Assembly: GCF_026210795.1 (NCBI RefSeq)
Contig: NC_089454.1
Location: 1,488,001 to 1,552,000 of the forward strand
Direction: 5' to 3'
Source of the DNA: Rhizophagus irregularis
Taxonomy: Eukaryota; Glomeromycota; Glomeromycetes; Glomerales; Glomeraceae
Length of the DNA stretch: 64,000 nt
Below the pieces are notes generated by a model that did no database searches, was not told the DNA's origin, and worked only from the letters and a program-made list of their open reading frames with translations. Position numbers and translations under genes: made by a program. Shown piece by piece: positions 1 to 64,000 of the stretch (its first letter is position 1; each line of letters starts with the position of its first letter).

Positions 1-301
1 ACTAATCTCGGGTCTGTGTCCTATCATCTTCATGGGCAACCATAATACCAAGTACTTAATTCCTCAGGAACAGCACCACTTAGAAGACATCCCCCATCGG
101 GCCATTTTAGGCTGATCTGAAGCTAGGTACACGCCACCTACTCATCCTTAATCCATTGCATGATACTGGTACTCAATTTATTTTACGACTTTCTGAGAGC
201 ACCTACTTTCATGGAGGACTTTCGACAGGTAACATCAACCATCTAGTACCCTTCCATACCACCATTTTAGGTACTAAGTCTCACTCAAAGGCCACTACAT
301 A
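1..301. other. Unassigned left flank of LINE copy B
   Basis: No long open frame is visible in either direction, and I do not recognise a family. Base composition is richer in G+C than the AT-rich spacers further right, so this may be the edge of another decayed repeat. It ends in the 16-bp TSD of the LINE to its right (302-317). It does not align by eye with the part of the Tc1-type MITE that should lie here if the LINE's host element were complete, so that host appears truncated or replaced on this side. Confidence 0.4.
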
Positions 302-3300
302 AGTTTTATCTTTTTACTGTGCAAACAGTCTTGTGACTTTATTTTTATTTATAATTAACATCGAAAATATAATCGAACAATATTACAGAAATAAGAAAAT
401 AAACTAAAAATAAAAAGAGTAGCTTCACGACTCATACAAGTAAAAAAATCTAAACTAAAATAAATTAAAGTGAAGAAGAACTAAACTATTACAGAATCGT
501 ATACCCCAACTTTACCCGAAGGCCAGTATGAGTTAACTATCCAACATCCAAAAATCCAGTCCGTTACCAGAAAGAAATCCTAAGAGGTTGAACTGTTAAG
601 CGACGCAGAAAATCCAAGTGCGAGATCCATGATCCACCTCGAATTATGGAAGAGGAAATCCAAGAAATCCAGGAATCCTGAGAAACTGTTGCCAAAGAAG
701 AGTTGTGAATATGTGAAGAAGAAGTAATAGGTGGAGAATTTAAAGATGGGTCACGTAATTTGGAAGCAGCTGAGATACCCTGTGACTCTTCCTAAGCATG
801 AAAAAGAACATTCCAACATAACCAAATTTTACCATACAGTTCGACTTGGAAGTCATTAAGGAGAGGAGAAATAGTTTTATATATAGTAGAGAGGGAAAAG
901 TACGGTTTCAAAAAGGCCATTAAATGTGCAGGTAAAAGTCCTCTAGTGAGCCAAAGACAGGATGGAAAAGGGGTTTCATAATCCCAACAATCTAAAGTAG
1001 AAAATTCAGTTTGAAAGAAAATATCCAAAGATTTCAAGGACAAAAACGAAGATAAATAGAGGTCTCTAAATTTGATGACTTCGGAACGATGTGTTAGACG
1101 TGGGTTAAGATCAGGTAAAATATAAGGACAAGTCCAAAAATGATTCAAGTCTTCAGGAGCGGAGTAACATTGCGGACAGAACCAATCCAGAGAGTATAGG
1201 TGAGGCATACGTTGTTGTAAAGTAGTCAAAGTTGGCAACATATCCAAGAGAAGTTTGATATGGAAGATCCAAAATTCAGGACGACCATTCTTGTGCGAAG
1301 CGAAACCTTTAATCTGCAAAAGGCAAAAATGTATACCAGCCCAGTCAAAGAGTGCAGGAGAGCCAAGTGCAGTAAAACGCGCCATAGTACAAAATGATAA
1401 AAAAGCACAAACATCAGCCATGGAGCGTATGAAATGACGAATATTCATGTCAATAGGCAAAGAATTAAAAGTCAATAGACATGGAACGTGACAGAAGGCC
1501 AAAGGTGAGAAAGTAGGTTGTAAAGACGAATGAGCACTTTTAGCCAAAGAATTCGCTTGTATATTGTAAATGTCATCGCCATGAGCAGGGACTTTAATCA
1601 AATTGACTTTAAGATTGCGATCTATGATAAGTTGTCGAATAGAAAGCCAAAGAAGATGATTGGGTTCACGAAGCAACTTCGGTGAAAAGGGAGCAGAAAC
1701 AAAACATTTCCATAGCGAGATAAGCTGACTACAGTCAGTATAAATGGAAATTGAAGAGTTATGGGAAAGAGCGTTTAGTCCTAATACAACGGCATAAATC
1801 TCAGAACGCAAAGCTGAAGGAAAACATGAAGGGAGGCACAAAGATGAAGAGTCAAGAATAATTCGTCATCATCAAGAGCAAGCCAAGCAGAAGTCATAGA
1901 AGGAGGAAAGGAGTCCTTAGCAGACAAGAATGAACCATCAGGTATACATAGTATGCACAGAAAGAGGCAAAACATCTGTGAATCTTGAATGCAGATGTAG
2001 AAGGAGAGGAATTGGCGAGGGATCAGATGAGGACAAATTTGTCAATTGTACAAAAGCCAGGGAAGTAGCATAACTCCATGAAGTAGATAGAGTTATAGGG
2101 AGATAAGCCGCAAACACTTTAGCATTTCTGGTAGGATAACCCACCGTTTCAGATAAAGCGACATTAAAGAAACACTTTTCGCTATTACAGCGCTGTTTGA
2201 TTGCAGATTTTTTGGATAGAGCAGGTATATTAAAAGAACAACCAGGACAAGGATTATAGGATCGTTCATCGGCTGAAGTAGATACAGGAAGCCAATGAGA
2301 CATGATAGCAGAGTTTTGTTTCTTATAGGTGATACAAATACGGCCAACAGATAAAGTTCGGGTAGCAGAATTAAAATTAATAGCCCATTGAGGATAAAAA
2401 TGATAATCTTTAACAGTATGATCTAATAAGCAAGGTGAAGCTAAAACAAAAAAAGAATTAATAAAATACAAAGACAAAAATAAAGAAGAAGAAGAAGAAG
2501 AAAGGAAATTATTATTAATAAAATTAAACCAAGTAGGAATTCGTCCTTTGCGACCAACGATACTAAGGTAACGAAGATTAGACCAGTTCATAAGATAACG
2601 TCCACAAGGGGTGGCCAGTTGAGCAAGCACAAAAATATCCAAATATTTCCAGAGTTTCCAAGTAGTCCAGAAAATCGAATGTGGTAAAACTAATCAGAGC
2701 GACAGAGCTTGTTGTAAATCCTGCCTCAGAGGTCGGAAAGGAAGGGACCATGTGATATTCAACCACGAAGAAAATAGAATCGAATTGAACAAAGTATGTG
2801 TTTGGAGAGAAACAACTTGAGACCAGGGTTCCAAATTAATAATAGTCGGGCAGCTTTCAGCGCCTAGATATCCTTGAAGATAAGAAATAGCATAAGAGGC
2901 AAATTTCCTGAAAACAGGATATGTAAATATTTTTTGCCAAGATGCAATGTGGGAGGAAAGGAACTGATAAAAGGCATTTTGAATTGAAAACGAAAGTTTA
3001 AGATATAACAAAACCAATGGAGTGGTCAGAGCAAGGCCAGCCTTTTTTCTTAACACCGAGAATATGGGTTGAACAATCGATTGAATTGTATTTTCTGAAA
3101 AAAGAGTAGTTTGTAGACGAAATTCCAATCTTGGAAGAAGAACAGCATTATATAAATAGGTCACATGTTGCGCCAATAACTTTTTTGGACCAAGAAGAGT
3201 AGCCATATCTTTAACCATAGAGCGTGCTTGTTTAAGCACAAATTGAGAAGAAGCGGATAAAGAAAACCAAACACCTAAAAAATGAAATGAAGTGTTCAAA

Positions 3301-4549
3301 GCTAAAGAGGAAAGAAAAAGGGAAGTTTCAGCAATTAAAGAGGAGGGTAAAAGATTAAAAGTAATAATCAATGAAGGGGAGGAGGATGAAAGTAGAACAT
3401 ATTTAGCCGAATTAGCTTGAACATTATTTAAAGTATAAAATTCAGCAGTAATGGAGAGACGATCCTCAATTCCAGACTTTGAAGAAGCAATGAGTGTGGA
3501 GTCATCCATAAATGTCAAATGTGAAATTGGTAAAGAATGTTGTTCAAATTCAAGTGGAGAATAATCTAAAAGAGCTGAAGATTTTAAAATAAAAAGATCT
3601 CGTGCTTCTTGATTCAAAACAGTAAGTAGGGGATCCAGGTAAATAACCCAGAGTAAGGGGGAAATAATTTCTCCTTGATCGATACCAACACGTACTCGAT
3701 AAGCAGCAGTATCGCCATGATAAGTAATAATTTTATTATTACGTTGTGTAAAAAGATTTAAAATAAATTTTACTAAAAGTGCCGGAATGTGTAATCTATC
3801 TAAAGCTAATTTAAGCATATTCAAATCCATAGAATCAAAAGCTTTAGAAATATCTTGAGAAACGATTCATAGTTCCTGATCATCAGTAAAGTCATATTTT
3901 TGTTAATGGATAATCGCATTAAGCATTTTAATAGGGACGTCAGGTAGGAAACCAATCCAGGTAAACCTGCGCAAGTTTCGCAATTGAAGGACATTATTGT
4001 CGGCGAGGATATTAAAGAGACGGTTAGTGACGACCTTAACTACACATTTTCGAACTGTTTCCAGAAGAGTAATAGGTCGAGTGTTCTTGAGCTGAGCATC
4101 AAAATCATGAGGTTTGGGAATAGGGTAAACCACGGCTTCACGCCAATCAGCAGGAATATCACCGCGAGAAAGGCAGGTATTGGCAAGTAAAAGTAGAAAT
4201 CCAGGAACTTTCTCCAGGACAAATGTTTAATCATTTCATAAGAAATTTTTGAAGGGCCAGAAGCTTTATTATTTGGCATGGAGGAGATCGCATCGGACCG
4301 ACAACGCCCAGAAATAGACGCCAAAACGGGATTATATAAAGAAAGCGGGCCATAGGAAAAGAGAGGAGTGTAAGCTTGTTGCCATCGAGCAGGAAATGAA
4401 GCAATAGAAGAATATCGGACCAACGGAATAGAAACAATCGATTGGAAATAAGTAATAGCAGCTTGCTTAATATCCGAAGAATCCGTTAATAAGGTAGGAG
4501 TAGAGTCTAAAACAACCAAGACGTGGTCAAGAACAATCGTAGGGATTGG

Positions 4550-5343
4550 AACCGGTTAAGGTTAACCGGTTAATTAACCGGTTAAGGCAGTTAACCGGTT
4601 AAGACCTCTCAAAAAATGGTTAACCGGTTAATTTAACCGGTTAAATTAACCGACTAATTAACCGGCTAACTTAACCGGTTAAAATACAGATCATCCTAAA
4701 TTAGTAATTCCTAGCCAACTTCTAACTTTAACTTTACTAGCATTAACTTTAATTTTGCCCACCCTAATAGATTCGATGATAAACCTGCAATCTTATATTT
4801 TAATATAATATATTGCATATGATATTTATAATTTAACATTATTTATGTTAAAATATTCTAAAGTTATAACCTTGATTTATGCAGAAATCAGCATATGATC
4901 GGGTATAGTATTTTAAATAAGAAAAAATGCAAAAATTTGAATACTACAGTGGCCATCAGAATTGGAATGGAATTTCGGATAGAACTAAAAATATAATTAA
5001 AAAACTTTTCAACTTAGTGCTGATACTGGTGACCACTGCATGACTGGGTAGTAAGTAATTACAATATACTGTATGTAATTTTTTACTAATGTATACATTT
5101 TAATATAAATATTTACCAGAAATTACTCTTAAATAATACTATTTAGTTAAAACACAAAAATTTATCTTTAAATGCGCGTTAAAATACAAAAAATAGGCCT
5201 CTAAACACACGTTAAAATATAAAATTTATATATTAACCGGTTATTAACCAGTTAGCCTCATTACAAATTAACCGGTTAATTAACCGATTAATTAACCGAC
5301 TATTAACCGGTTAGACGCTCTAATTAACTGGTTATTAACCGGT
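4550..5343. repeat. Subterminal TTAACCGGTTAA palindrome arrays
   Basis: Two clusters (about 4550-4683 and 5228-5343) consist of repeated AACCGGTTAA words, exact or with one change, and one more copy lies at the right end (9434-9445). Between the clusters (4690-5220) the DNA is AT-rich without a reading frame. Subterminal repeats of this kind are binding sites for hAT transposases in known systems; that role here is inferred. Confidence 0.85.
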
Positions 5344-5359
5344 TATAGATGCCATCGGA

Positions 5360-5510
5360 ATTATTTTTACGGTTACGGCATGTGCCGTATCACCGTAAAA
5401 AAAAGCCGCAAATCGTAAATGCCATAATGCCGTAATTTAATTTGACGCCGTAATGCCATAATTTAATTTGGTGCCGTAATGTCGTAAATTTATATGGCGT
5501 AAATAGATAA
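5360..5510. repeat. Left subterminal ACGGCA/GCCGTAAT repeats of the inner hAT element
   Basis: GCCGTAATTTAATTTG, GCCGTAATGCC and TTACGGTTACGGCATG words are packed in this stretch. The inverse complement of the same series lies at 9240-9400. The arrangement suggests transposase-binding sites; function is inferred. Confidence 0.75.
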
Positions 5511-5799
5511 TTAAAAAATAATTCATTTACATTTATTTTTAAGAAACTTCAAATTCTCTCTTTTTTTAGGAACGATATCACTAAGTGGAAAAGGATTTTC
5601 TTTGAAATTTACTTTAAGAAATGACATTTAACTTCGTTTCTTATTCTTTTTTTTATTTACTAAATGTAATCAACTAAATATAATGTTTATTTATATAATT
5701 AATTTTATTCACTAATAATTATAATGTTTATTTACTAATTATCATGTTTTATAATGTTATTTAATACTAATTATAATGTAATTTCATTTACATTGTTTA

Positions 5800-8179
5800 C
5801 TAATCTGTTTCCGATTCTTCATCAAATATTGCTTCAAAATCAATATTTGAATCCTCATAATTTATAGATTCATCAGGTTGTTGGTCCGAAATATTTGAAT
5901 TCGAATTATCATCATTTTGTTCGTTAAAACTATCTAAATTCATGATATTTTCCATAATCAAATCATTAGTATTAGCATCATCATCATTCAAATCAATACT
6001 TTCATCATCCAAAACAATATCATCATCATCAATGAAAATATCATGGGCATTATTAATCATAGCTGTAGTAATTTCTTGTAATGCAGTTTCAAGCTCATTT
6101 TCACTTAAATCACTACTAGAAAATTTTAACTCTGATTTTGCATTTGTAATATAGTAGGAGTGCATTTGAGCCATGGATTGGAGGCGATCAATATCTAACC
6201 TAAAAAAAAAAATTATTAATAAATTAATATTATATTATTACTGTTATTAAAATTAAACAAATACCTTGTTCTCCGCTTTCCTATCATCCAATTTAATACT
6301 GAAAAGGCTCGTTCACATGCAGCTTCGATGAGGAGTAATAGCAAATAACTTTAAAGCTAATTTTTGAATATAATTATTTGGCTGTCGACAAGTTGACCAC
6401 CAAAGTTCAGGCGTATCATATTAATCAGTATATTATATCATGGTAAAGGTTGGTTATCGCGTATGATCGAAGTTATGATAGCAAAATTTTGCAACTTCTT
6501 TTATCACTACCAAATTTTGACCAAATTTTTATAGCAGTTAATGCCATTTGACGAAATGTACTGTCTTGAAATTTCTTGTCTAATATGAAAAGTAGGAACA
6601 ATAAATACATTATATTTAACAAATAAGTTAGAAAAATAATCAACTTTACCTCTATATCTTGGATGGAGGAAAAAGGCAACAAGATATGTATCAGTATCAA
6701 ACTGTGCCCAACGTTTATTAAATATGTTAATACAATTCTTTTTGAAATTTGGATCAAAATAATTTGAAATCTTTTTAATTTCAACTGCCATCTGAATTAA
6801 TTGCAAAAAAATTGATGCCATATTACTCGAATTAGCTTCAACAGCTTGAATTGCTTTTTTAGCAGGTGCAAGAATTGTATGAAGTTGTTCAACATCTTGA
6901 AAAAACTGGCGATTTCGAAGAAGATTTTTTATTGCTATTGCATTAATAAAAATTTCAGTTTGAGTTTCAAAAACCTAAATTATAATCCAAAAATAAATAT
7001 TATTAATTTTAGTTTATTATTAAATATGTTATTATTTGTTAACTTATATTTTTGAGATTATTTTCCAAACGGATAATTGAGTCACAACAAGTCCATGCAG
7101 TAGACCACCTTGTTTTTACTGATGTCTTAAGGCCACCTCCTTCTGTTAAAGTTTGAATAATATCTTTTTGGAGATTTGCACCTGCACGATATGATGTTTT
7201 AAAAAAAGTTATAATAGATTGGCATTTTTTTAATGTGTTTCTTGCAAAATCCAATTTAATAATATCACTTGAAACTAAATTCAAATGGTGTGCCATGCAT
7301 CGTATAGATAAAATATGGGTGTACTTTTCAGTAATTAGTCTTCTCGCCATTTGCATTGCTGATTCAGCATCTGATACTACAGCTGCAAATTTTTCTAGGC
7401 CAATTGAAGTCAAAACTTTTTCAATTTCAGTAGCATTAAAAGTTCCAGTATGAGAATCCATTGATGTATCTTTCAAAGTATGAATATATTGCCTTTTACT
7501 TGGGGTAATTATTATAAATGCATAAATAGATCTTCCTAAAGGATCACACCATCCATCAACCGCTATAACAAAATTAAAAATATTAATATGTATGTAAAAA
7601 TATTAATTAATTTGATATACAGTAATTAAATAAATTACCTAATGTTAAATTTTTTTCATATTTGAGTTCTTCTTTGATTTTATTTAAAATTATAGCAGTT
7701 TCATGATTTAAGAAAGTTGTTGATAGGGTTGTTCTTTTAGGAGGACCATAAGCAAAACAGAGACTTTGAACAAAATCAATAAAATAAGGATGACCAACGG
7801 TTGAGAATGGTATTCCACAGCAAATAAAAAATCGTATAAGTGCTTGATCGATTTTATCTTTTCTATCCACAGTAAGCTCAGCTGATGAATCAGAATCTGT
7901 TTTTTGTTTTCTATTCATAGTAGATGTAGTTCCAACAGCCAGCATTTCCATATATTCTGTTTTAATATATAGTGGAACATCTTTACAATACAATGCTAAA
8001 TGTGACTTCAAAATTTCTGGTTTTCCTCTAGACCAGTTTTGATTACAGTAATGACATCTAGCTGTGTAATGCTCACTACCCAATGGTTCTTTAAAATAAT
8101 GATCCCAGACATGTGATTCTTTACGACCCCTCCTAACTTCTCTAATATTTTGATTATCAAATAAATCTGTTGAATCCAT
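5800..8179 (-). pseudogene. hAT-family transposase, probably decayed
   Basis: The start at 8179 gives an N-terminus with a BED-type zinc finger (VWDHYF, then CHYC at about residues 36-39, then H...C near residue 53). Predicted exons are 8179-7639, 7562 to about 7060 (VDGW, then VVSDAESAM, then RCMAHHLNL, all typical of the hAT catalytic core), about 6975-6640 (FFLHPRYRG) and 6174-5800. Just upstream of the last segment the minus strand reads CERAFSVLNWMIGKRR, the hAT dimerisation block, followed by an acidic tail. Between about 6480 and 6300 the frame is broken by stops and a shift, so the enzyme is likely inactive. In the family this protein cuts and joins hAT ends and leaves 8-bp duplications, which are seen around this element. 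Confidence 0.8.
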
Positions 8180-9239
8180 TTTTACAGTCACAAAGATTAT
8201 GTAAAAGCAAAAACGTAATACACAATTTGTAAGATTATTTAAGTTAAAAAAAAGATTATCAAAATCGTGATTCATGTTACACATCAACTGATTAAAAGTC
8301 TATGTAACACAAAATATTTTTTATTTCGTAATAATAAAAAATTTCAAAAATTTCTAAGTTGTTTGATTTGTTTCAATTTTATTTATCAATGGTTTAGACA
8401 TTTGTCCAAGCTAGTTCAATTCCAACAGGTAACTAGATAATGTTCCTAAAGAATGAAGGAATGAAAGTTAATAATATTTCTTAAAAGTAAATGCAAGAAA
8501 CTTTCCTCTGCTTACCATAGATTCGTCAATGATTGAACCATTCCCTACCTACAAAGTTCTTCATGTATCTTATTTAGTTCTTTGTATTTTGTACAAATTA
8601 ACGTCTTAATAAAAATAAAAATAAAAACATTTTATATACATTCTATTGTTGGATTACTTTTTATTAGACGTGTTTTTTGCATACATTATTATATAAAAAT
8701 AAGCACATTTTTATATACGTACTATTGTTGGGTTACTTTTTATTAGACATGTTTTTTTTTGCATACATTATTATATAAATGTTAAGAAAAATCCTCTCCA
8801 CTTAACCATGAAGTCGTCCAAGAAGTCCACAAAAATTGTTCTGAAAAAAGAAATAAATTTAGTTGTTGTTTTTGACAGTAAATATCAAAAACAACCTCTT
8901 TCCACTTACCAGAAAATCCAAGAAATCCTGCAAGAACTGCTTCTAAAAAAGAAAAAAGAAAGCGAAGTTAATGTTGTTTCCTAAAGTAAATGTCAAAAAA
9001 AAAAAAAATCCTTTACTACTTACTAGGAGGTACAAGAAGTCCACAAGAACTGTTCCTAAATACAAAGAAAAAGAAATGAAGTTAGTTAATATCATTTGCT
9101 AAAAGTAAATAAAAAAAAACCTTTACCTACAGGAAGTCTGGAAAATATAAGAAAATACTTCTAAAAATAAAAAAAAAGAAGTTAATGATATTTCAGAAAG
9201 AACTGTCTCTAAAAAAAAAGGTGCGCTGTAAACATTTTT

Positions 9240-9400
9240 TTAAAAAAAATATTTACGGCATATATATTTGCGGCATTACGGCACTAGATTAAAATACGGC
9301 ATTACGGCGTCAAATTAAATTACGGAATTACAGCATTTACGATTTACGGCATTTTATTACAGTTACGGCATGATTTACGACATATGTCATAACTCCGAAA
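9240..9400. repeat. Right subterminal ATTACGGC repeats of the inner hAT element
   Basis: ATTTACGGCATAT, GCATTACGGCACTAG and ATTACGGCGTCAAATTAAAT words mirror the left array at 5360-5510 in inverted order, extending the similarity of the two ends well beyond the terminal repeat. Confidence 0.75.
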
Positions 9401-10961
9401 TGTCATAATTAGGGAATTCTGACGATATCTATATAACCGGTTAAGCTTTTTTTTGACGGTTCCAATCCCTAAACAATTGAATGTTTTTCTACTAATAAGG
9501 CAGAATCTATAAAAGTGTTAAGCGAGTTCGAAAAATGTTCGTCACGTAATGCGGTGTAGTATTCCACAGAATCCATAAAATGTTGGGCGAATTTAGTAGA
9601 TAAAAAGGCAGAAACTAAATTCTTTTGTGATCGTAAAAAGGATTTGAATTCTGATACAAAAGTAGTCGAAAAATTAGGAACTGAATAATCAGGAAGCAAA
9701 GATGCAAGATTCTTCAGATGAAAAGGTAAAGCTGTAATCATCTGCGAAATTTGAGAGGGCCGATTAGGATGACGAGTAGTAAGGCGATATAAAAGTCGAT
9801 CTAAAAACTTGTTAATGACAATAAGTTTAGTTAATTCAGGGGAATATGAATGTCGATATGTGTTGGAGACTTTACAAAATAGTAATGTTGCAATTGCAGC
9901 ACTAAGTATGGCAGCTTTCAAGGCATGCTACATATGATCAAGAGAAAGAGAAGAAAAATCAAGACGAGAATTATATTGTCTATCTAAATACACTCCAAGA
10001 GAATCGTCCACCTCAGCAGTAAAATTATTCCATTGTGCAACTGAAGTGAAGGTATAAGAGAAAATAGTACGCATTTCTTTTTTCTATTTAAGACGAGACT
10101 TAGCCAAAATGGCCAAGCAAGAACTAAAGTCAAAAACGGTTGTGAGAACTTTGTGATCAGTAAAAGGGCGATCTAGAAAATTTGGGCAAGCAATCACTTG
10201 CGAGAAGAGGCCAGGAGCAGGAAAACCAGGTGAAGACCAGATATAATCCAGTCGAGAGGTGCCATTAGTATAATAAAAGGTAGGATCAGGACCATCAAGT
10301 GAGGAATAAGCTTGATGATCGGTAAAAAACCAAAAAGAAAGTAAACGAAGGAGTTTGAAATGATTGGGTGAATAATTGGAATGGGCGATTTCATCAACAT
10401 TGAAGTCGCCAAGAATGACTACATGATAGTTATTAACATGGGCATGATCAAGCCAAGAAAGAAGTTTGGCAATAAGATCATTACAAATAGAGTGATGAAT
10501 AGAACCAGAAGGAGGGTAGTACAAAGAAATAATAGAAATTTTCGTTTGATGAAAGAAAAGATCTAATTTAAGAAGGCGACCATTCCAAGAATCAATAGTT
10601 TGAACATGTTTATGAAGGGGATTACGAAGCAATATACCAACACCGTCATGAAGACGAAAAGAGGTCGAACAGGCCCAATAGGACCTAAAATGATGCTGGA
10701 AATGTTCGTTTTTGAAAATAAATTTAGTATTTGAAGGGAAGAGACGAGTGTCATTCAAAGATAAAGCACCAAAGGAAGAGTGAAGAAAGAAATTAAGCAA
10801 ATGTTGTTGTCGAACCAGGGAACATAAACCATTAACATTAATTTGACCAAATTTAATAAGGGTAGAAGGGTGAGGAGAAAAATTATGTTTTTTGTTGTCT
10901 ATCATTACTACACTATGATAAAAAGCGTAAGTAGTAAAGGAAAATAATTGGTATGCAATAA

Positions 10962-13134
10962 TTATTGGAAGTTCGTATTATCGTGAGCAGCCAAGAATTG
11001 TTTTTGTTGAGCCATGCCTTGTTGAACCGTTTTTGTGAGTTCAGTAACTGTAGCAGTAAGAGAGGAAAGGCGATCTTGTGGTAAAGTGGCAGGACCAGGG
11101 ATCAGACTCATACAGGGAGGAAGAGGAATATGGGAATGAGCGGTAAAGGTAGAACCATTCGATGGTGAAACAGAAGAGCTAAAATCCATGAGGTTGTCAC
11201 TAAGACGACTAGGATCAGAAGGTTCAATATTGTCCCATCCTTGTCTGGCGATTCAGCCTCTTGGAATGGTTTGAACGAGGTTGCGAAAACCTTGGAATTG
11301 GAGGAGAAGAATGATGATCTTCCAACCATTTAACACGATATTAGTAATTTGTTCAGTGATATATTGCCAGTCCATTAAAGGCGAAATATTCATTGCAGCC
11401 ATGTCGTGATCCAAATCAGACTGAAAAGGATGGTGAGGATAACGACGATTATTATGTTGAGAACGTGATCGTGAAGATCTAGGGCGAGACTGAGATCGGA
11501 AAGGAGCTCTTCTACCAGCAGCATCAGCATAAGATCTTTGTTGGGAATTATCAGGATGCGCAAAATGATTATGACGTTTAGCAGGATGAGAGGGAGGTAA
11601 ATGTTTGTTATATAATTCACGCAATTTATCATTGCTAGACCATGGATGAGAGGGACGTTGAGAAGCACGTGACGAGGCACATTTATCTGGATTACAACCG
11701 GGTGACCACAACGATGACAAAGAGAGGAGACTTCAGCAGGTTCATGCCAAGTAAAGCCAATAGATTTGAGAGCGCAAGTAATCCCCATAGCCGATTCTTT
11801 AGTGGCAGCGGAGGAGAAGTGCACATATGCGTATGGCTTAGGATTATATGAATTGTAGGAGAAAGGAATGTTGACGCTTTTAGCGGAAACTTCTTTGGCA
11901 ATTTCAGAAAGGTCAGCAGCAATAGAGCCACGCAGAAGACCGGCAAGAAGTGCAACATGGGCACGTCTAACGGTACGTTGGTCAGGTAAATAAGAAGCAG
12001 AGCTAAGGTTGCTTGCCGAAACCGTCTTAATAACTGCCGAAACCTATACGGAAAATGCCGAAACTATATTAAATCATATTAAAAATCCTGCCAAAACTTT
12101 GCCGAAATGCTGAAACCCCATTTGCCGAAACTGCTGAAACCCTGCCGAAACTATAGTAAATATATAGTAAAATCTTGCCGAAATTTATCGCAGAATTTTG
12201 GAGAGGTTTTGGCAAGCAACCTTAAGCAGGGCAAACGCGTAAGCAGTGCCCAGTACAAAGAACAGCCCACGTGGTTTCAAATTGTTCCATAGATGTGGCG
12301 GAGTCAAAAACTATATACGCAGTGCAATAGAGTTTTGAAAGGTGTGTTCGGCAGTGGGTAACGATACCATAACGGGAGAAAGTACCCCTTAATTGTGCAT
12401 CGGTAACAAAAAGAGGGATGTCGGTAACTACCAGGGTACGAAGCTGTTCATCTACCTTTTTAGCAGATGGATCATGTTCGTGGAACTGTAGATCATGCAG
12501 GGAGGGGATGGGCGCAGCGATAGCTTTTTCCATATCGGGCTTGAAACGAAAGTAGATAACGATAATTTTAGTGTCGCCTGATCGCTGTGTGGTAGGCTTT
12601 CTCTAAGTTAAAAGAGGAGAATTCTCGGTCAGTCGTGTCACAAGCTTCGCGATTGATTTTGAAGTGGGTCCAAAATCCTTCGATAGTAGAGGGCGCAGCC
12701 ACAGCATAAAAGCGAAGGAGGGAAGATTGTATAGCAGCGATAGACGCGTCAGGAGACGCAGCGCGTTTAGGTTCAGGAGGCAAAATTTCTACAGATTTTC
12801 CTTTGTCTGCAGAGTTAGAAGGGGAGTGTTGAGAGTCATTAAGGGAGGTACCAGAGTTAGGAGCTGAAAGGGACGCGTTAGTTTCAACGGGAGGAGGAGA
12901 CGAAGTAAGAGTAGTTTCCTGGGGAGCAGGAGGAGTCAAAATATTGTCTTGGTCTATAATGGGTTCAGAAGAAACCCATGTACGTTTTGCAGAGTTGTCG
13001 GTCAAAGGTTGTGAAGTAGGACCAGGAGTAGAAGCAGAAGAACCTTGACCTTGAACGTTGCCAGAAGGAGGACTCTGGGCAGGACGTTTTGGAGGAGAAG
13101 TACCAGAAGCTTTATTTTTTCGACTGTTAGTCAT
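10962..13134 (-). pseudogene. LINE B ORF1 (RRM-like plus Cys-rich RNA-binding protein), broken
   Basis: Minus-strand pieces at 13134-12568, 12533-12222, 11964-11390 and 11720-10962 line up with ORF1 of LINE A. The N-terminal piece is rich in Pro, Ser and Thr. The second piece contains an RRM-like stretch (VVTDIPLFVT, then TFSRYGIV, then AYIVFDS). A downstream piece has LCHRCGHP, the remnant of a zinc knuckle, and an Arg/Ser-rich tract. A 221-bp MITE interrupts it at 12004-12224. The gene context and order (ORF1 upstream of ORF2 on the minus strand) support a nucleic-acid-binding ORF1 protein that would coat the LINE RNA. Several frame changes make it a pseudogene. Confidence 0.75.
12004..12224. 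mobile_element. hAT-like MITE (TAAGGTTGCTTGCC termini) in LINE B ORF1
   Basis: It is 221 bp long, with inverted ends TAAGGTTGCTTGCC and GGCAAGCAACCTTA. The flanks AGCAGAGC (11996-12003) and AGCAGGGC (12225-12232) form an 8-bp duplication with one mismatch. The interior repeats TGCCGAAAC many times. A second, more diverged copy is at 40490-40736. It has no coding capacity. Confidence 0.85.
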
Positions 13135-13265
13135 AGCAAAATGTAGAGGGGAGAACTAGAAATATGTAATAGTTAATAGTAACGTGAAGTAAATAATAAA
13201 AATACTTTGAAAAATTTTTTTATTTTTTTGTCGCAATATTGTCGTGAAGGTAACAGGAGAGAGTC

Positions 13266-13947
13266 AGTTTTATCTTTTTACGATCACTGGCTGATGAGTT
13301 ATTTAACAAAATGTTTAACATCAGCATTATAATATTTCTTGATTTACGTTTACTGTGCCATTTAACATTTTGCTAAATTTCTCAGTACCTAGTGATTGTA
13401 AAATGACAATTAATAGCTTGTTGGAATCGCCTCATCAAGACTAATCGAATGGTGGTAGCTCGTCTCTCTGTGATCAATATTGACAGAATTACCACTTAAA
13501 ATCCATTAAATATTTTTTAATTTCAGAAATTGATCTAGTGATTGGATTTTGATGTATCTTATACCATTAGATTCGTCTCATCAAGACGAATCGAATGGTA
13601 GTAAGATCGTCTTTCTAGAATCAATATTGGCAGAGTTATTACATAAAAATCATTGATATTTTTTTAATTTCAGAAATTAATCTAGTGATTAGATTTCGAT
13701 GTATTTTATACCATTGGAGCCGTCTCATCAAGACGAATCGAATGGCGGTAAGATTATCTCTCTACGATTAATATTGGCGGAGTTACAATACAATAAAGTT
13801 TTAAGTATAATTTTAGCCAAAATTATATTAATTTTTGGCCAGAATTATGATATACTAATATAAGAAATTTTTTATATAGTCACATCTCTTTATAATCACC
13901 AAATATGAACTGTTCCAAATGTATGACTATAAAGAGAGTTAACTGTA
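13266..13947. mobile_element. Partial Tc1/mariner-type MITE that hosted LINE B
   Basis: This stretch is an inverted, diverged copy of 26210-26850 plus the end at 18150-18205. Its right end reads GAGAGTTAACTG followed by TA (13946-13947), matching the CAGTCAACTC termini of the element at 18150-27134. It contains three copies of the GATTCGTCTC hairpin module (near 13430, 13575 and 13725). LINE B inserted near its middle. The left half of the MITE is not seen beyond base 301. Confidence 0.75.
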
Positions 13948-14831
13948 CAATTTATTTCTATTAAATAAATATTTATTAACAATTCAATACAATAAAAAAT
14001 ATGTTTAAGTATTATTGTTTGCAATAAAACTTTAATTGCAGATCTGCCTAAAATCGGCACTACGTTACTAATAAAATTCAGGTTAAATTTGCCAATTTTG
14101 TGCTAGAACATAAACTTCAAAAAAGGATATTTCATAGATGACATATTGACTATAAAAAAAATCATATGATATACTGAAAAAATACTTGAAAAAAACGAAT
14201 TTGCAAAAAAAAGTTATACATTCATATGCAAAATAATGAGTTTACTATGCACGCGTGTCAGATTTACACCTTAAAATATACAAAATTTCAATATTTCATT
14301 TTACTATATTGCATTATTTACATTAAAAACCTATAATTTTTAGCTTCTAAAGTTGTTTTTAAAAGCTTTTTTGAAATATTTTTATTATTAAAAACAAGTG
14401 AAAGTTGAAGAAAACCAGTTACAGAAATATAATTATAAAATTTTTTGGCAAATATGACTTGTCATAAAATGAAAGAAAATATTGTATTTATGATATTTCT
14501 GTTTGTAAAATGGTTGAAACTTATTTCGCGCGTGAAATGCAAAAAATGCTTTTTTTTATTATCACTATTATCCCTGAATTTTATTAGTAATGCAGTGCCA
14601 ATTTTAGGCGGATCGGCAATTAATTGTTTTGTATAGCTAAATGTCTATTCTCCTCTATTTTTTTAAAATATAATAGCATATATAAAAAAAAACCGGAAAA
14701 TCATTTAAATTACAAAAATATGTATAGTTTACTTAAAATAGATCCAATTTGAATCATTTAAAATGTAAAATAATCTTGAATGTTAAAATTACAGATTGGT
14801 ATTTTTTATAATTATAAATATTTTATAATTA
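13948..14831. other. AT-rich spacer without recognised features
   Basis: I see no conserved coding frame, RNA gene or inverted-repeat boundary. The only open frame (14445-14636, 63 codons) is low-complexity and hydrophobic and is not supported as a gene. Confidence 0.5.
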
Positions 14832-15384
14832 TACAGTAGGTGATCAAAAGTATACGGACACTTTATTTTACGAAATTATGTAGATTACCATATGGTCATA
14901 TGATATGAATAACACATAATTTTGAATTTAGGATTATGATAAACAAATGCACTTAATTTTTCAGACTTTTCTTTATTAGTTAATTTTTTATCAAACATAG
15001 AATCATTTGCATTAAAGTCATCAAAAATATTAAGATTAGGAATCTGGTTTTAAATTTACTGAAAATCTCTGAACAAATATAAAAACAACTATTTACCTAC
15101 TTTCTGGTATACTTTACTATTATTTTAACTTGAAAAAAAATAATAGAGAATGCACAAAAAAAATTTTTTTCAAGAATATTATAAGAAAATTAATCAATAT
15201 AATGCATGGAAAATTAAAGTAATTACTGCCATAAATTAAATTATAAGTGTTTATATTTATATGTAATTCAATAAATGAAGATGAAATAAATATGTTTACT
15301 TTATATTTAGTTTTATTTTATATTAAATGTATGAGATTTTTTTTAATTTGAGAGGTGTTCATATACTTTTAATCGCCTACTGTA
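14832..15384. mobile_element. Tc1/mariner-type MITE
   Basis: Inverted ends of about 30 bp begin CAGTAGGTGATCAAAAGTAT on the left and CAGTAGGCGATTAAAAGTAT on the minus strand at the right. TA lies on both sides (14832-14833 and 15383-15384). The CAGTRGG...AAAAGTAT...GGACAC pattern is typical of Tc1-like termini. It is 553 bp long with no open frame, so it is non-autonomous. Confidence 0.88.
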
Positions 15385-15600
15385 AATATTTTACTACTTT
15401 TTGAAAAATTTAGCCTTAAATATATATTTAAATAATAAAAAATAGGATTAATTTTACATTCACCTCCGGTGAATTTCACCTTGATCTGCAATGCATTAAA
15501 ATTTTAAATTTACCTCGGTGAAATTCACCAGGTGATTTCATATTACACAAATGCGTAGCGCATATTTTGTTTTTTGCTTTCTTGTAGTATTATTTCCAAA

Positions 15601-15735
15601 ATGGCTGGAACTTCTTTAAGGTAAGATTTTTTTATTTTCTTATTACTTCGCTAGTTTAATGTTCTTTTTCTCTTATGCTAACTTGTTAACTTGTTTTTCA
15701 GAAAACAATTTCAAATAACTTCAAGAGGTTTAAGG
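15601..15735 (+). other. Possible captured exon pair
   Basis: ATGGCTGGAACTTC opens a short frame (MAGTSLR). It is followed by GTAAG, an AT-rich stretch ending TTTTTCAG, a second short coding segment (KQFQITSRGLR) and another GTAAG. The splice-site layout looks like a gene fragment captured by the surrounding TIR element. I do not recognise the peptide, and it may be chance. Confidence 0.3.
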
Positions 15736-16016
15736 TAAGACTCACTTTTATTGCTAGTATTTTGCTATTTTATTGTTTTCTTTATTGAAAATAATACTAA
15801 CAGTTTCTTTTATTTTCTATCATCACTTTATTCCCTTTTCATTTTCTATATCCATTTCACTCCCTTTTCATTTATTTGCTATTATTTTTTTCGCTCCTTT
15901 TGTTTTTTATTATTTCATTATTCCCTTCGCCTCCATTTTATTTTTCTATCATTCCCTTTGCTCCCATTTTGTTTTTAATTATCCTTTTCATTTATCATCG
16001 TTTCTTTCGCTCCCAT

Positions 16017-16765
16017 ATTATTTTTCATCACTCCATATCGCTCCATATCATTTTTCATCACTCCATATTGCTGATTGCTCCATATCGTTTTTTATCACTC
16101 CATATCATTCCATATCGTTTTTCATCACGCCATATCGCTCCATATCATTCTATATACTCCATATCATTTTTCATCACTCCATATTGCCCCATATCATTTT
16201 TCATTGCTCCATATTGCTCCATATCATTTTTCATCACTCCATATTGTTCCATATCGTTTTTCATCACCCATATCATTTTTCATCATTCCATATCGCTCCA
16301 TATCGTTTTTTTCATCACTCCATATCGCTCCATATCGTTTTTCATCACGCCATATCTTCCCATATCGTTCCATATTGTTTTTCATCACTCCATATCGCTC
16401 TATATCATCTTTCATCACTCCATATCGCTCCATATCGTTCCATATCATTTTTCATCACGCCATATCACTCCATATCATTCTATATACTCCATATCATTTT
16501 TCATCACTCCATATTGCTCTATATCATTTTTCATCACTCCATATCGCTCCATATCATTCCATATCATTTTTCATCACTCCATATCGTTCCATATCGTTCT
16601 ATATCGCTCCATATTATTCCATATCATTTTTCATCACTCCATATCGCTCCATGTCATCTTTCATCATTCCATATCGCTCCATATCAGTTTTCATCATTTC
16701 ATATCGCTCCATATCATTTTCCATCATCTCCATATCGTTTTTCATCACTCCATTTCGTTTTGCAA
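16017..16765. repeat. Minisatellite of 10/30-bp units (CATATCGCTC, CATATCATTT, TTCATCACTC)
   Basis: The tract is built from decamers, CATATCGCTC, CATATCATTT and TTCATCACTC, combined mostly into 20- to 30-bp units. Because 30 is a multiple of three and the words hold no stop codon on the plus strand, three plus-strand frames stay open for 284-367 codons. These frames (repeating FHHSISLHI-like words) are a by-product of the repeat and not genes. The CT-rich shoulder 15830-16016 is simpler and probably the decayed edge. Confidence 0.9.
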
Positions 16766-17291
16766 CATTCCATTTCATTTTTGTCATTTCATTTCATTTA
16801 CATCATCCCATTTCACTCCCATTTTGTTTTTCATCATCCCTTTACTCCAATTTCATTTTTCACATTGTCTTTTTAATTTCATCATCCACTTCATCCCTTT
16901 TTTACATATTCATTTCTTTTCCGTCATAAAATTATTAATTGTTAACTGAATTATAAAGGATTATATATCTTATGCATTACTATAGGGTTTAAATTAATAA
17001 AAAACTTAGATTAAATGGTTAGTGGATGGGTGTAATAGTTTAATTAAAGTTATGTATATTCTTGTAATTTAAAAAGAAACTTTTCGTTAATAAAACTTTA
17101 TAAGTTCATGCTAAATGGTCAATAGAAAAACTTTTTTACACGTTTTTATTCAAACATAAAAATTTGAAGTTACGTAATTACCGATCTTAGCAAAATTTTA
17201 ATATAATAATAAATATCACGTGATATGGTGAAATTCACCTCCCGGAGTTTTCCGGTGAATTTAACCTCCGGTGAGCGTTAAAATGATCCTA

Positions 17292-17779
17292 AAAAATAAT
17301 ACAAAATTTTAATTATGTTTGTAAACTATTAATAAATTGAATTTAATTAAAAATATTCAAATAGTATCAAAAATAATATAAAGATATAAATAACAAAAAA
17401 TTAGCAATATTTTATTTTAAATTATTTATAGTAAAATTATTTTTCAAATTAGTTTAATTTCAGTATATAAGTAAAAAAAACTTAAAATCATTTAAATTAT
17501 AAAAATATATGTAATTTATTTAAGGATTTTTTTTTTATCACAACGGCAATATATTACTAGTTCTCAAATGTCACGTGTTTAGACTATTATCATGTGATTA
17601 GTTTATCGTTATTATTATTAAAGTTAAGCAATAACTATACAAATTAATTATTAATATAATGTATTCTATTGTCATATTTTCTATTGATACATTCTTTCTA
17701 TTAATACATTTTTACTATTGATATATTCTTTCTATTCATGCATTCTAATTAATTATTCCTGAATAAGTATTACATACAG
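17292..17779. other. AT-rich spacer
   Basis: It holds short AT-rich simple tracts and several TATTCTTTCTATT-like words (17690-17740). No gene or element boundary is seen. Confidence 0.5.
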
Positions 17780-18075
17780 ATGTTAAATTTTTTATTCCTA
17801 GTTATGTACCTTGCAATTTTTTTTGATAGTGGCCAACCTTCCCACATTTTCTTGAACCTTTTAGTACTCAGTGGTCATCCTTTACCACATTTTTTCTTCA
17901 GATTTCGCAATATCAGCGTCAAAGAATCAATATTTTCTTTATCACTTATTTCATCCTTTCTTCCTGAATACAACAATATATGGTTATTCTCATAAGACAA
18001 GATGGTTTCATTATTTAAATTACTGCAATCATCTAAAAAATAAATATAAATGATTAGTAAATTATAAATCCACAT
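17780..18075 (-). pseudogene. Unidentified gene remnant (Lys/Trp-rich 3' exon)
   Basis: The minus strand encodes a stretch ending LRNLKKKCGKG, then an in-frame stop, then PLSTKRFKKMWEGWPLSKK and ITRNKKFNI. The composition suggests the 3' exon of a real but decayed gene; the CGKG...STKRFKK pattern is reminiscent of C-termini of MULE-type transposases, but this is weak. A second small minus-strand frame that could be the 5' end of the same gene lies on the far side of the insertion (27135-27222). Confidence 0.3.
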
Positions 18076-18083
18076 TTCTAATA

Positions 18084-18124
18084 CTAACTAACTAACCTAA
18101 CCTAACTCTAACCCTAACCCTAAT
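18084..18124. repeat. Interstitial telomere-like tract, left part
   Basis: CTAACTAAC grades into CTAACCCTAACCCTAA, the complement of the TTAGGG telomere repeat used by most fungi. The matching part, CCTAACCCTAACCCTAA, is at 27137-27153 on the other side of the MITE/LINE insertion. Confidence 0.75.
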
Positions 18125-18710
18125 CTGAAACCTAATCCGAAATTCAATCTACAGTCAACTCTCTTTATAGTCACACATTTGGGACAGTCCATATTTGGTG
18201 ATTATGAGCAAACAGTCTTATGACTTTATCTTTTATTATTAAATTTAAACGAAAAGTACAATAAACAAATCGAACAATATTACAAATATCAAATATAGAA
18301 AATAAACATAAAAAATAAAAAAAACTAGCTTCACGATTCATATAAGTAAAGAAATCTAAACAAAATAAAATTAAGTAAAGAAAAACTAAACTATTACAGA
18401 AACGCATACCCCATCTTTACCCGAAGGCCAGTGTGAGTCAACTATCCAGCATGTCCTAAGATCCAATCCGTTACCAAAAAGAAATCCTAAGTAGAGGCTG
18501 AACTGTTAAGCGGCGCCAAAAATCCAAATGTGAAATCCAAGATCCCCCACGGATTATAGAAGAGGAAACCCAAGAAACCCAGGAATCCAAGGAAGCTGTC
18601 GCCAAGGAAGGTGTCGAAGAGTCAAGAGAAAGGTTAGAGGAAGGTCGAAGAATAGAAGAAGGCCCAAGAGCTGACGATTTCATTTTTTTTGTAATGCCTT
18701 GAGCTAATTC

Positions 18711-21700
18711 CTAATGATGAAAGAAAATGGAGCGGCACAACCAGATTTGGACATAAAGGTCAAAATGAAAGTCGTGCAAAAGTGTATCTAAGATAGACCA
18801 TATAGCAAATAAAGAAAAATAGTTTCCAAGAAACTCTGTAAGGGATATCGGTATAAGTCCTCGTGCGAGTCGTAGGCAAGAAAGTGAAGGAGGGTCACAA
18901 TCCCAACAATCAAGAGCCATAAATTCAGCAGCAAAAGAGTCCGGTAGAGGCATTAAAGATGACGCGGAAAGGAATTTATCAAGATAATTAGTCCGAAGAG
19001 CCAACAGAAGTGTTTTAAAAGTATTTAAAGGACTAAATTCCGATAAGATATAAGGACAAGTCCACAAGTGGTCTAAAGTCTCAGGAAAAGAATTACATTG
19101 AGGACAAAGCCAACTTGGATTATAAAGATGAGGCTTTCGTCTCTGAAGAGTTGTAAGCGTTGGAAGCATATCTAATAGTAGTTTGATACAGAAACCACAA
19201 AACTCGGAACGGCCATTCCGATGAGAGACAAATTGCTTACTGTTATTGAGACAAAATTTGGTGCAAGCCCAGTCGATATCAGAAATTGAAGAAAAGGAAT
19301 TAAATCTTGGTAATATAGCAAGAGTTAAAAGACTTTTAGCGTCAAAAATATCTCTGATGAATTTCCGGATATTCATATCCACAGGTAAAGAATTAAATCG
19401 TAAAATACAAGGAGCTGACAATTCCAATGATGGACAAGAAGAAAGATGTGAGTCTGTATGAGCAGCTTTAGCTAATGCATCCACATGATTATTCAAAGGG
19501 TCGTCAGCATGAGCAGGAACCTTGATCAAAGAAACATCCAGATTCTTTTGCGACATAATAGTGCGTATGGAGGACCACAAGAGGTGATTGGATTCTTTAA
19601 GCATTCTGGGAATAAAAGGAGCATCCACATACAAAGACCATAAAGAAAGTAATTGGGCACAATCAGTGGCGACAGTAATCTTTGAATTCCGAGGAAGGGA
19701 GTCCAATCCGTGTAATAAAGCAAAAACTTCTGAACGTAGAGCAGAAGGAAAGATGGAAGAAATGATATTATAATGGGATTCCAAAATAAATCCATCAGGA
19801 TCTATAGCAGACCATGCATAAGCCATCGAAGATATTGGATGACTAGAAGGGGGAAGGAAGGAACCATCAATATAAAGTGTAGACACCGAAGAAGGAAGTT
19901 GGATATCAGAAATCCTGGGCACTTGTTCATTTATAGAAGGTAACCGATCCGGAGCAAAAAGATGGAATAGTAAAAGAGATTTGGCATAGCCTAACGAGGC
20001 AGAGAGTGAAACCGAACGAGTGTCCGCATGTATATAAGTACGAAGTTTCGTAGGATAACGGATCAAACTTGATAATGGAACATAAGAGAAACATCTTTCA
20101 GAGGGACATCGTTTAAGTAAAGTCTTAGAGGTAGAGGATCGCGGGAGAGCAGAGGCACAACCTTGACACGCATTAAAATCAGAAAGCAAGTCATCAACCG
20201 AAGACGCAATCCAATGTGAAATAAGAGCTTCATTACGTGGAGCAGGATAGGTAGTAATCACACGGCCAACAAGAAAAGAGTTAGTATTACGATTAAAAGA
20301 AATAGCCCATTGAGGGTTAAACCAATAATTTCGACTAATATCTATAAAGGAAATAGAAGCTACAGTATGAGAACTAGGAATTCTAAATTGTTGTAAAATA
20401 AAAAAGGAAGGCGAATTAGGAATAACAATAAGATTAAACAAATAATTAAACCAAGCAGGCACAGATCCTTTGTTCAATACTCGTTTAAGAAAGCGTAAAT
20501 CTTTCCACGAGAGAAGTCGAGAGCTACACGGCGTAATCAGTTGAGCAAGGAAACGAGTGCTGAAATTTTTCCGAACATTTTTCATGGAAGTAAATAAATC
20601 TTTTGGTAAAATAGACCGGAGTGGAATCGCCGGACGTAGATCTTTCCTCGGAGGTCGGAACAATAAAGACCACGTGATATTTAAACGAGAAGAGAACAAT
20701 AAAGAATTAAATAAAGAATGTGTTCGCAAAGAAAAGGTGTGGGACCATGGTTCCAGATCAATAGTAGAAGGGCAGACATCACAGTCCAAAAAACTTTGGA
20801 GATAAGTAATCATATAATTGGCAAAAAGCTTATATGAAGGGTGAGAAAAAATTCTCTGCCATGAAGCCATATGGGATGATAGAAATCTACCAAACGCTTG
20901 TTGAATAGAAAAGGGCAACAGTGTAAAAAGCGCGGAAAGAGGAGTGACTGAGGCCAAACCAGCCTTCTGACGAATAAGAGAAAGCATTGGAGAAACCATG
21001 CGATTAATGGTAAATTCTGCAAATAATGTGGTTTGTAGGCGAAATTCTAGCCTCGGAAGTAGGACAACGTTATAAAGATAAGCTATATGTTGTGCTAAAA
21101 GTTTTTTAGGACTGAGAAGAGCGGCCATGTCTTTGACCATGGAAACAGATTGGTTGTGAACAAAACGAGAAGAAGCTGAAAGATTAAACCAAACACCTAA
21201 AAAACGGAAAGATGTAGATAAGGCTAACGCCTTTAAAATAAGGGTAGGATTTAAAATTAAAGGAGAAGGAGAAAAATCAAACTCTATAGTTTAAGAAAAT
21301 TGTTTAGAAGAAAGAAGAATATATTTTGCTGAATTTGCTTGAGTATTGTTTAAAGTATAAAATTCAGCAGTAATGGAAAGGCGATCTTCAATTCCTTGTT
21401 TAGATGAAGCAATTAAAGTGGAATCATCCATAAATGTGATATGCGAAACAGGAAGATTATGTTGTTCATATTCAAATGGAGAATAATCCAATAATGCAGA
21501 AGATTTCAAAATAAAAGGATCACAAGCTTCTCGATTAAGTGTGGTAAGCAAAGGATCCAAGTAAATAACCCATAATAATGGAGAAATGATTTCACCCTGG
21601 TCAATACCAATTCTAACTCTATATCCAGAAGTATCACCATGATGGGTAATAATTTTATTATTACGTCTTGTAAAAAGGTTGATGATAAATTTAATCAATA

Positions 21701-24170
21701 AAGACGGTATATGCAGACGGATTAAAGCTAATCTGAGCATGTTTAAATCAATTGAGTCAAAGGCCTTAGAAATGTCCTGAGAAATGATCCATAATTCTTG
21801 GTCATCGCTTTTATCAAAGCGTCGTTGATGAATAATAGCATCGAGCATCTTAATAGGAATGTCAGTGGAACCGCCTGGCAATCCAGCAAAATTACCACCT
21901 TGGAGTACATGGTTGTCAGCTAGGATTTTTGAAAGACGAGTTGTAACGATCTTAACCACACATTTTCGTACAGTTTCCAACAAAGTGATAGGTCGCGTAT
22001 TTTTCAATTGGGCGTCAAATTCATGAGGTTTTGGAATGGGATAGACAAGCGCTTCACGCCAATCGGCAGGAATATCTCCATGAGTGAGGCAAGCATTTGC
22101 TAATACAAGGGACAAATTGAAAGCTTCTCCAGTTAAATGTTTGAGCATCTCATAAGAGATCTTGGAAGGACCGGAGGCTTTATTATTAGGCATAGAATTG
22201 AGAGTGTTCTTCCATTCATCGGCCAGAATAGGAGACATAACCGAGTTATATAAGGACGAATCAATATCTAGAAGAGGAGTATATGCTCGTTGCCATCGTG
22301 GAGAAAATGAATCCGTAGAAGAATACTGGACCAAAGGAGGAGTAACAACCGATTGGAAGTGTTTAATAGCAGCTTGTTTGATATCTGAAGGATCAGTAAG
22401 TAACGTGAGTTTGGAGTCAATAATAACCAAAACTCTATCAAGGACGATAGAACGATGTTCCACTGATAGGGCTGAAGAAATGAAAGAGCCCGGAGACGTA
22501 GAGAAATGTTCATCTCTAAGAGCAGTATAATATTCAATGGAATCTACACGATGCTGATGAAATTGTGTGGAAAGATAAGCTGAGACCAAAGCTTTTTGTG
22601 AACGTAAAAATTTGACAAAAGTAGTAAGTGGTGTTGTACTATAAGAAGGTATAGTATAATCTGTTAAAAGAGACTTAAGGAGGATTAATTGGGTTGGTAA
22701 AGAATTAATCATTTGTGAAGTTTGAGCAGGACGACCAGGCCTAGATGTGGTCAATTTAAACAATAATCTATCCAAGAATTTGTTGATAGCAATAAGCATG
22801 GTAAGTTCAGGAGGATATTTATTGTGATGAGTGTTGGATACATGTTGGAATGGTAGAGAATCAATGGCACCACCAAGAATAGAACGTTTAAGAGCGTGCC
22901 AAAGTTTGTCCAATGAAAGAACTGAAAGTGAAGATACTGAAGGGTGGTGTGTGGTCAAGTATAATTCAAGACGTGAGTTTACTTCATTGGAAAATTTGTC
23001 CCAAGTGTCATCTTTCAAATTTTTGTAAAGAAAGATGGTGCGTTGTTCGCTTTTTTGCTTTAATCGAGCTTTGGATAAAATAGCGAAACATGAGCTAAAA
23101 TCAAAGGCCGTTAAAAGTACACGGTGATCAGTAAATTGATTATCATTCAGCTTAGGACAAGTTTCAACTTGAGAAAAAAGACCAGGAGCAGGGAATCCAG
23201 GGGATGACCAGATATAATCAAGTCTTGAAGAACCATTCTGGTAATAAAAGGTAGGACTAGGACCTGAAGTTGATGAAATATGGGATTGATGATCCGTGAA
23301 ATATCGAGAAGAAAGTGATCGTAAAATTTTTAAATGATGATGAGGAAGATGTGAATGTGAAATTTCATCTGCATTAAAATCACCAAGGATGACTACGTGA
23401 TAGTTATTAGAACGGGCTTTATCAAGCCATAAATTAAGTTGTGCAAAAATAGCATCTCGTTCTTTATAATGAATAGAATGATAAGGAGGAATATAAACAG
23501 AGATAATAGAAATTTTTGTCTGATGAAAAAAAAGATCTAATTTTAAAAGACGACCTTTCCAGGGATCAATCTTCTGAACATGTTTATGTAAAGGATGACG
23601 AAGTAAAAAACCAACACCATCATGTGGTCGTGAATTAGAAGGGGAAGGAGCCCAATAGGACTTAAAATTATATAAGGAATGTTCATTTTGATAAATAAAT
23701 TTAGCACCAGAAGAAGTAAGGCGAGTATCGTTTAAAGATAAAACGCCAAAGGAAGAATGCAAAAAATAATTTAACAAATGCAATTGTCGGACGGGGGAAC
23801 ACAAACCATTAACATTGATTTGTCCAAAGTTAATAAGAGGAGAAGAAAAAGAAGGAGAAGAAAAATTATTAGAACTATTATTATTAAGTATCGCACTATT
23901 AGGGGGGTGAAATCTCTGTAATACACCCGATACAGATTGGTGTTCAATCATTGGAAGGGGAGGGTTTTGAGGGAGAGAAGGAGTCCAATTTTTCCATAAT
24001 CGAACCAAGTTGGGTAGAAAGATTCTTTTGTGTATTGGTGACATTAAAAATTTCCGATTGCAAACGAGAAGTGTCAGCACCGGGGGCAACATTAGTAGGT
24101 CGGGAGATAGGTAAAGGGACGTGTCTTCTTGATAGAACAGAGTTAGGATCCAGAGCTGAGAAGGAAGCAT
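18711..24170 (-). pseudogene. LINE A ORF2: endonuclease-RT-RNase H-zinc knuckle, one premature stop
   Basis: The frame runs about 1,819 codons with one TAA at 21291-21293. Domains in order: endonuclease at about residues 115-345 (INVNGL, VILGDFNADE, FTDHRVL); reverse transcriptase at about 640-960 (RPITLLE, SQDISKAFDSI, GIDQGEIISPLLW, active site FMDD); RNase H at about 1420-1545 (YIDGSF, RSEVFALLHGL, TDCAQLL, VPAHADDPLNNHVDALAK); and near 1655-1680 a knuckle CPQC...H...C. Nicking, target-primed reverse transcription and removal of the RNA strand are the known roles of these domains. The stop falls after the active-site box, between the RT core and the thumb, so the protein would be truncated unless the stop is read through. 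Everything else looks intact, which points to recent activity. Confidence 0.88.
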
Positions 24171-26128
24171 CAGGGGAAACGTCCATAAGAGATGAAGAGG
24201 TATTGGGAGGAAGATTGAATCCAGAATTCATGTCTCGGGTTGGAGCATCATCCCATCCATTATTATAAGAATGAGTATAATTTTCATGATCATCCTGAGG
24301 CGAATGCAATTCAGAGTCGCCAGGGGCGTCATAATTCATCATTGATTCCAGCTCAGATAGTCTATATTCATGAGCCGTAATAGTGTCATTCATCCAAGAG
24401 ACTGTTTCCTCTAGAGTGTGGAGGGTGGTAGCGATCTCTTTGATCTGTGCCTTTAATTCATCAATAACATGATGAGGAAGCGTAGGGGCAGGATTGTTAG
24501 ATGAAGAAGTAGGGTGTATAGAACTGATAGGATGAGGTCTGTGTGGAGGTTGAGCAGAACCAGAAGAATTATCATTGTCCCTGGAATTATTATTATTATT
24601 GTTGGTTCTGTTGTTACTTCGTGAAGTGTTGGGACGAGAAGTGTTATTAATATTGTTGTTGTTGTTGGAACGGAATGAAAAGGAATTATTATTGCGGGAT
24701 CTAGAGTTGGAACGCGATCTTGAACGGGAATTGGAATTGTCACGTGATTGGCGCGAATCCTGATGACCATGTCTAGGTCCAGCATTGAAACGAGAATAAA
24801 GCTTGTTGAGGCGATCGTCCACTTTCCGTGTGGGACGAGGATTACATACAGAGGGAGAACATCCAGGACGCCCACAAACATGGCATAAAGTTTGTGCTTC
24901 ATTGGGAGGGTGCCATGTTAATCCTTTGCCGCGAAAAGCCTCGGTCATTTCTTTGGCAGCTTCAAGAGATTTGAACGAGGAGAAATTCAAATACACATAG
25001 GGTTTAGGCTTGTATGAGCTGATAGACGAAAGGAACGTTAAGAGCGCTTAGCGTTAACTTGAGTAGCAATTTCTATCAGATCAGCTTCTTTAATATTCTT
25101 GGGGATGCCGGCAAGGATAGCAACATGTTCTCTGCGGCTATCGCGTTGGGATTTCGAATAAGATGCCGGGCAGACGCGTAAAGAATTACCAAGGCAAATG
25201 ATCGCCCAAATATCATGAAATTGGTAAAATTGCGTCCATGAGGAAAACTGGATACTGTCCTATTGCAGAATGCTTTACGAGGAGAAGCTTTGCACTTGAT
25301 TACAGTGCCATATCGGGAAAAGGCCTGACGGACTTGAGTCTCGGTAAGGAAAAGTGGGATATCAGTAACAAACAAAGACTTCGCTTCGTCATTGAGTTTG
25401 GCATCTGCAGGGGAATAATGAATAAAGGCTAAATTGAGAAGATCTGCACGTGGTGAACTGACACAATCGGTATAATCGTGCTGATCATTAAAGAAGACAA
25501 GGATCTTTTTGTTATCGCCTGATCCATCGCAGCGTGCACGGGCACCATAAGAGGAATAGCGGGAGAGTGAGCAATCCACTTCGTCACACATGGAGCGATT
25601 GGTGGTGAATTTAGTTGTGAACGCGTCAGGCGCGTCGCGTAAATATGCCGCAGCATAATAACGAGATGGAGCGGATTTTATAGCGGCAGCATTACCATCG
25701 GGGGATGGTCGTCGTTCAGGGACATCGAAGGCAACAGTTTTGCCTTTACCATTGGTGTTAGTGGGAGCATGGATAGAAGCGTCAACAGTTTCAACAGGAG
25801 TAGTAGTATCTTGAGGAGAGGTAATCACTTGGACTTTGTTGACAGGAAGACCAGAAAGAATGGTAGAAGTAAGGGTGGGAGCAGGAGCAGAGGGCGAAGT
25901 TATATCAACATTCATAGCATCATCAGTGACAATACGTGAACGTTTGTTAGGCGCACCAGCGGTAGTCGTAGGAGACAAAGGTCGGTCTCCAGAAGGAGTA
26001 GAAATAATAGGACGCGGTGGCGGCGGAATATCCGGGTTAATAACAGAAGGAGCTGGAGGTGTAGTCATAGTATAAAGCTCAGTAAAGAGGAAAGCAACTG
26101 TGGAAATATTAGTATTTTGAACGAGCAC
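23944..26128 (-). pseudogene. LINE A ORF1: RRM-like RNA-binding protein with Cys-rich knuckle
   Basis: The N-terminal frame (26128-25076) begins with a Pro/Thr-rich segment, then a region with DGNAAAIKS and RYYAAAYLRDAPD, then an RRM-like fold (SLFVTDIPLFLTETQVRQAF, SRYGTVIKCK). A frame change near 25000-25080 leads to 24996-23944. That frame starts with an RRM-like strand (YLNFSSFKSLEAAKEM), then LCHVCGRPGC...C, an Asn/Arg/Ser-rich stretch, and a coiled region. The product would bind the LINE RNA. An RRM in ORF1 is known from several LINE groups. The frame disruption means this copy probably does not make a complete ORF1 protein. The likely true start is the methionine at about 26068 rather than the first one in the frame. 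Confidence 0.75.
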
Positions 26129-26370
26129 TTAGAAATTTTCGAACGAAAATTTCAAAAATAAATTTTTATTAGTATTTTCAAAAATTCAGGAAAGAGTTGC
26201 GATGATCCTCATATTTGGTGATTATAAAGAGATGTGACTATATAAAAAATTTCTTATATTTGTATATCATAATTCCTGCCAAAAATTAATATAATTTTAG
26301 CCAGAATTATACTTAAAACTTTATTGTATCATAACTTCGCCAATATTAATCGTAGAGAGATGATCTTACC

Positions 26371-26900
26371 GCCATTCGATTCGTCTTGATGAGACGGTTC
26401 TAATAGTATAAAATACGTCAAAATCCAATCACTAGATTAATTTCCGAAATTAAAAAAATATTAATGGTTTTTGTGTAATAACTCTGCCAATATTAATATT
26501 AGAGAGATGATCTTACCGCCATTCGATTCGTCTTGATGAGACGGTTCTAATGGTATAAGATACATCGAAATCCAATCACTAGATCAATTTCCGAAATTAA
26601 AAAATATTAAATGGGTTTTAAGTAATAACTCCGTCAATATTGATCACAGAGAGATGAGCTTACCACCATTCGATTCATCTCGATGAGGCGATTCCAACGA
26701 GCTATAAATCGTCTTTTTACAATCACTAGGTACTGAGAAATCTAGCAAAATGTTAAATGGCGCAGTAAACGTAAATCAAGAAATATTATAATGCCGATGT
26801 TCAACATTTTGTTGAATAACTCGTCAGCCAGTGATCGGAAAAGGATAAAACTACCACCATTCGATTCGTCTCAGTGAGACGATTCTAACAAGCTATGATA
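26371..26900. repeat. Four tandem copies of the GATTCGTCTC hairpin module
   Basis: CCATTCGATTCGTCTTGATG, followed by AGACGG, starts units near 26371, 26518, 26665 and 26857. Each unit contains a short inverted repeat (CGTCTT...GAGACG or similar) and ends in a conserved tail reading TCTCTAYGATYAATATT on the opposite strand. Related modules lie at 13430-13770, 29490-30340 and 40470-40780. Confidence 0.85.
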
Positions 26901-27134
26901 CATCTTTGTACGATTATTAGATGCCAAGTTATTTAATATATTCTTTATATAACTGTGATTATAAACGGTTCTTTTTAATATAAGATTTTTGAGGATAGGT
27001 GTGATAGTGACTATAGATAGATTGTGACTATATAGGATAAATTTTAATAATAAAGTGTTTTGAACATTCAACTGGTGTGACTATATAGTAGAATGTGACT
27101 ATAACGGGAGTGACTATAGAGGGAGTTGACTGTA

Positions 27135-27222
27135 ATCCTAACCCTAACCCTAAGCTATATGTACCATATGTAAATTCTGAGTTAAGAGTGTCTTCGCTTG
27201 ACTCTTCTTCCATATTTTCCAT
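27135..27222 (-). other. Short minus-strand frame next to the telomere-like tract
   Basis: From 27222 the minus strand encodes MENMEEESSEDTLNSEFTYG and then runs into the CCCTAA tract, read as Gly-Leu repeats. It could be the first exon of a gene whose remainder lies at 17780-18075, separated by the 9-kb MITE/LINE insertion. No family is recognised. The positions 27137-27153 are the right part of the telomere-like tract. Confidence 0.25.
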
Positions 27223-27589
27223 AAAGTAGTAAATAAAGTAATTTACATTCGATATTAATGAAAAAAGGCATGTTTATATTCAATATTAGCGAAAAAACGG
27301 TTATATGTTCAAATATTAATGAAAGAAATAGCTAAAATGAAAACATTTCGAGAGAAAGAGAGAAGCGTGGGAAATACTGATCTACAAAAGTTTATTAAAG
27401 TATAATTCATATGATTATAGTTTATTTTACATTACATAACAAATGGGGTATAGCGATAAATCGCATATGCAATAAATCATAATTTTCTTTATTTATCGCC
27501 ATTTTCAGAAATATGTAAAATCCAAGCCACATGTCAATTATTTGAATTTTTCAAAAAAATTTTCTCAAATATAAAACTTTTATATTTTA

Positions 27590-27860
27590 CTAAGACAAAA
27601 CACGATTTTTTTTTCCATACGAACACACTGCCTTTAACATAAGTTTTATAATATATAAAAAGTTTTTTTATCACGAAACTTGAGAATTTTCACGATTTTT
27701 TAGCATTAAAAGTTTATGAATATATTACAAGATAGTAAGTTACTATAAAAATACGTGATTTTTTTTTCCATATAAATATATTGCTTTATATAAGACTCTA
27801 ATATAAATTTTTATAATATATAGTTAGTTATTTTATCACGAAACTCATAATACTTTGTTG
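27590..27860. repeat. Subterminal direct repeat of the Tc1/IS630-type element
   Basis: Two diverged copies of about 100 bp (near 27600-27690 and 27765-27850) share ACACGATTTTTTTTTCCATA- and TTATCACGAAACT-like words. They lie between the left terminus and the transposase start, where transposase-binding or promoter sequence would be expected. Confidence 0.55.
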
Positions 27861-27992
27861 AAATTCTTATAATTCTTGTTTACTAAGGTATATTATATGA
27901 TTTTTTTTTTAAAGTATTTTCTGAAAAATTAAAGCTATATTGTGGTTTAATTTTATTTTAAATTTATTATTATTTAGTATTATTTCAAAAAA

Positions 27993-29157
27993 TGGTAAAG
28001 ACTTTAAGTAATGATATAAGATGGTGTATCATTTACCATCAACTTGATGGATTTTCAGCAAAAAAAACTGCTCTTAGACTTTATATTAGCGTTACTACTG
28101 TATATAAAATTAGAAGAATTTACGATCATTAGGGTTGTGTAACTCATCCATTTAAAGGTCATCAAAAAAGAAGAAAAACTTTGAATCTTGTTGATTTAAA
28201 TGTATTGCTTTAATTATTAATTTATCATTATTGCAAATTTATTTTATTGATTGAACATTTATATTACAGATTTTAGATTCACTTGTAAAAGATAAGAAAG
28301 ATTGGTATCTCGATGAAATGGTTAATGAGATGGAAAGGTTAACTGGCAAGTTCATATCGATACCTACTTTATGAAGAGCACTCAAACATATTAAAATAAC
28401 AAGAAAAAAGATTCTATAAGATTTTAATTCATTTTTATTTTATTATTTAATTATTAAATTAAATATTTCTATTCTAGTTACAAAAAGCTGCAAAAGAAAG
28501 AAGTGAGCTTTTACGTAGTATTTTTATGTATAAAATAGGAAGTGAATTCAAACCAGAACAGCTTGTTTTTATTGATGAAACATCAAAAGATGAAAAGAGT
28601 TTATTCAGAGCCTATGAATATAGCGTAAAAAATGTAAAGGTTGAAAAAAGTATTGTTTTTGTGAGAGGCAAACAGTATACTATTTTATAGCATTGACGTT
28701 AGATGGATTTATAGCTGCTGATATTATAAAAGGAAGTTGTAATAAAAAAAGATTTCAGACATTTATTCTTACACAAGTGGTATGTTGCTTATCTATTTAC
28801 TTATTTTATTTATTTAAAATAAATGCATATTTTATTTTTGTTTTTTAATTACCTGAAATGAATGAATATCTGAAAAAAAATAGTATAATTGTAATGGATA
28901 ACTCAAAAATTTATCACGATGAAAAATTAACAGAATCAATTAAACAAATGGGATGTAAAGTACTTTATTTGCCTTTATATTCTCCAGATTATAATTCCAT
29001 CAAAACAGCTTTTTCTAGAATTAAATCATGGTTAAAAAGATATAGAATATTTGTAAAAAGTTGCGCTAATCCCAAATATTCACTTTTATTAGTATTATCT
29101 CACGTAATACCTGATATGGCAAAAGGTTATTTTAACAAATCAATTTATTCATATTAA
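27993..29157 (+). pseudogene. IS630/Tc1-type DDE transposase, decayed
   Basis: The frame begins MVKTLSNDIRWCI with a helix-turn-helix region (FSAKKTALRLYISVTTVYKI), continues through two short introns, and reaches the catalytic core. The first acidic motif is VFIDETS, the second is IIVMDNSKIYH and the third region is YSPDYNSIKTAFSRIKSWLK. In active relatives the third region has an acidic residue where this copy has K in SIK, so the last catalytic position appears lost. Further damage: TAG near 28130, TGA where TGG (Trp) is expected near 28372, and a frame change near 28690. The protein would have catalysed TA-targeted cut-and-paste transposition; this copy cannot. Confidence 0.8.
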
Positions 29158-29255
29158 TAAACTCAATTTGTGCATTTTAATTGTAGATTAAAATCATTTT
29201 ATAAATTGCCAGAGATAATTTTATTAATTGAACAAAAGAATATAACAAAAAAATG

Positions 29256-32200
29256 TTATGATATAAATTTTTTTGCTTTTTTAATTAAATTTAATCTATG
29301 TCCCATTTAAAGCTCTGAACAGTTCAGGCTAAACTGGGGAACCGATCTGAAACCGGCTCAAAATTCGGTTTGGTTTGGTTCGGGTATTAGAACCGAAAAC
29401 TGGCGGTTCGATTCGGTTTAATCCGATTTTTTGTAAAAATGCGAAAAATCGAATAGCTGGCCATTTAGTGATCGTACAAAGTCGCACCATATATCATTGG
29501 ATTCGTCTCGACGAGACGCGTCGAATGGAGGTAAGATCATATCTCTAGCATCAATAGATCACACGTTAACCCACGCTAAATGATTTATATATAATTGGAA
29601 TTAGCAAGCTATCTATCAGTGCTAGAGACATGATCTTAGCACCATTTGACGCGTCTCAGTGAGACGAATCCAATGAATATGAATTCGTTCGTATACGACC
29701 ACTGGATGGCGAATAATATCAAGTTTCACATTTTTTTAAAATTTTCGAGCGTTAAAAATTAAAAATTCCGATACATGAATTTATTCGTCATCCAATGGCC
29801 ATACAAATATGAATTAGGACTCATTGGATTCGTTTTGATGAGACGAGTCGAATGGTGGTGAGATCATGTCTCTAGCATCGATAAATAGCTTGCTAATGCC
29901 AATTTTTTATAAATCATTTAGCGTGAATTAACTTATGATCTATTAGTGCTAGAGACATGAACTCACCACCATTCGACTCGTCTCATTAAGACGAATCCAA
30001 TGAGTCTTATTTCATATTTGTATGACTATTGGACGACGAATAAATTCATGTATCGGAATTTTTAATTTTTAACACTTGAAAATTTTAAAAAAATGCGAAA
30101 CTTGATATTATTCGCTATCCAGTGGTCGTACGTGAACGAATTCATATTCATTGGATTCGTCTCACTAAGACGCGTCAAATGGTGCTAAGATCATGTCTCT
30201 AGCACCGATAGATAGCTTGCTAATTCCAATTATTTATAAATCATTTAGCGTGGGTGGTTAACGTGTGATCTATTGATGCTAGAAACATGATCTTACCTCC
30301 ATTCGATGCGTCTCGTCGAGATGAATCCAATGATATATGGCTCAACTTTGTACGATCACTAGATGGCCGGCTATTCGATTTTTCACATTTTTATAAAATC
30401 AGATTAAACCAAACCGAACCGCCAGTTTTTCAGTTCAGTTCTTACGGATTTCGGCTCTAATCCGAACCATTTATAATCTGGACCAAACCGATCCGTTCGG
30501 AGCTTTAGTCCCATTATCTCTATACCAAATTTATTTAATAAAATTTCAGGACTCATCTCTGCAATTTGTGATACAGTAATCTCCTCCTCTTCAAATTTTT
30601 GTAAAAAATTTGTATATTTACCTTCACCATATTGTTTATCAAGTTCTTCCAAAAACTCCTTCATAGATAACTCAGAAAATTTTGTATTATTATTATTATT
30701 ATTATATAAAGTATCAGATTGTAAAGTTGAAATATTTGATGGATGTGATAATGTAGATGGTAATGAATATGATGGTAACTGTTGTGATGGTGGATATGAT
30801 GGCGAATGTGATGGCGGATGTGGTAGTGGATATGGTGGCTATCCATAATAATAGGGATAAGCTTGTAAAATATTATAATGTGAATAACCATTTATAAATT
30901 TATTACTTGCTGATGCTGTTGACGATTGATTTGATGATGAAACCTTTAGAGAGTTTCCCATTCCAAAATTAGGATGTGGTGGCAGAGTTTCATAATCACA
31001 ATGGTTCTTATACTGTAAATAAAAATGTGTTAAAATAAAAAAATAAATAATTGTTTAAATTAATATAGTTACAATTTCATCAGTCCACATAGATAAATGT
31101 AATGTTGTGAGTGGTAAATGTCTATCATCTTTGATGTAACAATATCCTGTTTTATGGATATTACATCCATGCTTTTCTTTGAGTTTCTTATGAATTTCTC
31201 TTTCATAAGATCAATTTCATCCAAATTTGATTCTTTAGGAACAAATGTTTTCTTTTTTTGTTTTGAAGGTGGCGTAATCTCTTCTTCACTTATAGATTTT
31301 TCATCACCATCATCTAATATTAAATGTTTCTAATTGAAAAATATAAATAAATTAATAATAATATTAAACAAATAATTTTTTAAAAAAATATAAATACCTT
31401 TTTTCTTTTTGCCGTTTCTTTTTTTTTAATAACCACGGTAATCAACAAAACTTTATTAGAACTAGTTAACCTATAATATTCTTTTATAAATTCTTCAAAA
31501 TCTTTCTCTTCTTCTAAAATAGTACCAGCTCCTATTCTCTTTTTCAATTTATATGATAATTCATAATCAGTACGAACTAATAAACCAACTGCTTCACAAA
31601 CCCTTTGTAGTATTAGTTCTTCAAATTCATAATAATCAACTGGCTTTTTTTCTAAAGTAATTGCCTTCGCTGGTTTGGTTAAATCAGACGTTTTAATTAC
31701 TAATTTAAAGCGAAAAGATAAATATGAATTAGGCGTGTTATCTACTTTAGAAATTTTATCAGATTGCTTTATAGTTATTTCACTTTTTTCATTTATCAAA
31801 ATCTGATTATTTTCTTGTGTTAAATCTTTATTTTTCTCACTTTTATTATAAGTATTTTGATCTCTAGTTAGCTGACTATTACATTTGGAACATAAAGTAA
31901 ATTTAAATCTTTTTGAAAAATTAGAATCATATCCATATAATTGATTACTAGAATGCAATAAAGCAACTAATATATTGTGACATTTGTTAGGATTATATAC
32001 GCCATTTCTAACAAAACCAAGTTGTACTTTTTTTTTACTATTAGTTGGTTTAATAGTTTTATTACAACTACAATTTTCAATTGCTAAATTAGAGTTACAG
32101 TAAAGGCACTTTTGACATGCGTAACAGGTTCCTATTTGATACTCTCATTCTTTAATACTAAAGGTTTCTGTTTTTTTATAAACTTTATAATCTTTGCAAT

Positions 32201-32256
32201 TGTTTATTGTAAAATTTTTGTACGCGAAAATTAAATTTTCGCGTTTGAAATTTGAT
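29256..32256 (-). pseudogene. Zinc-ribbon, PB1-like, SAM-like passenger gene, split by a foldback element
   Basis: Reading the minus strand from about 32256, the first part is Cys-rich: CYACQKCLYCN, CSCN and later LCSKCN, probably a zinc-binding fold. An acidic linker follows. Then a region around YLSFRFKLVIKTSD...LLVRTDYELSYKLKK...LLITVVIKKK looks like a ubiquitin-like or PB1-like fold. A further exon (about 31330-31100) is Lys-rich. The last exon has a Pro/Ser/Tyr-rich stretch and then a SAM-like domain (FEEEEITVSQIAEMSPEILL, NKFGIEIMG). The 3' end of that domain (HRLNLIKKAKKFIS, then stop at 29256) lies beyond the insertion at 29308-30507, and the frame matches across one copy of the 8-bp duplication. 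A TGA near 32148 (Trp expected) and a TAG near 30840 add to the damage. Its role in the element is unknown. Confidence 0.65.
29308..30507. mobile_element. hAT-type foldback element (1.2-kb near-palindrome)
   Basis: The perfect 8-bp duplication GTCCCATT lies at 29300-29307 and 30508-30515. The ends are TAAAGCTCTGAACAG and its complement with one or two changes. The two halves are complementary over almost the whole length, with the centre near 29915, so a single strand would fold into a long hairpin. Each arm carries three GATTCGTCTC modules, giving six in total. The outer 120 bp of each arm is rich in AACCGAACC/GGTTCGGTT words. No gene is present. It interrupts the SAM-like exon of the gene at 29256-32256. 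Confidence 0.92.
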
Positions 32257-32404
32257 AATCTTTAATTATTAATAGTTAGCACGCGAAATGCGGGATAATC
32301 TTACTGGATAATTTTAATTATTACACAAAATTTCAAGTTTCAAGTTTTGCACGTGAACTACTATTACAAAATAACAAATACGCATATTTCTGAAAACGGC
32401 GATA

Positions 32405-32910
32405 ATATACATTTAATTTGAATCATTTAATTAGGAGCTACAATTATTTTTTTATTACTTTCTAAAAAAATTATTTGCAAATACTTAAAAATTTAATATA
32501 AAAATTTATTAAATAAATATAGATTGAATTTACTTAAAAATTTTTAATTATTATCATGATTTATGTAAAAAAGTAAATTAAAATTTTTTTTTGCAATTTA
32601 AAGTAAATTATAATAAAAAATGAATTTTAATTTTAAAAATTATGATATTATATCAAATATATAAGATGAAGTAGTATTGTAAATTTATTAGTGAAAATAA
32701 TAAAAAATAAATCTTTTGTTATTTTTATATTAATAAAAGAACTGTTTTGCAGCTTTTAAATAAAAAATTTTTACTTAATTTAAAATAATCATTTATACAA
32801 ATTTTATGAAAAGTATTTATACTTAAAATATACTTAAATTAAAATTTAAGTATAATATATATATATTTTTTACATATTTAAAAATATTTTTAAAATGTAT
32901 TTAATTTAAG
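32405..32910. other. AT-rich spacer
   Basis: Very AT-rich sequence with TTAAGTATA-like words and no coding or structural feature that I can support. Confidence 0.5.
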
Positions 32911-33177
32911 TAGTATTACGATCTGGATAAATCCGTCATCCATTCAATCCAATTTGAAAATAAACGGATGATCTGGATGAAAATTCAGATTTAATCTGGA
33001 TGAGAAAATTATATGTACAATCCAGATGATTCAGATCCAATCTGTTAAAACATAGAGGTAACAGATGACAGATTGATCCAGATAAGCAAAAAACAGATTA
33101 ATGGATGATCCGGATGAATTTCAAATCAGATAAATCCACAGATTGACAAATTGACGGATTAACGGATTGCAACACTA
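32911..33177. mobile_element. hAT-like MITE rich in ATCCGGATGA words
   Basis: The perfect 8-bp duplication AATTTAAG lies at 32903-32910 and 33178-33185. The ends are TAGTATTACGATCTGGAT and, on the minus strand, TAGTGTTGCAATCCGTTAAT. The 267-bp interior is a mosaic of CGGAT, ATCCAGAT and GGATGA words in both orientations. It is non-coding. Confidence 0.85.
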
Positions 33178-33801
33178 AATTTAAGTATATGAAAAATATA
33201 TTTTTATTGTACTTAAATTTTAATTTAAGTACTATATTATAAAATTATTTCAAATATGTAAAAAATATATTTATATTGTACTTAAATTCTAGTTTAAGTA
33301 TATTTTAAGTATTTAAACAAAATACAAATATATTAAAAGTATATTTTAAGAGTATTTTTATATTATAAATATATTGCAAATTAAAATTAATACCTATTTT
33401 AAATATATTTTAATAAAATTTTAAGTATATTTTAAGTATAAAAATTTTATATAAGAAAAGTAATTATCAATTTAATTATTTTGATAGAAAAACCATTTTT
33501 ACGCAGATGTGTAGCAATATATTCCTTTTTTTGGTAATTTTCTCATAGTAAATATGTCAATCATTTATTATCATGTGACATCGTTAAATTTTCTGATTTT
33601 TGAATAAATGTCGCATAAACTTTATGTATATATTATAGAACTTTTAAAAGACATTTATTATATGTATTTTTGCTTATTTTACAACTTTACTTAAAGACTA
33701 AAGTATGGTTTAGAATAGTATTTTTTACTTTTATATAAGATATTAGAAAGGGTGTATTATAACTAACACATCTGCGTATAAAATTTAAAATCCTTTTTAT
33801 A
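33178..33801. other. AT-rich spacer with TTTAAGTATA repeats
   Basis: Diverged TTTAAGTATATTTTAAGTA words dominate 33180-33450. The remainder is AT-rich with no gene. Similar words lie left of the MITE at 32820-32910, so the MITE inserted into this simple-sequence region. Confidence 0.5.
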
Positions 33802-34842
33802 TAGAATTAATTTAAAATTCACCCTAGGTTATTTTTTAATTTTAATCATCTATCTCAGGTGAAATTCACCCCTCTGATTTGTGTTATATTTTACAATTTT
33901 TTATTTATTTATTTATCACGTTATGATTAAAAAAAAAAAATTTCTTTTCTAAAAAAATTTTAAAAGCTTTGTTATTAACACATATTAAACACTTTGATTC
34001 AGTTTTGTTACTTATATCTTGTGAAGCTACAGGTATTTTATACAATTCATGATAGTATATTTATTTCTAAATTTCTTTTGTGTTATATTTTCTAACTTCA
34101 GAGCGTAATTTCGTCACTTTAGTCAAATGAAATCAACTTTCTTTATTAAGTGAAAGTTGTTCAGCTATGTCGAAACTACTTATATCTTGAATATCATAAG
34201 CGTAGGTATAATACTTGTGGAAATATTTATATTTTTTATAATAACAATAATTTTTAAATTTTTCATTTTTCTGTTTGTTAATTTCAGAGCATAATTTCAC
34301 TACTTTAGTCAAATGAAATCGACTTCCTTTATTAAGTGAATGTTGTTTATCGATGTTGAAACTACTTATATCATAAATTTCATGAGCGTATGTATAATAC
34401 TTGTAGAGATATTCACGTTTACATAATGGCAATAATTTTCGAATTTTTCATTTTTTGTTTATTAAATTCAGAGTGTAATTTCACTACTTTGCTCAAATGA
34501 AATTGACTTTTTTTATTAAGTGAAAATTGTTCAGCAAAGTGGAAAACACTTACATTTTAATTTTCATAAGTGTAGATATTATGTTTGCAAAGATATCCGT
34601 ATTTTTCATAATGGTACTAATTTTCAAATTTTTCTTGTTAAGAATATAATTTCACCATTTTGGTCAACATTTTAGCTATTAAATTTTATAATGCTTTAAT
34701 AAAGTAAAAGAGGAAAATTTTTAATTTATTGGCAATTTTAGTTAATATAATTTATTAAAAAATCAGTTTTACTTTACATGTATAAATTTTAAAAATCATA
34801 TGACCAGGTGATTTTCACCTGGGGTGAGCATTAAAATTACCC
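33802..34842. mobile_element. TIR element of the TCACC family carrying 185-bp tandem repeats
   Basis: The left end (TAGAATTAATTTAAAATTCA, then CCC) pairs with the complement of the right end (TGGGTAATTTTAATGCTCAC, then CCC). Both ends contain GGTGAAATTCACC-like hairpins, as in the element at 15443-17291. The target duplication is not resolved. The interior consists largely of three tandem units and has no transposase. Confidence 0.6.
34101..34655. repeat. Three tandem repeats of about 185 bp
   Basis: Units begin at about 34101, 34287 and 34471 with GAGCRTAATTTC, then ACTACTTTAGTCAAATGAAA. A truncated fourth begins near 34642. The plus-strand complement of the opening segment recurs singly near 39700-39750, 40165-40215, 41340-41390 and 41645-41690. 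The small open frame inside (34133-34432, minus) just follows the repeat. Confidence 0.8.
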
Positions 34843-35949
34843 ATTTATTTTATTTAGTTTATTTAATAAAAATCTTATTTAATTTGAATATTAAGTTATT
34901 TAAGTTAATAATTTAAAAAAACTTTATTAGGTAATAGAAATTATAATAAATTAATATTAAAAATAAAGTAAATTTAAATTTAACTCTTATATATAATATT
35001 TAATAAATTTTTTTTAAAAAAATATTTTTTATACTTTAATTCTAGCTAAAATTAAATATATTTTAAGTAAACTTGCAAAATAGGAAGGCATTTAAGTAAA
35101 GTAAATCATGTAATTTCAAAAAAAAATATTTTCATAAATAAATCTTTTTACTATATATACAACTATTTTAAATATATATATTAAATGCATTTTTGCCTAC
35201 TCTGCAAGTTTACTTAGAATGCAGAGTAGAGTTTGAATCCTGTTTTTGATTTATTTAACTTTTTTCATTTTTGTTATTCATTTTTAAATATGATTGGCAA
35301 AGTTTTGTTTATTCATATGTAAAGTCAAAAACAATATTTAAAATCCACTTTTTTTTCTTAAGTAAACTTGCAAAATAAATTAAAATACGCTTATTTTATG
35401 ATTTTAAAGTTTATATTAACTTTTACTTATAAAAAATTAATCTAATCAAAATTATACTAAATCACGTAATTTGTTTTATTGACTATAAATAAATAATTCT
35501 ATTGGTATAATACAGACCAACTAAAAAATGCAACTGGTTAAAAATAAACAAGACCCTGCTTACTTATAATAAAGGTCACTGTAGAAATTAGCCCTTTACT
35601 AATAGATTTTACCTTACTTTTTTCTTAAATTCTATTGGTTAATTAGCCAAAAAGAAAAAAAATCATAACAATGTAATATAAAATTTCCTTTTATAATAAG
35701 ATCTGCAAAGAATTTTATATATGATTTTTACTTTAGGCCTGGAGGTAACTTAAACAGATCTATTATACAATTTTTAAAAAAGTTTATATATTATTATATA
35801 TATATATTTATTCTTAAAAATATATAATCTATCTTATATAAATATAAAATAAAAATTAATTATATAATAATAATTTTTTTTTTGTATAATTAATTTTTTT
35901 TATAATTATTTTTATTATAGTTATATTTTATTATTACTATATCAGTATA
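34843..35949. other. AT-rich spacer with one dispersed repeat copy
   Basis: Apart from the dispersed copy at 35560-35755, this is low-complexity AT-rich DNA with TATATA tracts (35790-35940) and no gene. Confidence 0.5.
35560..35755. repeat. Dispersed repeat, copy 1 (partner 41456-41632)
   Basis: CTTATAATAAAGGTCACTGT, then GTTAATTAGCCAAAAAG, then CATAACAATGTAATATAAAA, then GATCTGCAAA match the copy at 41456-41632 in the same orientation, with about 10-15% difference by eye. No ends typical of a known class were found. Confidence 0.7.
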
Positions 35950-36124
35950 TATAGTCAACTCTCTATAAATGCACTCCTCTTAGGACTAGGTATAAAAGTG
36001 CATTTAAAGAAGATGTGCATTTATAAAATACATATAAATCTATATAATATTAATCTAAAATTAAGGTAATACAAAAATTTTATAACAGATAAGTAAACTA
36101 TATAAAATTTTTTTATAAAGGATG

Positions 36125-36901
36125 TACAGCTCAAGCACCCTAGTTACATCAAATCCTAAATAAAGCGGCCAAATTCCCTTATGTGATTTTCACATGAATA
36201 TCATGTGATCTTTAGCCCGAATTATACCAATAAACGTAATTTTAGCCAGGCAGCCAGCATTAAAATTTAGAAATTTATTGTGCTATATGCAAATTTTATT
36301 GAAAAAATTATTTAAAACACTAAATATTATAAAACAATGTATTTGGTATTATTTTATATCTTTTATAATATTTAACTGCATATTCTGCTTGTTTTTCATC
36401 TAATCCTTTTCAATATACATCCATATACCCATATGATTTTCTTGCAAATGCTTTAATTTGAGATAATGGAACTAATTGGTACAACTAGTTGTAAACCAGT
36501 CCAAAAATAATTACAATTTTTATGAGAATATTTTTACGTTTTTTTTCTGCAAGTTTCTTTATGTATTTTTTTCTTTTTGATACACCAGCCATCAAACTTT
36601 ATTTCAAATTTCAGTGTGAATTTTTATATTAAAAAGCATTGAAATTTAAATTTTATATCAAAAATGTGATGGCCAAATTCAGAATATTTTATATATGAAC
36701 ATATAAATTTTTTGCTAAAATAAAATGCATATAACTTTTTATATATTAATCTAATTAGAAAAACTAAATCATACTTTTGTAGCCCTTGATCTAATTTACT
36801 AAAATATGAAGAGTATTTTAAAAAATATTTAATTTTTCGAACTTTATACTCATTTAAAAATAGGCTTTAAAACTTGATGCGACTAGAGTGCTCGAGCTGT
36901 A
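36125..36901. mobile_element. TA-flanked MITE with CAGCTCAAGCACCCTAGT ends
   Basis: The left end, TA then CAGCTCAAGCACCCTAGT, pairs with the complement of the right end (CAGCTCGAGCACTCTAGT then TA at 36900-36901). Just inside the left end is AAGCGGCCAAATT, also found at the same place in the element at 40869-41308. No significant open frame is present. Confidence 0.8.
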
Positions 36902-37036
36902 TTTACAGAATATATACAGTCAAACCTTTATATAACGATATGTCAGAATATATATGAAATTTTTAGAAAATATCATTATATTAAAGTTATACCAATATTT
37001 ATATATTCTCACATATAGTGGAAAATAAAATTTTAT

Positions 37037-39370
37037 TACTGTAAAAACTTGAATTTAAGCACCTACCGAATTTAAGCACCTTTGTCACTTTTGTCGCAAT
37101 GTCTGTATAAAGTATAAACTAAAATCTAACACCTCTAAATTTAAGCACCCCCAAATATAAATTTTACGGTACAAAATTGCGTAATACGATATATCAAAAT
37201 TTTATTTTTTTTTAATAATTTTTTTAAAAAATTATTTTGGCATAGTAAAACTCTTTTATACACCAACGTTAATTGATAAAATTTTTCGCAAATAATAATA
37301 AAATAACTATATAAGCACGAAATATTTTTAATTTATTTCATCCTTTTTTAAGTTAAAAACATTTATTTCGGCCTTTTTTAAAGACACTTTTTTACAATTC
37401 CCCTTTAAGTTAGTTCAAAAAAAATATTTTTCTTATTGTGGGAATACCTGACAATTTTGACGAACAGACTTAATTAATATTAAGGTAAATTAGAAAGGGA
37501 AAGGGTATAGATTAAGAAATGTAAATAAGAAATGTTCTAAGCTTTAACATTTCTTTTCTTCTTTTTTAAGGATACCAGCAGCACTAACTTCTTGGAACTT
37601 AAATGGACTGAAAGGTAAATTAGATACTTGTTTTTTGTTTAATTTAAGTTTGAATTTTTTTTAATATTTTCTTTTGTATTAAGAACAGCTTTGGATTTTT
37701 CGAATTGAATGTGATGAGATTATGCCGAACTATGACAATAAACTCATTGACAATATCGAAATGAATGTAAGAAAATTTTTTATTTGGTTATTTAATTGCA
37801 GACAATTTCAACATCATCACCTAACTCTTCTAAATTTTCTTTTTCATACTCAGCGATCAATCTATCAATTTCTTCATAGACCATATTATCCTCTCGATCT
37901 ATCCAATAAATTTGAAATAGAACATTTTTTAAATGAATTAAAAATAATTTGATCTGAAATGGCATCCCAAGATCATTTGACCCATCCACATACTTCACTT
38001 ATCCTTGCTTTTTTTAAGTTACTCCCTTCAGTTACACCTGAACCACTTTTACACATCCATTCGTGCCATTCTTTTTGTAAATTATCTTTAAAAAGTTTGT
38101 TTATTGATACGTCTAATGGTTAACATACACTAGTTAATCCTCCAGGAATAACGGCTAATTGAAAATTATGTTGTTTAAATTTAGCTTCTTTAACACTTTC
38201 TTTCAAGTGACTACGAAAAGAATCATACAACATCATAGCAGGTTCTTTTGACAAATTTTCAGACATCCAAATTTTAAATAAAAAATCAATGTAATTCTTC
38301 ATTAAGTCTGAAGTCATCCAACCTTTATCTTGAAATCAACAAATAACACCTTTTAGAATAACTTCACTTTTTGGAAGTTGTTTACCTTTAAAAATACATA
38401 TTGGTGGATATTTTGTTCCATCTATAAATAAATACAATGAACTTATTAATTTGATATATAAAATAATTAAAGTAAATATAAAAAAATAAAAAAATAAAAC
38501 TTCTTACCTGCAGAACAAGTTAGAACTACGGTAAAATGATTTTTATCATTTCCAGTAGTACGAATATGCACTGTTTTATCACCCTTATTATTAACAGTTA
38601 TATTTCCTGCAATGTCAAACCACACAGAAGTTTCATTCATATTAAAAATACTATTCAAATCAAAATTATATAGTGTTCTCAGTCTTATAACTAATATATT
38701 GTCTAAATTCATCTAATTTTTCTTCTAAATTCTCAGGCAATTTTTGAGAAATTTTGGTTCTTCTCCTTAATGACAATCCAAATTATTTCATAAAAGAATT
38801 AATCCAAGAAAGATTCCCTTAGAATTCGTACTCTCCCGCTGGATATAATGCTTGAATTGAAGATTCTTTAAGAATTTTACACATTTGTAATCTTATGGAG
38901 ATATAATTAACAGCAAACCCTTTTTTCCGCTGTTCTATTATCCAACTGTATAAAATCTTTTCTGCTTCAGGATAAAAAGCTTTTCTTCCTGGAGTTCCAG
39001 AACGTTTTTTCTTTTTATTTTCCTCTTCCCATTTAGAACTTTGTCTTATTCATCTTCCTATCATAGGTGCATCTAAATTAAAATGCTTTGCTGCAGCATT
39101 TCTTCCATTTTCTTGGGCATACTTAACTACTATTAATTTTCTTTAAGTGAATATGATGTACGTTGTCTTATACCCACTTTTTTACGCATCATTTCTACTA
39201 GAAATATTGTCAAAACGTGTGAAGAATTTTTGAAAGAAATAGGGGTAAGATGTACGTTGATGTACGTTGATTAAAAAAATTAATAGTAAAATCAAAATTA
39301 AGTACCATTACCAATTTTGTCTATCACATAACTGCAAAAAGGGGATGCTTAAATTCAAGATTTTACGGTA
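37037..39370. mobile_element. Innermost pogo-type DNA transposon
   Basis: The left end, TA then CTGTAAAAACTTGAATTTAA, pairs with the complement of the right end, CCGTAAAATCTTGAATTTAA then TA (39369-39370). AATTTAAGCACC words repeat three times inside the left terminus. The 2.3-kb interior carries a minus-strand pogo/Tigger-type transposase with several stops. Confidence 0.88.
37792..39195 (-). pseudogene. Pogo/Tigger-like DDE_1 transposase, dead
   Basis: From about 39190 the minus strand shows VGIRQRTSYSLK, then YAQENGRNAAAKHFNLDAPM, a CENP-B/pogo-type helix-turn-helix. An in-frame TGA then stands where GRW is usual. A second DNA-binding segment (SGTPGRKAFYPEAEKILYSW) follows. The catalytic core starts at 38712: FNMNETSVWFD, where active relatives have D in place of the second N. 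Then come GGLTSVC followed by TAA and PLDVSINKLFKDNL, where the usual residue is Gln (CAA), and MLYDSFRSHL. The C-terminus is acidic and ends VEIVCN at 37792. The first catalytic Asp is lost and at least four stops are present, so this copy is inactive. Confidence 0.82.
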
Positions 39371-39557
39371 ATATAACAAGTTTTAATAGTATATCGGTAT
39401 ATCAAATATTGGTATATCGAGGTTAGACTGTATATATAAAAACTATGCATTTAGCATTAAGGCCCAAGTTGGGACTAGATAAAAGGTGCATTTATAGAGA
39501 ATATGTATTTATAGAGGATGCATTTATAGAGGGTGCATTTATAGAGAGTTGACTGTA

Positions 39558-40474
39558 GTTATATTAATTAATATTTAAATATTTTATATTTTATATTTTA
39601 TATAATATTTAAAGATTAGTATTATTATAAAAAAATATAATAAATTGTACAAGTATTAAGTAATTTTTATACTGCTAAATAACTTTTAATTAATAAAAAA
39701 AATTGATTTTATTTAACTAAAGTAGTGAAATTGAAATGTAAGTTTTTTTATATAGATAAATCTAATTGTAACAGCCTGTTACACATCTTATTTGTAATAA
39801 CCCCAATTTTATCCAATTAAAATTTAAGATCAGGTGTAATGTAAATAAAAATAAAAGATCAGTCATATAACTAAGACAGAAGAATTTTTTAAAAAATTTC
39901 AAGAAACCACTTATAACTTAAAATTCTGTCTATAAAACTGTCTTAAGTACATTAAGTAAAAGTTTTCCAAATTAAATTTTGCAATAAAAATTTTATTTGT
40001 AAAACACATATTAAATTTATTATTAAAAAAAAATAAAGAAGGATGTTACAAATAAGATATGTAATAGACTGTTATAAATATATTTATTCTTTTCATATAT
40101 ATTATATTTACATTTATAAAAATTAATATATAAATAGTTTCAATTTCTTTAAATAATTTTTAATAAAGGAAGTTAATTTCATTTGACTAAAGTAATGAAA
40201 TTATACTATAAGTTAGTAAATAAAAAAAAAAATTTAAAAATTAATACTATTATAAAAATATAGATTTCTCTATATATATTATATTTACACCTATGAAAAT
40301 TAATATATAAGTAGTTTAGAACTCCAAACAATACTGATACAATTCACATTTGAGAGTTTATATTAAAATTTTTTAAAAGTTGCGTATTACAGAAGTATTT
40401 TTAAAATTTTGTTATCCTATATACCCCTGTTTTTAACACAACCAGTGATTCAATTTTAATAAATTTTATATCAT
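39558..40474. other. AT-rich spacer with short repeats and one MITE
   Basis: Apart from the MITE at 39769-40074 it holds single copies of the ATTTCATTTGACTAAAGTA repeat (near 39700 and 40170) and AT-rich filler. No gene is seen. Confidence 0.5.
39769..40074. mobile_element. TA-flanked MITE (ACAGCCTGTTACACATC ends)
   Basis: Inverted ends are TA then ACAGCCTGTTACACATCTTA and, on the minus strand, TA then ACAGTCTATTACATATCTTA. The element is 306 bp and non-coding. Confidence 0.8.
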
Positions 40475-40790
40475 TAGATTCGTCTCGATTAAGGTTGCTT
40501 GTTTAAACCTCTTCAAAATTCTATGATTAGTTTCGTCAAAATTTTACTATAGATTTATTATAGTTTCGGCAGAGTTTCAGCAGTTTCGGCATTTATAATA
40601 AGTTTCGGCAGTTTCACCTTTCTCCAAAGTTTTGCCAGTTTTTTAATATAACTTTAATATAGTTTCGGCAGAATTTCGCTTTTCGGCAAAACGCCATCTT
40701 GCCAAACCCTGTGCAGGTTTCGGCAAGCAACCCTTAGTCTCGATGAGAGAATCCACAATGATAGTAAAATCGAATTAATAATATCGACAG
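40470..40790. repeat. Hairpin module split by a hAT-like MITE
   Basis: ATTAGATTCGTCTCGAT at 40474-40489 and GTCTCGATGAGAGAATCC at 40737-40754 are the two halves of one GATTCGTCTC module. They are separated by the MITE at 40490-40736 with its duplication GTCTCGAT. The tail after the module (AATAATATCGACAG) matches the tails at 13490 and 26630. Module flanks extend left to about 40440 (CAGTGATTCAATTTTAAT). Confidence 0.75.
40490..40736. mobile_element. hAT-like MITE (TAAGGTTGCTTG termini), second copy
   Basis: The ends TAAGGTTGCTTG and CAAGCAACCCTTA and an interior of TTTCGGCAGTTTC words match the element at 12004-12224. The perfect 8-bp duplication GTCTCGAT lies at 40482-40489 and 40737-40744. 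A still more diverged relative may lie at 42410-42775. Confidence 0.85.
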
Positions 40791-40868
40791 AAGCATGGGC
40801 TATAAAATATATTTTTATTTCAGTACTTAAAGTTTACTTATGAATTATATTAGTATTATTCGGGGTCC

Positions 40869-41308
40869 TACAGTGCATACAACCTAGTCCCAACAAAAAA
40901 ATTAAGCGGCCAAATTTTTTATATTATGTAATACTTAATTCTGTAATTTTATTGGTCAGATTTATTTAATTTAAGTTATAATTCTTAATTCTAGCCAGAA
41001 TTATATATAATTTTAGCCAAATTTACATAGTTATTAATTAAACGAAAGTAATTTTAGCCAGAATTACATGTAATTCTGGTCAAAATAAAATGGCCAAATA
41101 TTTAATTTAATAGTAAAATATTTCAACTTTGAATTGCTACTACTTTATTAAAAAATACTTTATAGAAAATTTAAAAACATAGTTTAATTAAGCTTAATCT
41201 GATTTATCATTGTACGTTTATACTTTATGTTTATTTTTTTTTTAAATAAATAGTAGTGATTTAAATTTCATCAAATTTAATTGCTAAGACTAAGTTGTAT
41301 GCACTGTA
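40869..41308. mobile_element. TA-flanked MITE with CAGTGCATACAACCTAGT ends
   Basis: The left end, TA then CAGTGCATACAACCTAGTCC, pairs with the complement of the right end, CAGTGCATACAACTTAGTC then TA (41307-41308). The inner motif TTAAGCGGCCAAATT links it to the element at 36125-36901. The interior repeats AATTTTAGCCAGAATTA words. It is non-coding. Confidence 0.85.
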
Positions 41309-44300
41309 GTAGTTTTAACTATATTGAATATTTTTTAATTAATAAAGAAAATTGATTTTATTTGATTAAAATGGTAAAATTATACTTTGAATTTAATAAA
41401 TAGAAAAAAAATCCTATTATATATAAAAAATATGGGTTTTTTTAGAATTCATTTACTTATAATAAAAGTCACTATAGAAAATTGGCCTTTTACTAATGAT
41501 TTTTACCTTACTTTTTTTTTTAAATTCTATTAGTTAATTAGTTAAAAAGGAAAAAAATCATAACAATGTAACATAAAATTTCCTTTTATAGTAAGATCTG
41601 CAAATAATTTTTACTTTAAATCTGAAGGGTGATAACTTTTAACTAATAAAGAAAGTTGATTTTATTTGATTAAAATAATAAATTTATGCTTTAAAACTAT
41701 TAAATAAAAAAAAATATAAAATTTTGGAAATTAGTAGTATTATAAAAAATACAATTTTTTTTATAAATTTTATTTTAATTTATAAATTTAAAAAATTCAT
41801 TTATAATGTAAAAAAATTTTTATTTATATATAAAATTATAAAATATAATACAAACAAAATTAATATAAAATTAAAATTAGATTACTAATAATGAATTTTA
41901 CTAGAGGTAAATTTTACCTCTAGTGAATTAATTTTAAATTAATCACTGGTAATATAAAATTAATTTTATTTTATTATTAAAAATTAATATTTTTTATATA
42001 TAAAAATATATTTTTTATAATTATAAAAATAATTTATTCTAAAATTTTAAAAAGTTTATATATATATAATATACTAAAATAGAATAATTTTATAATATAA
42101 TAATTTAAATACTTAATTTTAATAAAATTTTATATTATATAAAATGATTAATTTATATATTTTTAGCATTTTTTTGAAATATTAAAAATTTTCAGAAGAT
42201 ATAAAAGTAAATTTGCATATAATTACATTTTTTATAATTAGATTATATTATATTAAATAAAACAATAATAGATTAATTTGAACTTTTCTTTTTATTTTAT
42301 CAGTTTAATATATTGTAATTAAATTAGTTGAATTAAATTTGTTTGCTTTATAATATCTTTATAATTTAACTGTATATTTTTGTTTAATAAAAAAAAAGGT
42401 AATGTATAAAGTTGTTTAACTAAACCTCTTTAAAATCCTATAGTTAATTTTATTAAGATTTTAATAGTTTCAATTAAGGTTGATGCTTCAACTTCTTTTT
42501 AAATATTTGCAAAATTACAACTATATATATAACTTAGAGTTGCAGTTGTAAGTTGTGAGTTGCAATTAATAGAATCCAATTGCAACTACATCTTTAGTTA
42601 CAGTAGAGTTTCTTCAGTTTTGCTATTACTTGTTACTAATAATATAGTTTTAACAATTTTAGGTTTGATTAGTTTTACCAACTTTTAATAAGAGTTTATT
42701 ATATTTTTACCAAATTTTACCTTTTTGGCATTACATCAACTTATTAAAACCCTCTAGTTTTTCCAGCAACTTTAGTGATATAAAATAAAAAGTAAAAATA
42801 ACAAATATATTAAAAATTTTATTATTTTTACTATTTTATATTAGATAAAATTTATAATGTATATATTAAAATTTGAAATAACTTGAAATTTGAATCAAGA
42901 TTTAAGACTTGTAATGTTTCCTCTCTTCTCCTCTTCCTCTTTTCCCTTTTCCTATCTTTTCTTTAGGTTTCGGGTGATTTGAACAAACTTTAGAGATGGG
43001 TAAATTTCACTTTTTTTGTAGGTTCCAAATTCATGAACCAATATTATTTATTATTCTTTCTTATAAGAAAGAATAATAAATTAAATAAAAATATGTATTT
43101 AAAAGAAGATTAGTAACCACTAATATAATATGTTTATATTAGTTAAATATAGAATCTTTCTTTTACTTAATCAAATAATGTAAATCTAATAAATTCTGAT
43201 TATCTGCAATTCTTTCAAATATACATAAATTTAATTAAATTTTTTTTATAAAGTAAATTATTATTTTTAAATAATAAAATATAAAAAGTTAATTTATTTC
43301 TAATTGTGGTAAAAAAAAATTTGTAAAATAAGTTAAACTAGAATATATATATATATATGCGTGTATATATATATCAAAAACCAAATTAGGAAGAATTACT
43401 ATATTGAAATTTATTTGTTTTATGATAATATAAAAATAAGATTTGCGCCATCATGTAATTATTTACCAAATATGATTTACGATTACGTAACTTAAGTATT
43501 TTGAGTGGATAGTTTAATATGCAAGATGCAAGCGCAGTAATATTATATTTGATGTTAAATCGATTTGGAATATTAAATTAAATTATTCAGCATTTTAGAA
43601 AAACATAAAGTCATCTTCTCGTGAACACTTTCAAATAAGAATAAAATCTTTTTATCTTTTGAATCAAAGGATGAGAATGAAAAAAATGGCGCCAATGCGC
43701 GATCACACGGATCATTTTACCATTTTCAAATAACCAAAAATGATCTCATTGCCAGAACAAAGAATTTTCTTTTTTATTCTTTCCTTATTTTCCTTATTTT
43801 CCTTTTTTCAATTCAATTTTTCCTTTTATTGTCTAATTGTTCATATGTATGTATAGAAAGTTTTATGAAAAGAATGTAAATTTATATGCATTTATTGAGA
43901 AATTAAAAAAAAAATCCTTGTATTCTTTTTTTGGATTTATTTATTTAATCTTCACGTCTTTCACAGCTTCACTTCGAGATTAAAAGATCAAAGTTTAAAA
44001 AAATCTTGCAAACGCATAACTGCGTCAACTAACCGGATAGAATGTATGTTGTCGATCTGTTAAGTTATTTATGTTATTTATAAAATGAAATTACTATCTT
44101 TATTTATTGAAAATTGATTGGATATTAATATATTTATATTTCAAATTATATTTTTTCTTTTAACCGGTAATACATTAGTCCCAGATGAGCATCAATCGGC
44201 TCATTTTTATCAGATCATTCATTCGTTCTGGCCAAAATTAAAATCACACATTGCATAGCATCACATCCTATAAATTTCATCGCGTACCATAATCGACAAA

Positions 44301-45096
44301 GAAATTATTAGAGATAAGCAGTATACATTCGGGAAATGACATATTATGAAATGATCCTATTGTTACTCTGATCATTGGGCGTACGGGCGAGTTTTTTGTA
44401 TTTATTGGTCGCAGTTAAATTAACAATGATTTCTAACTAATAGATTACCCTTATTTGACACAATCATAAAAAAGGTTATTACATCATTTGATGATGTCTT
44501 TTTACGCGGGTATATCTTAGTACTTTTAGTACTTTTTGATTTACAATTATTTACAGTTTACAAAGTTCTAATAAGAAATATATTTGTGATTGTAATGTGA
44601 ACAAGTGTGAACTAGTGTAAAATTGCCACGACAAAACAAAATAATTTATATTGCATTATATTCCCTTACACCGCGTGAAAAAAAATCATACACATGGTTT
44701 TTATTTTTTGTAATCAAGTATACTTATTATAATAAGTTAATTTATTTTTATTTATTTTTTTTTTTGGCTTACTAAAAAAATGTAAACCCTTAAATGCTAA
44801 TAAAGCGTGTACAGAATTTTTTATACTATTCGATTATTTTGATTGGTTTAGATTATTGATTTCTTTTGCAGACGTAACAGACGTAACGTATTTGGCGTAG
44901 AATTTTTTTAGCTTAATTAGATTTTCTCCTTCACCCTAATATCCTAAATAGATTTAAATCAGCTCAGGATATAACAGTCTGCCCACTTTTCACTCTTTCT
45001 AAAAAAAAAAATTTTCACTTTCTTTTTTTTTTCTTTTAAAAAAGAACCACAAAACATAAATCAGACTTTAAAAAAACATTATTACAACTAATCAAA
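41309..45096. other. AT-rich gene desert up to the beta-tubulin promoter
   Basis: It includes dispersed repeat copy 2 (41456-41632), a palindrome CTAGAGGTAAATTTTACCTCTAG at about 41895-41920 that resembles the ends of the TCACC-family elements, a possible decayed MITE at 42410-42775, a CT-rich tract (42910-42965) and an AT dinucleotide run near 43340-43370. Nearer the tubulin gene a tandem CAGACGTAA-CAGACGTAACG lies at about 44870-44890. It could be a regulatory site, since it is in the expected promoter region, but that is inferred. No gene or tRNA was found. Confidence 0.5.
41456..41632. repeat. Dispersed repeat, copy 2 (partner 35560-35755)
   Basis: CTTATAATAAAAGTCACTAT, then ATCATAACAATGTAACATA, then AGATCTGCAAA repeat the order seen at 35560-35755 in the same orientation. 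Confidence 0.7.
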
Positions 45097-46941
45097 ATGA
45101 GAGAAATTATTCATTTACAAACTGGTATGTTAACTCTTTATATTCGTTGTAATGAAATATTTTTAATAAAATTTTTTGAAAACTTATTTCGCGTTTTTTA
45201 ACTTTATAGGACAATGTGGTAATCAGGTAAACTTTTAAATACGAGAGAAGAACTTTTTTATTTTTTATTTTTCATTGTTTGAAAATGTAAAAAATGACGC
45301 GTTATTTGTTGATTTGTTTTTCGCTATATTTTTTATTACTTAGATCGGTCAAAAATTTTGGGAGGCCATCTCTGCTGAACATGGCCTTGACCCTTCTGGT
45401 TCCTATAACGGCGATAGTGATCTCCAACTAGAACGTATTAACGTATATTACAACGAGGCTATGGGTGGTAAATACGTGCCAAGGTTAGTATTTATGCAGG
45501 GTATTTTTTTTTTTTCCTTAAATTTATAAGGAAGAATAATTATTTTTGCGAACTTTGCAATCATTACTAATCGTATTTATTTATTTATTTATTTTAATAG
45601 AGCTATTTTAATAGATCTCGAGCCTGTAACTATGGACTCTATTCGATCTAGTCCATATGGTCACCTTTTCCGTCCAGATAATTTCGTATTTGGCCAATCT
45701 GGCGCTGGAAACAATTGGGCTAAAGGATACTATACTGAAGGTGCTGAACTAGTTGATTCTATCCTAGATGTTCTTCGTAAAGAAGCGGAATCAACTGATT
45801 GCCTTCAAGGCTTTCAAGTGACCCATTCTCTTGGTGGTGGTACCGGATCGGGTCTTGGCTCTTTACTTTTATCAAAGATTCGGGAAGAATATCCTGATAG
45901 AATGTTATGTACATTCTCTGTTGTTCCATCACCAAAAGTTTCGGATACTGTTGTTGAACCTTATAATGCCGTATTATCGGTTCATCAATTGGTTGAAAAT
46001 AGTGATGAAACCTTCTGTATTGATAATGAAGCCTTATATGATATTTGCTTCCGTACACTTAAATTATCCAACCCAAGTTATGGTGATCTTAACCATCTTG
46101 TATCAGCTGTCATGAGCGGTATCACAACTTGCTTACGTTTCCCTGGTCAATTAAATAGTGACTTGAGAAAACTTGCTGTTAATATGGGTATTTATTTTAT
46201 TAATTTTATTTAAGCAAAAAAGTTACCACTAAACACTCACATATTTATGTTCACCTTATTTTTAATTTTTAGTTCCATTCCCACGTTTACATTTCTTTAT
46301 GATTGGTTTCGCTCCATTAACTTCTCGCAGTTCAAAAGATTTCCGTTCTCTCTCAGTTCCAGAATTGACTGCACAAATGTTTGATTCACGTAATATGATG
46401 GCTGCATCCGATCCTCGTCATGGAAGATATTTGACCGTAGCTACTATTTTCCGTGGTAGACTTTCTACTAAAGAAGTAGAACAACAAATGCATACGATTC
46501 AAATGAAAAATAGTTCATATTTTGTTGAATGGATTCCATCTAATGTTAAAATATCTGTTTGTGATATTCCACCAGTTGGTCTCACAATGTCTGGCACTTT
46601 TGTCGGTAACAGCACTGCCATTCAAGAATTGTTTAAACGTATTAATACACAATTCACTGCCATGTTTAGGAGAAAAGCTTTCTTGCATTGGTATACAGGT
46701 GAAGGTATGGATGAAATGGAATTTACTGAAGCTGAATCTAATATGAACGATTTGGTTTCTGAATATCAACAATATCAAGATGCTGCCGGTATGTATATTT
46801 GTTTTGTTTGTTTGTTTGTTTATTCTGAAATCCTTTTTAATTATCTCCTTTTTTCTTTTATTAGCCGAAGAAGAGGATGGCGGTGAATATGAAGAAGGTG
46901 GTGAAGAAGAATATGCTGGAGAAGAGGAGGCCGAAAGCTAA
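45097..46941 (+). CDS. TUB2: Beta-tubulin
   Basis: Predicted exons are 45097-45124, 45210-45226, 45344-45483, 45601-46187, 46273-46788 and 46865-46941, giving about 454 residues, close to the family's 445-455. The protein starts [17 protein letters not shown]. The tubulin signature GGGTGSG is at about residue 140, and the C-terminal tail is acidic ([14 protein letters not shown] and onward), where motors and modifying enzymes bind in known tubulins. It polymerises with alpha-tubulin and binds and hydrolyses GTP at the plus end. The second exon is only 17 bp. The MREI start is the element used for tubulin mRNA autoregulation in animals; whether that works here is unknown. The gene is the first of the housekeeping block, with a repeat-rich spacer upstream. 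Confidence 0.97.
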
Positions 46942-47697
46942 ATAAAATAATCAAACAGTATAGATATAGATATCCAAAAAATATATAAAAAAAAAACGCC
47001 GGATAATGTATTACATCTTAATTTTTTCATATTTTCCGCTATAACACATATATACTTTTTTATATTACTATAGACATTATTTTTTTAGTTCATTCATTCA
47101 TATACAGCTTATTCGTATGTAAAATAATAACATTTTTATCACGCATTTAACCTCCTTTTATTCGATAGCGGAAATTTCATGTGTTCCATTATGTATTACA
47201 TAATATTGGATTATTTTTATAAAAAGATATATATTCATTTATATAAATGAGAAATATTATTAATTTTTAGTACAGTTAGTTATTATTATTATATTATTCA
47301 AATCAAATGGACAATTTTCAAAAAGTTTTTTATAGTAAAATTAGTAAAATTAGTTTTTTTTTTTGACAACTTTTTTTTTTCATAGATACAATTAAAAATT
47401 TTGCAAATGTTTTTCAAGATTTGTAACTCTATTTACTCTCACCTATTAATTTAATATACTAAAGTGCGATATAATTATACCAGTGATGCATTAACAAAAT
47501 AAAAATTTATAAAACCTTTTAAAGAAAGATTTTATGCATATATTATTATATCGCCTCTCTTTAACACTTTTAACATGACCAAATTCAATTTTATAGACCA
47601 GAATTTACGTCAGTTTGATAAAAATTGTGTAACAAAATTTTAAAAAAATTCGATTATCAATTAATCCGCAGATTTTTAATTTTAATTTTAAATTAAA
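46942..47697. other. Intergenic spacer, beta-tubulin to NGL2-like gene
   Basis: AT-rich, non-coding. It contains the 3' untranslated region of the tubulin gene and the promoter of the next gene. No element ends or RNA genes are seen. Confidence 0.55.
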
Positions 47698-49450
47698 ATG
47701 GAGCAAACAAATTCTAAAACTCAAAATGAAAATAATGAGGGAAAACAACAACAAAACCAAGGAAATAATAAAGGAAATTCACTAGATGCATTACTAAAAA
47801 AACGAAATCGACCTACTAAAAAAGAAAAAAAGGAATTGAAAAAACAACAAGGAAAAGTGGAACAACCTAAACCACAAGAAATTCAATATGAACCTGTATT
47901 AAAAGAAATGATAACTTTACCTAATGTTATAGAAGAAACCAATGGTATAACTATTATGACTTATAATGTAAGAGAATTTATTATCATTATTATTATTATT
48001 ACTAACATTTTTTTTTTAAAAAAAAGAAAGACAAAAGAACAAAATTAACATATATATTCTATTTTGTTGTTAAAATAAGTTACTTGCACAATCACTATGT
48101 AAGCGGGAATTATTTCCAAATTGTGGTGATGCATTAAAATGGAAAAATCGTCGACCGAGATTGATAAAAGAAATATTTTATTATTTACCTGATATAGGAT
48201 GTTTTCAAGAAATGGATGATAATAATTATAATGATACATTTAAGCCCGAATTTGAAAAATCAGGTTATGATACACTATTTTATAAAGGTGATAATACTAA
48301 ACAACATGGTACGTTAAATTATTATTATTTTTTTATGAGATCGGTATCTAAAAAAAATTCTCTAATATATATGTATATATACTCTTTTTTAAAAAAAAAA
48401 TTAGGTTGTTGTATAGCTTGGAAAAAATCTAAATTTACTAAATTAAAAGAATCAACATTTGATTTTGATAAAATTGGTGTACCTACAATGATAACAAATT
48501 GCATAGGAATTATTGTAGCGTTAGGTATATTAAATATAAAAGAAAATAAAGGTGTTGTGATTTGTACTACACATCTTTATTGGAGACCTGAAAGTATGTA
48601 TGAACGTACTAGGCAATGTTTAATATTATATCAAAATCTTTTAAGAGTTAAAGAAGAATTTAATTTTCCCGCTTTTTTGGCTGGTGGTAAGTTTTAAATT
48701 AATTCCTTTAAAGAGATAAAAAAAGAGATAAAAAAAAAAAGTTATTGCTAAATTTATAATATATATTATATATTTTTTTACTTAGATTTTAATTCAACTC
48801 CTCATGATCCAATTTATCAGTTAATGGTAAATAAATCAAAATTAAGTGAAGAGCAAGTTTCAATATTAGAAAATTCTATGAGAGCTTTTGGAGAAGAAAA
48901 AAGTAACGAAGGTGTTGATAATGTACCATCAACACCAGTTACTAATAAAGATAACGATGAAGTAACAATTGAACAATCGAAAATTTCACAATCTTTTATC
49001 GTAACTGAAGATCGAGCATCGCAGTCTCAATCATCGCAATCACAACAAACACAGATACAACAATTACAGCAAAATTTATCTTCACCGTCGTTAAAACCTC
49101 AATTAGAGCCATTATCGACTTTACTTTCTAATTTTGAAAAATTACCAAAATGTTTATCACTTTATGGACAATATTATCACTTAATAGATTCAGAGAATAT
49201 TGAACATTTTGAACCAAAAATAACCAATCATGGAAAATATTTTAAAGGAACTTTAGATTATATATTTTTCGTTCTTAATCAAAAAGGTGATGTTAATGAT
49301 GAAAATGGTGAAATTAATAATAATAATAATGTGAAAGTAACAAAATTATTAAAATTACCAAGAGAAGAAGAATTTGGATCAACGTCTTTACCAAATTATA
49401 AATTTAATTCTGATCATATTTGTTTAATGGTTGAAGTTAGAATTGAATAA
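47698..49450 (+). CDS. NGL2-like exonuclease/endonuclease/phosphatase-fold nuclease
   Basis: Predicted exons are 47698-47967, 48080-48308, 48405-48686 and 48786-49450 (about 481 residues). After a Lys/Gln/Asn-rich N-terminus, the core carries the EEP-fold motifs: IMTYN, then LAQSLCKRELFPNCGDALKW, the catalytic Glu in DIGCFQEMD, TTHLYWRPE, DFNSTPHD, GTLDYIF and the terminal SDHICLM. These resemble yeast Ngl2, Angel and CCR4-type nucleases that trim RNA 3' ends; the CKRELFP...GDALKW stretch favours the Ngl group. A Gln/Ser-rich insert (about residues 290-370) separates DFNSTPHD from the last motifs. Specificity for rRNA or mRNA tails cannot be told from sequence alone. The gene lies on the same strand as beta-tubulin and converges with the V-ATPase gene. 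Confidence 0.85.
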
Positions 49451-49839
49451 GTAAAGTAGTTCTTAGCATAAAGACCATTTAATTTTAATATATTACATAC
49501 ATTATCTCTTAATTAATAACAATATAAAAAAAAATTTTTTTTTTTAATAAAATAAATAAAATATGTTATTTCTTTATTATTTTTTACTCGTTTTTTTACT
49601 ATTAAAAATACAACAGAAAAAAATTTAGCGAGAAGATTAATAAAATAATAATATAATAAAAATAATAACAGAACCAAAAGTTCATTTATAATAAAAAAAC
49701 AATGAATTTTTATTATCATTTGATTACAAATGATAAAAAATAAACCTATACACCTATATTTAAAATTATTTAAAGAATCATCAAAAAGAAAGATCAAATA
49801 CAAATTTTATAATAATAAAATTATGTATTAAATATATAC

Positions 49840-50766
49840 CTATTGAGCAGCAGCAATAGAACCAGCATTAAATTCTCCGGCTTTCCCAGTCTGTAAAAAT
49901 AATTTAATAAAATTAGTCTCAAAGATACCTTACAAATATATTTAAAAATAATATTTATTACTTACCATTAATAAACCAACAATTAAACCAAATAAACCAA
50001 GTACACTACCAAAAATTTCCACAACAAGAATTTTTACAAATAGTTGAGGATCCTGAGCATCAGCAAGAGCAGCAGTACTACCAGTAATTCCTACAGCCAT
50101 ACCACAAAACAAATTGCAAAATCCAACAGTTATTCCACCCCAAAATATTGCAAAACCTGTAAAATAATTCGATTTTATATGTAAATCTGATGAAGATATA
50201 CTTTGTATTTTTGCTGAAAATACAATTGCCATGATAACACCATAAATTGCTACTACTTCACAAAAAATAATACTAAAGATTAAACAAAAAACTTTGTTAG
50301 ATATGTTGATGTTGTCATATAAAGAATGATTATGAACGAAAAGTTATCATTTTACCTAATAAGATTCTTTGTTTTAATTCTTGGAGCTTTAACAGCTCCT
50401 CCAAGTATACTTGCACCTGTAATGAAAATTCCCCTAATGATAGATAAAGATAATCATATTAGATAATCTCACATAACGAAACTTCCCAAGTTCACCATCG
50501 CAAAAAATAATCTTGTAATATATTGTGTATTATATGTGAAAATATATTGAATATTACCATGCAGCACCGACAACACTAAGGCCAATACAAAGTCCTATTC
50601 CAATTAACGCCCAAGCATAAGGACTAACTCTCTCAAGAATATCTTTGAAGATGGTTCTTGCCGGATAACGTCCAGTTGTTATAAAGATTATGAGAAAAAT
50701 GATAAATGCTAAAATAGAATATGTATAAAAATATGCTACAATTCTACCATATCCAGCGTATGCCAT
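49840..50766 (-). CDS. VMA16: V-type ATPase proteolipid subunit c'' (Vma16)
   Basis: Predicted exons on the minus strand are 50766-50558, 50433-50356, 50272-49966 and 49890-49840 (about 214 residues; the family is about 205-215). It shows five hydrophobic segments: one near the N-terminus ([15 protein letters not shown]), then two hairpins. The buried Glu of the c'' subunit is in [11 protein letters not shown], and the [20 protein letters not shown] loop is well conserved. This subunit sits in the membrane rotor ring with c and c' and helps carry protons into vacuoles. It is divergently arranged with the G-patch gene (260 bp apart), and its 3' end faces the NGL2-like gene. Confidence 0.95.
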
Positions 50767-51026
50767 TATTAAAAAAATATTATTTATATATATATATGTG
50801 TATATATTTTTTTCTTTTTTTTAAAAAAAAAGTAAATCTAAAATAAAAGTGAGCAAAATAAATACTGTAAATCTGAAGTTTTTTGGCGTTCCCTACAACA
50901 AAATCGATTATCGGATCTCAAATCAAATTTCCTTAATCAAGTTTCCTGCCAAAGTCACACGTATTACTACATAAATTAATTGGCAAAACAGCGAAATTTT
51001 TTTTTTTTTTTTGAATAATTAAAGAA
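50767..51026. promoter_or_regulatory. Shared divergent promoter region
   Basis: A spacer of 260 bp separates the starts of VMA16 (minus) and the G-patch gene (plus). It has poly-T/A tracts at both ends and a more mixed middle (TTTTGGCGTTCCC, ATCGATTATCGGATC). No binding site is recognised. Confidence 0.45.
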
Positions 51027-51996
51027 ATGAGTGGTTTTGCAGAAAATCAGTTAAAGAAGTATGGATGGACTAAAGGTCAAGGATTAGGAAAAAATGCTGA
51101 GGGAAGAAAAACACCCATAATTATTACTAAGAAGAATGATACACGAGGGGTAAGCTTCGAACCTTGCTCTCAACTCGCATCATATGTTTGTTTTAAAAAC
51201 AAGCTTTTTTTTTTTAAATTAACAAAAGATTTTTTTGTTCTAAATATACGTTAAAAAAAAATATGAAATAGCTTGGAGATAATTCAGTTGATTGGTCATT
51301 TGAATGGTGGAATAAAGTATATACAAAAACGTTAGACAATATAAAAGTATCGAAAACTTCAGAGGGGGTATGTTAACAAACATACTTAATTGTAATTATT
51401 ATTTTATTTTTATAAATAATTTATTATTATTCGCTTTTTTAATAATTTAGGAAGTAAAAGTTTCTAAAGTAATCAAAGAATCAATAGTTCCTAAAAATAA
51501 TATGGGAATTATTAGTACAAACGAATCACTTTATTCTCTTACTGATTCTTCTAATTCTACAGATCAAACTATTTCGACCACGTTTTCCTCTTCAGATATT
51601 GAATCAACACATAAGAATAGATTTGATGATGATAAAACTGAAAATTTATCATCTAATCCAAAGATGAAATCATTATTTTATTATGGTAATTTTGTTAAAA
51701 GTTCAACTGGATCATTGGACTTAAATGGGTAATTGTAGTTTACTTTATTCGTTTTTCAATCATCTCAAGAAACTAAAATAAAATTTACATTTGGAATTTT
51801 TTTTAGTTGGAATAAACCGATAAAAAAAATGGAAATAAATAATGAATCAAAAAGCACAGACTCTACTGAAAAAGAAAAGGTTTCATTGTGTACAAATCAT
51901 CTTGATATGTCACAAGATGAAGAAAAACAAGATGGGAAACGGAAACGGGAAAAATCAAAAAAAAGAAAAGAAAATGTGAAGAAAACATTATTTTAG
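51027..51996 (+). CDS. GPATCH4: G-patch protein, GPATCH4-like
   Basis: Predicted exons are 51027-51149, 51272-51367, 51451-51728 and 51807-51996 (about 228 residues). The G-patch occupies residues 1-45 (FAENQLKKYGWTKGQGLGKN, then TPIIITKKNDTRG). It is followed directly by SVDWSFEWWNKVY, an arrangement typical of GPATCH4, where a WW-containing motif follows the G-patch. The middle is Ser/Thr-rich and the end is a Lys/Arg-rich tail (KRKREKSKKRKEN), as expected of a nucleolar protein. G-patch proteins activate DEAH-box helicases; the GPATCH4 partner in animals is DHX15. Spliceosomal or ribosome-biogenesis function here is by analogy. AGPS follows on the same strand after 238 bp. Confidence 0.85.
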
Positions 51997-52234
51997 CCAA
52001 GAATGAAAAATATAAAAAGAGAAAAAAAAGAGAATGAAAGAAAGTAATAAAAAATGATTAAAAATAAACCCCATTGCGTATATAAAGTTAATATATTATG
52101 TTGATTCACGCTTTGACTATACATACTACATAAAATTAAATTGTGAAACCTGTCAGGATCTAGTGTTACCTTGATATAATTTTTTTTTTCGAAAATGATG
52201 TTTCTTTCTTTAAAAGAAAAGTTTACTTTATAAA

Positions 52235-54392
52235 ATGTCGGAAGAAAATCCTTATTCAAATGCTTCTCGTCGTTTAGAAAATATAACTGGTCATCTGAAT
52301 GGCACAGGATATAAAGAATGGAGAACTTTATCACCCAGTCAAACATTAGCGGTATGTACAAATAGAGAAAGAAAATGGAATGGATATGGATACAAAGATA
52401 CGTTTTTTAGATTTGACGATAAAGGAACAGCTTCATTATTAGGAAATAGGTTTGGTCATTTTAGTTCAAAAGAATATCATGAATTAAGACCATGGTTAGA
52501 ACAAACATTAAGAATAAATTTAAAAACGATATGTCTAGCACAGCCAACAATAGTAGAAATACATAGCCCGGAAGTAAATCATGATTTTTATGATGCAATT
52601 AAACCACAAGGAATAATAATTTCATTTGCAGAACAAGATAGATTATTACATGGACATGGGGTTAGTACAATAGAAATTTATAAATTAAGATACGGTAATT
52701 TTAACAGATTACCTGATGCTGTAATTTGGCCGGAAAGTCATGAACAAGTTGAAATTATCGTTAAAGCAGCACAAAAATTTAATGTTGGATGTATACCTTA
52801 TGGAGGGGGATCAAATTATGTTGATGCATTAGAATGTCCAGTCGAAGAAGAAAAAAGGATGATCGTTTCTTTAGATATGAGACACATGAATAGAATTTTA
52901 TCATTAAATAATGAAAATATGAGTGTAACTGTTGAAGCTGGCGCTATCGCAAAAGATTTGGAAATTGAATTAAGAAAGTTAGGTTATAGTCTTGGATGGA
53001 ATGCTGAATCAATTGAATTTAGTACAGTTGGTGGATTAGCCGCTTTAAGGTCAAGTGGATTAAGGAGAAGCATGTACGGAGATTTTGAAAATAGTATAAT
53101 TAACATGAAATTTGTTACACCAATTGGTACAATAAAACAAAGCGGACATTCCATATCATCACCACCAATTATTTCAGGTCCTGACATAACGAATTTATTG
53201 CTTGGATCAGAAGGAACTTTAGGTGTCATAACTGAGTTAACATTTAAATTACATTATTTAGCTCCGTATCGTCATTACATTTCAATGTATTTTCCCTCAT
53301 TTCATCAAGGACTTTTATTCTTAAGAGAAATCGCTCAAAAAAAAGTTGTTAACAATTTAAGTGGTGCTAGATTAGTTGATGAAACTGGATTACAATTAGT
53401 ACATGGTTTTAATACTGCTACACCCACTGTTACTACGATATTTAAAGAAGTGTTAAAAAAATATTATTGGAAGAAATTTAAAGGGTTAGAAACTGGTAAA
53501 ATGTGTTTAGCTGCTATTTTAATTGATGGTTACGATTTAAGTAAAATAGAAAATTATGAAAAGAGAATTTTAAATCTTGGTGAAAATTTTGGTGGTGTTA
53601 ATTCTGGTTATGATTTAGGTGAGAGAATGTTTTTCATGTCAAAGGTAAAGTGCACGTTGGGAGTATTGACTTGTTATTTGTAGTTTTAATATTGAGTAAT
53701 ATTTATGGTTTCGATTTTTAAATTAGGGTTTACCTTATCTTCGCGATTTTCTTTTGGATTATTATGCTATATCAGATTATCTTGATACTTCAGCATCTTG
53801 GTCAAATATTGAAGCACTTGTTGACAAGGTAAAAGAAACTATAGTGACAACTTGCAGAGCTCAAAATGTTCGTCCAAGGCCATACATTGCTGTTAGAGTA
53901 GATCATCTGTAAGTTTAAGTTTAAAATATTGACTTTTGGATTAAAAACTTTCAATTAAAGCAACTCTAACAATTATTAGGTATGAAACAGGTGTAAGTTT
54001 AACTTTTACTTACGGATTTAATTGTCGTAATCTCGCTGATCCACTTGGTACATTAAGAAGAGTAGATCAAGTCGCTTTAGTTGAGATATTAAGATCAAAT
54101 GGTTCTGTATCACATTTTACTACTGGTATAGGGAAACGTAAAAAAGAAAGTTTTGTTGAATCTTTATCTGAGGTAACTCAAATACTTTTTCATCAATTAA
54201 TTGTGTTTTACTTATTTTATTAACTTAAAAATATTTGTTAGCCTGCAATTGAAATAATGAAGAATGTAAAAAAGTAAGTGATTAAATCTGTTATATATCC
54301 TCTATATCTATCAATATATTTAAATTTTCTTTCTTTTTTTTTTTAGAACTTTAGATCCTACAAATATTTTTTGTAGTCAGAATTTAATATGA
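52235..54392 (+). CDS. AGPS: Alkyldihydroxyacetonephosphate synthase (AGPS)
   Basis: Predicted exons are 52235-53644, 53727-53908, 53980-54172, 54242-54273 and 54347-54392 (about 620 residues; the animal and amoeba enzymes are 600-660). The enzyme uses FAD to swap the acyl group of acyl-DHAP for a fatty alcohol, the committing step of ether-lipid synthesis in peroxisomes. An FAD-binding PCMH domain is visible (PDAVIWPESHEQVEIIVKAA, then IPYGGGSNYVDAL, then EFSTVGGLAALRSSG, then GSEGTLGVITELT). Near the N-terminus RLENITGHL (residues 13-21) fits the PTS2 peroxisomal signal R-L-X5-H-L, matching the position of PTS2 in animal AGPS. The C-terminus (LDPTNIFCSQNLI) has no PTS1. Most Dikarya lack this gene, so its presence supports an early-diverging fungus. 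Confidence 0.94.
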
Positions 54393-55570
54393 ATAACAAT
54401 GACAATGATAATAATAGTATATTATTAATAAATAATAATAATTTAATCACCATTAAAATATATTTATTTATTGTATAACACTGCCTATGGCCTATGCTCA
54501 ATAAAATTATTATATATGCCATTTGTCAACGAAATAATAAGTAAAATAGTTCAATGTCAAATTTTCTATAAGCATGATCTTTTTAAAATTATGTAATAGA
54601 GCATTTTATAATAGCAAATATCTTTATAATAATATAAAATTTAATTCTCATTTATACAATAATGGTATAATGCATATACCCACAGATCTATGATGAATTC
54701 AAAGTATATGATGTTTTTACGAAACGTCTAAATTGTAGTATGACCCACTAGTTGCTTCATTTAACTATATTTAGTATCATATGAGATGTGAATCAATGAT
54801 CAAGAAAAGTATTGATTTATTTTTTTGCAATTCCTCTTTTTTTATTTACAATTGATATCTTAGTTTAAGATTTAAATTGTGATCTGACTAATCTGTAAAT
54901 CTGATCTAAAGTTAAAAAAAATCGGATCAGATTAAATTCAGATCAGATTGGATCACTTAATCAAGTTTGGATCATACAAAAAAAAAGCCTGAATATGTGG
55001 TGAGACTAATGTTGTTTTTGTAACGAATTTCGATATAACGAATTTTGCAGTGCTGTCACCGATCTTAAATTATAAATTTTACTAATTAAATTCCGTACAT
55101 CATTTAACAAATTAAACTATATATAAAAAATTAACGGCTCTTTCAACGCAACGAAGATTTACAAATTAATTTTATTATAAAGGAGAATTTAATACCAATT
55201 TCATGAACAATTACACATATTTTACATATTTTATTATTTTAATAAATGACATGTAAATGTCTTGATTTTCCATATCATACCAGATTCTCCTATAATTTAT
55301 GATTATGCCTAATTTCTAATAACGACTTATTTCATATATCAAGGGATGACTTGTTTATCAAGATTTCAAACTTATAATTTAAAAGAGAGTGGTAAAATTT
55401 AATTGAGTGATAAAATTATTATGAAAGAATTAAAGATTATTAAAGTGGACAACTGATTCACTCAATAATCAGATCACATAATAATACTGCATTGTTCATC
55501 AGATATAAATGCAAATCGTTTTTTAGATTATCAGAATTTCTTTTAGAAAAGAGAGAAAAACAATAAACTA
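54393..55570. other. Intergenic spacer between AGPS and the methyltransferase-like gene
   Basis: AT-rich. At 54875-54965 GATCTGA, ATCGGATC and AGATCAGATTGGATCA words recur and resemble the word-mosaic of the MITE at 32911-33177, but no clean ends are found. AACGAATTTCGATATAACGA at 55022-55041 resembles an element terminus, again without a partner. No gene is seen. Confidence 0.45.
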
Positions 55571-57047
55571 ATGATGAATGACAAAAATGAGTTCCAAGAA
55601 GATAAACTAGATAATGCCAAATCTTCATTTCTTAAAATTATTAATTCGTTAGATACTTCAGAACAAATCAAACAATTCAATGAATTTGCTAAAAATATTT
55701 TAGGTACTGAAAAATTTTTTTTATTTTATAAGAATGAATTTTTTTATTTACTTATGGGGTGAATGATTGATTGAAATAAGCTCTCTAATGACATTTTCAG
55801 TCAATAAAATTCACTTGTAATAAAGTAAAAATACTTGATAATATATTTTTTTTATATATTACTAATCTTTATCTCGTAATTCGCATAGATAAAGAAATTA
55901 AAGACATTGATGATTTTTCAAACAGGTTTACCAAGTATAATATAAATAATGCCTTAATTCTTGAAAATATTAAAGATAAATTACGTAATAAATTATCAAT
56001 AACAGCTGAAGCACCAAATGAAAATATCGTCATACCAAAAACAATTGAAGTTAAGATTTCATTTTTTTTTCATCCTCAAAATTTGCTTTATTTCTGAATA
56101 TACTTAATTACAATAAGTAAACTTTATAATAATAGTATGAAGGATATACAAAAGAAACTACAATTAATGTGGATGCATTTTTATACAGTGATAAAGACGT
56201 AGAAGAATTGGGCCTTAATGGTCAATTAAAAAATTATTTTTGTAATGATTGTGGCTCAAAAAATATCGAATCTTTAAATTTTATTTCACATTCTACTTCA
56301 ACGTTGCAATTACGTTATATCTTTGAACATGTACTAAATGGAATAGAGATTAATGATAAAATTGTGTTAGATATTGGATCAAGATTAGGAAGCGTTCTCT
56401 ATGTGGTATGAAAAACGTGCATACAATTAATTATCATTCTTTTCAAAAGTTCTAAAGAAATTAACTTAAAATAGGGATATTTATTCAGTTCAACAAAAAA
56501 ACTTATTGGTATAGAGTTAAACCAATTTTTTGCCGATTTGCAAAAAGAGATAATTCAAGAATACAACATGAGTGATCGTGTAGAGGTACCGTAAATGGAA
56601 CCGTTTATTTTTCATTACAACGTATATACAATATATTCACTTTTTTTATTTGATAGATAATTCAGGATGATATAATGAATCATCCACAACTTCTTCAAAC
56701 AGCCGATATAATTATAATGAGTATTTATTCTGTTGTCCTATATCTTAATTATCTTTGAATAAAATTTAATTCGTTTGTTTTTTTTTTCAGATAATGTATT
56801 CCAGTTCTTTCACTCCCTACCAATCCAACAGGCCATCTGGTCATTTATACGCGTAAACACAAAGCCGTCCACTTTAATCATCACTTTTCCAGATCTTAAA
56901 GAACAACTTGGTGATGCAAATTGCACTAACATTGATTTTGATAAGTGGGTCAAGGAAATAAAAATAAAAATTCCTTATAAAAAATCTCAATTGACTGAAG
57001 ATGAGTGGAAAGATTTAAAATTGATCCACTTGTACAAAGTATTATAG
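55571..57047 (+). CDS. SAM-dependent methyltransferase-like protein
   Basis: Predicted exons are 55571-55703, 55889-56049, 56136-56405, 56475-56585, 56657-56720 and 56791-57047 (about 331 residues). A Cys pair (NYFCNDCGSKN) precedes the catalytic fold. The SAM-binding motif I is VLDIGSRLGSVLY. A strand-turn around LIGIELNQFFADLQKE gives the acidic residue that usually contacts the ribose. IIQDDIM corresponds to motif II/III and IIIMNNVFQFF to motif IV. The rest is a helical C-terminus. The substrate is not evident, and small-molecule, lipid or protein methylation are all possible. Two ATG codons stand together at the start and I used the first. HAUS1 converges with it (228 bp between stops). 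Confidence 0.75.
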
Positions 57048-57275
57048 ATTTTTTGAAAATAGAATATTGTAACCCAATTGATCTACTGATGGGCGTACAA
57101 AATATCATGACTACTGTAACTAAACCATTTATTTAAACTAAGGACTGATATAAGAGGAGAAAAATATCAACAATCTTTTCGCGAAAAAATTACTAAATTA
57201 AATAAATGAGAAAAGGAAGATTTATCATTTCGTGCAAAACCAACACCGAAATACAAAACCAATATCAGCATTTCT

Positions 57276-58804
57276 CTATTGAAAATTATCGGCCATCTTA
57301 TATATTAATTCGGTATGAAGCTCTTTCAACTCATCCTTTATATCGTCAATAGAAATTTAATGTAAAAATTAGTTTATAAAATAACATAAAAATAGTAATT
57401 ATACATTTTAACTTGCCAGTTTTTGTTTAGCCTCATCCGTTTTTAATTTAGCTAATATAATGTCCTAGATAGTTAAATTATGTAAGTAAATAAAATGATA
57501 AAAAAGAATAAAATTCTAACAAATAATTACCGGTGGCATGATTTGATATGTTTTTAATTTTGCTTTTTTCGTCCCGATTTCCTGTTCCAAATAATTTATA
57601 TAATCCTCTTTTTTTTTCAGTACTTTAAATCGTAAACCGCCTTCTTCTACGTTCAACTCATTATATTTTCTCTTTAATTTATATGAGATTAGGAAATATT
57701 TTAATTGTAAAATTAGTTTGCATATTTGTAATTACCTCTAATTTCATTATTCTATCTTGATACTCTTTTCCTTTCTGTAATAACAAATCCATATTCTTTT
57801 CCCATTTTCGAAGTTCTTCTTCTTCTTTCGAATCCCAGCTCTTACGTAAATTATATAAAAGTCTAAAGAAATACGCACACATTTATTAGCTTAATTTGAT
57901 TGAAAAAATTTTAAATAAACAGCAAGAAAGTAAAAATAATAACGAACTTGTCCAATTTTTCATTTTTTGATTTAGCTTTTTGTATTCGTGTTTCCATAGA
58001 TTCTATGATGCCAACAATGGCGTTATTATTACGTTCTGCGCGTAAAATATCCAGATTCAATTGCGCCAATGCTGAAAGATAACTAGAGAATTTTATTTTA
58101 TTGTCAAATTAAAATTACTGAATTAAAACTCAAATATATACTAATACGTAAATTTTTATATAATTACCTGCTCTGTTCAGTATTGGCCAAACCTAAAATT
58201 ATGGCCAAAGAAGTCAATGTTTTTAGTGAATGTACACCATTCTTGGATAAATCATCTTTCGATAATCTCATTGTTTCTAAAATATCTTTTATACGTTTAG
58301 CTTTTTTTTTTTTAGAAAAAAGACGTGTTAAATATTTCGAATTATATAAAAAAAATCATGTAAAATGCCGTAATTATATATTAACCTTCACTACGATATT
58401 CCATTGCTTGAATTTTTTGTCTTTTAATTATAATTTCAGTCATGGTATCTTGCTGTTTGTTAAAAAGTGCCATTTCATATAAAGCTGAAGCAACAGCAGA
58501 ATTTTTCTCAAAAAGTGGTACACGTTTATCTTTAAAATGGCTTTTTAACCATGAATCAATCTATAAAAAAAAAGAGGTCAATAAGTTATTCAGTAAAAAT
58601 AGGTTTGAAAAAAAAAACGCGTACAAATTCCCATTTTTCTGCCTCTGAAACATTATTTTCGTTTTTGTCAGAGCTATCATTTAATAAATGCGCGTAAGTT
58701 TCTTCCGGATTTACGCTTGTAAAATAAGAATCTTCAGGCATATAACTTGGAGTTGATGGATTTAGAAATACGCTCGAAAGAGCGTCTTCAATATCTCCAG
58801 GCAT
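57276..58804 (-). CDS. HAUS1: HAUS augmin-like complex subunit 1
   Basis: Predicted minus-strand exons are 58804-58625, 58560-58386, 58300-58168, 58082-57948, 57862-57736, 57671-57531, 57464-57413 and, less surely, 57346-57276 (about 337 residues; human HAUS1 has 278). Matches to the family include IDSWLKSHFKDK...PLFEKN near the N-terminus, then ALYEMALFNKQQD, then SSYLSALAQLNLDIL, long coiled-coil segments (KWEKNMDLLLQKGKEYQDRI), and LAKLKTDEAKQKL near the end. Augmin recruits gamma-tubulin to the sides of spindle microtubules. The start at 58804 is preferred over an upstream ATG at 58837 because it begins the conserved acidic leader. The donor after exon 4 is GTTCGT. The last intron has no AG acceptor in frame, and reading through gives TAA at 57408-57410. 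Confidence 0.78.
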
Positions 58805-58843
58805 TTTTCTTTTTAGAAATGAAATATAGCATTGCACATGAAT

Positions 58844-59251
58844 TATCGCCGTTTGCGATCTTCAAAAATAGCACCGCAAAAAAATTCAAATTCGTGTAAC
58901 ATAAACACCAATTTTAATCACGTGACAACAAACAATTGCAAAACTTTCTACCTATTTAAAAATTCAAATCTAGATACTTATAAACTAAAGGAAACTAGAG
59001 TACTCACATTTTCTTGTAAAGGAATTCGCAGCGTTAACTATGAGAGTTCGCAAGAGATCGTGAAAATTCGTTTAGTAAGAGAACTTCTTTTTGTAAATTC
59101 GAAGGAAGAAAATTGCTTTACACTTACAAAACTTAGACTTTAGTAAATAGAGGACTTAAATTTAAGAAAGTTCGCAAAAATTCAAAAGATTTGAGAATTT
59201 TTATTACGACACCACATGATTGAAGATCGCACCATTTTGAAAACGGCGATA
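58844..59251. mobile_element. Small TA-flanked MITE upstream of HAUS1
   Basis: The left end, TA then TCGCCGTTTGCGATCTTC, and the minus-strand right end, TA then TCGCCGTTTTC, match the termini of the element at 27494-32404. GCGATCTTCAA occurs again 13 bp inside the right end. The element (408 bp) starts 40 bp from the HAUS1 start, so it may supply part of its promoter. Boundaries are moderately supported. Confidence 0.6.
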
Positions 59252-59391
59252 AAAAAAACATAGTGACAACCAATTGAATCATTTCCGCTCACGTGAAATC
59301 TCGAGAATTGGATTAATTGTAATTAAAAATTATTTAGTACATGATTTAAATATAATAAAATATAAAATGATCTAAGTGCTATTAGTTCTTT

Positions 59392-61324
59392 CTAATCGCC
59401 GGAATCATTATCATTATTTCCCAATATATTATTAACAGTATCGTCAATAACTTCATTATCCACACCATCAAAAGCAAAATCATAAATAGAAAAGGTAAAA
59501 TTCCAATCTCTTGTACTAACTAATTTTAAGAATCTAAAACCTGTTTCACGTATACGAAATTTGCATGATAACAAATTATTTTTTGTTGATGATAATGAGG
59601 ATATATCTAATTTTGGTGATGGTGATAATTGAATCTATATAATTATAATAATTGTTAATATTTTCATTATAAAACTAAATATTATATTATTTATACTTAC
59701 CCAAGCTGAACCATCGTGAGAAATTTGTATAGACAAATGATTAAAATAATCACTCTTATGATCAATAATTAAATTAAAAGTAAGTGGTACAGGCATAGGT
59801 AATAATAAATCTAATCCAATATAATCATCTTTTCTAATAACTATTAAAAAAAAAAAAATTTTTGTTAATCTCGTTTTTAATTATTACTCCAATTATTGTG
59901 AGTGTATATATATGTCAAGATACTATACCATCTTGAGAAATCCAAGCAGTAGAGTTATCATTATCAACAGCATGGGAATAAGGATAAGAAATGAAATGTT
60001 GGGTATTAAAGAAACTAGAATGTAATCTTTCACTTTCACTAATATTAATATAAGGTTTATATTTGAATAATTTTACATTTGGAAAACTATGTTTATTCGT
60101 TAAGAACAAACATTTATCATTATGACAAGGCGATCTAACATCTCTTTCATAAAGAGTTGGTGAAAATTCTTTTGTGTCCTCAATCATTTGTGTTGACGGA
60201 TTATTATTATTCTTACTCTTAAGTAATGATAAATAATTATACAACCTAATTAATGCTTTATGCATATATAATTTATTAAGCATTCTATCTTTACCCGTTA
60301 AACTAAAACCATTTTCTTGTGGTAATTCAATTAAAGAGTTCTCTAATTGATATGGTACTTGGTTCAAATATGTAGTAAAATACATATCACCATAAATAAA
60401 TTCTAATGAACTCATTTCCGTTTTACTTGTCATTTTTAAAAATTTCAATACATTTTCTCTAGAAGTGAATGCCCCAGTACCAACCCATGAATAACATGAA
60501 TGTAAATCAATGTCTATAAATTTAATGAATTTCATATTAATATTTTTAAATAATAAAATAAAATATCCAATTATAATACTATACCATCATCGAAAAAACA
60601 CCATTTCCAATTAGTTGAAGAATAAACATCAGCATTTGTATCAGTATGAATTAAATTTGGAAATCTTAGAAAGTTACTATACATGGATCTTAAATGTTTA
60701 ATCATCCAATCATCATCTTGAAAATAACAATATTTTGTTGCCGCCATTGAACACGCTAAGTATCTCGCTATAAAATACATATTTCCTGGTGAATTATAAT
60801 ATCTTATTTTATTACAGTGCGTATCAACAAACATCTAACAAAAAAAAAATATTACGGTATATGTTATATAAGTTATTTTGCAAAGAAAGATGATAATAAA
60901 AATAATATTAGAGATAATACTTAACTGTATCTGATAAATGCAAATCAACATTATTGTTCCATATAAAAATTTCTTTAAACATAGAATATTGACATAAATT
61001 TTTAACGATAATTTTAATATTGTCCAATCTATTCCAATTCAATAATATAGCTGTACATTCTCCATCTCCTTCTGTTGGTATGATCTTAGTTAAAATGTCA
61101 CTTTCTTGTATTGTTTCTATTTTACCAATATCATTTTTACCGATGCTTTCCTCATTTTTACCGTAAAAAAAAACAAATAAAAATATGAATGCAATAAGTA
61201 GTAATACTCTCGGTTGAGAAATTCCTTTAAAATATCTTAATATATACGATCTTATTGGTGATTCCTCAAATACTCCTCCTGTATTTATATTTATATGTAA
61301 TGTATTCTTATCTCTATCTGGCAT
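59392..61324 (-). CDS. Type II membrane glycosyltransferase-like protein with discoidin-like C-terminus
   Basis: Predicted exons are 61324-60926, 60834-60585, 60513-59929, 59840-59701 and 59634-59392 (about 538 residues). A hydrophobic helix at residues 40-54 (VLLLIAFIFLFVFFY) after a short basic N-terminus suggests a type II Golgi or ER membrane protein. The lumenal part begins with CTAILLNWNRLDNIKIIVKN, typical of GT-A folds of the exostosin/GT2 sort. A metal-binding acidic motif follows (FQDDDWMI), then WVGTGAF, as in GT64-type acceptor sites. The last 130 residues (AVDNDNSTAW, then YIGLDLLLP, then LSIQISHDGSAW) resemble a discoidin/F5-8C sugar-binding domain. Donor and acceptor are unknown. 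It shares a 144-bp divergent promoter with NDUFB9. Confidence 0.7.
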
Positions 61325-61468
61325 TGTAATTAATTAAACCGTAATTCAGTAAAATGAGGAATAAAATTTATTTTAAAGTTTTAAAAAAAAAAGATTCACT
61401 GTTCATGTGATTCCTGTAATACAACCTATAAAAATCCTCGATTATCGTTTTCAAAGGTAATTAAAAAA
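61325..61468. promoter_or_regulatory. Divergent promoter between the glycosyltransferase-like gene and NDUFB9
   Basis: 144 bp lie between the two start codons. A run of A near 61380-61391 and TTCACTGTTCATGTGA are the only notable words. No known site is recognised. Confidence 0.45.
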
Positions 61469-61827
61469 ATGTCTGAAATATCAGCTTTATATAGACGCTC
61501 TCTAAAAACTGCTTTAAATTGGTATGTAGATCGTGTATTATGGCGTCCTGTGGCTTTAGAAATACGCGCTCGTTTTGAAGCAAATAGAAACGTTACTTCT
61601 ACACAAGAGTTACGTAAAATTATACTTGCTGCCGAAAAAGAACTTGAAGAAAATAGTCATCCTGATCCTTACAAATGTAAATTTTTTTTTTTTTAAAAAA
61701 AAAGACTAATTTTAATCCAAAAAATTTTATTTATTTATTTTAAATAGATCCAACTGCACCGGGGGGTACAAAATGGGAAAGAAATATTCCTCCACTATTA
61801 TTTGGAGAAAATCCAGTAATATCCTAA
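61469..61827 (+). CDS. NDUFB9: NADH dehydrogenase (complex I) subunit NDUFB9 (B22), LYR protein
   Basis: Predicted exons are 61469-61676 and 61748-61827 (95 residues). It starts MSEISALYRRSLKTALNWYV with the LYR motif of mitochondrial assembly proteins (here L-Y-R-R at residues 7-10). It continues with FEANRNVTSTQELRKIILAA and closes with HPDPYKY...PGGTKWERN, which corresponds to the conserved PGGTSYERY-type motif of NDUFB9. This subunit belongs to the membrane arm of complex I and binds an acyl carrier protein through the LYR motif. At 95 residues it is much shorter than animal NDUFB9 (about 180), ending soon after the PGGT motif; short fungal forms are plausible. Its 3' end faces that of PRP6 at 160 bp. 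Confidence 0.85.
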
Positions 61828-61987
61828 TATTATTCAATGTTTTCCTAAACTATTTAAATTGCTAACTACAATTTTAATAAATAGGAAGGTCGCCATCATT
61901 AACTTATAGTATAATAATGAAATTAAAAAAATTGGTACAATACTTTATAAAGTCATCATTGGACTTCAGCTGAATAAAAATCTTAGA

Positions 61988-64000
61988 TTATGAAAGAACA
62001 TTAGAAACTAGTTTAAGTATTTCTTCAATACTCTTACCAACATTTTTCATATCTTTTGCAACAATCTGCCACTGTTCGCCATGGTGAGGTTCAGCAGTTA
62101 CACATCTTGTAATTACGTCTTGTTGTTGTTGCTGTTAAATAATATTTATATATATTAGTAACAATTTAGCCTATGAAGTCAAATTTAATATTTAATAAAT
62201 ACCTCTGTTCCGTGTTGACATTCAAATTTATAGAACCATGCCCATGAATCTCCTCGATCTGGGTCAACTTTTACTGCTTTTTCAAACCATGTTCTGCCTT
62301 TATCAACTTTACGTTCAGCCCAAAATAACCTTGCTATTGTCATGATAATAATAGGATCATTATCGCATTTTTTAAGTGCATCAACAGATTTGGTTTTACG
62401 TTGTGGACGAGGTTCCATAAATATTGCCTCTGACCATAATAATCCCGAATTAGGACATTCCTGTAGTGCTAAAATATGAAGTGGTTTTTTAATATATATA
62501 TATGACCAAATAAAGAATACACGTCAATAATGTAATTATGGTTACCTTTTGCTAATAAAGCTTTTGCCATATTGATATTATTACCTCTCAATTCAACACG
62601 AACTGCTTCACACCTGTACAAAAAAATTTATAATTAATACATTCATATTGTTTTTTTATATAAATAAATAAACAAGGATAAATTATTACCATAATTCAGG
62701 TGTTTTTGGATTTAATAAACGACCTCTTTCAAGAGTAGCCCTAGCTTTAATTAAAAAGCATGCTTTTTCTTCTAATCGAGAAGCCAATATCCACAAAGGC
62801 ACAGATTTTGGGCAATTTTTTAAAGCTCTAGCATAAGTAGCCCTAGCTGCAGGTAGATCACCTTTTTCATCTTCAATCTGACCTTTAATCATCCATAACT
62901 TGTCAAATGTAGGATATTTATCCAAAGCCTCGTCTAACATAGCTAAAGCTTCCGTAATCTTTTTAAGTTGACGTTCTAATACTATCGATTTCATCCACAC
63001 TTTTTCTGTATCAGCCTTACCTCGTGCTTTATGTAATAACATTCTTGCACGTTCATATTCTCCATTTTCTGCTTCCAATTTAACTGCTGCTAACCAAATT
63101 TGTTCACTATTTGGATTAGCTTTGAACGCTTCTGTTAAGATAAATCGTGCTCCATTAACATCGCCGGCAAGCCATTTTTCTTTAGCTCCCATAAGCCAAA
63201 GTACTTCAGCTTGAGGACAAAATCTAACTGCACGTTGCAATAATTCTTCCAAAGAATCTCTAGTTCCATGAGATTTTTCCAAGAAAGCTGCTTTACGCCA
63301 TATTGATTTTTTACCAGGGTAAGTCTTCAGAGCTTGCGCAAATATCGCGCGAGCTGTTTCAATAGAACCATGTAAAATACAACTTTCCGCATCTTCTAAC
63401 CATATTGTTTTCTTATCTTGCTCTTCAATTCCCATTCCAATCGTATTTCTTACTATGGCTTGACAAGTCCCAACACTACCTTCCCTTTCACATTTTTCTG
63501 CTTCTTGCAGCCACTGATCACGTCCTAACACACTTCCCTTTTCCGAAAGTACTGTAACAGCTTTGGCAATAATTCTATCAGTCATTTTTTCATTACCTTG
63601 TTGTTCTTCAAGACGAGCGGCTGCTATCCAGATTTCATGTGAAGTAGGAATTTGGCCACGTGCTTTATTAAGAACTTTTTTGGCATTTTCATAACTCTCA
63701 AGTCGGGCAAGAGCAAGCCATAAATCAACAGAAAGGGGAACTAATTCAGTTGCGCGTGCTAATAGTATACGTGCATCTGAAGGATTTTCTTCCATATTAA
63801 CTGCCGCTTTCCAAAGTTTCACGGAATTGGGTACATATTCCAAAGCTACATGAAGTAAAATATAAAACTGTTAATTTGACACTTTAGTTAAAAAAAAAAA
63901 TTAAATATTTACCTCTTCTTAAAACCTTTTTTTGAGCTTTGATATCAGTTTCTAATTTCACAGATTGTAGCCAAATTTTAACCGACTGTGGAAGATGTCT
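61988..64000 (-). CDS. PRP6: Pre-mRNA splicing factor PRP6 (PRPF6), 3' part
   Basis: The minus-strand gene enters from the right edge and stops at 61988. Visible exons are beyond 64000 to 63913, 63845-62690, 62613-62546, 62468-62203 and 62131-61988, giving about 570 residues of the C-terminal half. Half-a-TPR (HAT) repeats run through it: [18 protein letters not shown], then [20 protein letters not shown], then [10 protein letters not shown], then [19 protein letters not shown]-like segments, and [17 protein letters not shown] and [10 protein letters not shown] near the end. PRP6 scaffolds the U4/U6.U5 tri-snRNP and contacts U5 proteins. The N-terminal region is outside the window. The gene converges with NDUFB9. 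Confidence 0.95.

Follow-up and report, generated by a model that had tools for sequence, protein, structure and literature searches.

The 115-bp module described here is a conserved, non-coding sequence that is carried within DNA transposons of Rhizophagus irregularis. We examined it in a stretch of 64,000 nucleotides (NC_089454.1, positions 1,488,001 to 1,552,000; hereafter "the window") and across the genome. We propose, with a probability of about 0.6, that it is a cargo unit that has putatively been passed between transposon families by nesting and kept through recognition of its dyad by a protein. The usual classification of non-autonomous transposons relies on their ends and regards each class as a lineage of its own. 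The module is an internal unit that links about 10 of these lineages, with either of two kinds of target duplication, and roughly two thousand of its sites are well kept. In a published survey, about 50% of the R. irregularis genome is repeats, and two-thirds of its elements lacked a classification until the authors curated them (PMC11075540).

The module is an imperfect dyad in which two inverted arms of ~57 bp flank a 3-bp centre. Its inner dyad reads CGTCTC-N3-GAGACG, and an outer motif, ATCYAGTGAT, lies at a fixed distance from it. Scanning the window with the core pattern GATTCGTCTC-N3-GAGACGAATC-GAATGG (26 fixed bases, at most nine mismatches) recovered 13 complete copies, and a fourteenth is present in split form; this agrees with the at least 14 copies, and with their coordinates, given in a preliminary description of this DNA. 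That description had a 4-nt loop. The actual loop is 3 nt: the 4-nt spacing gave zero matches in the first window scan, and the 3-nt spacing matched. Counting both strands, the window contains 26 core matches, compared with a mean of 1.0 and a maximum of 6 in 60 dinucleotide shuffles. The features of the window are listed below; module copies, each with its 23-nt palindrome, are from the core scan.

13266..13947, +, copy of T (T:283-965), 91.8% to T, cut by a LINE (about 318-13265)
13378..13492, +, module copy 1, 115 bp, extent from conservation limits; palindrome 13424-13446
13524..13638, +, module copy 2; palindrome 13570-13592
13671..13785, +, module copy 3; palindrome 13717-13739
18150..18205, -, T:910-965, LINE-separated end of the second T copy, 100% over 56 bp
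26210..27134, -, copy of T (T:1-925), 99.1% to T
26332..26446, -, module copy 4; palindrome 26378-26400
26479..26593, -, module copy 5; palindrome 26525-26547
26626..26740, -, module copy 6; palindrome 26672-26694
26817..26931, -, module copy 7, T module 1, X-like by the module tree; palindrome 26863-26885
29300-29307 and 30508-30515, target site duplication (TSD) of FB, GTCCCATT
29308..30507, +, FB, a foldback MITE with termini TAAAGCTC...GAGCTTTA and six modules in three inverted pairs
29454..29568, +, module copy 8; palindrome 29500-29522
29602..29716, -, module copy 9; palindrome 29648-29670
29781..29895, +, module copy 10; palindrome 29827-29849
29929..30043, -, module copy 11; palindrome 29975-29997
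30108..30222, +, module copy 12; palindrome 30154-30176
30259..30373, -, module copy 13; palindrome 30305-30327
40318..40869 (ends approximate), +, S element that has a single module and is split by a nested element
40431..40489, +, split module, left part
40482-40489 and 40737-40744, 8-bp TSD of the nested element, GTCTCGAT
40490..40736, +, nested element TAAGGTTGCTTG...CAAGCAACCCTTA, read from the sequence, which splits the S module at its core
40745..40801 (end approximate), +, split module, right part

The copies near 13430-13725 and 26371-26857 belong to T, an element flanked by TA, which is present here as two copies, both interrupted. Complete copies of T have TA at both ends without a longer duplication (4/4), which confirms the TA-flanked carrier reported earlier. 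Thirty-nine other T copies are 97-99% identical, and this near-identity suggests that they are probably recent. The foldback element with an 8-bp duplication is likewise confirmed as FB, with boundaries at 29308-30507 and GTCCCATT as the duplication; its arms, 318 nt long and 93% complementary, make up most of the element. Seven of eight FB copies have an 8-bp TSD, five of them perfect and two with one mismatch. The fourteenth module, split at 40482-40489 / 40737-40744, belongs to a third window family, S. Modules are spaced 147 bp apart in T, U and Z, 148 in FB and 147-148 in X. We do not claim that a 147-bp spacing is constrained, given the gaps in T/U alignments and the spacings of 161, 139 and 184 in V, W and Y, respectively.

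In the genome of R. irregularis DAOM197198, 1943 sites match the palindrome with at most two mismatches over its 20 fixed bases, and the reversed control matches none; exact TCGTCTCNNNGAGACG occurs 619 times forward and 634 times in reverse (control, 0). We sampled 50 loci: 16 exact palindromes (L021-L036) and four further sites (L037-L040) from the genome palindrome search, and 30 core-exact sites (L041-L070) on contigs 1 and 2. Four clusters of the core-exact list, where FB copies had already been placed, were left out. The loci were assigned to families by similarity, with both ends checked in only part of them; L021, L025, L028-L030 and L035 are relatives of U that are partial or have diverged. 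Among these 50 loci, picked for a well-kept core, there was no bare copy of the module and no solitary copy with its own target duplication. Nor was any a SINE with an RNA-derived head, since all were assigned to other element families. The stretches seen contained no satellite-type long tandem arrays outside mobile elements, and held 1-6 modules each, within elements. In the sites examined, it is terminal-repeat elements that carry the module, and the module does not move alone. Spread of the module on its own, as first suggested, is not supported: bare copies are lacking among the sampled loci, and in the sole case with an empty site the module arrived inside a nested foldback with an 8-bp TSD.

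About 10 element families with different termini bear the module, and they include both TA-type and 8-bp-type elements. T, W and Z have TA targets (8/8 ends for Z, the single copy for W). FB, U and the hAT element X have 8-bp duplications, found in 7/8 U copies examined, and S putatively has them as well, with 8-bp repeats that contain one mismatch at L017 and L063. The claim that one module is common to elements whose termini and target duplications differ stands, for about ten families instead of two, and a single ancestral family with one recombinant foldback element does not account for this range of TA-type and 8-bp-type carriers. The first 12-14 bases of T are common to three of eight loci with a DDE_1 transposase (L085, L086 and L087), which have TACAGTCAACTCTC at one or both ends; the agreement with T is limited to those bases. 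We take DDE_1 to be a marker of the pogo branch of the Tc1/mariner superfamily. None of the eight DDE_1 loci, and none of 10 other hAT loci, has a module within the ~1.5 kb fetched on each side. These 10 hAT loci, a non-exhaustive set, lack U and S termini, and the FB-like 20-mers in them are weak, with 4-5 mismatches; none of the loci is a transposase partner with termini matching FB, U or S. Queries with joined ends, meant to find module-free siblings of T and FB, yielded nothing but separate half-matches in the 40 candidates scored for each.

One transfer can be followed in X (L094), a hAT element with an open 651-codon frame matching zf-BED (E 2.1e-7) and Dimer_Tnp_hAT (E 5.3e-21). The 8-bp duplication is present in 5/5 copies, namely one with the transposase frame and four derivatives, one of which has a mismatch. 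Seven X copies, including that at L094, are 96-100% identical from the transposase end through the first module, and internal-deletion derivatives of X retain the module. X contains an insertion, N, which is 729 bp long, has termini YAGAGTTGCYTGTCAAAAC and four modules, and lies between the 8-bp flanks TAAGTGGG and CAAGTGGG, which differ by one base; its inverted repeats (738 aligned positions at 85.6%) identify it as a foldback. In the loci read, N occurred only between X-type ends. The related hATs L098, L099 (79%) and L100 (77%) have no modules and align without gaps across the insertion point (26/30, 25/29 and 29/34 bases, respectively), with scores of 40, 38 and 43; the highest score among 200 shuffles, made on L098, was 35. 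X and L098 differ by more than N, as BLAST blocks end 44 and 74 bases short of it. The comparison shows that X received its four modules as a nested foldback MITE, N, in one event. Since related hATs exist without the module, it is not required for hAT transposition, and, L098-L100 being empty, we rejected the idea that the modules of X belonged to hAT elements from the start. In the same set, modules are present in L102, which is a 94% relative of X; none was found in L101, whose 3ʹ end was not located and which is therefore of little weight. L096, considered as a second hAT with modules, was rejected on reading because its terminus lies inside a module array.

A W element is nested within FB copy L003, and T and U have in common an array block of ~400 bp (71-78% identity, depending on the aligner). 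In a tree of modules, oriented by the AGTGAT motif and twice by hand, T261 clusters with X modules (95/88), albeit on a long branch, and T599 and T746 cluster with two U modules (99/98). The starred branches force at least three changes for T. The tree shows T to be a mosaic, with modules traceable to at least two sources.

Is the module maintained by selection? We compared 11 representatives of ten families (one each, two for S), assuming a star phylogeny and an ungapped alignment. Column variance in the arms, which lie outside the search motif, was 4.69, whereas 2000 simulated runs reached at most 3.47. Of 92 columns, 26 were conserved in at least 10 of the 11 representatives; simulations gave a mean of 12.9 and a maximum of 29 (P 0.001). 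Conservation of the core is biased by its use as the search motif. Conservation ends at about -57 and +57/58, the two ends being mirror images, and the 18 flanking bases on each side contain no conserved column. Such constraint could be mimicked by gene conversion or by ancestry that the families have in common. Among 31 modules, 27 of them distinct, we found no compensatory double change in the 10 core pairs, several of which barely vary, limiting the power of the test, and core pair 9 is unpaired in 20/27. Outside the core, double changes occur at positions 12 (two) and 17 (three), with pairing no greater than in shuffles. Patchy conservation at fixed spacing, together with the lack of compensatory core changes, is more in keeping with recognition of the dyad than with selection for a hairpin, which the pair counts do not support. 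Hence, of the protein-recognised hairpin suggested at first, the recognition is consistent with the pattern of conservation and the hairpin structure is not supported. Because the module is absent from the related hATs and from the other hAT and DDE_1 loci, conservation is the one line of evidence for the recognition step.

We propose that module-bearing MITEs nest repeatedly in other elements. Loss of the donor ends after nesting, and unequal exchange inside arrays, would then pass the module between families. The module may persist because a DNA-binding protein recognises the dyad, either a host protein or a BED-finger hAT-type transposase, by analogy with the subterminal repeats that serve hAT transposases. 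A more far-reaching version, possible but doubtful, is that the dyad is the DNA-transposon counterpart of the conserved domains of SINEs: it would be bound by a protein of the host or of one hAT lineage, and pogo-type and hAT-type elements would have taken it up independently of each other for the benefit it brings to any carrier, such that unrelated mechanisms compete for one cis-module. In T, the module would also be a landing place for retroelements.

An alternative that we consider unlikely, though a serious one, is that the module has no function and hitchhikes, spreading by nesting of MITEs in MITEs and by recombination, its similarity reflecting recent exchange. The nested entry into X, the W element within FB, the block common to T and U, and the absence of modules from L098-L100 and from 18/18 other transposase loci are all consistent with this. 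Patchy, non-uniform conservation at fixed spacing in 11 representatives of ten families counts against it. It is improbable that the module is what remains of a small palindromic transposon, with ends TAACTC...GAGTTA, formerly inserted independently into several families: the mirrored limits of conservation suggest such ends, but 0/50 sampled loci are bare and many copies occur in pairs and arrays. It is very improbable that selection acts on a cruciform or an RNA hairpin, which might, for instance, give rise to small RNAs or be the target of a nuclease. Near-perfect palindromes and foldback arrays of ~700-1200 bp would favour such structures, but the core pairs and positions 12 and 17 behave as described above, and there are zero Rfam matches in the window at gathering thresholds, on which account a known RNA gene there was also rejected. 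Chance likeness or a low-complexity artefact, for which the 29% G+C of the window might be cited, is refuted by the genome counts against the reversed control and by the ~1 match expected from shuffles.

The closest known analogues of the module are SINE highly conserved domains (HCDs) and transposon-carried satellite repeats. HCDs, together with a V domain inside the Tc1/Mariner MITE MER6, resemble the module in being internal conserved domains of ~120 bp that are common to elements of different origin and occur in a TA-type MITE; their function is given as unknown (PMC6887750). Unlike HCDs, which are found mainly in animal SINEs, the module is carried by many DNA-transposon families in one fungal genome, is palindromic and often arrayed, and has one transfer seen with an uninterrupted site. 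The Tetris foldback transposon of Drosophila virilis has internal tandem repeats, TIR-220, that also occur beyond the element (PMC4079207); in contrast to TIR-220, described for Tetris and derived satellite arrays, the module is common to many families with different termini. Monomers of the bivalve satellites BIV160 and Cg170 are dispersed with transposable elements, in Helitrons or beside MITEs, and BIV160 has conserved segments (PMC5139131), but the carriers named are Helitrons, and the text available does not mention a palindromic dyad common to TA- and 8-bp-TSD families. Subterminal repeats of hATs such as Kat1 also lie inside the ends and matter for transposase activity (PMC4763223), but they serve one transposase, whereas the module crosses families and is absent from the relatives of X. 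If the dyad is recognised, it offers a direct handle on a host or transposase factor favouring MITE amplification. If it is not, the module still documents how nesting can hand cargo from one transposon to another, and relatives retain the uninterrupted site.

Retroelements in T call for a further remark. A 5S-rRNA head for the SINE-like repeat, an impression gained by eye, was rejected because Rfam searches of 8 loci gave zero matches at E 0.1. Within T, exact target sites have been reused by a LINE and by an apparent SINE.

The module occurs in the window as 13 complete copies plus a fourteenth that is split, at the places given in the preliminary description, with about one expected in shuffled sequence. 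The 4-nt loop ascribed to it was mistaken: a scan with that spacing gave no matches in the window, and the loop is 3 nt. Throughout the genome searched (146.7 Mb in 32 contigs), 1943 palindrome sites carry two mismatches or fewer, and the reversed control gave none. The module is real, widespread and shared by DNA transposons.

One carrier family, T, is 965 bp long with both TAs counted, has termini TACAGTCAACTCCCTC... and ...GAGTTGACTGTA, and contains four modules in a single orientation, spaced 191, 147 and 147 bp apart. At least 39 other copies match it at 97-99% over ~814 bases (40 scored of 1405 candidates, the query included). The first 12-14 bases of T match the termini of three of the eight loci that have a match to DDE_1, a domain we take to mark pogo-type elements; the module is absent from the fetched stretch of all eight. 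Two further carriers in the window are:

29308-30507, FB: termini TAAAGCTC, six modules of alternating orientation
~40318-40869, S: short element, one module, interrupted by a 247-bp nested element

An 8-bp duplication flanks seven of eight fetched FB copies, including two with a mismatch, and 8-bp repeats with one mismatch flank both S in L017 and an S relative in L063. The 8-bp duplication of the element nested in S, GTCTCGAT, is a piece of the hairpin core. That nested element, which splits the S module (40490-40736), has a related copy ~28 kb away in the window (12014-12225). Also in the window, the minus strand of 7039-8287 has open frames that by eye resemble a BED-finger hAT transposase. 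L034 is an FB element cut down to a single symmetric module that forms a 243-bp palindrome (95%), and a second short FB variant is implied on contig C25 (C25:2652989-2653534).

Does the module spread on its own, as had been suggested? We sampled 50 loci: 16 exact palindromes (L021-L036), 4 further sites (L037-L040) and 30 loci with core-exact sites from contigs 1 and 2 (L041-L070). Not one was a bare copy, which leaves independent spread without support; similarity placed every one of the 50 in an element family (T, FB, S, U, X, Z, V or Y), and 21 of the 30 core-exact loci are T. U is 718 bp long, with an 8-bp duplication in seven of eight examined; family Z has TA at 8/8 ends; Y is a ~1235-bp palindrome at 94%. 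Two more families are W, seen within an FB copy (L003) and adjoining an S copy (L018), and R, seen at L096.

Where its movement can be traced, which is in one case, family X, the module travels as cargo. X is a hAT: its termini are TAAGGATGGTCATCGGTCCT, the duplication ACAAACAC flanks both sides, and its transposase frame is 579 codons long in L093; the L094 frame has 651 codons, with zf-BED and Dimer_Tnp_hAT domains. The four modules of X come after the transposase stop, ahead of the 3' end. No modules were found in the X-related hATs L098 and L099 (79%) and L100 (77%), or in the fetched stretches of 10 other hAT loci. Joined over the insertion point, the X flanks align without gaps to L098, L099 and L100 (26/30, 25/29 and 29/34 bases), scoring 40, 38 and 43 against a maximum of 35 in 200 shuffles with L098 as target. 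At this point lies a 729-bp foldback with termini CAGAGTTGCCTGTC and TAGAGTTGCTTGTC and flanks TAAGTGGG and CAAGTGGG, which we read as a putative inserted MITE, the 8-bp-type foldback N. The composite of X and N multiplied after insertion, since seven X copies at 96-100%, L094 included, share the joint between transposase end and first module. L102, a 94% relative of X, has modules, and internal-deletion derivatives of X retain the module; the four with both ends in view (L104-L107) all have an 8-bp duplication, one with a mismatch.

T is mosaic in its modules. In a tree of 37 modules, T module 1 (T261) falls among X modules (95/88) on a long branch, and T modules 3 and 4 group with two U modules (99/98); the starred branches require at least three changes for T. 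An array block common to T and U, 400 aligned bases, is 78% identical in one alignment and 71% in another.

The module spans -57 to +57 about its 3-bp centre, oriented by the AGTGAT arm. Outside the search core, at least 10 of the 11 representatives, drawn from ten families, agree at 26 of 92 columns, among them AT and AGTGAT within -48 to -39, AATG (+13 to +16) and ATA (+43 to +45); within 18 bases outside either module end there are no conserved columns. Under the star phylogeny and ungapped alignment that the patchiness test assumes, with gene conversion between families possible and the core being the search motif, column variance was 4.69 against a maximum of 3.47 in 2000 uniform-decay simulations, and the 26 conserved columns compare with a simulated mean of 12.9 and maximum of 29 (P 0.001). 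The proposal of a protein-recognised hairpin survives in part: the conservation fits a recognised dyad, but the 10 core pairs in 27 distinct modules show no compensatory changes. From these alignments, the module is more likely a recognised dyad sequence than a selected hairpin, and a recognition role appears plausible.

Within the literature searched, comprising titles and abstract openings with most subscription papers outside its coverage, we found no account of the module, and to that extent it is previously undescribed. In the portion of PMC11075540 covered, on R. irregularis repeats, "MITE" occurs once, as a class defined by length and ends, and "palindrom" and "nested" are absent; the main text of PMC10234402 has neither "MITE" nor "palindrom". 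Judging from the parts of the sources covered, the nearest known systems are the V domain in MER6 (PMC6887750), Tetris (PMC4079207) and BIV160/Cg170 (PMC5139131).

T is itself a target of retroelements. A LINE at 18206-26209 (endonuclease, reverse transcriptase, RNase H) is inserted in the T copy at 18150-27134, flanked by the 16-bp duplication CATATTTGGTGATTAT (T:910-925). Identical LINE/T junctions recur at other loci, in L026 (3') and L010 (5'), which suggests that this non-LTR element is sequence-specific and has a MITE as its target. T has a second exact target, T:283-298, which starts 22 bp off the centre of T module 1. This 16-bp site, with two mismatches to T, also stands on either side (302-317, 13266-13281) of the window's other LINE (~318-13265). 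Of 21 sampled T copies, 8 are broken at T:298 (L041, L045, L049, L050, L051, L052, L054, L059). There T runs into a repeat that looks like a SINE, except in L054, where a LINE end stands between T and that repeat. The far side and the 16-bp duplication are visible in L049 and L052. These insertions look independent because the inserts vary more (87-97% identical) than their T parts (96-100%). A different repeat (GGGTTGGTCACCCTATCTCAGTGGTTAG...), tRNA-like by eye and with no Rfam match, occurs in L042, L067 and L069; its junction with T is near T:428-433 in two of them, and in the third the repeat is reversed and meets T near T:282. The LINE-bearing T copy is bordered on both sides (18100-18149, 27135-27155) by degenerate telomere-like repeats (CCTAACCCTAACCC), an interstitial site.
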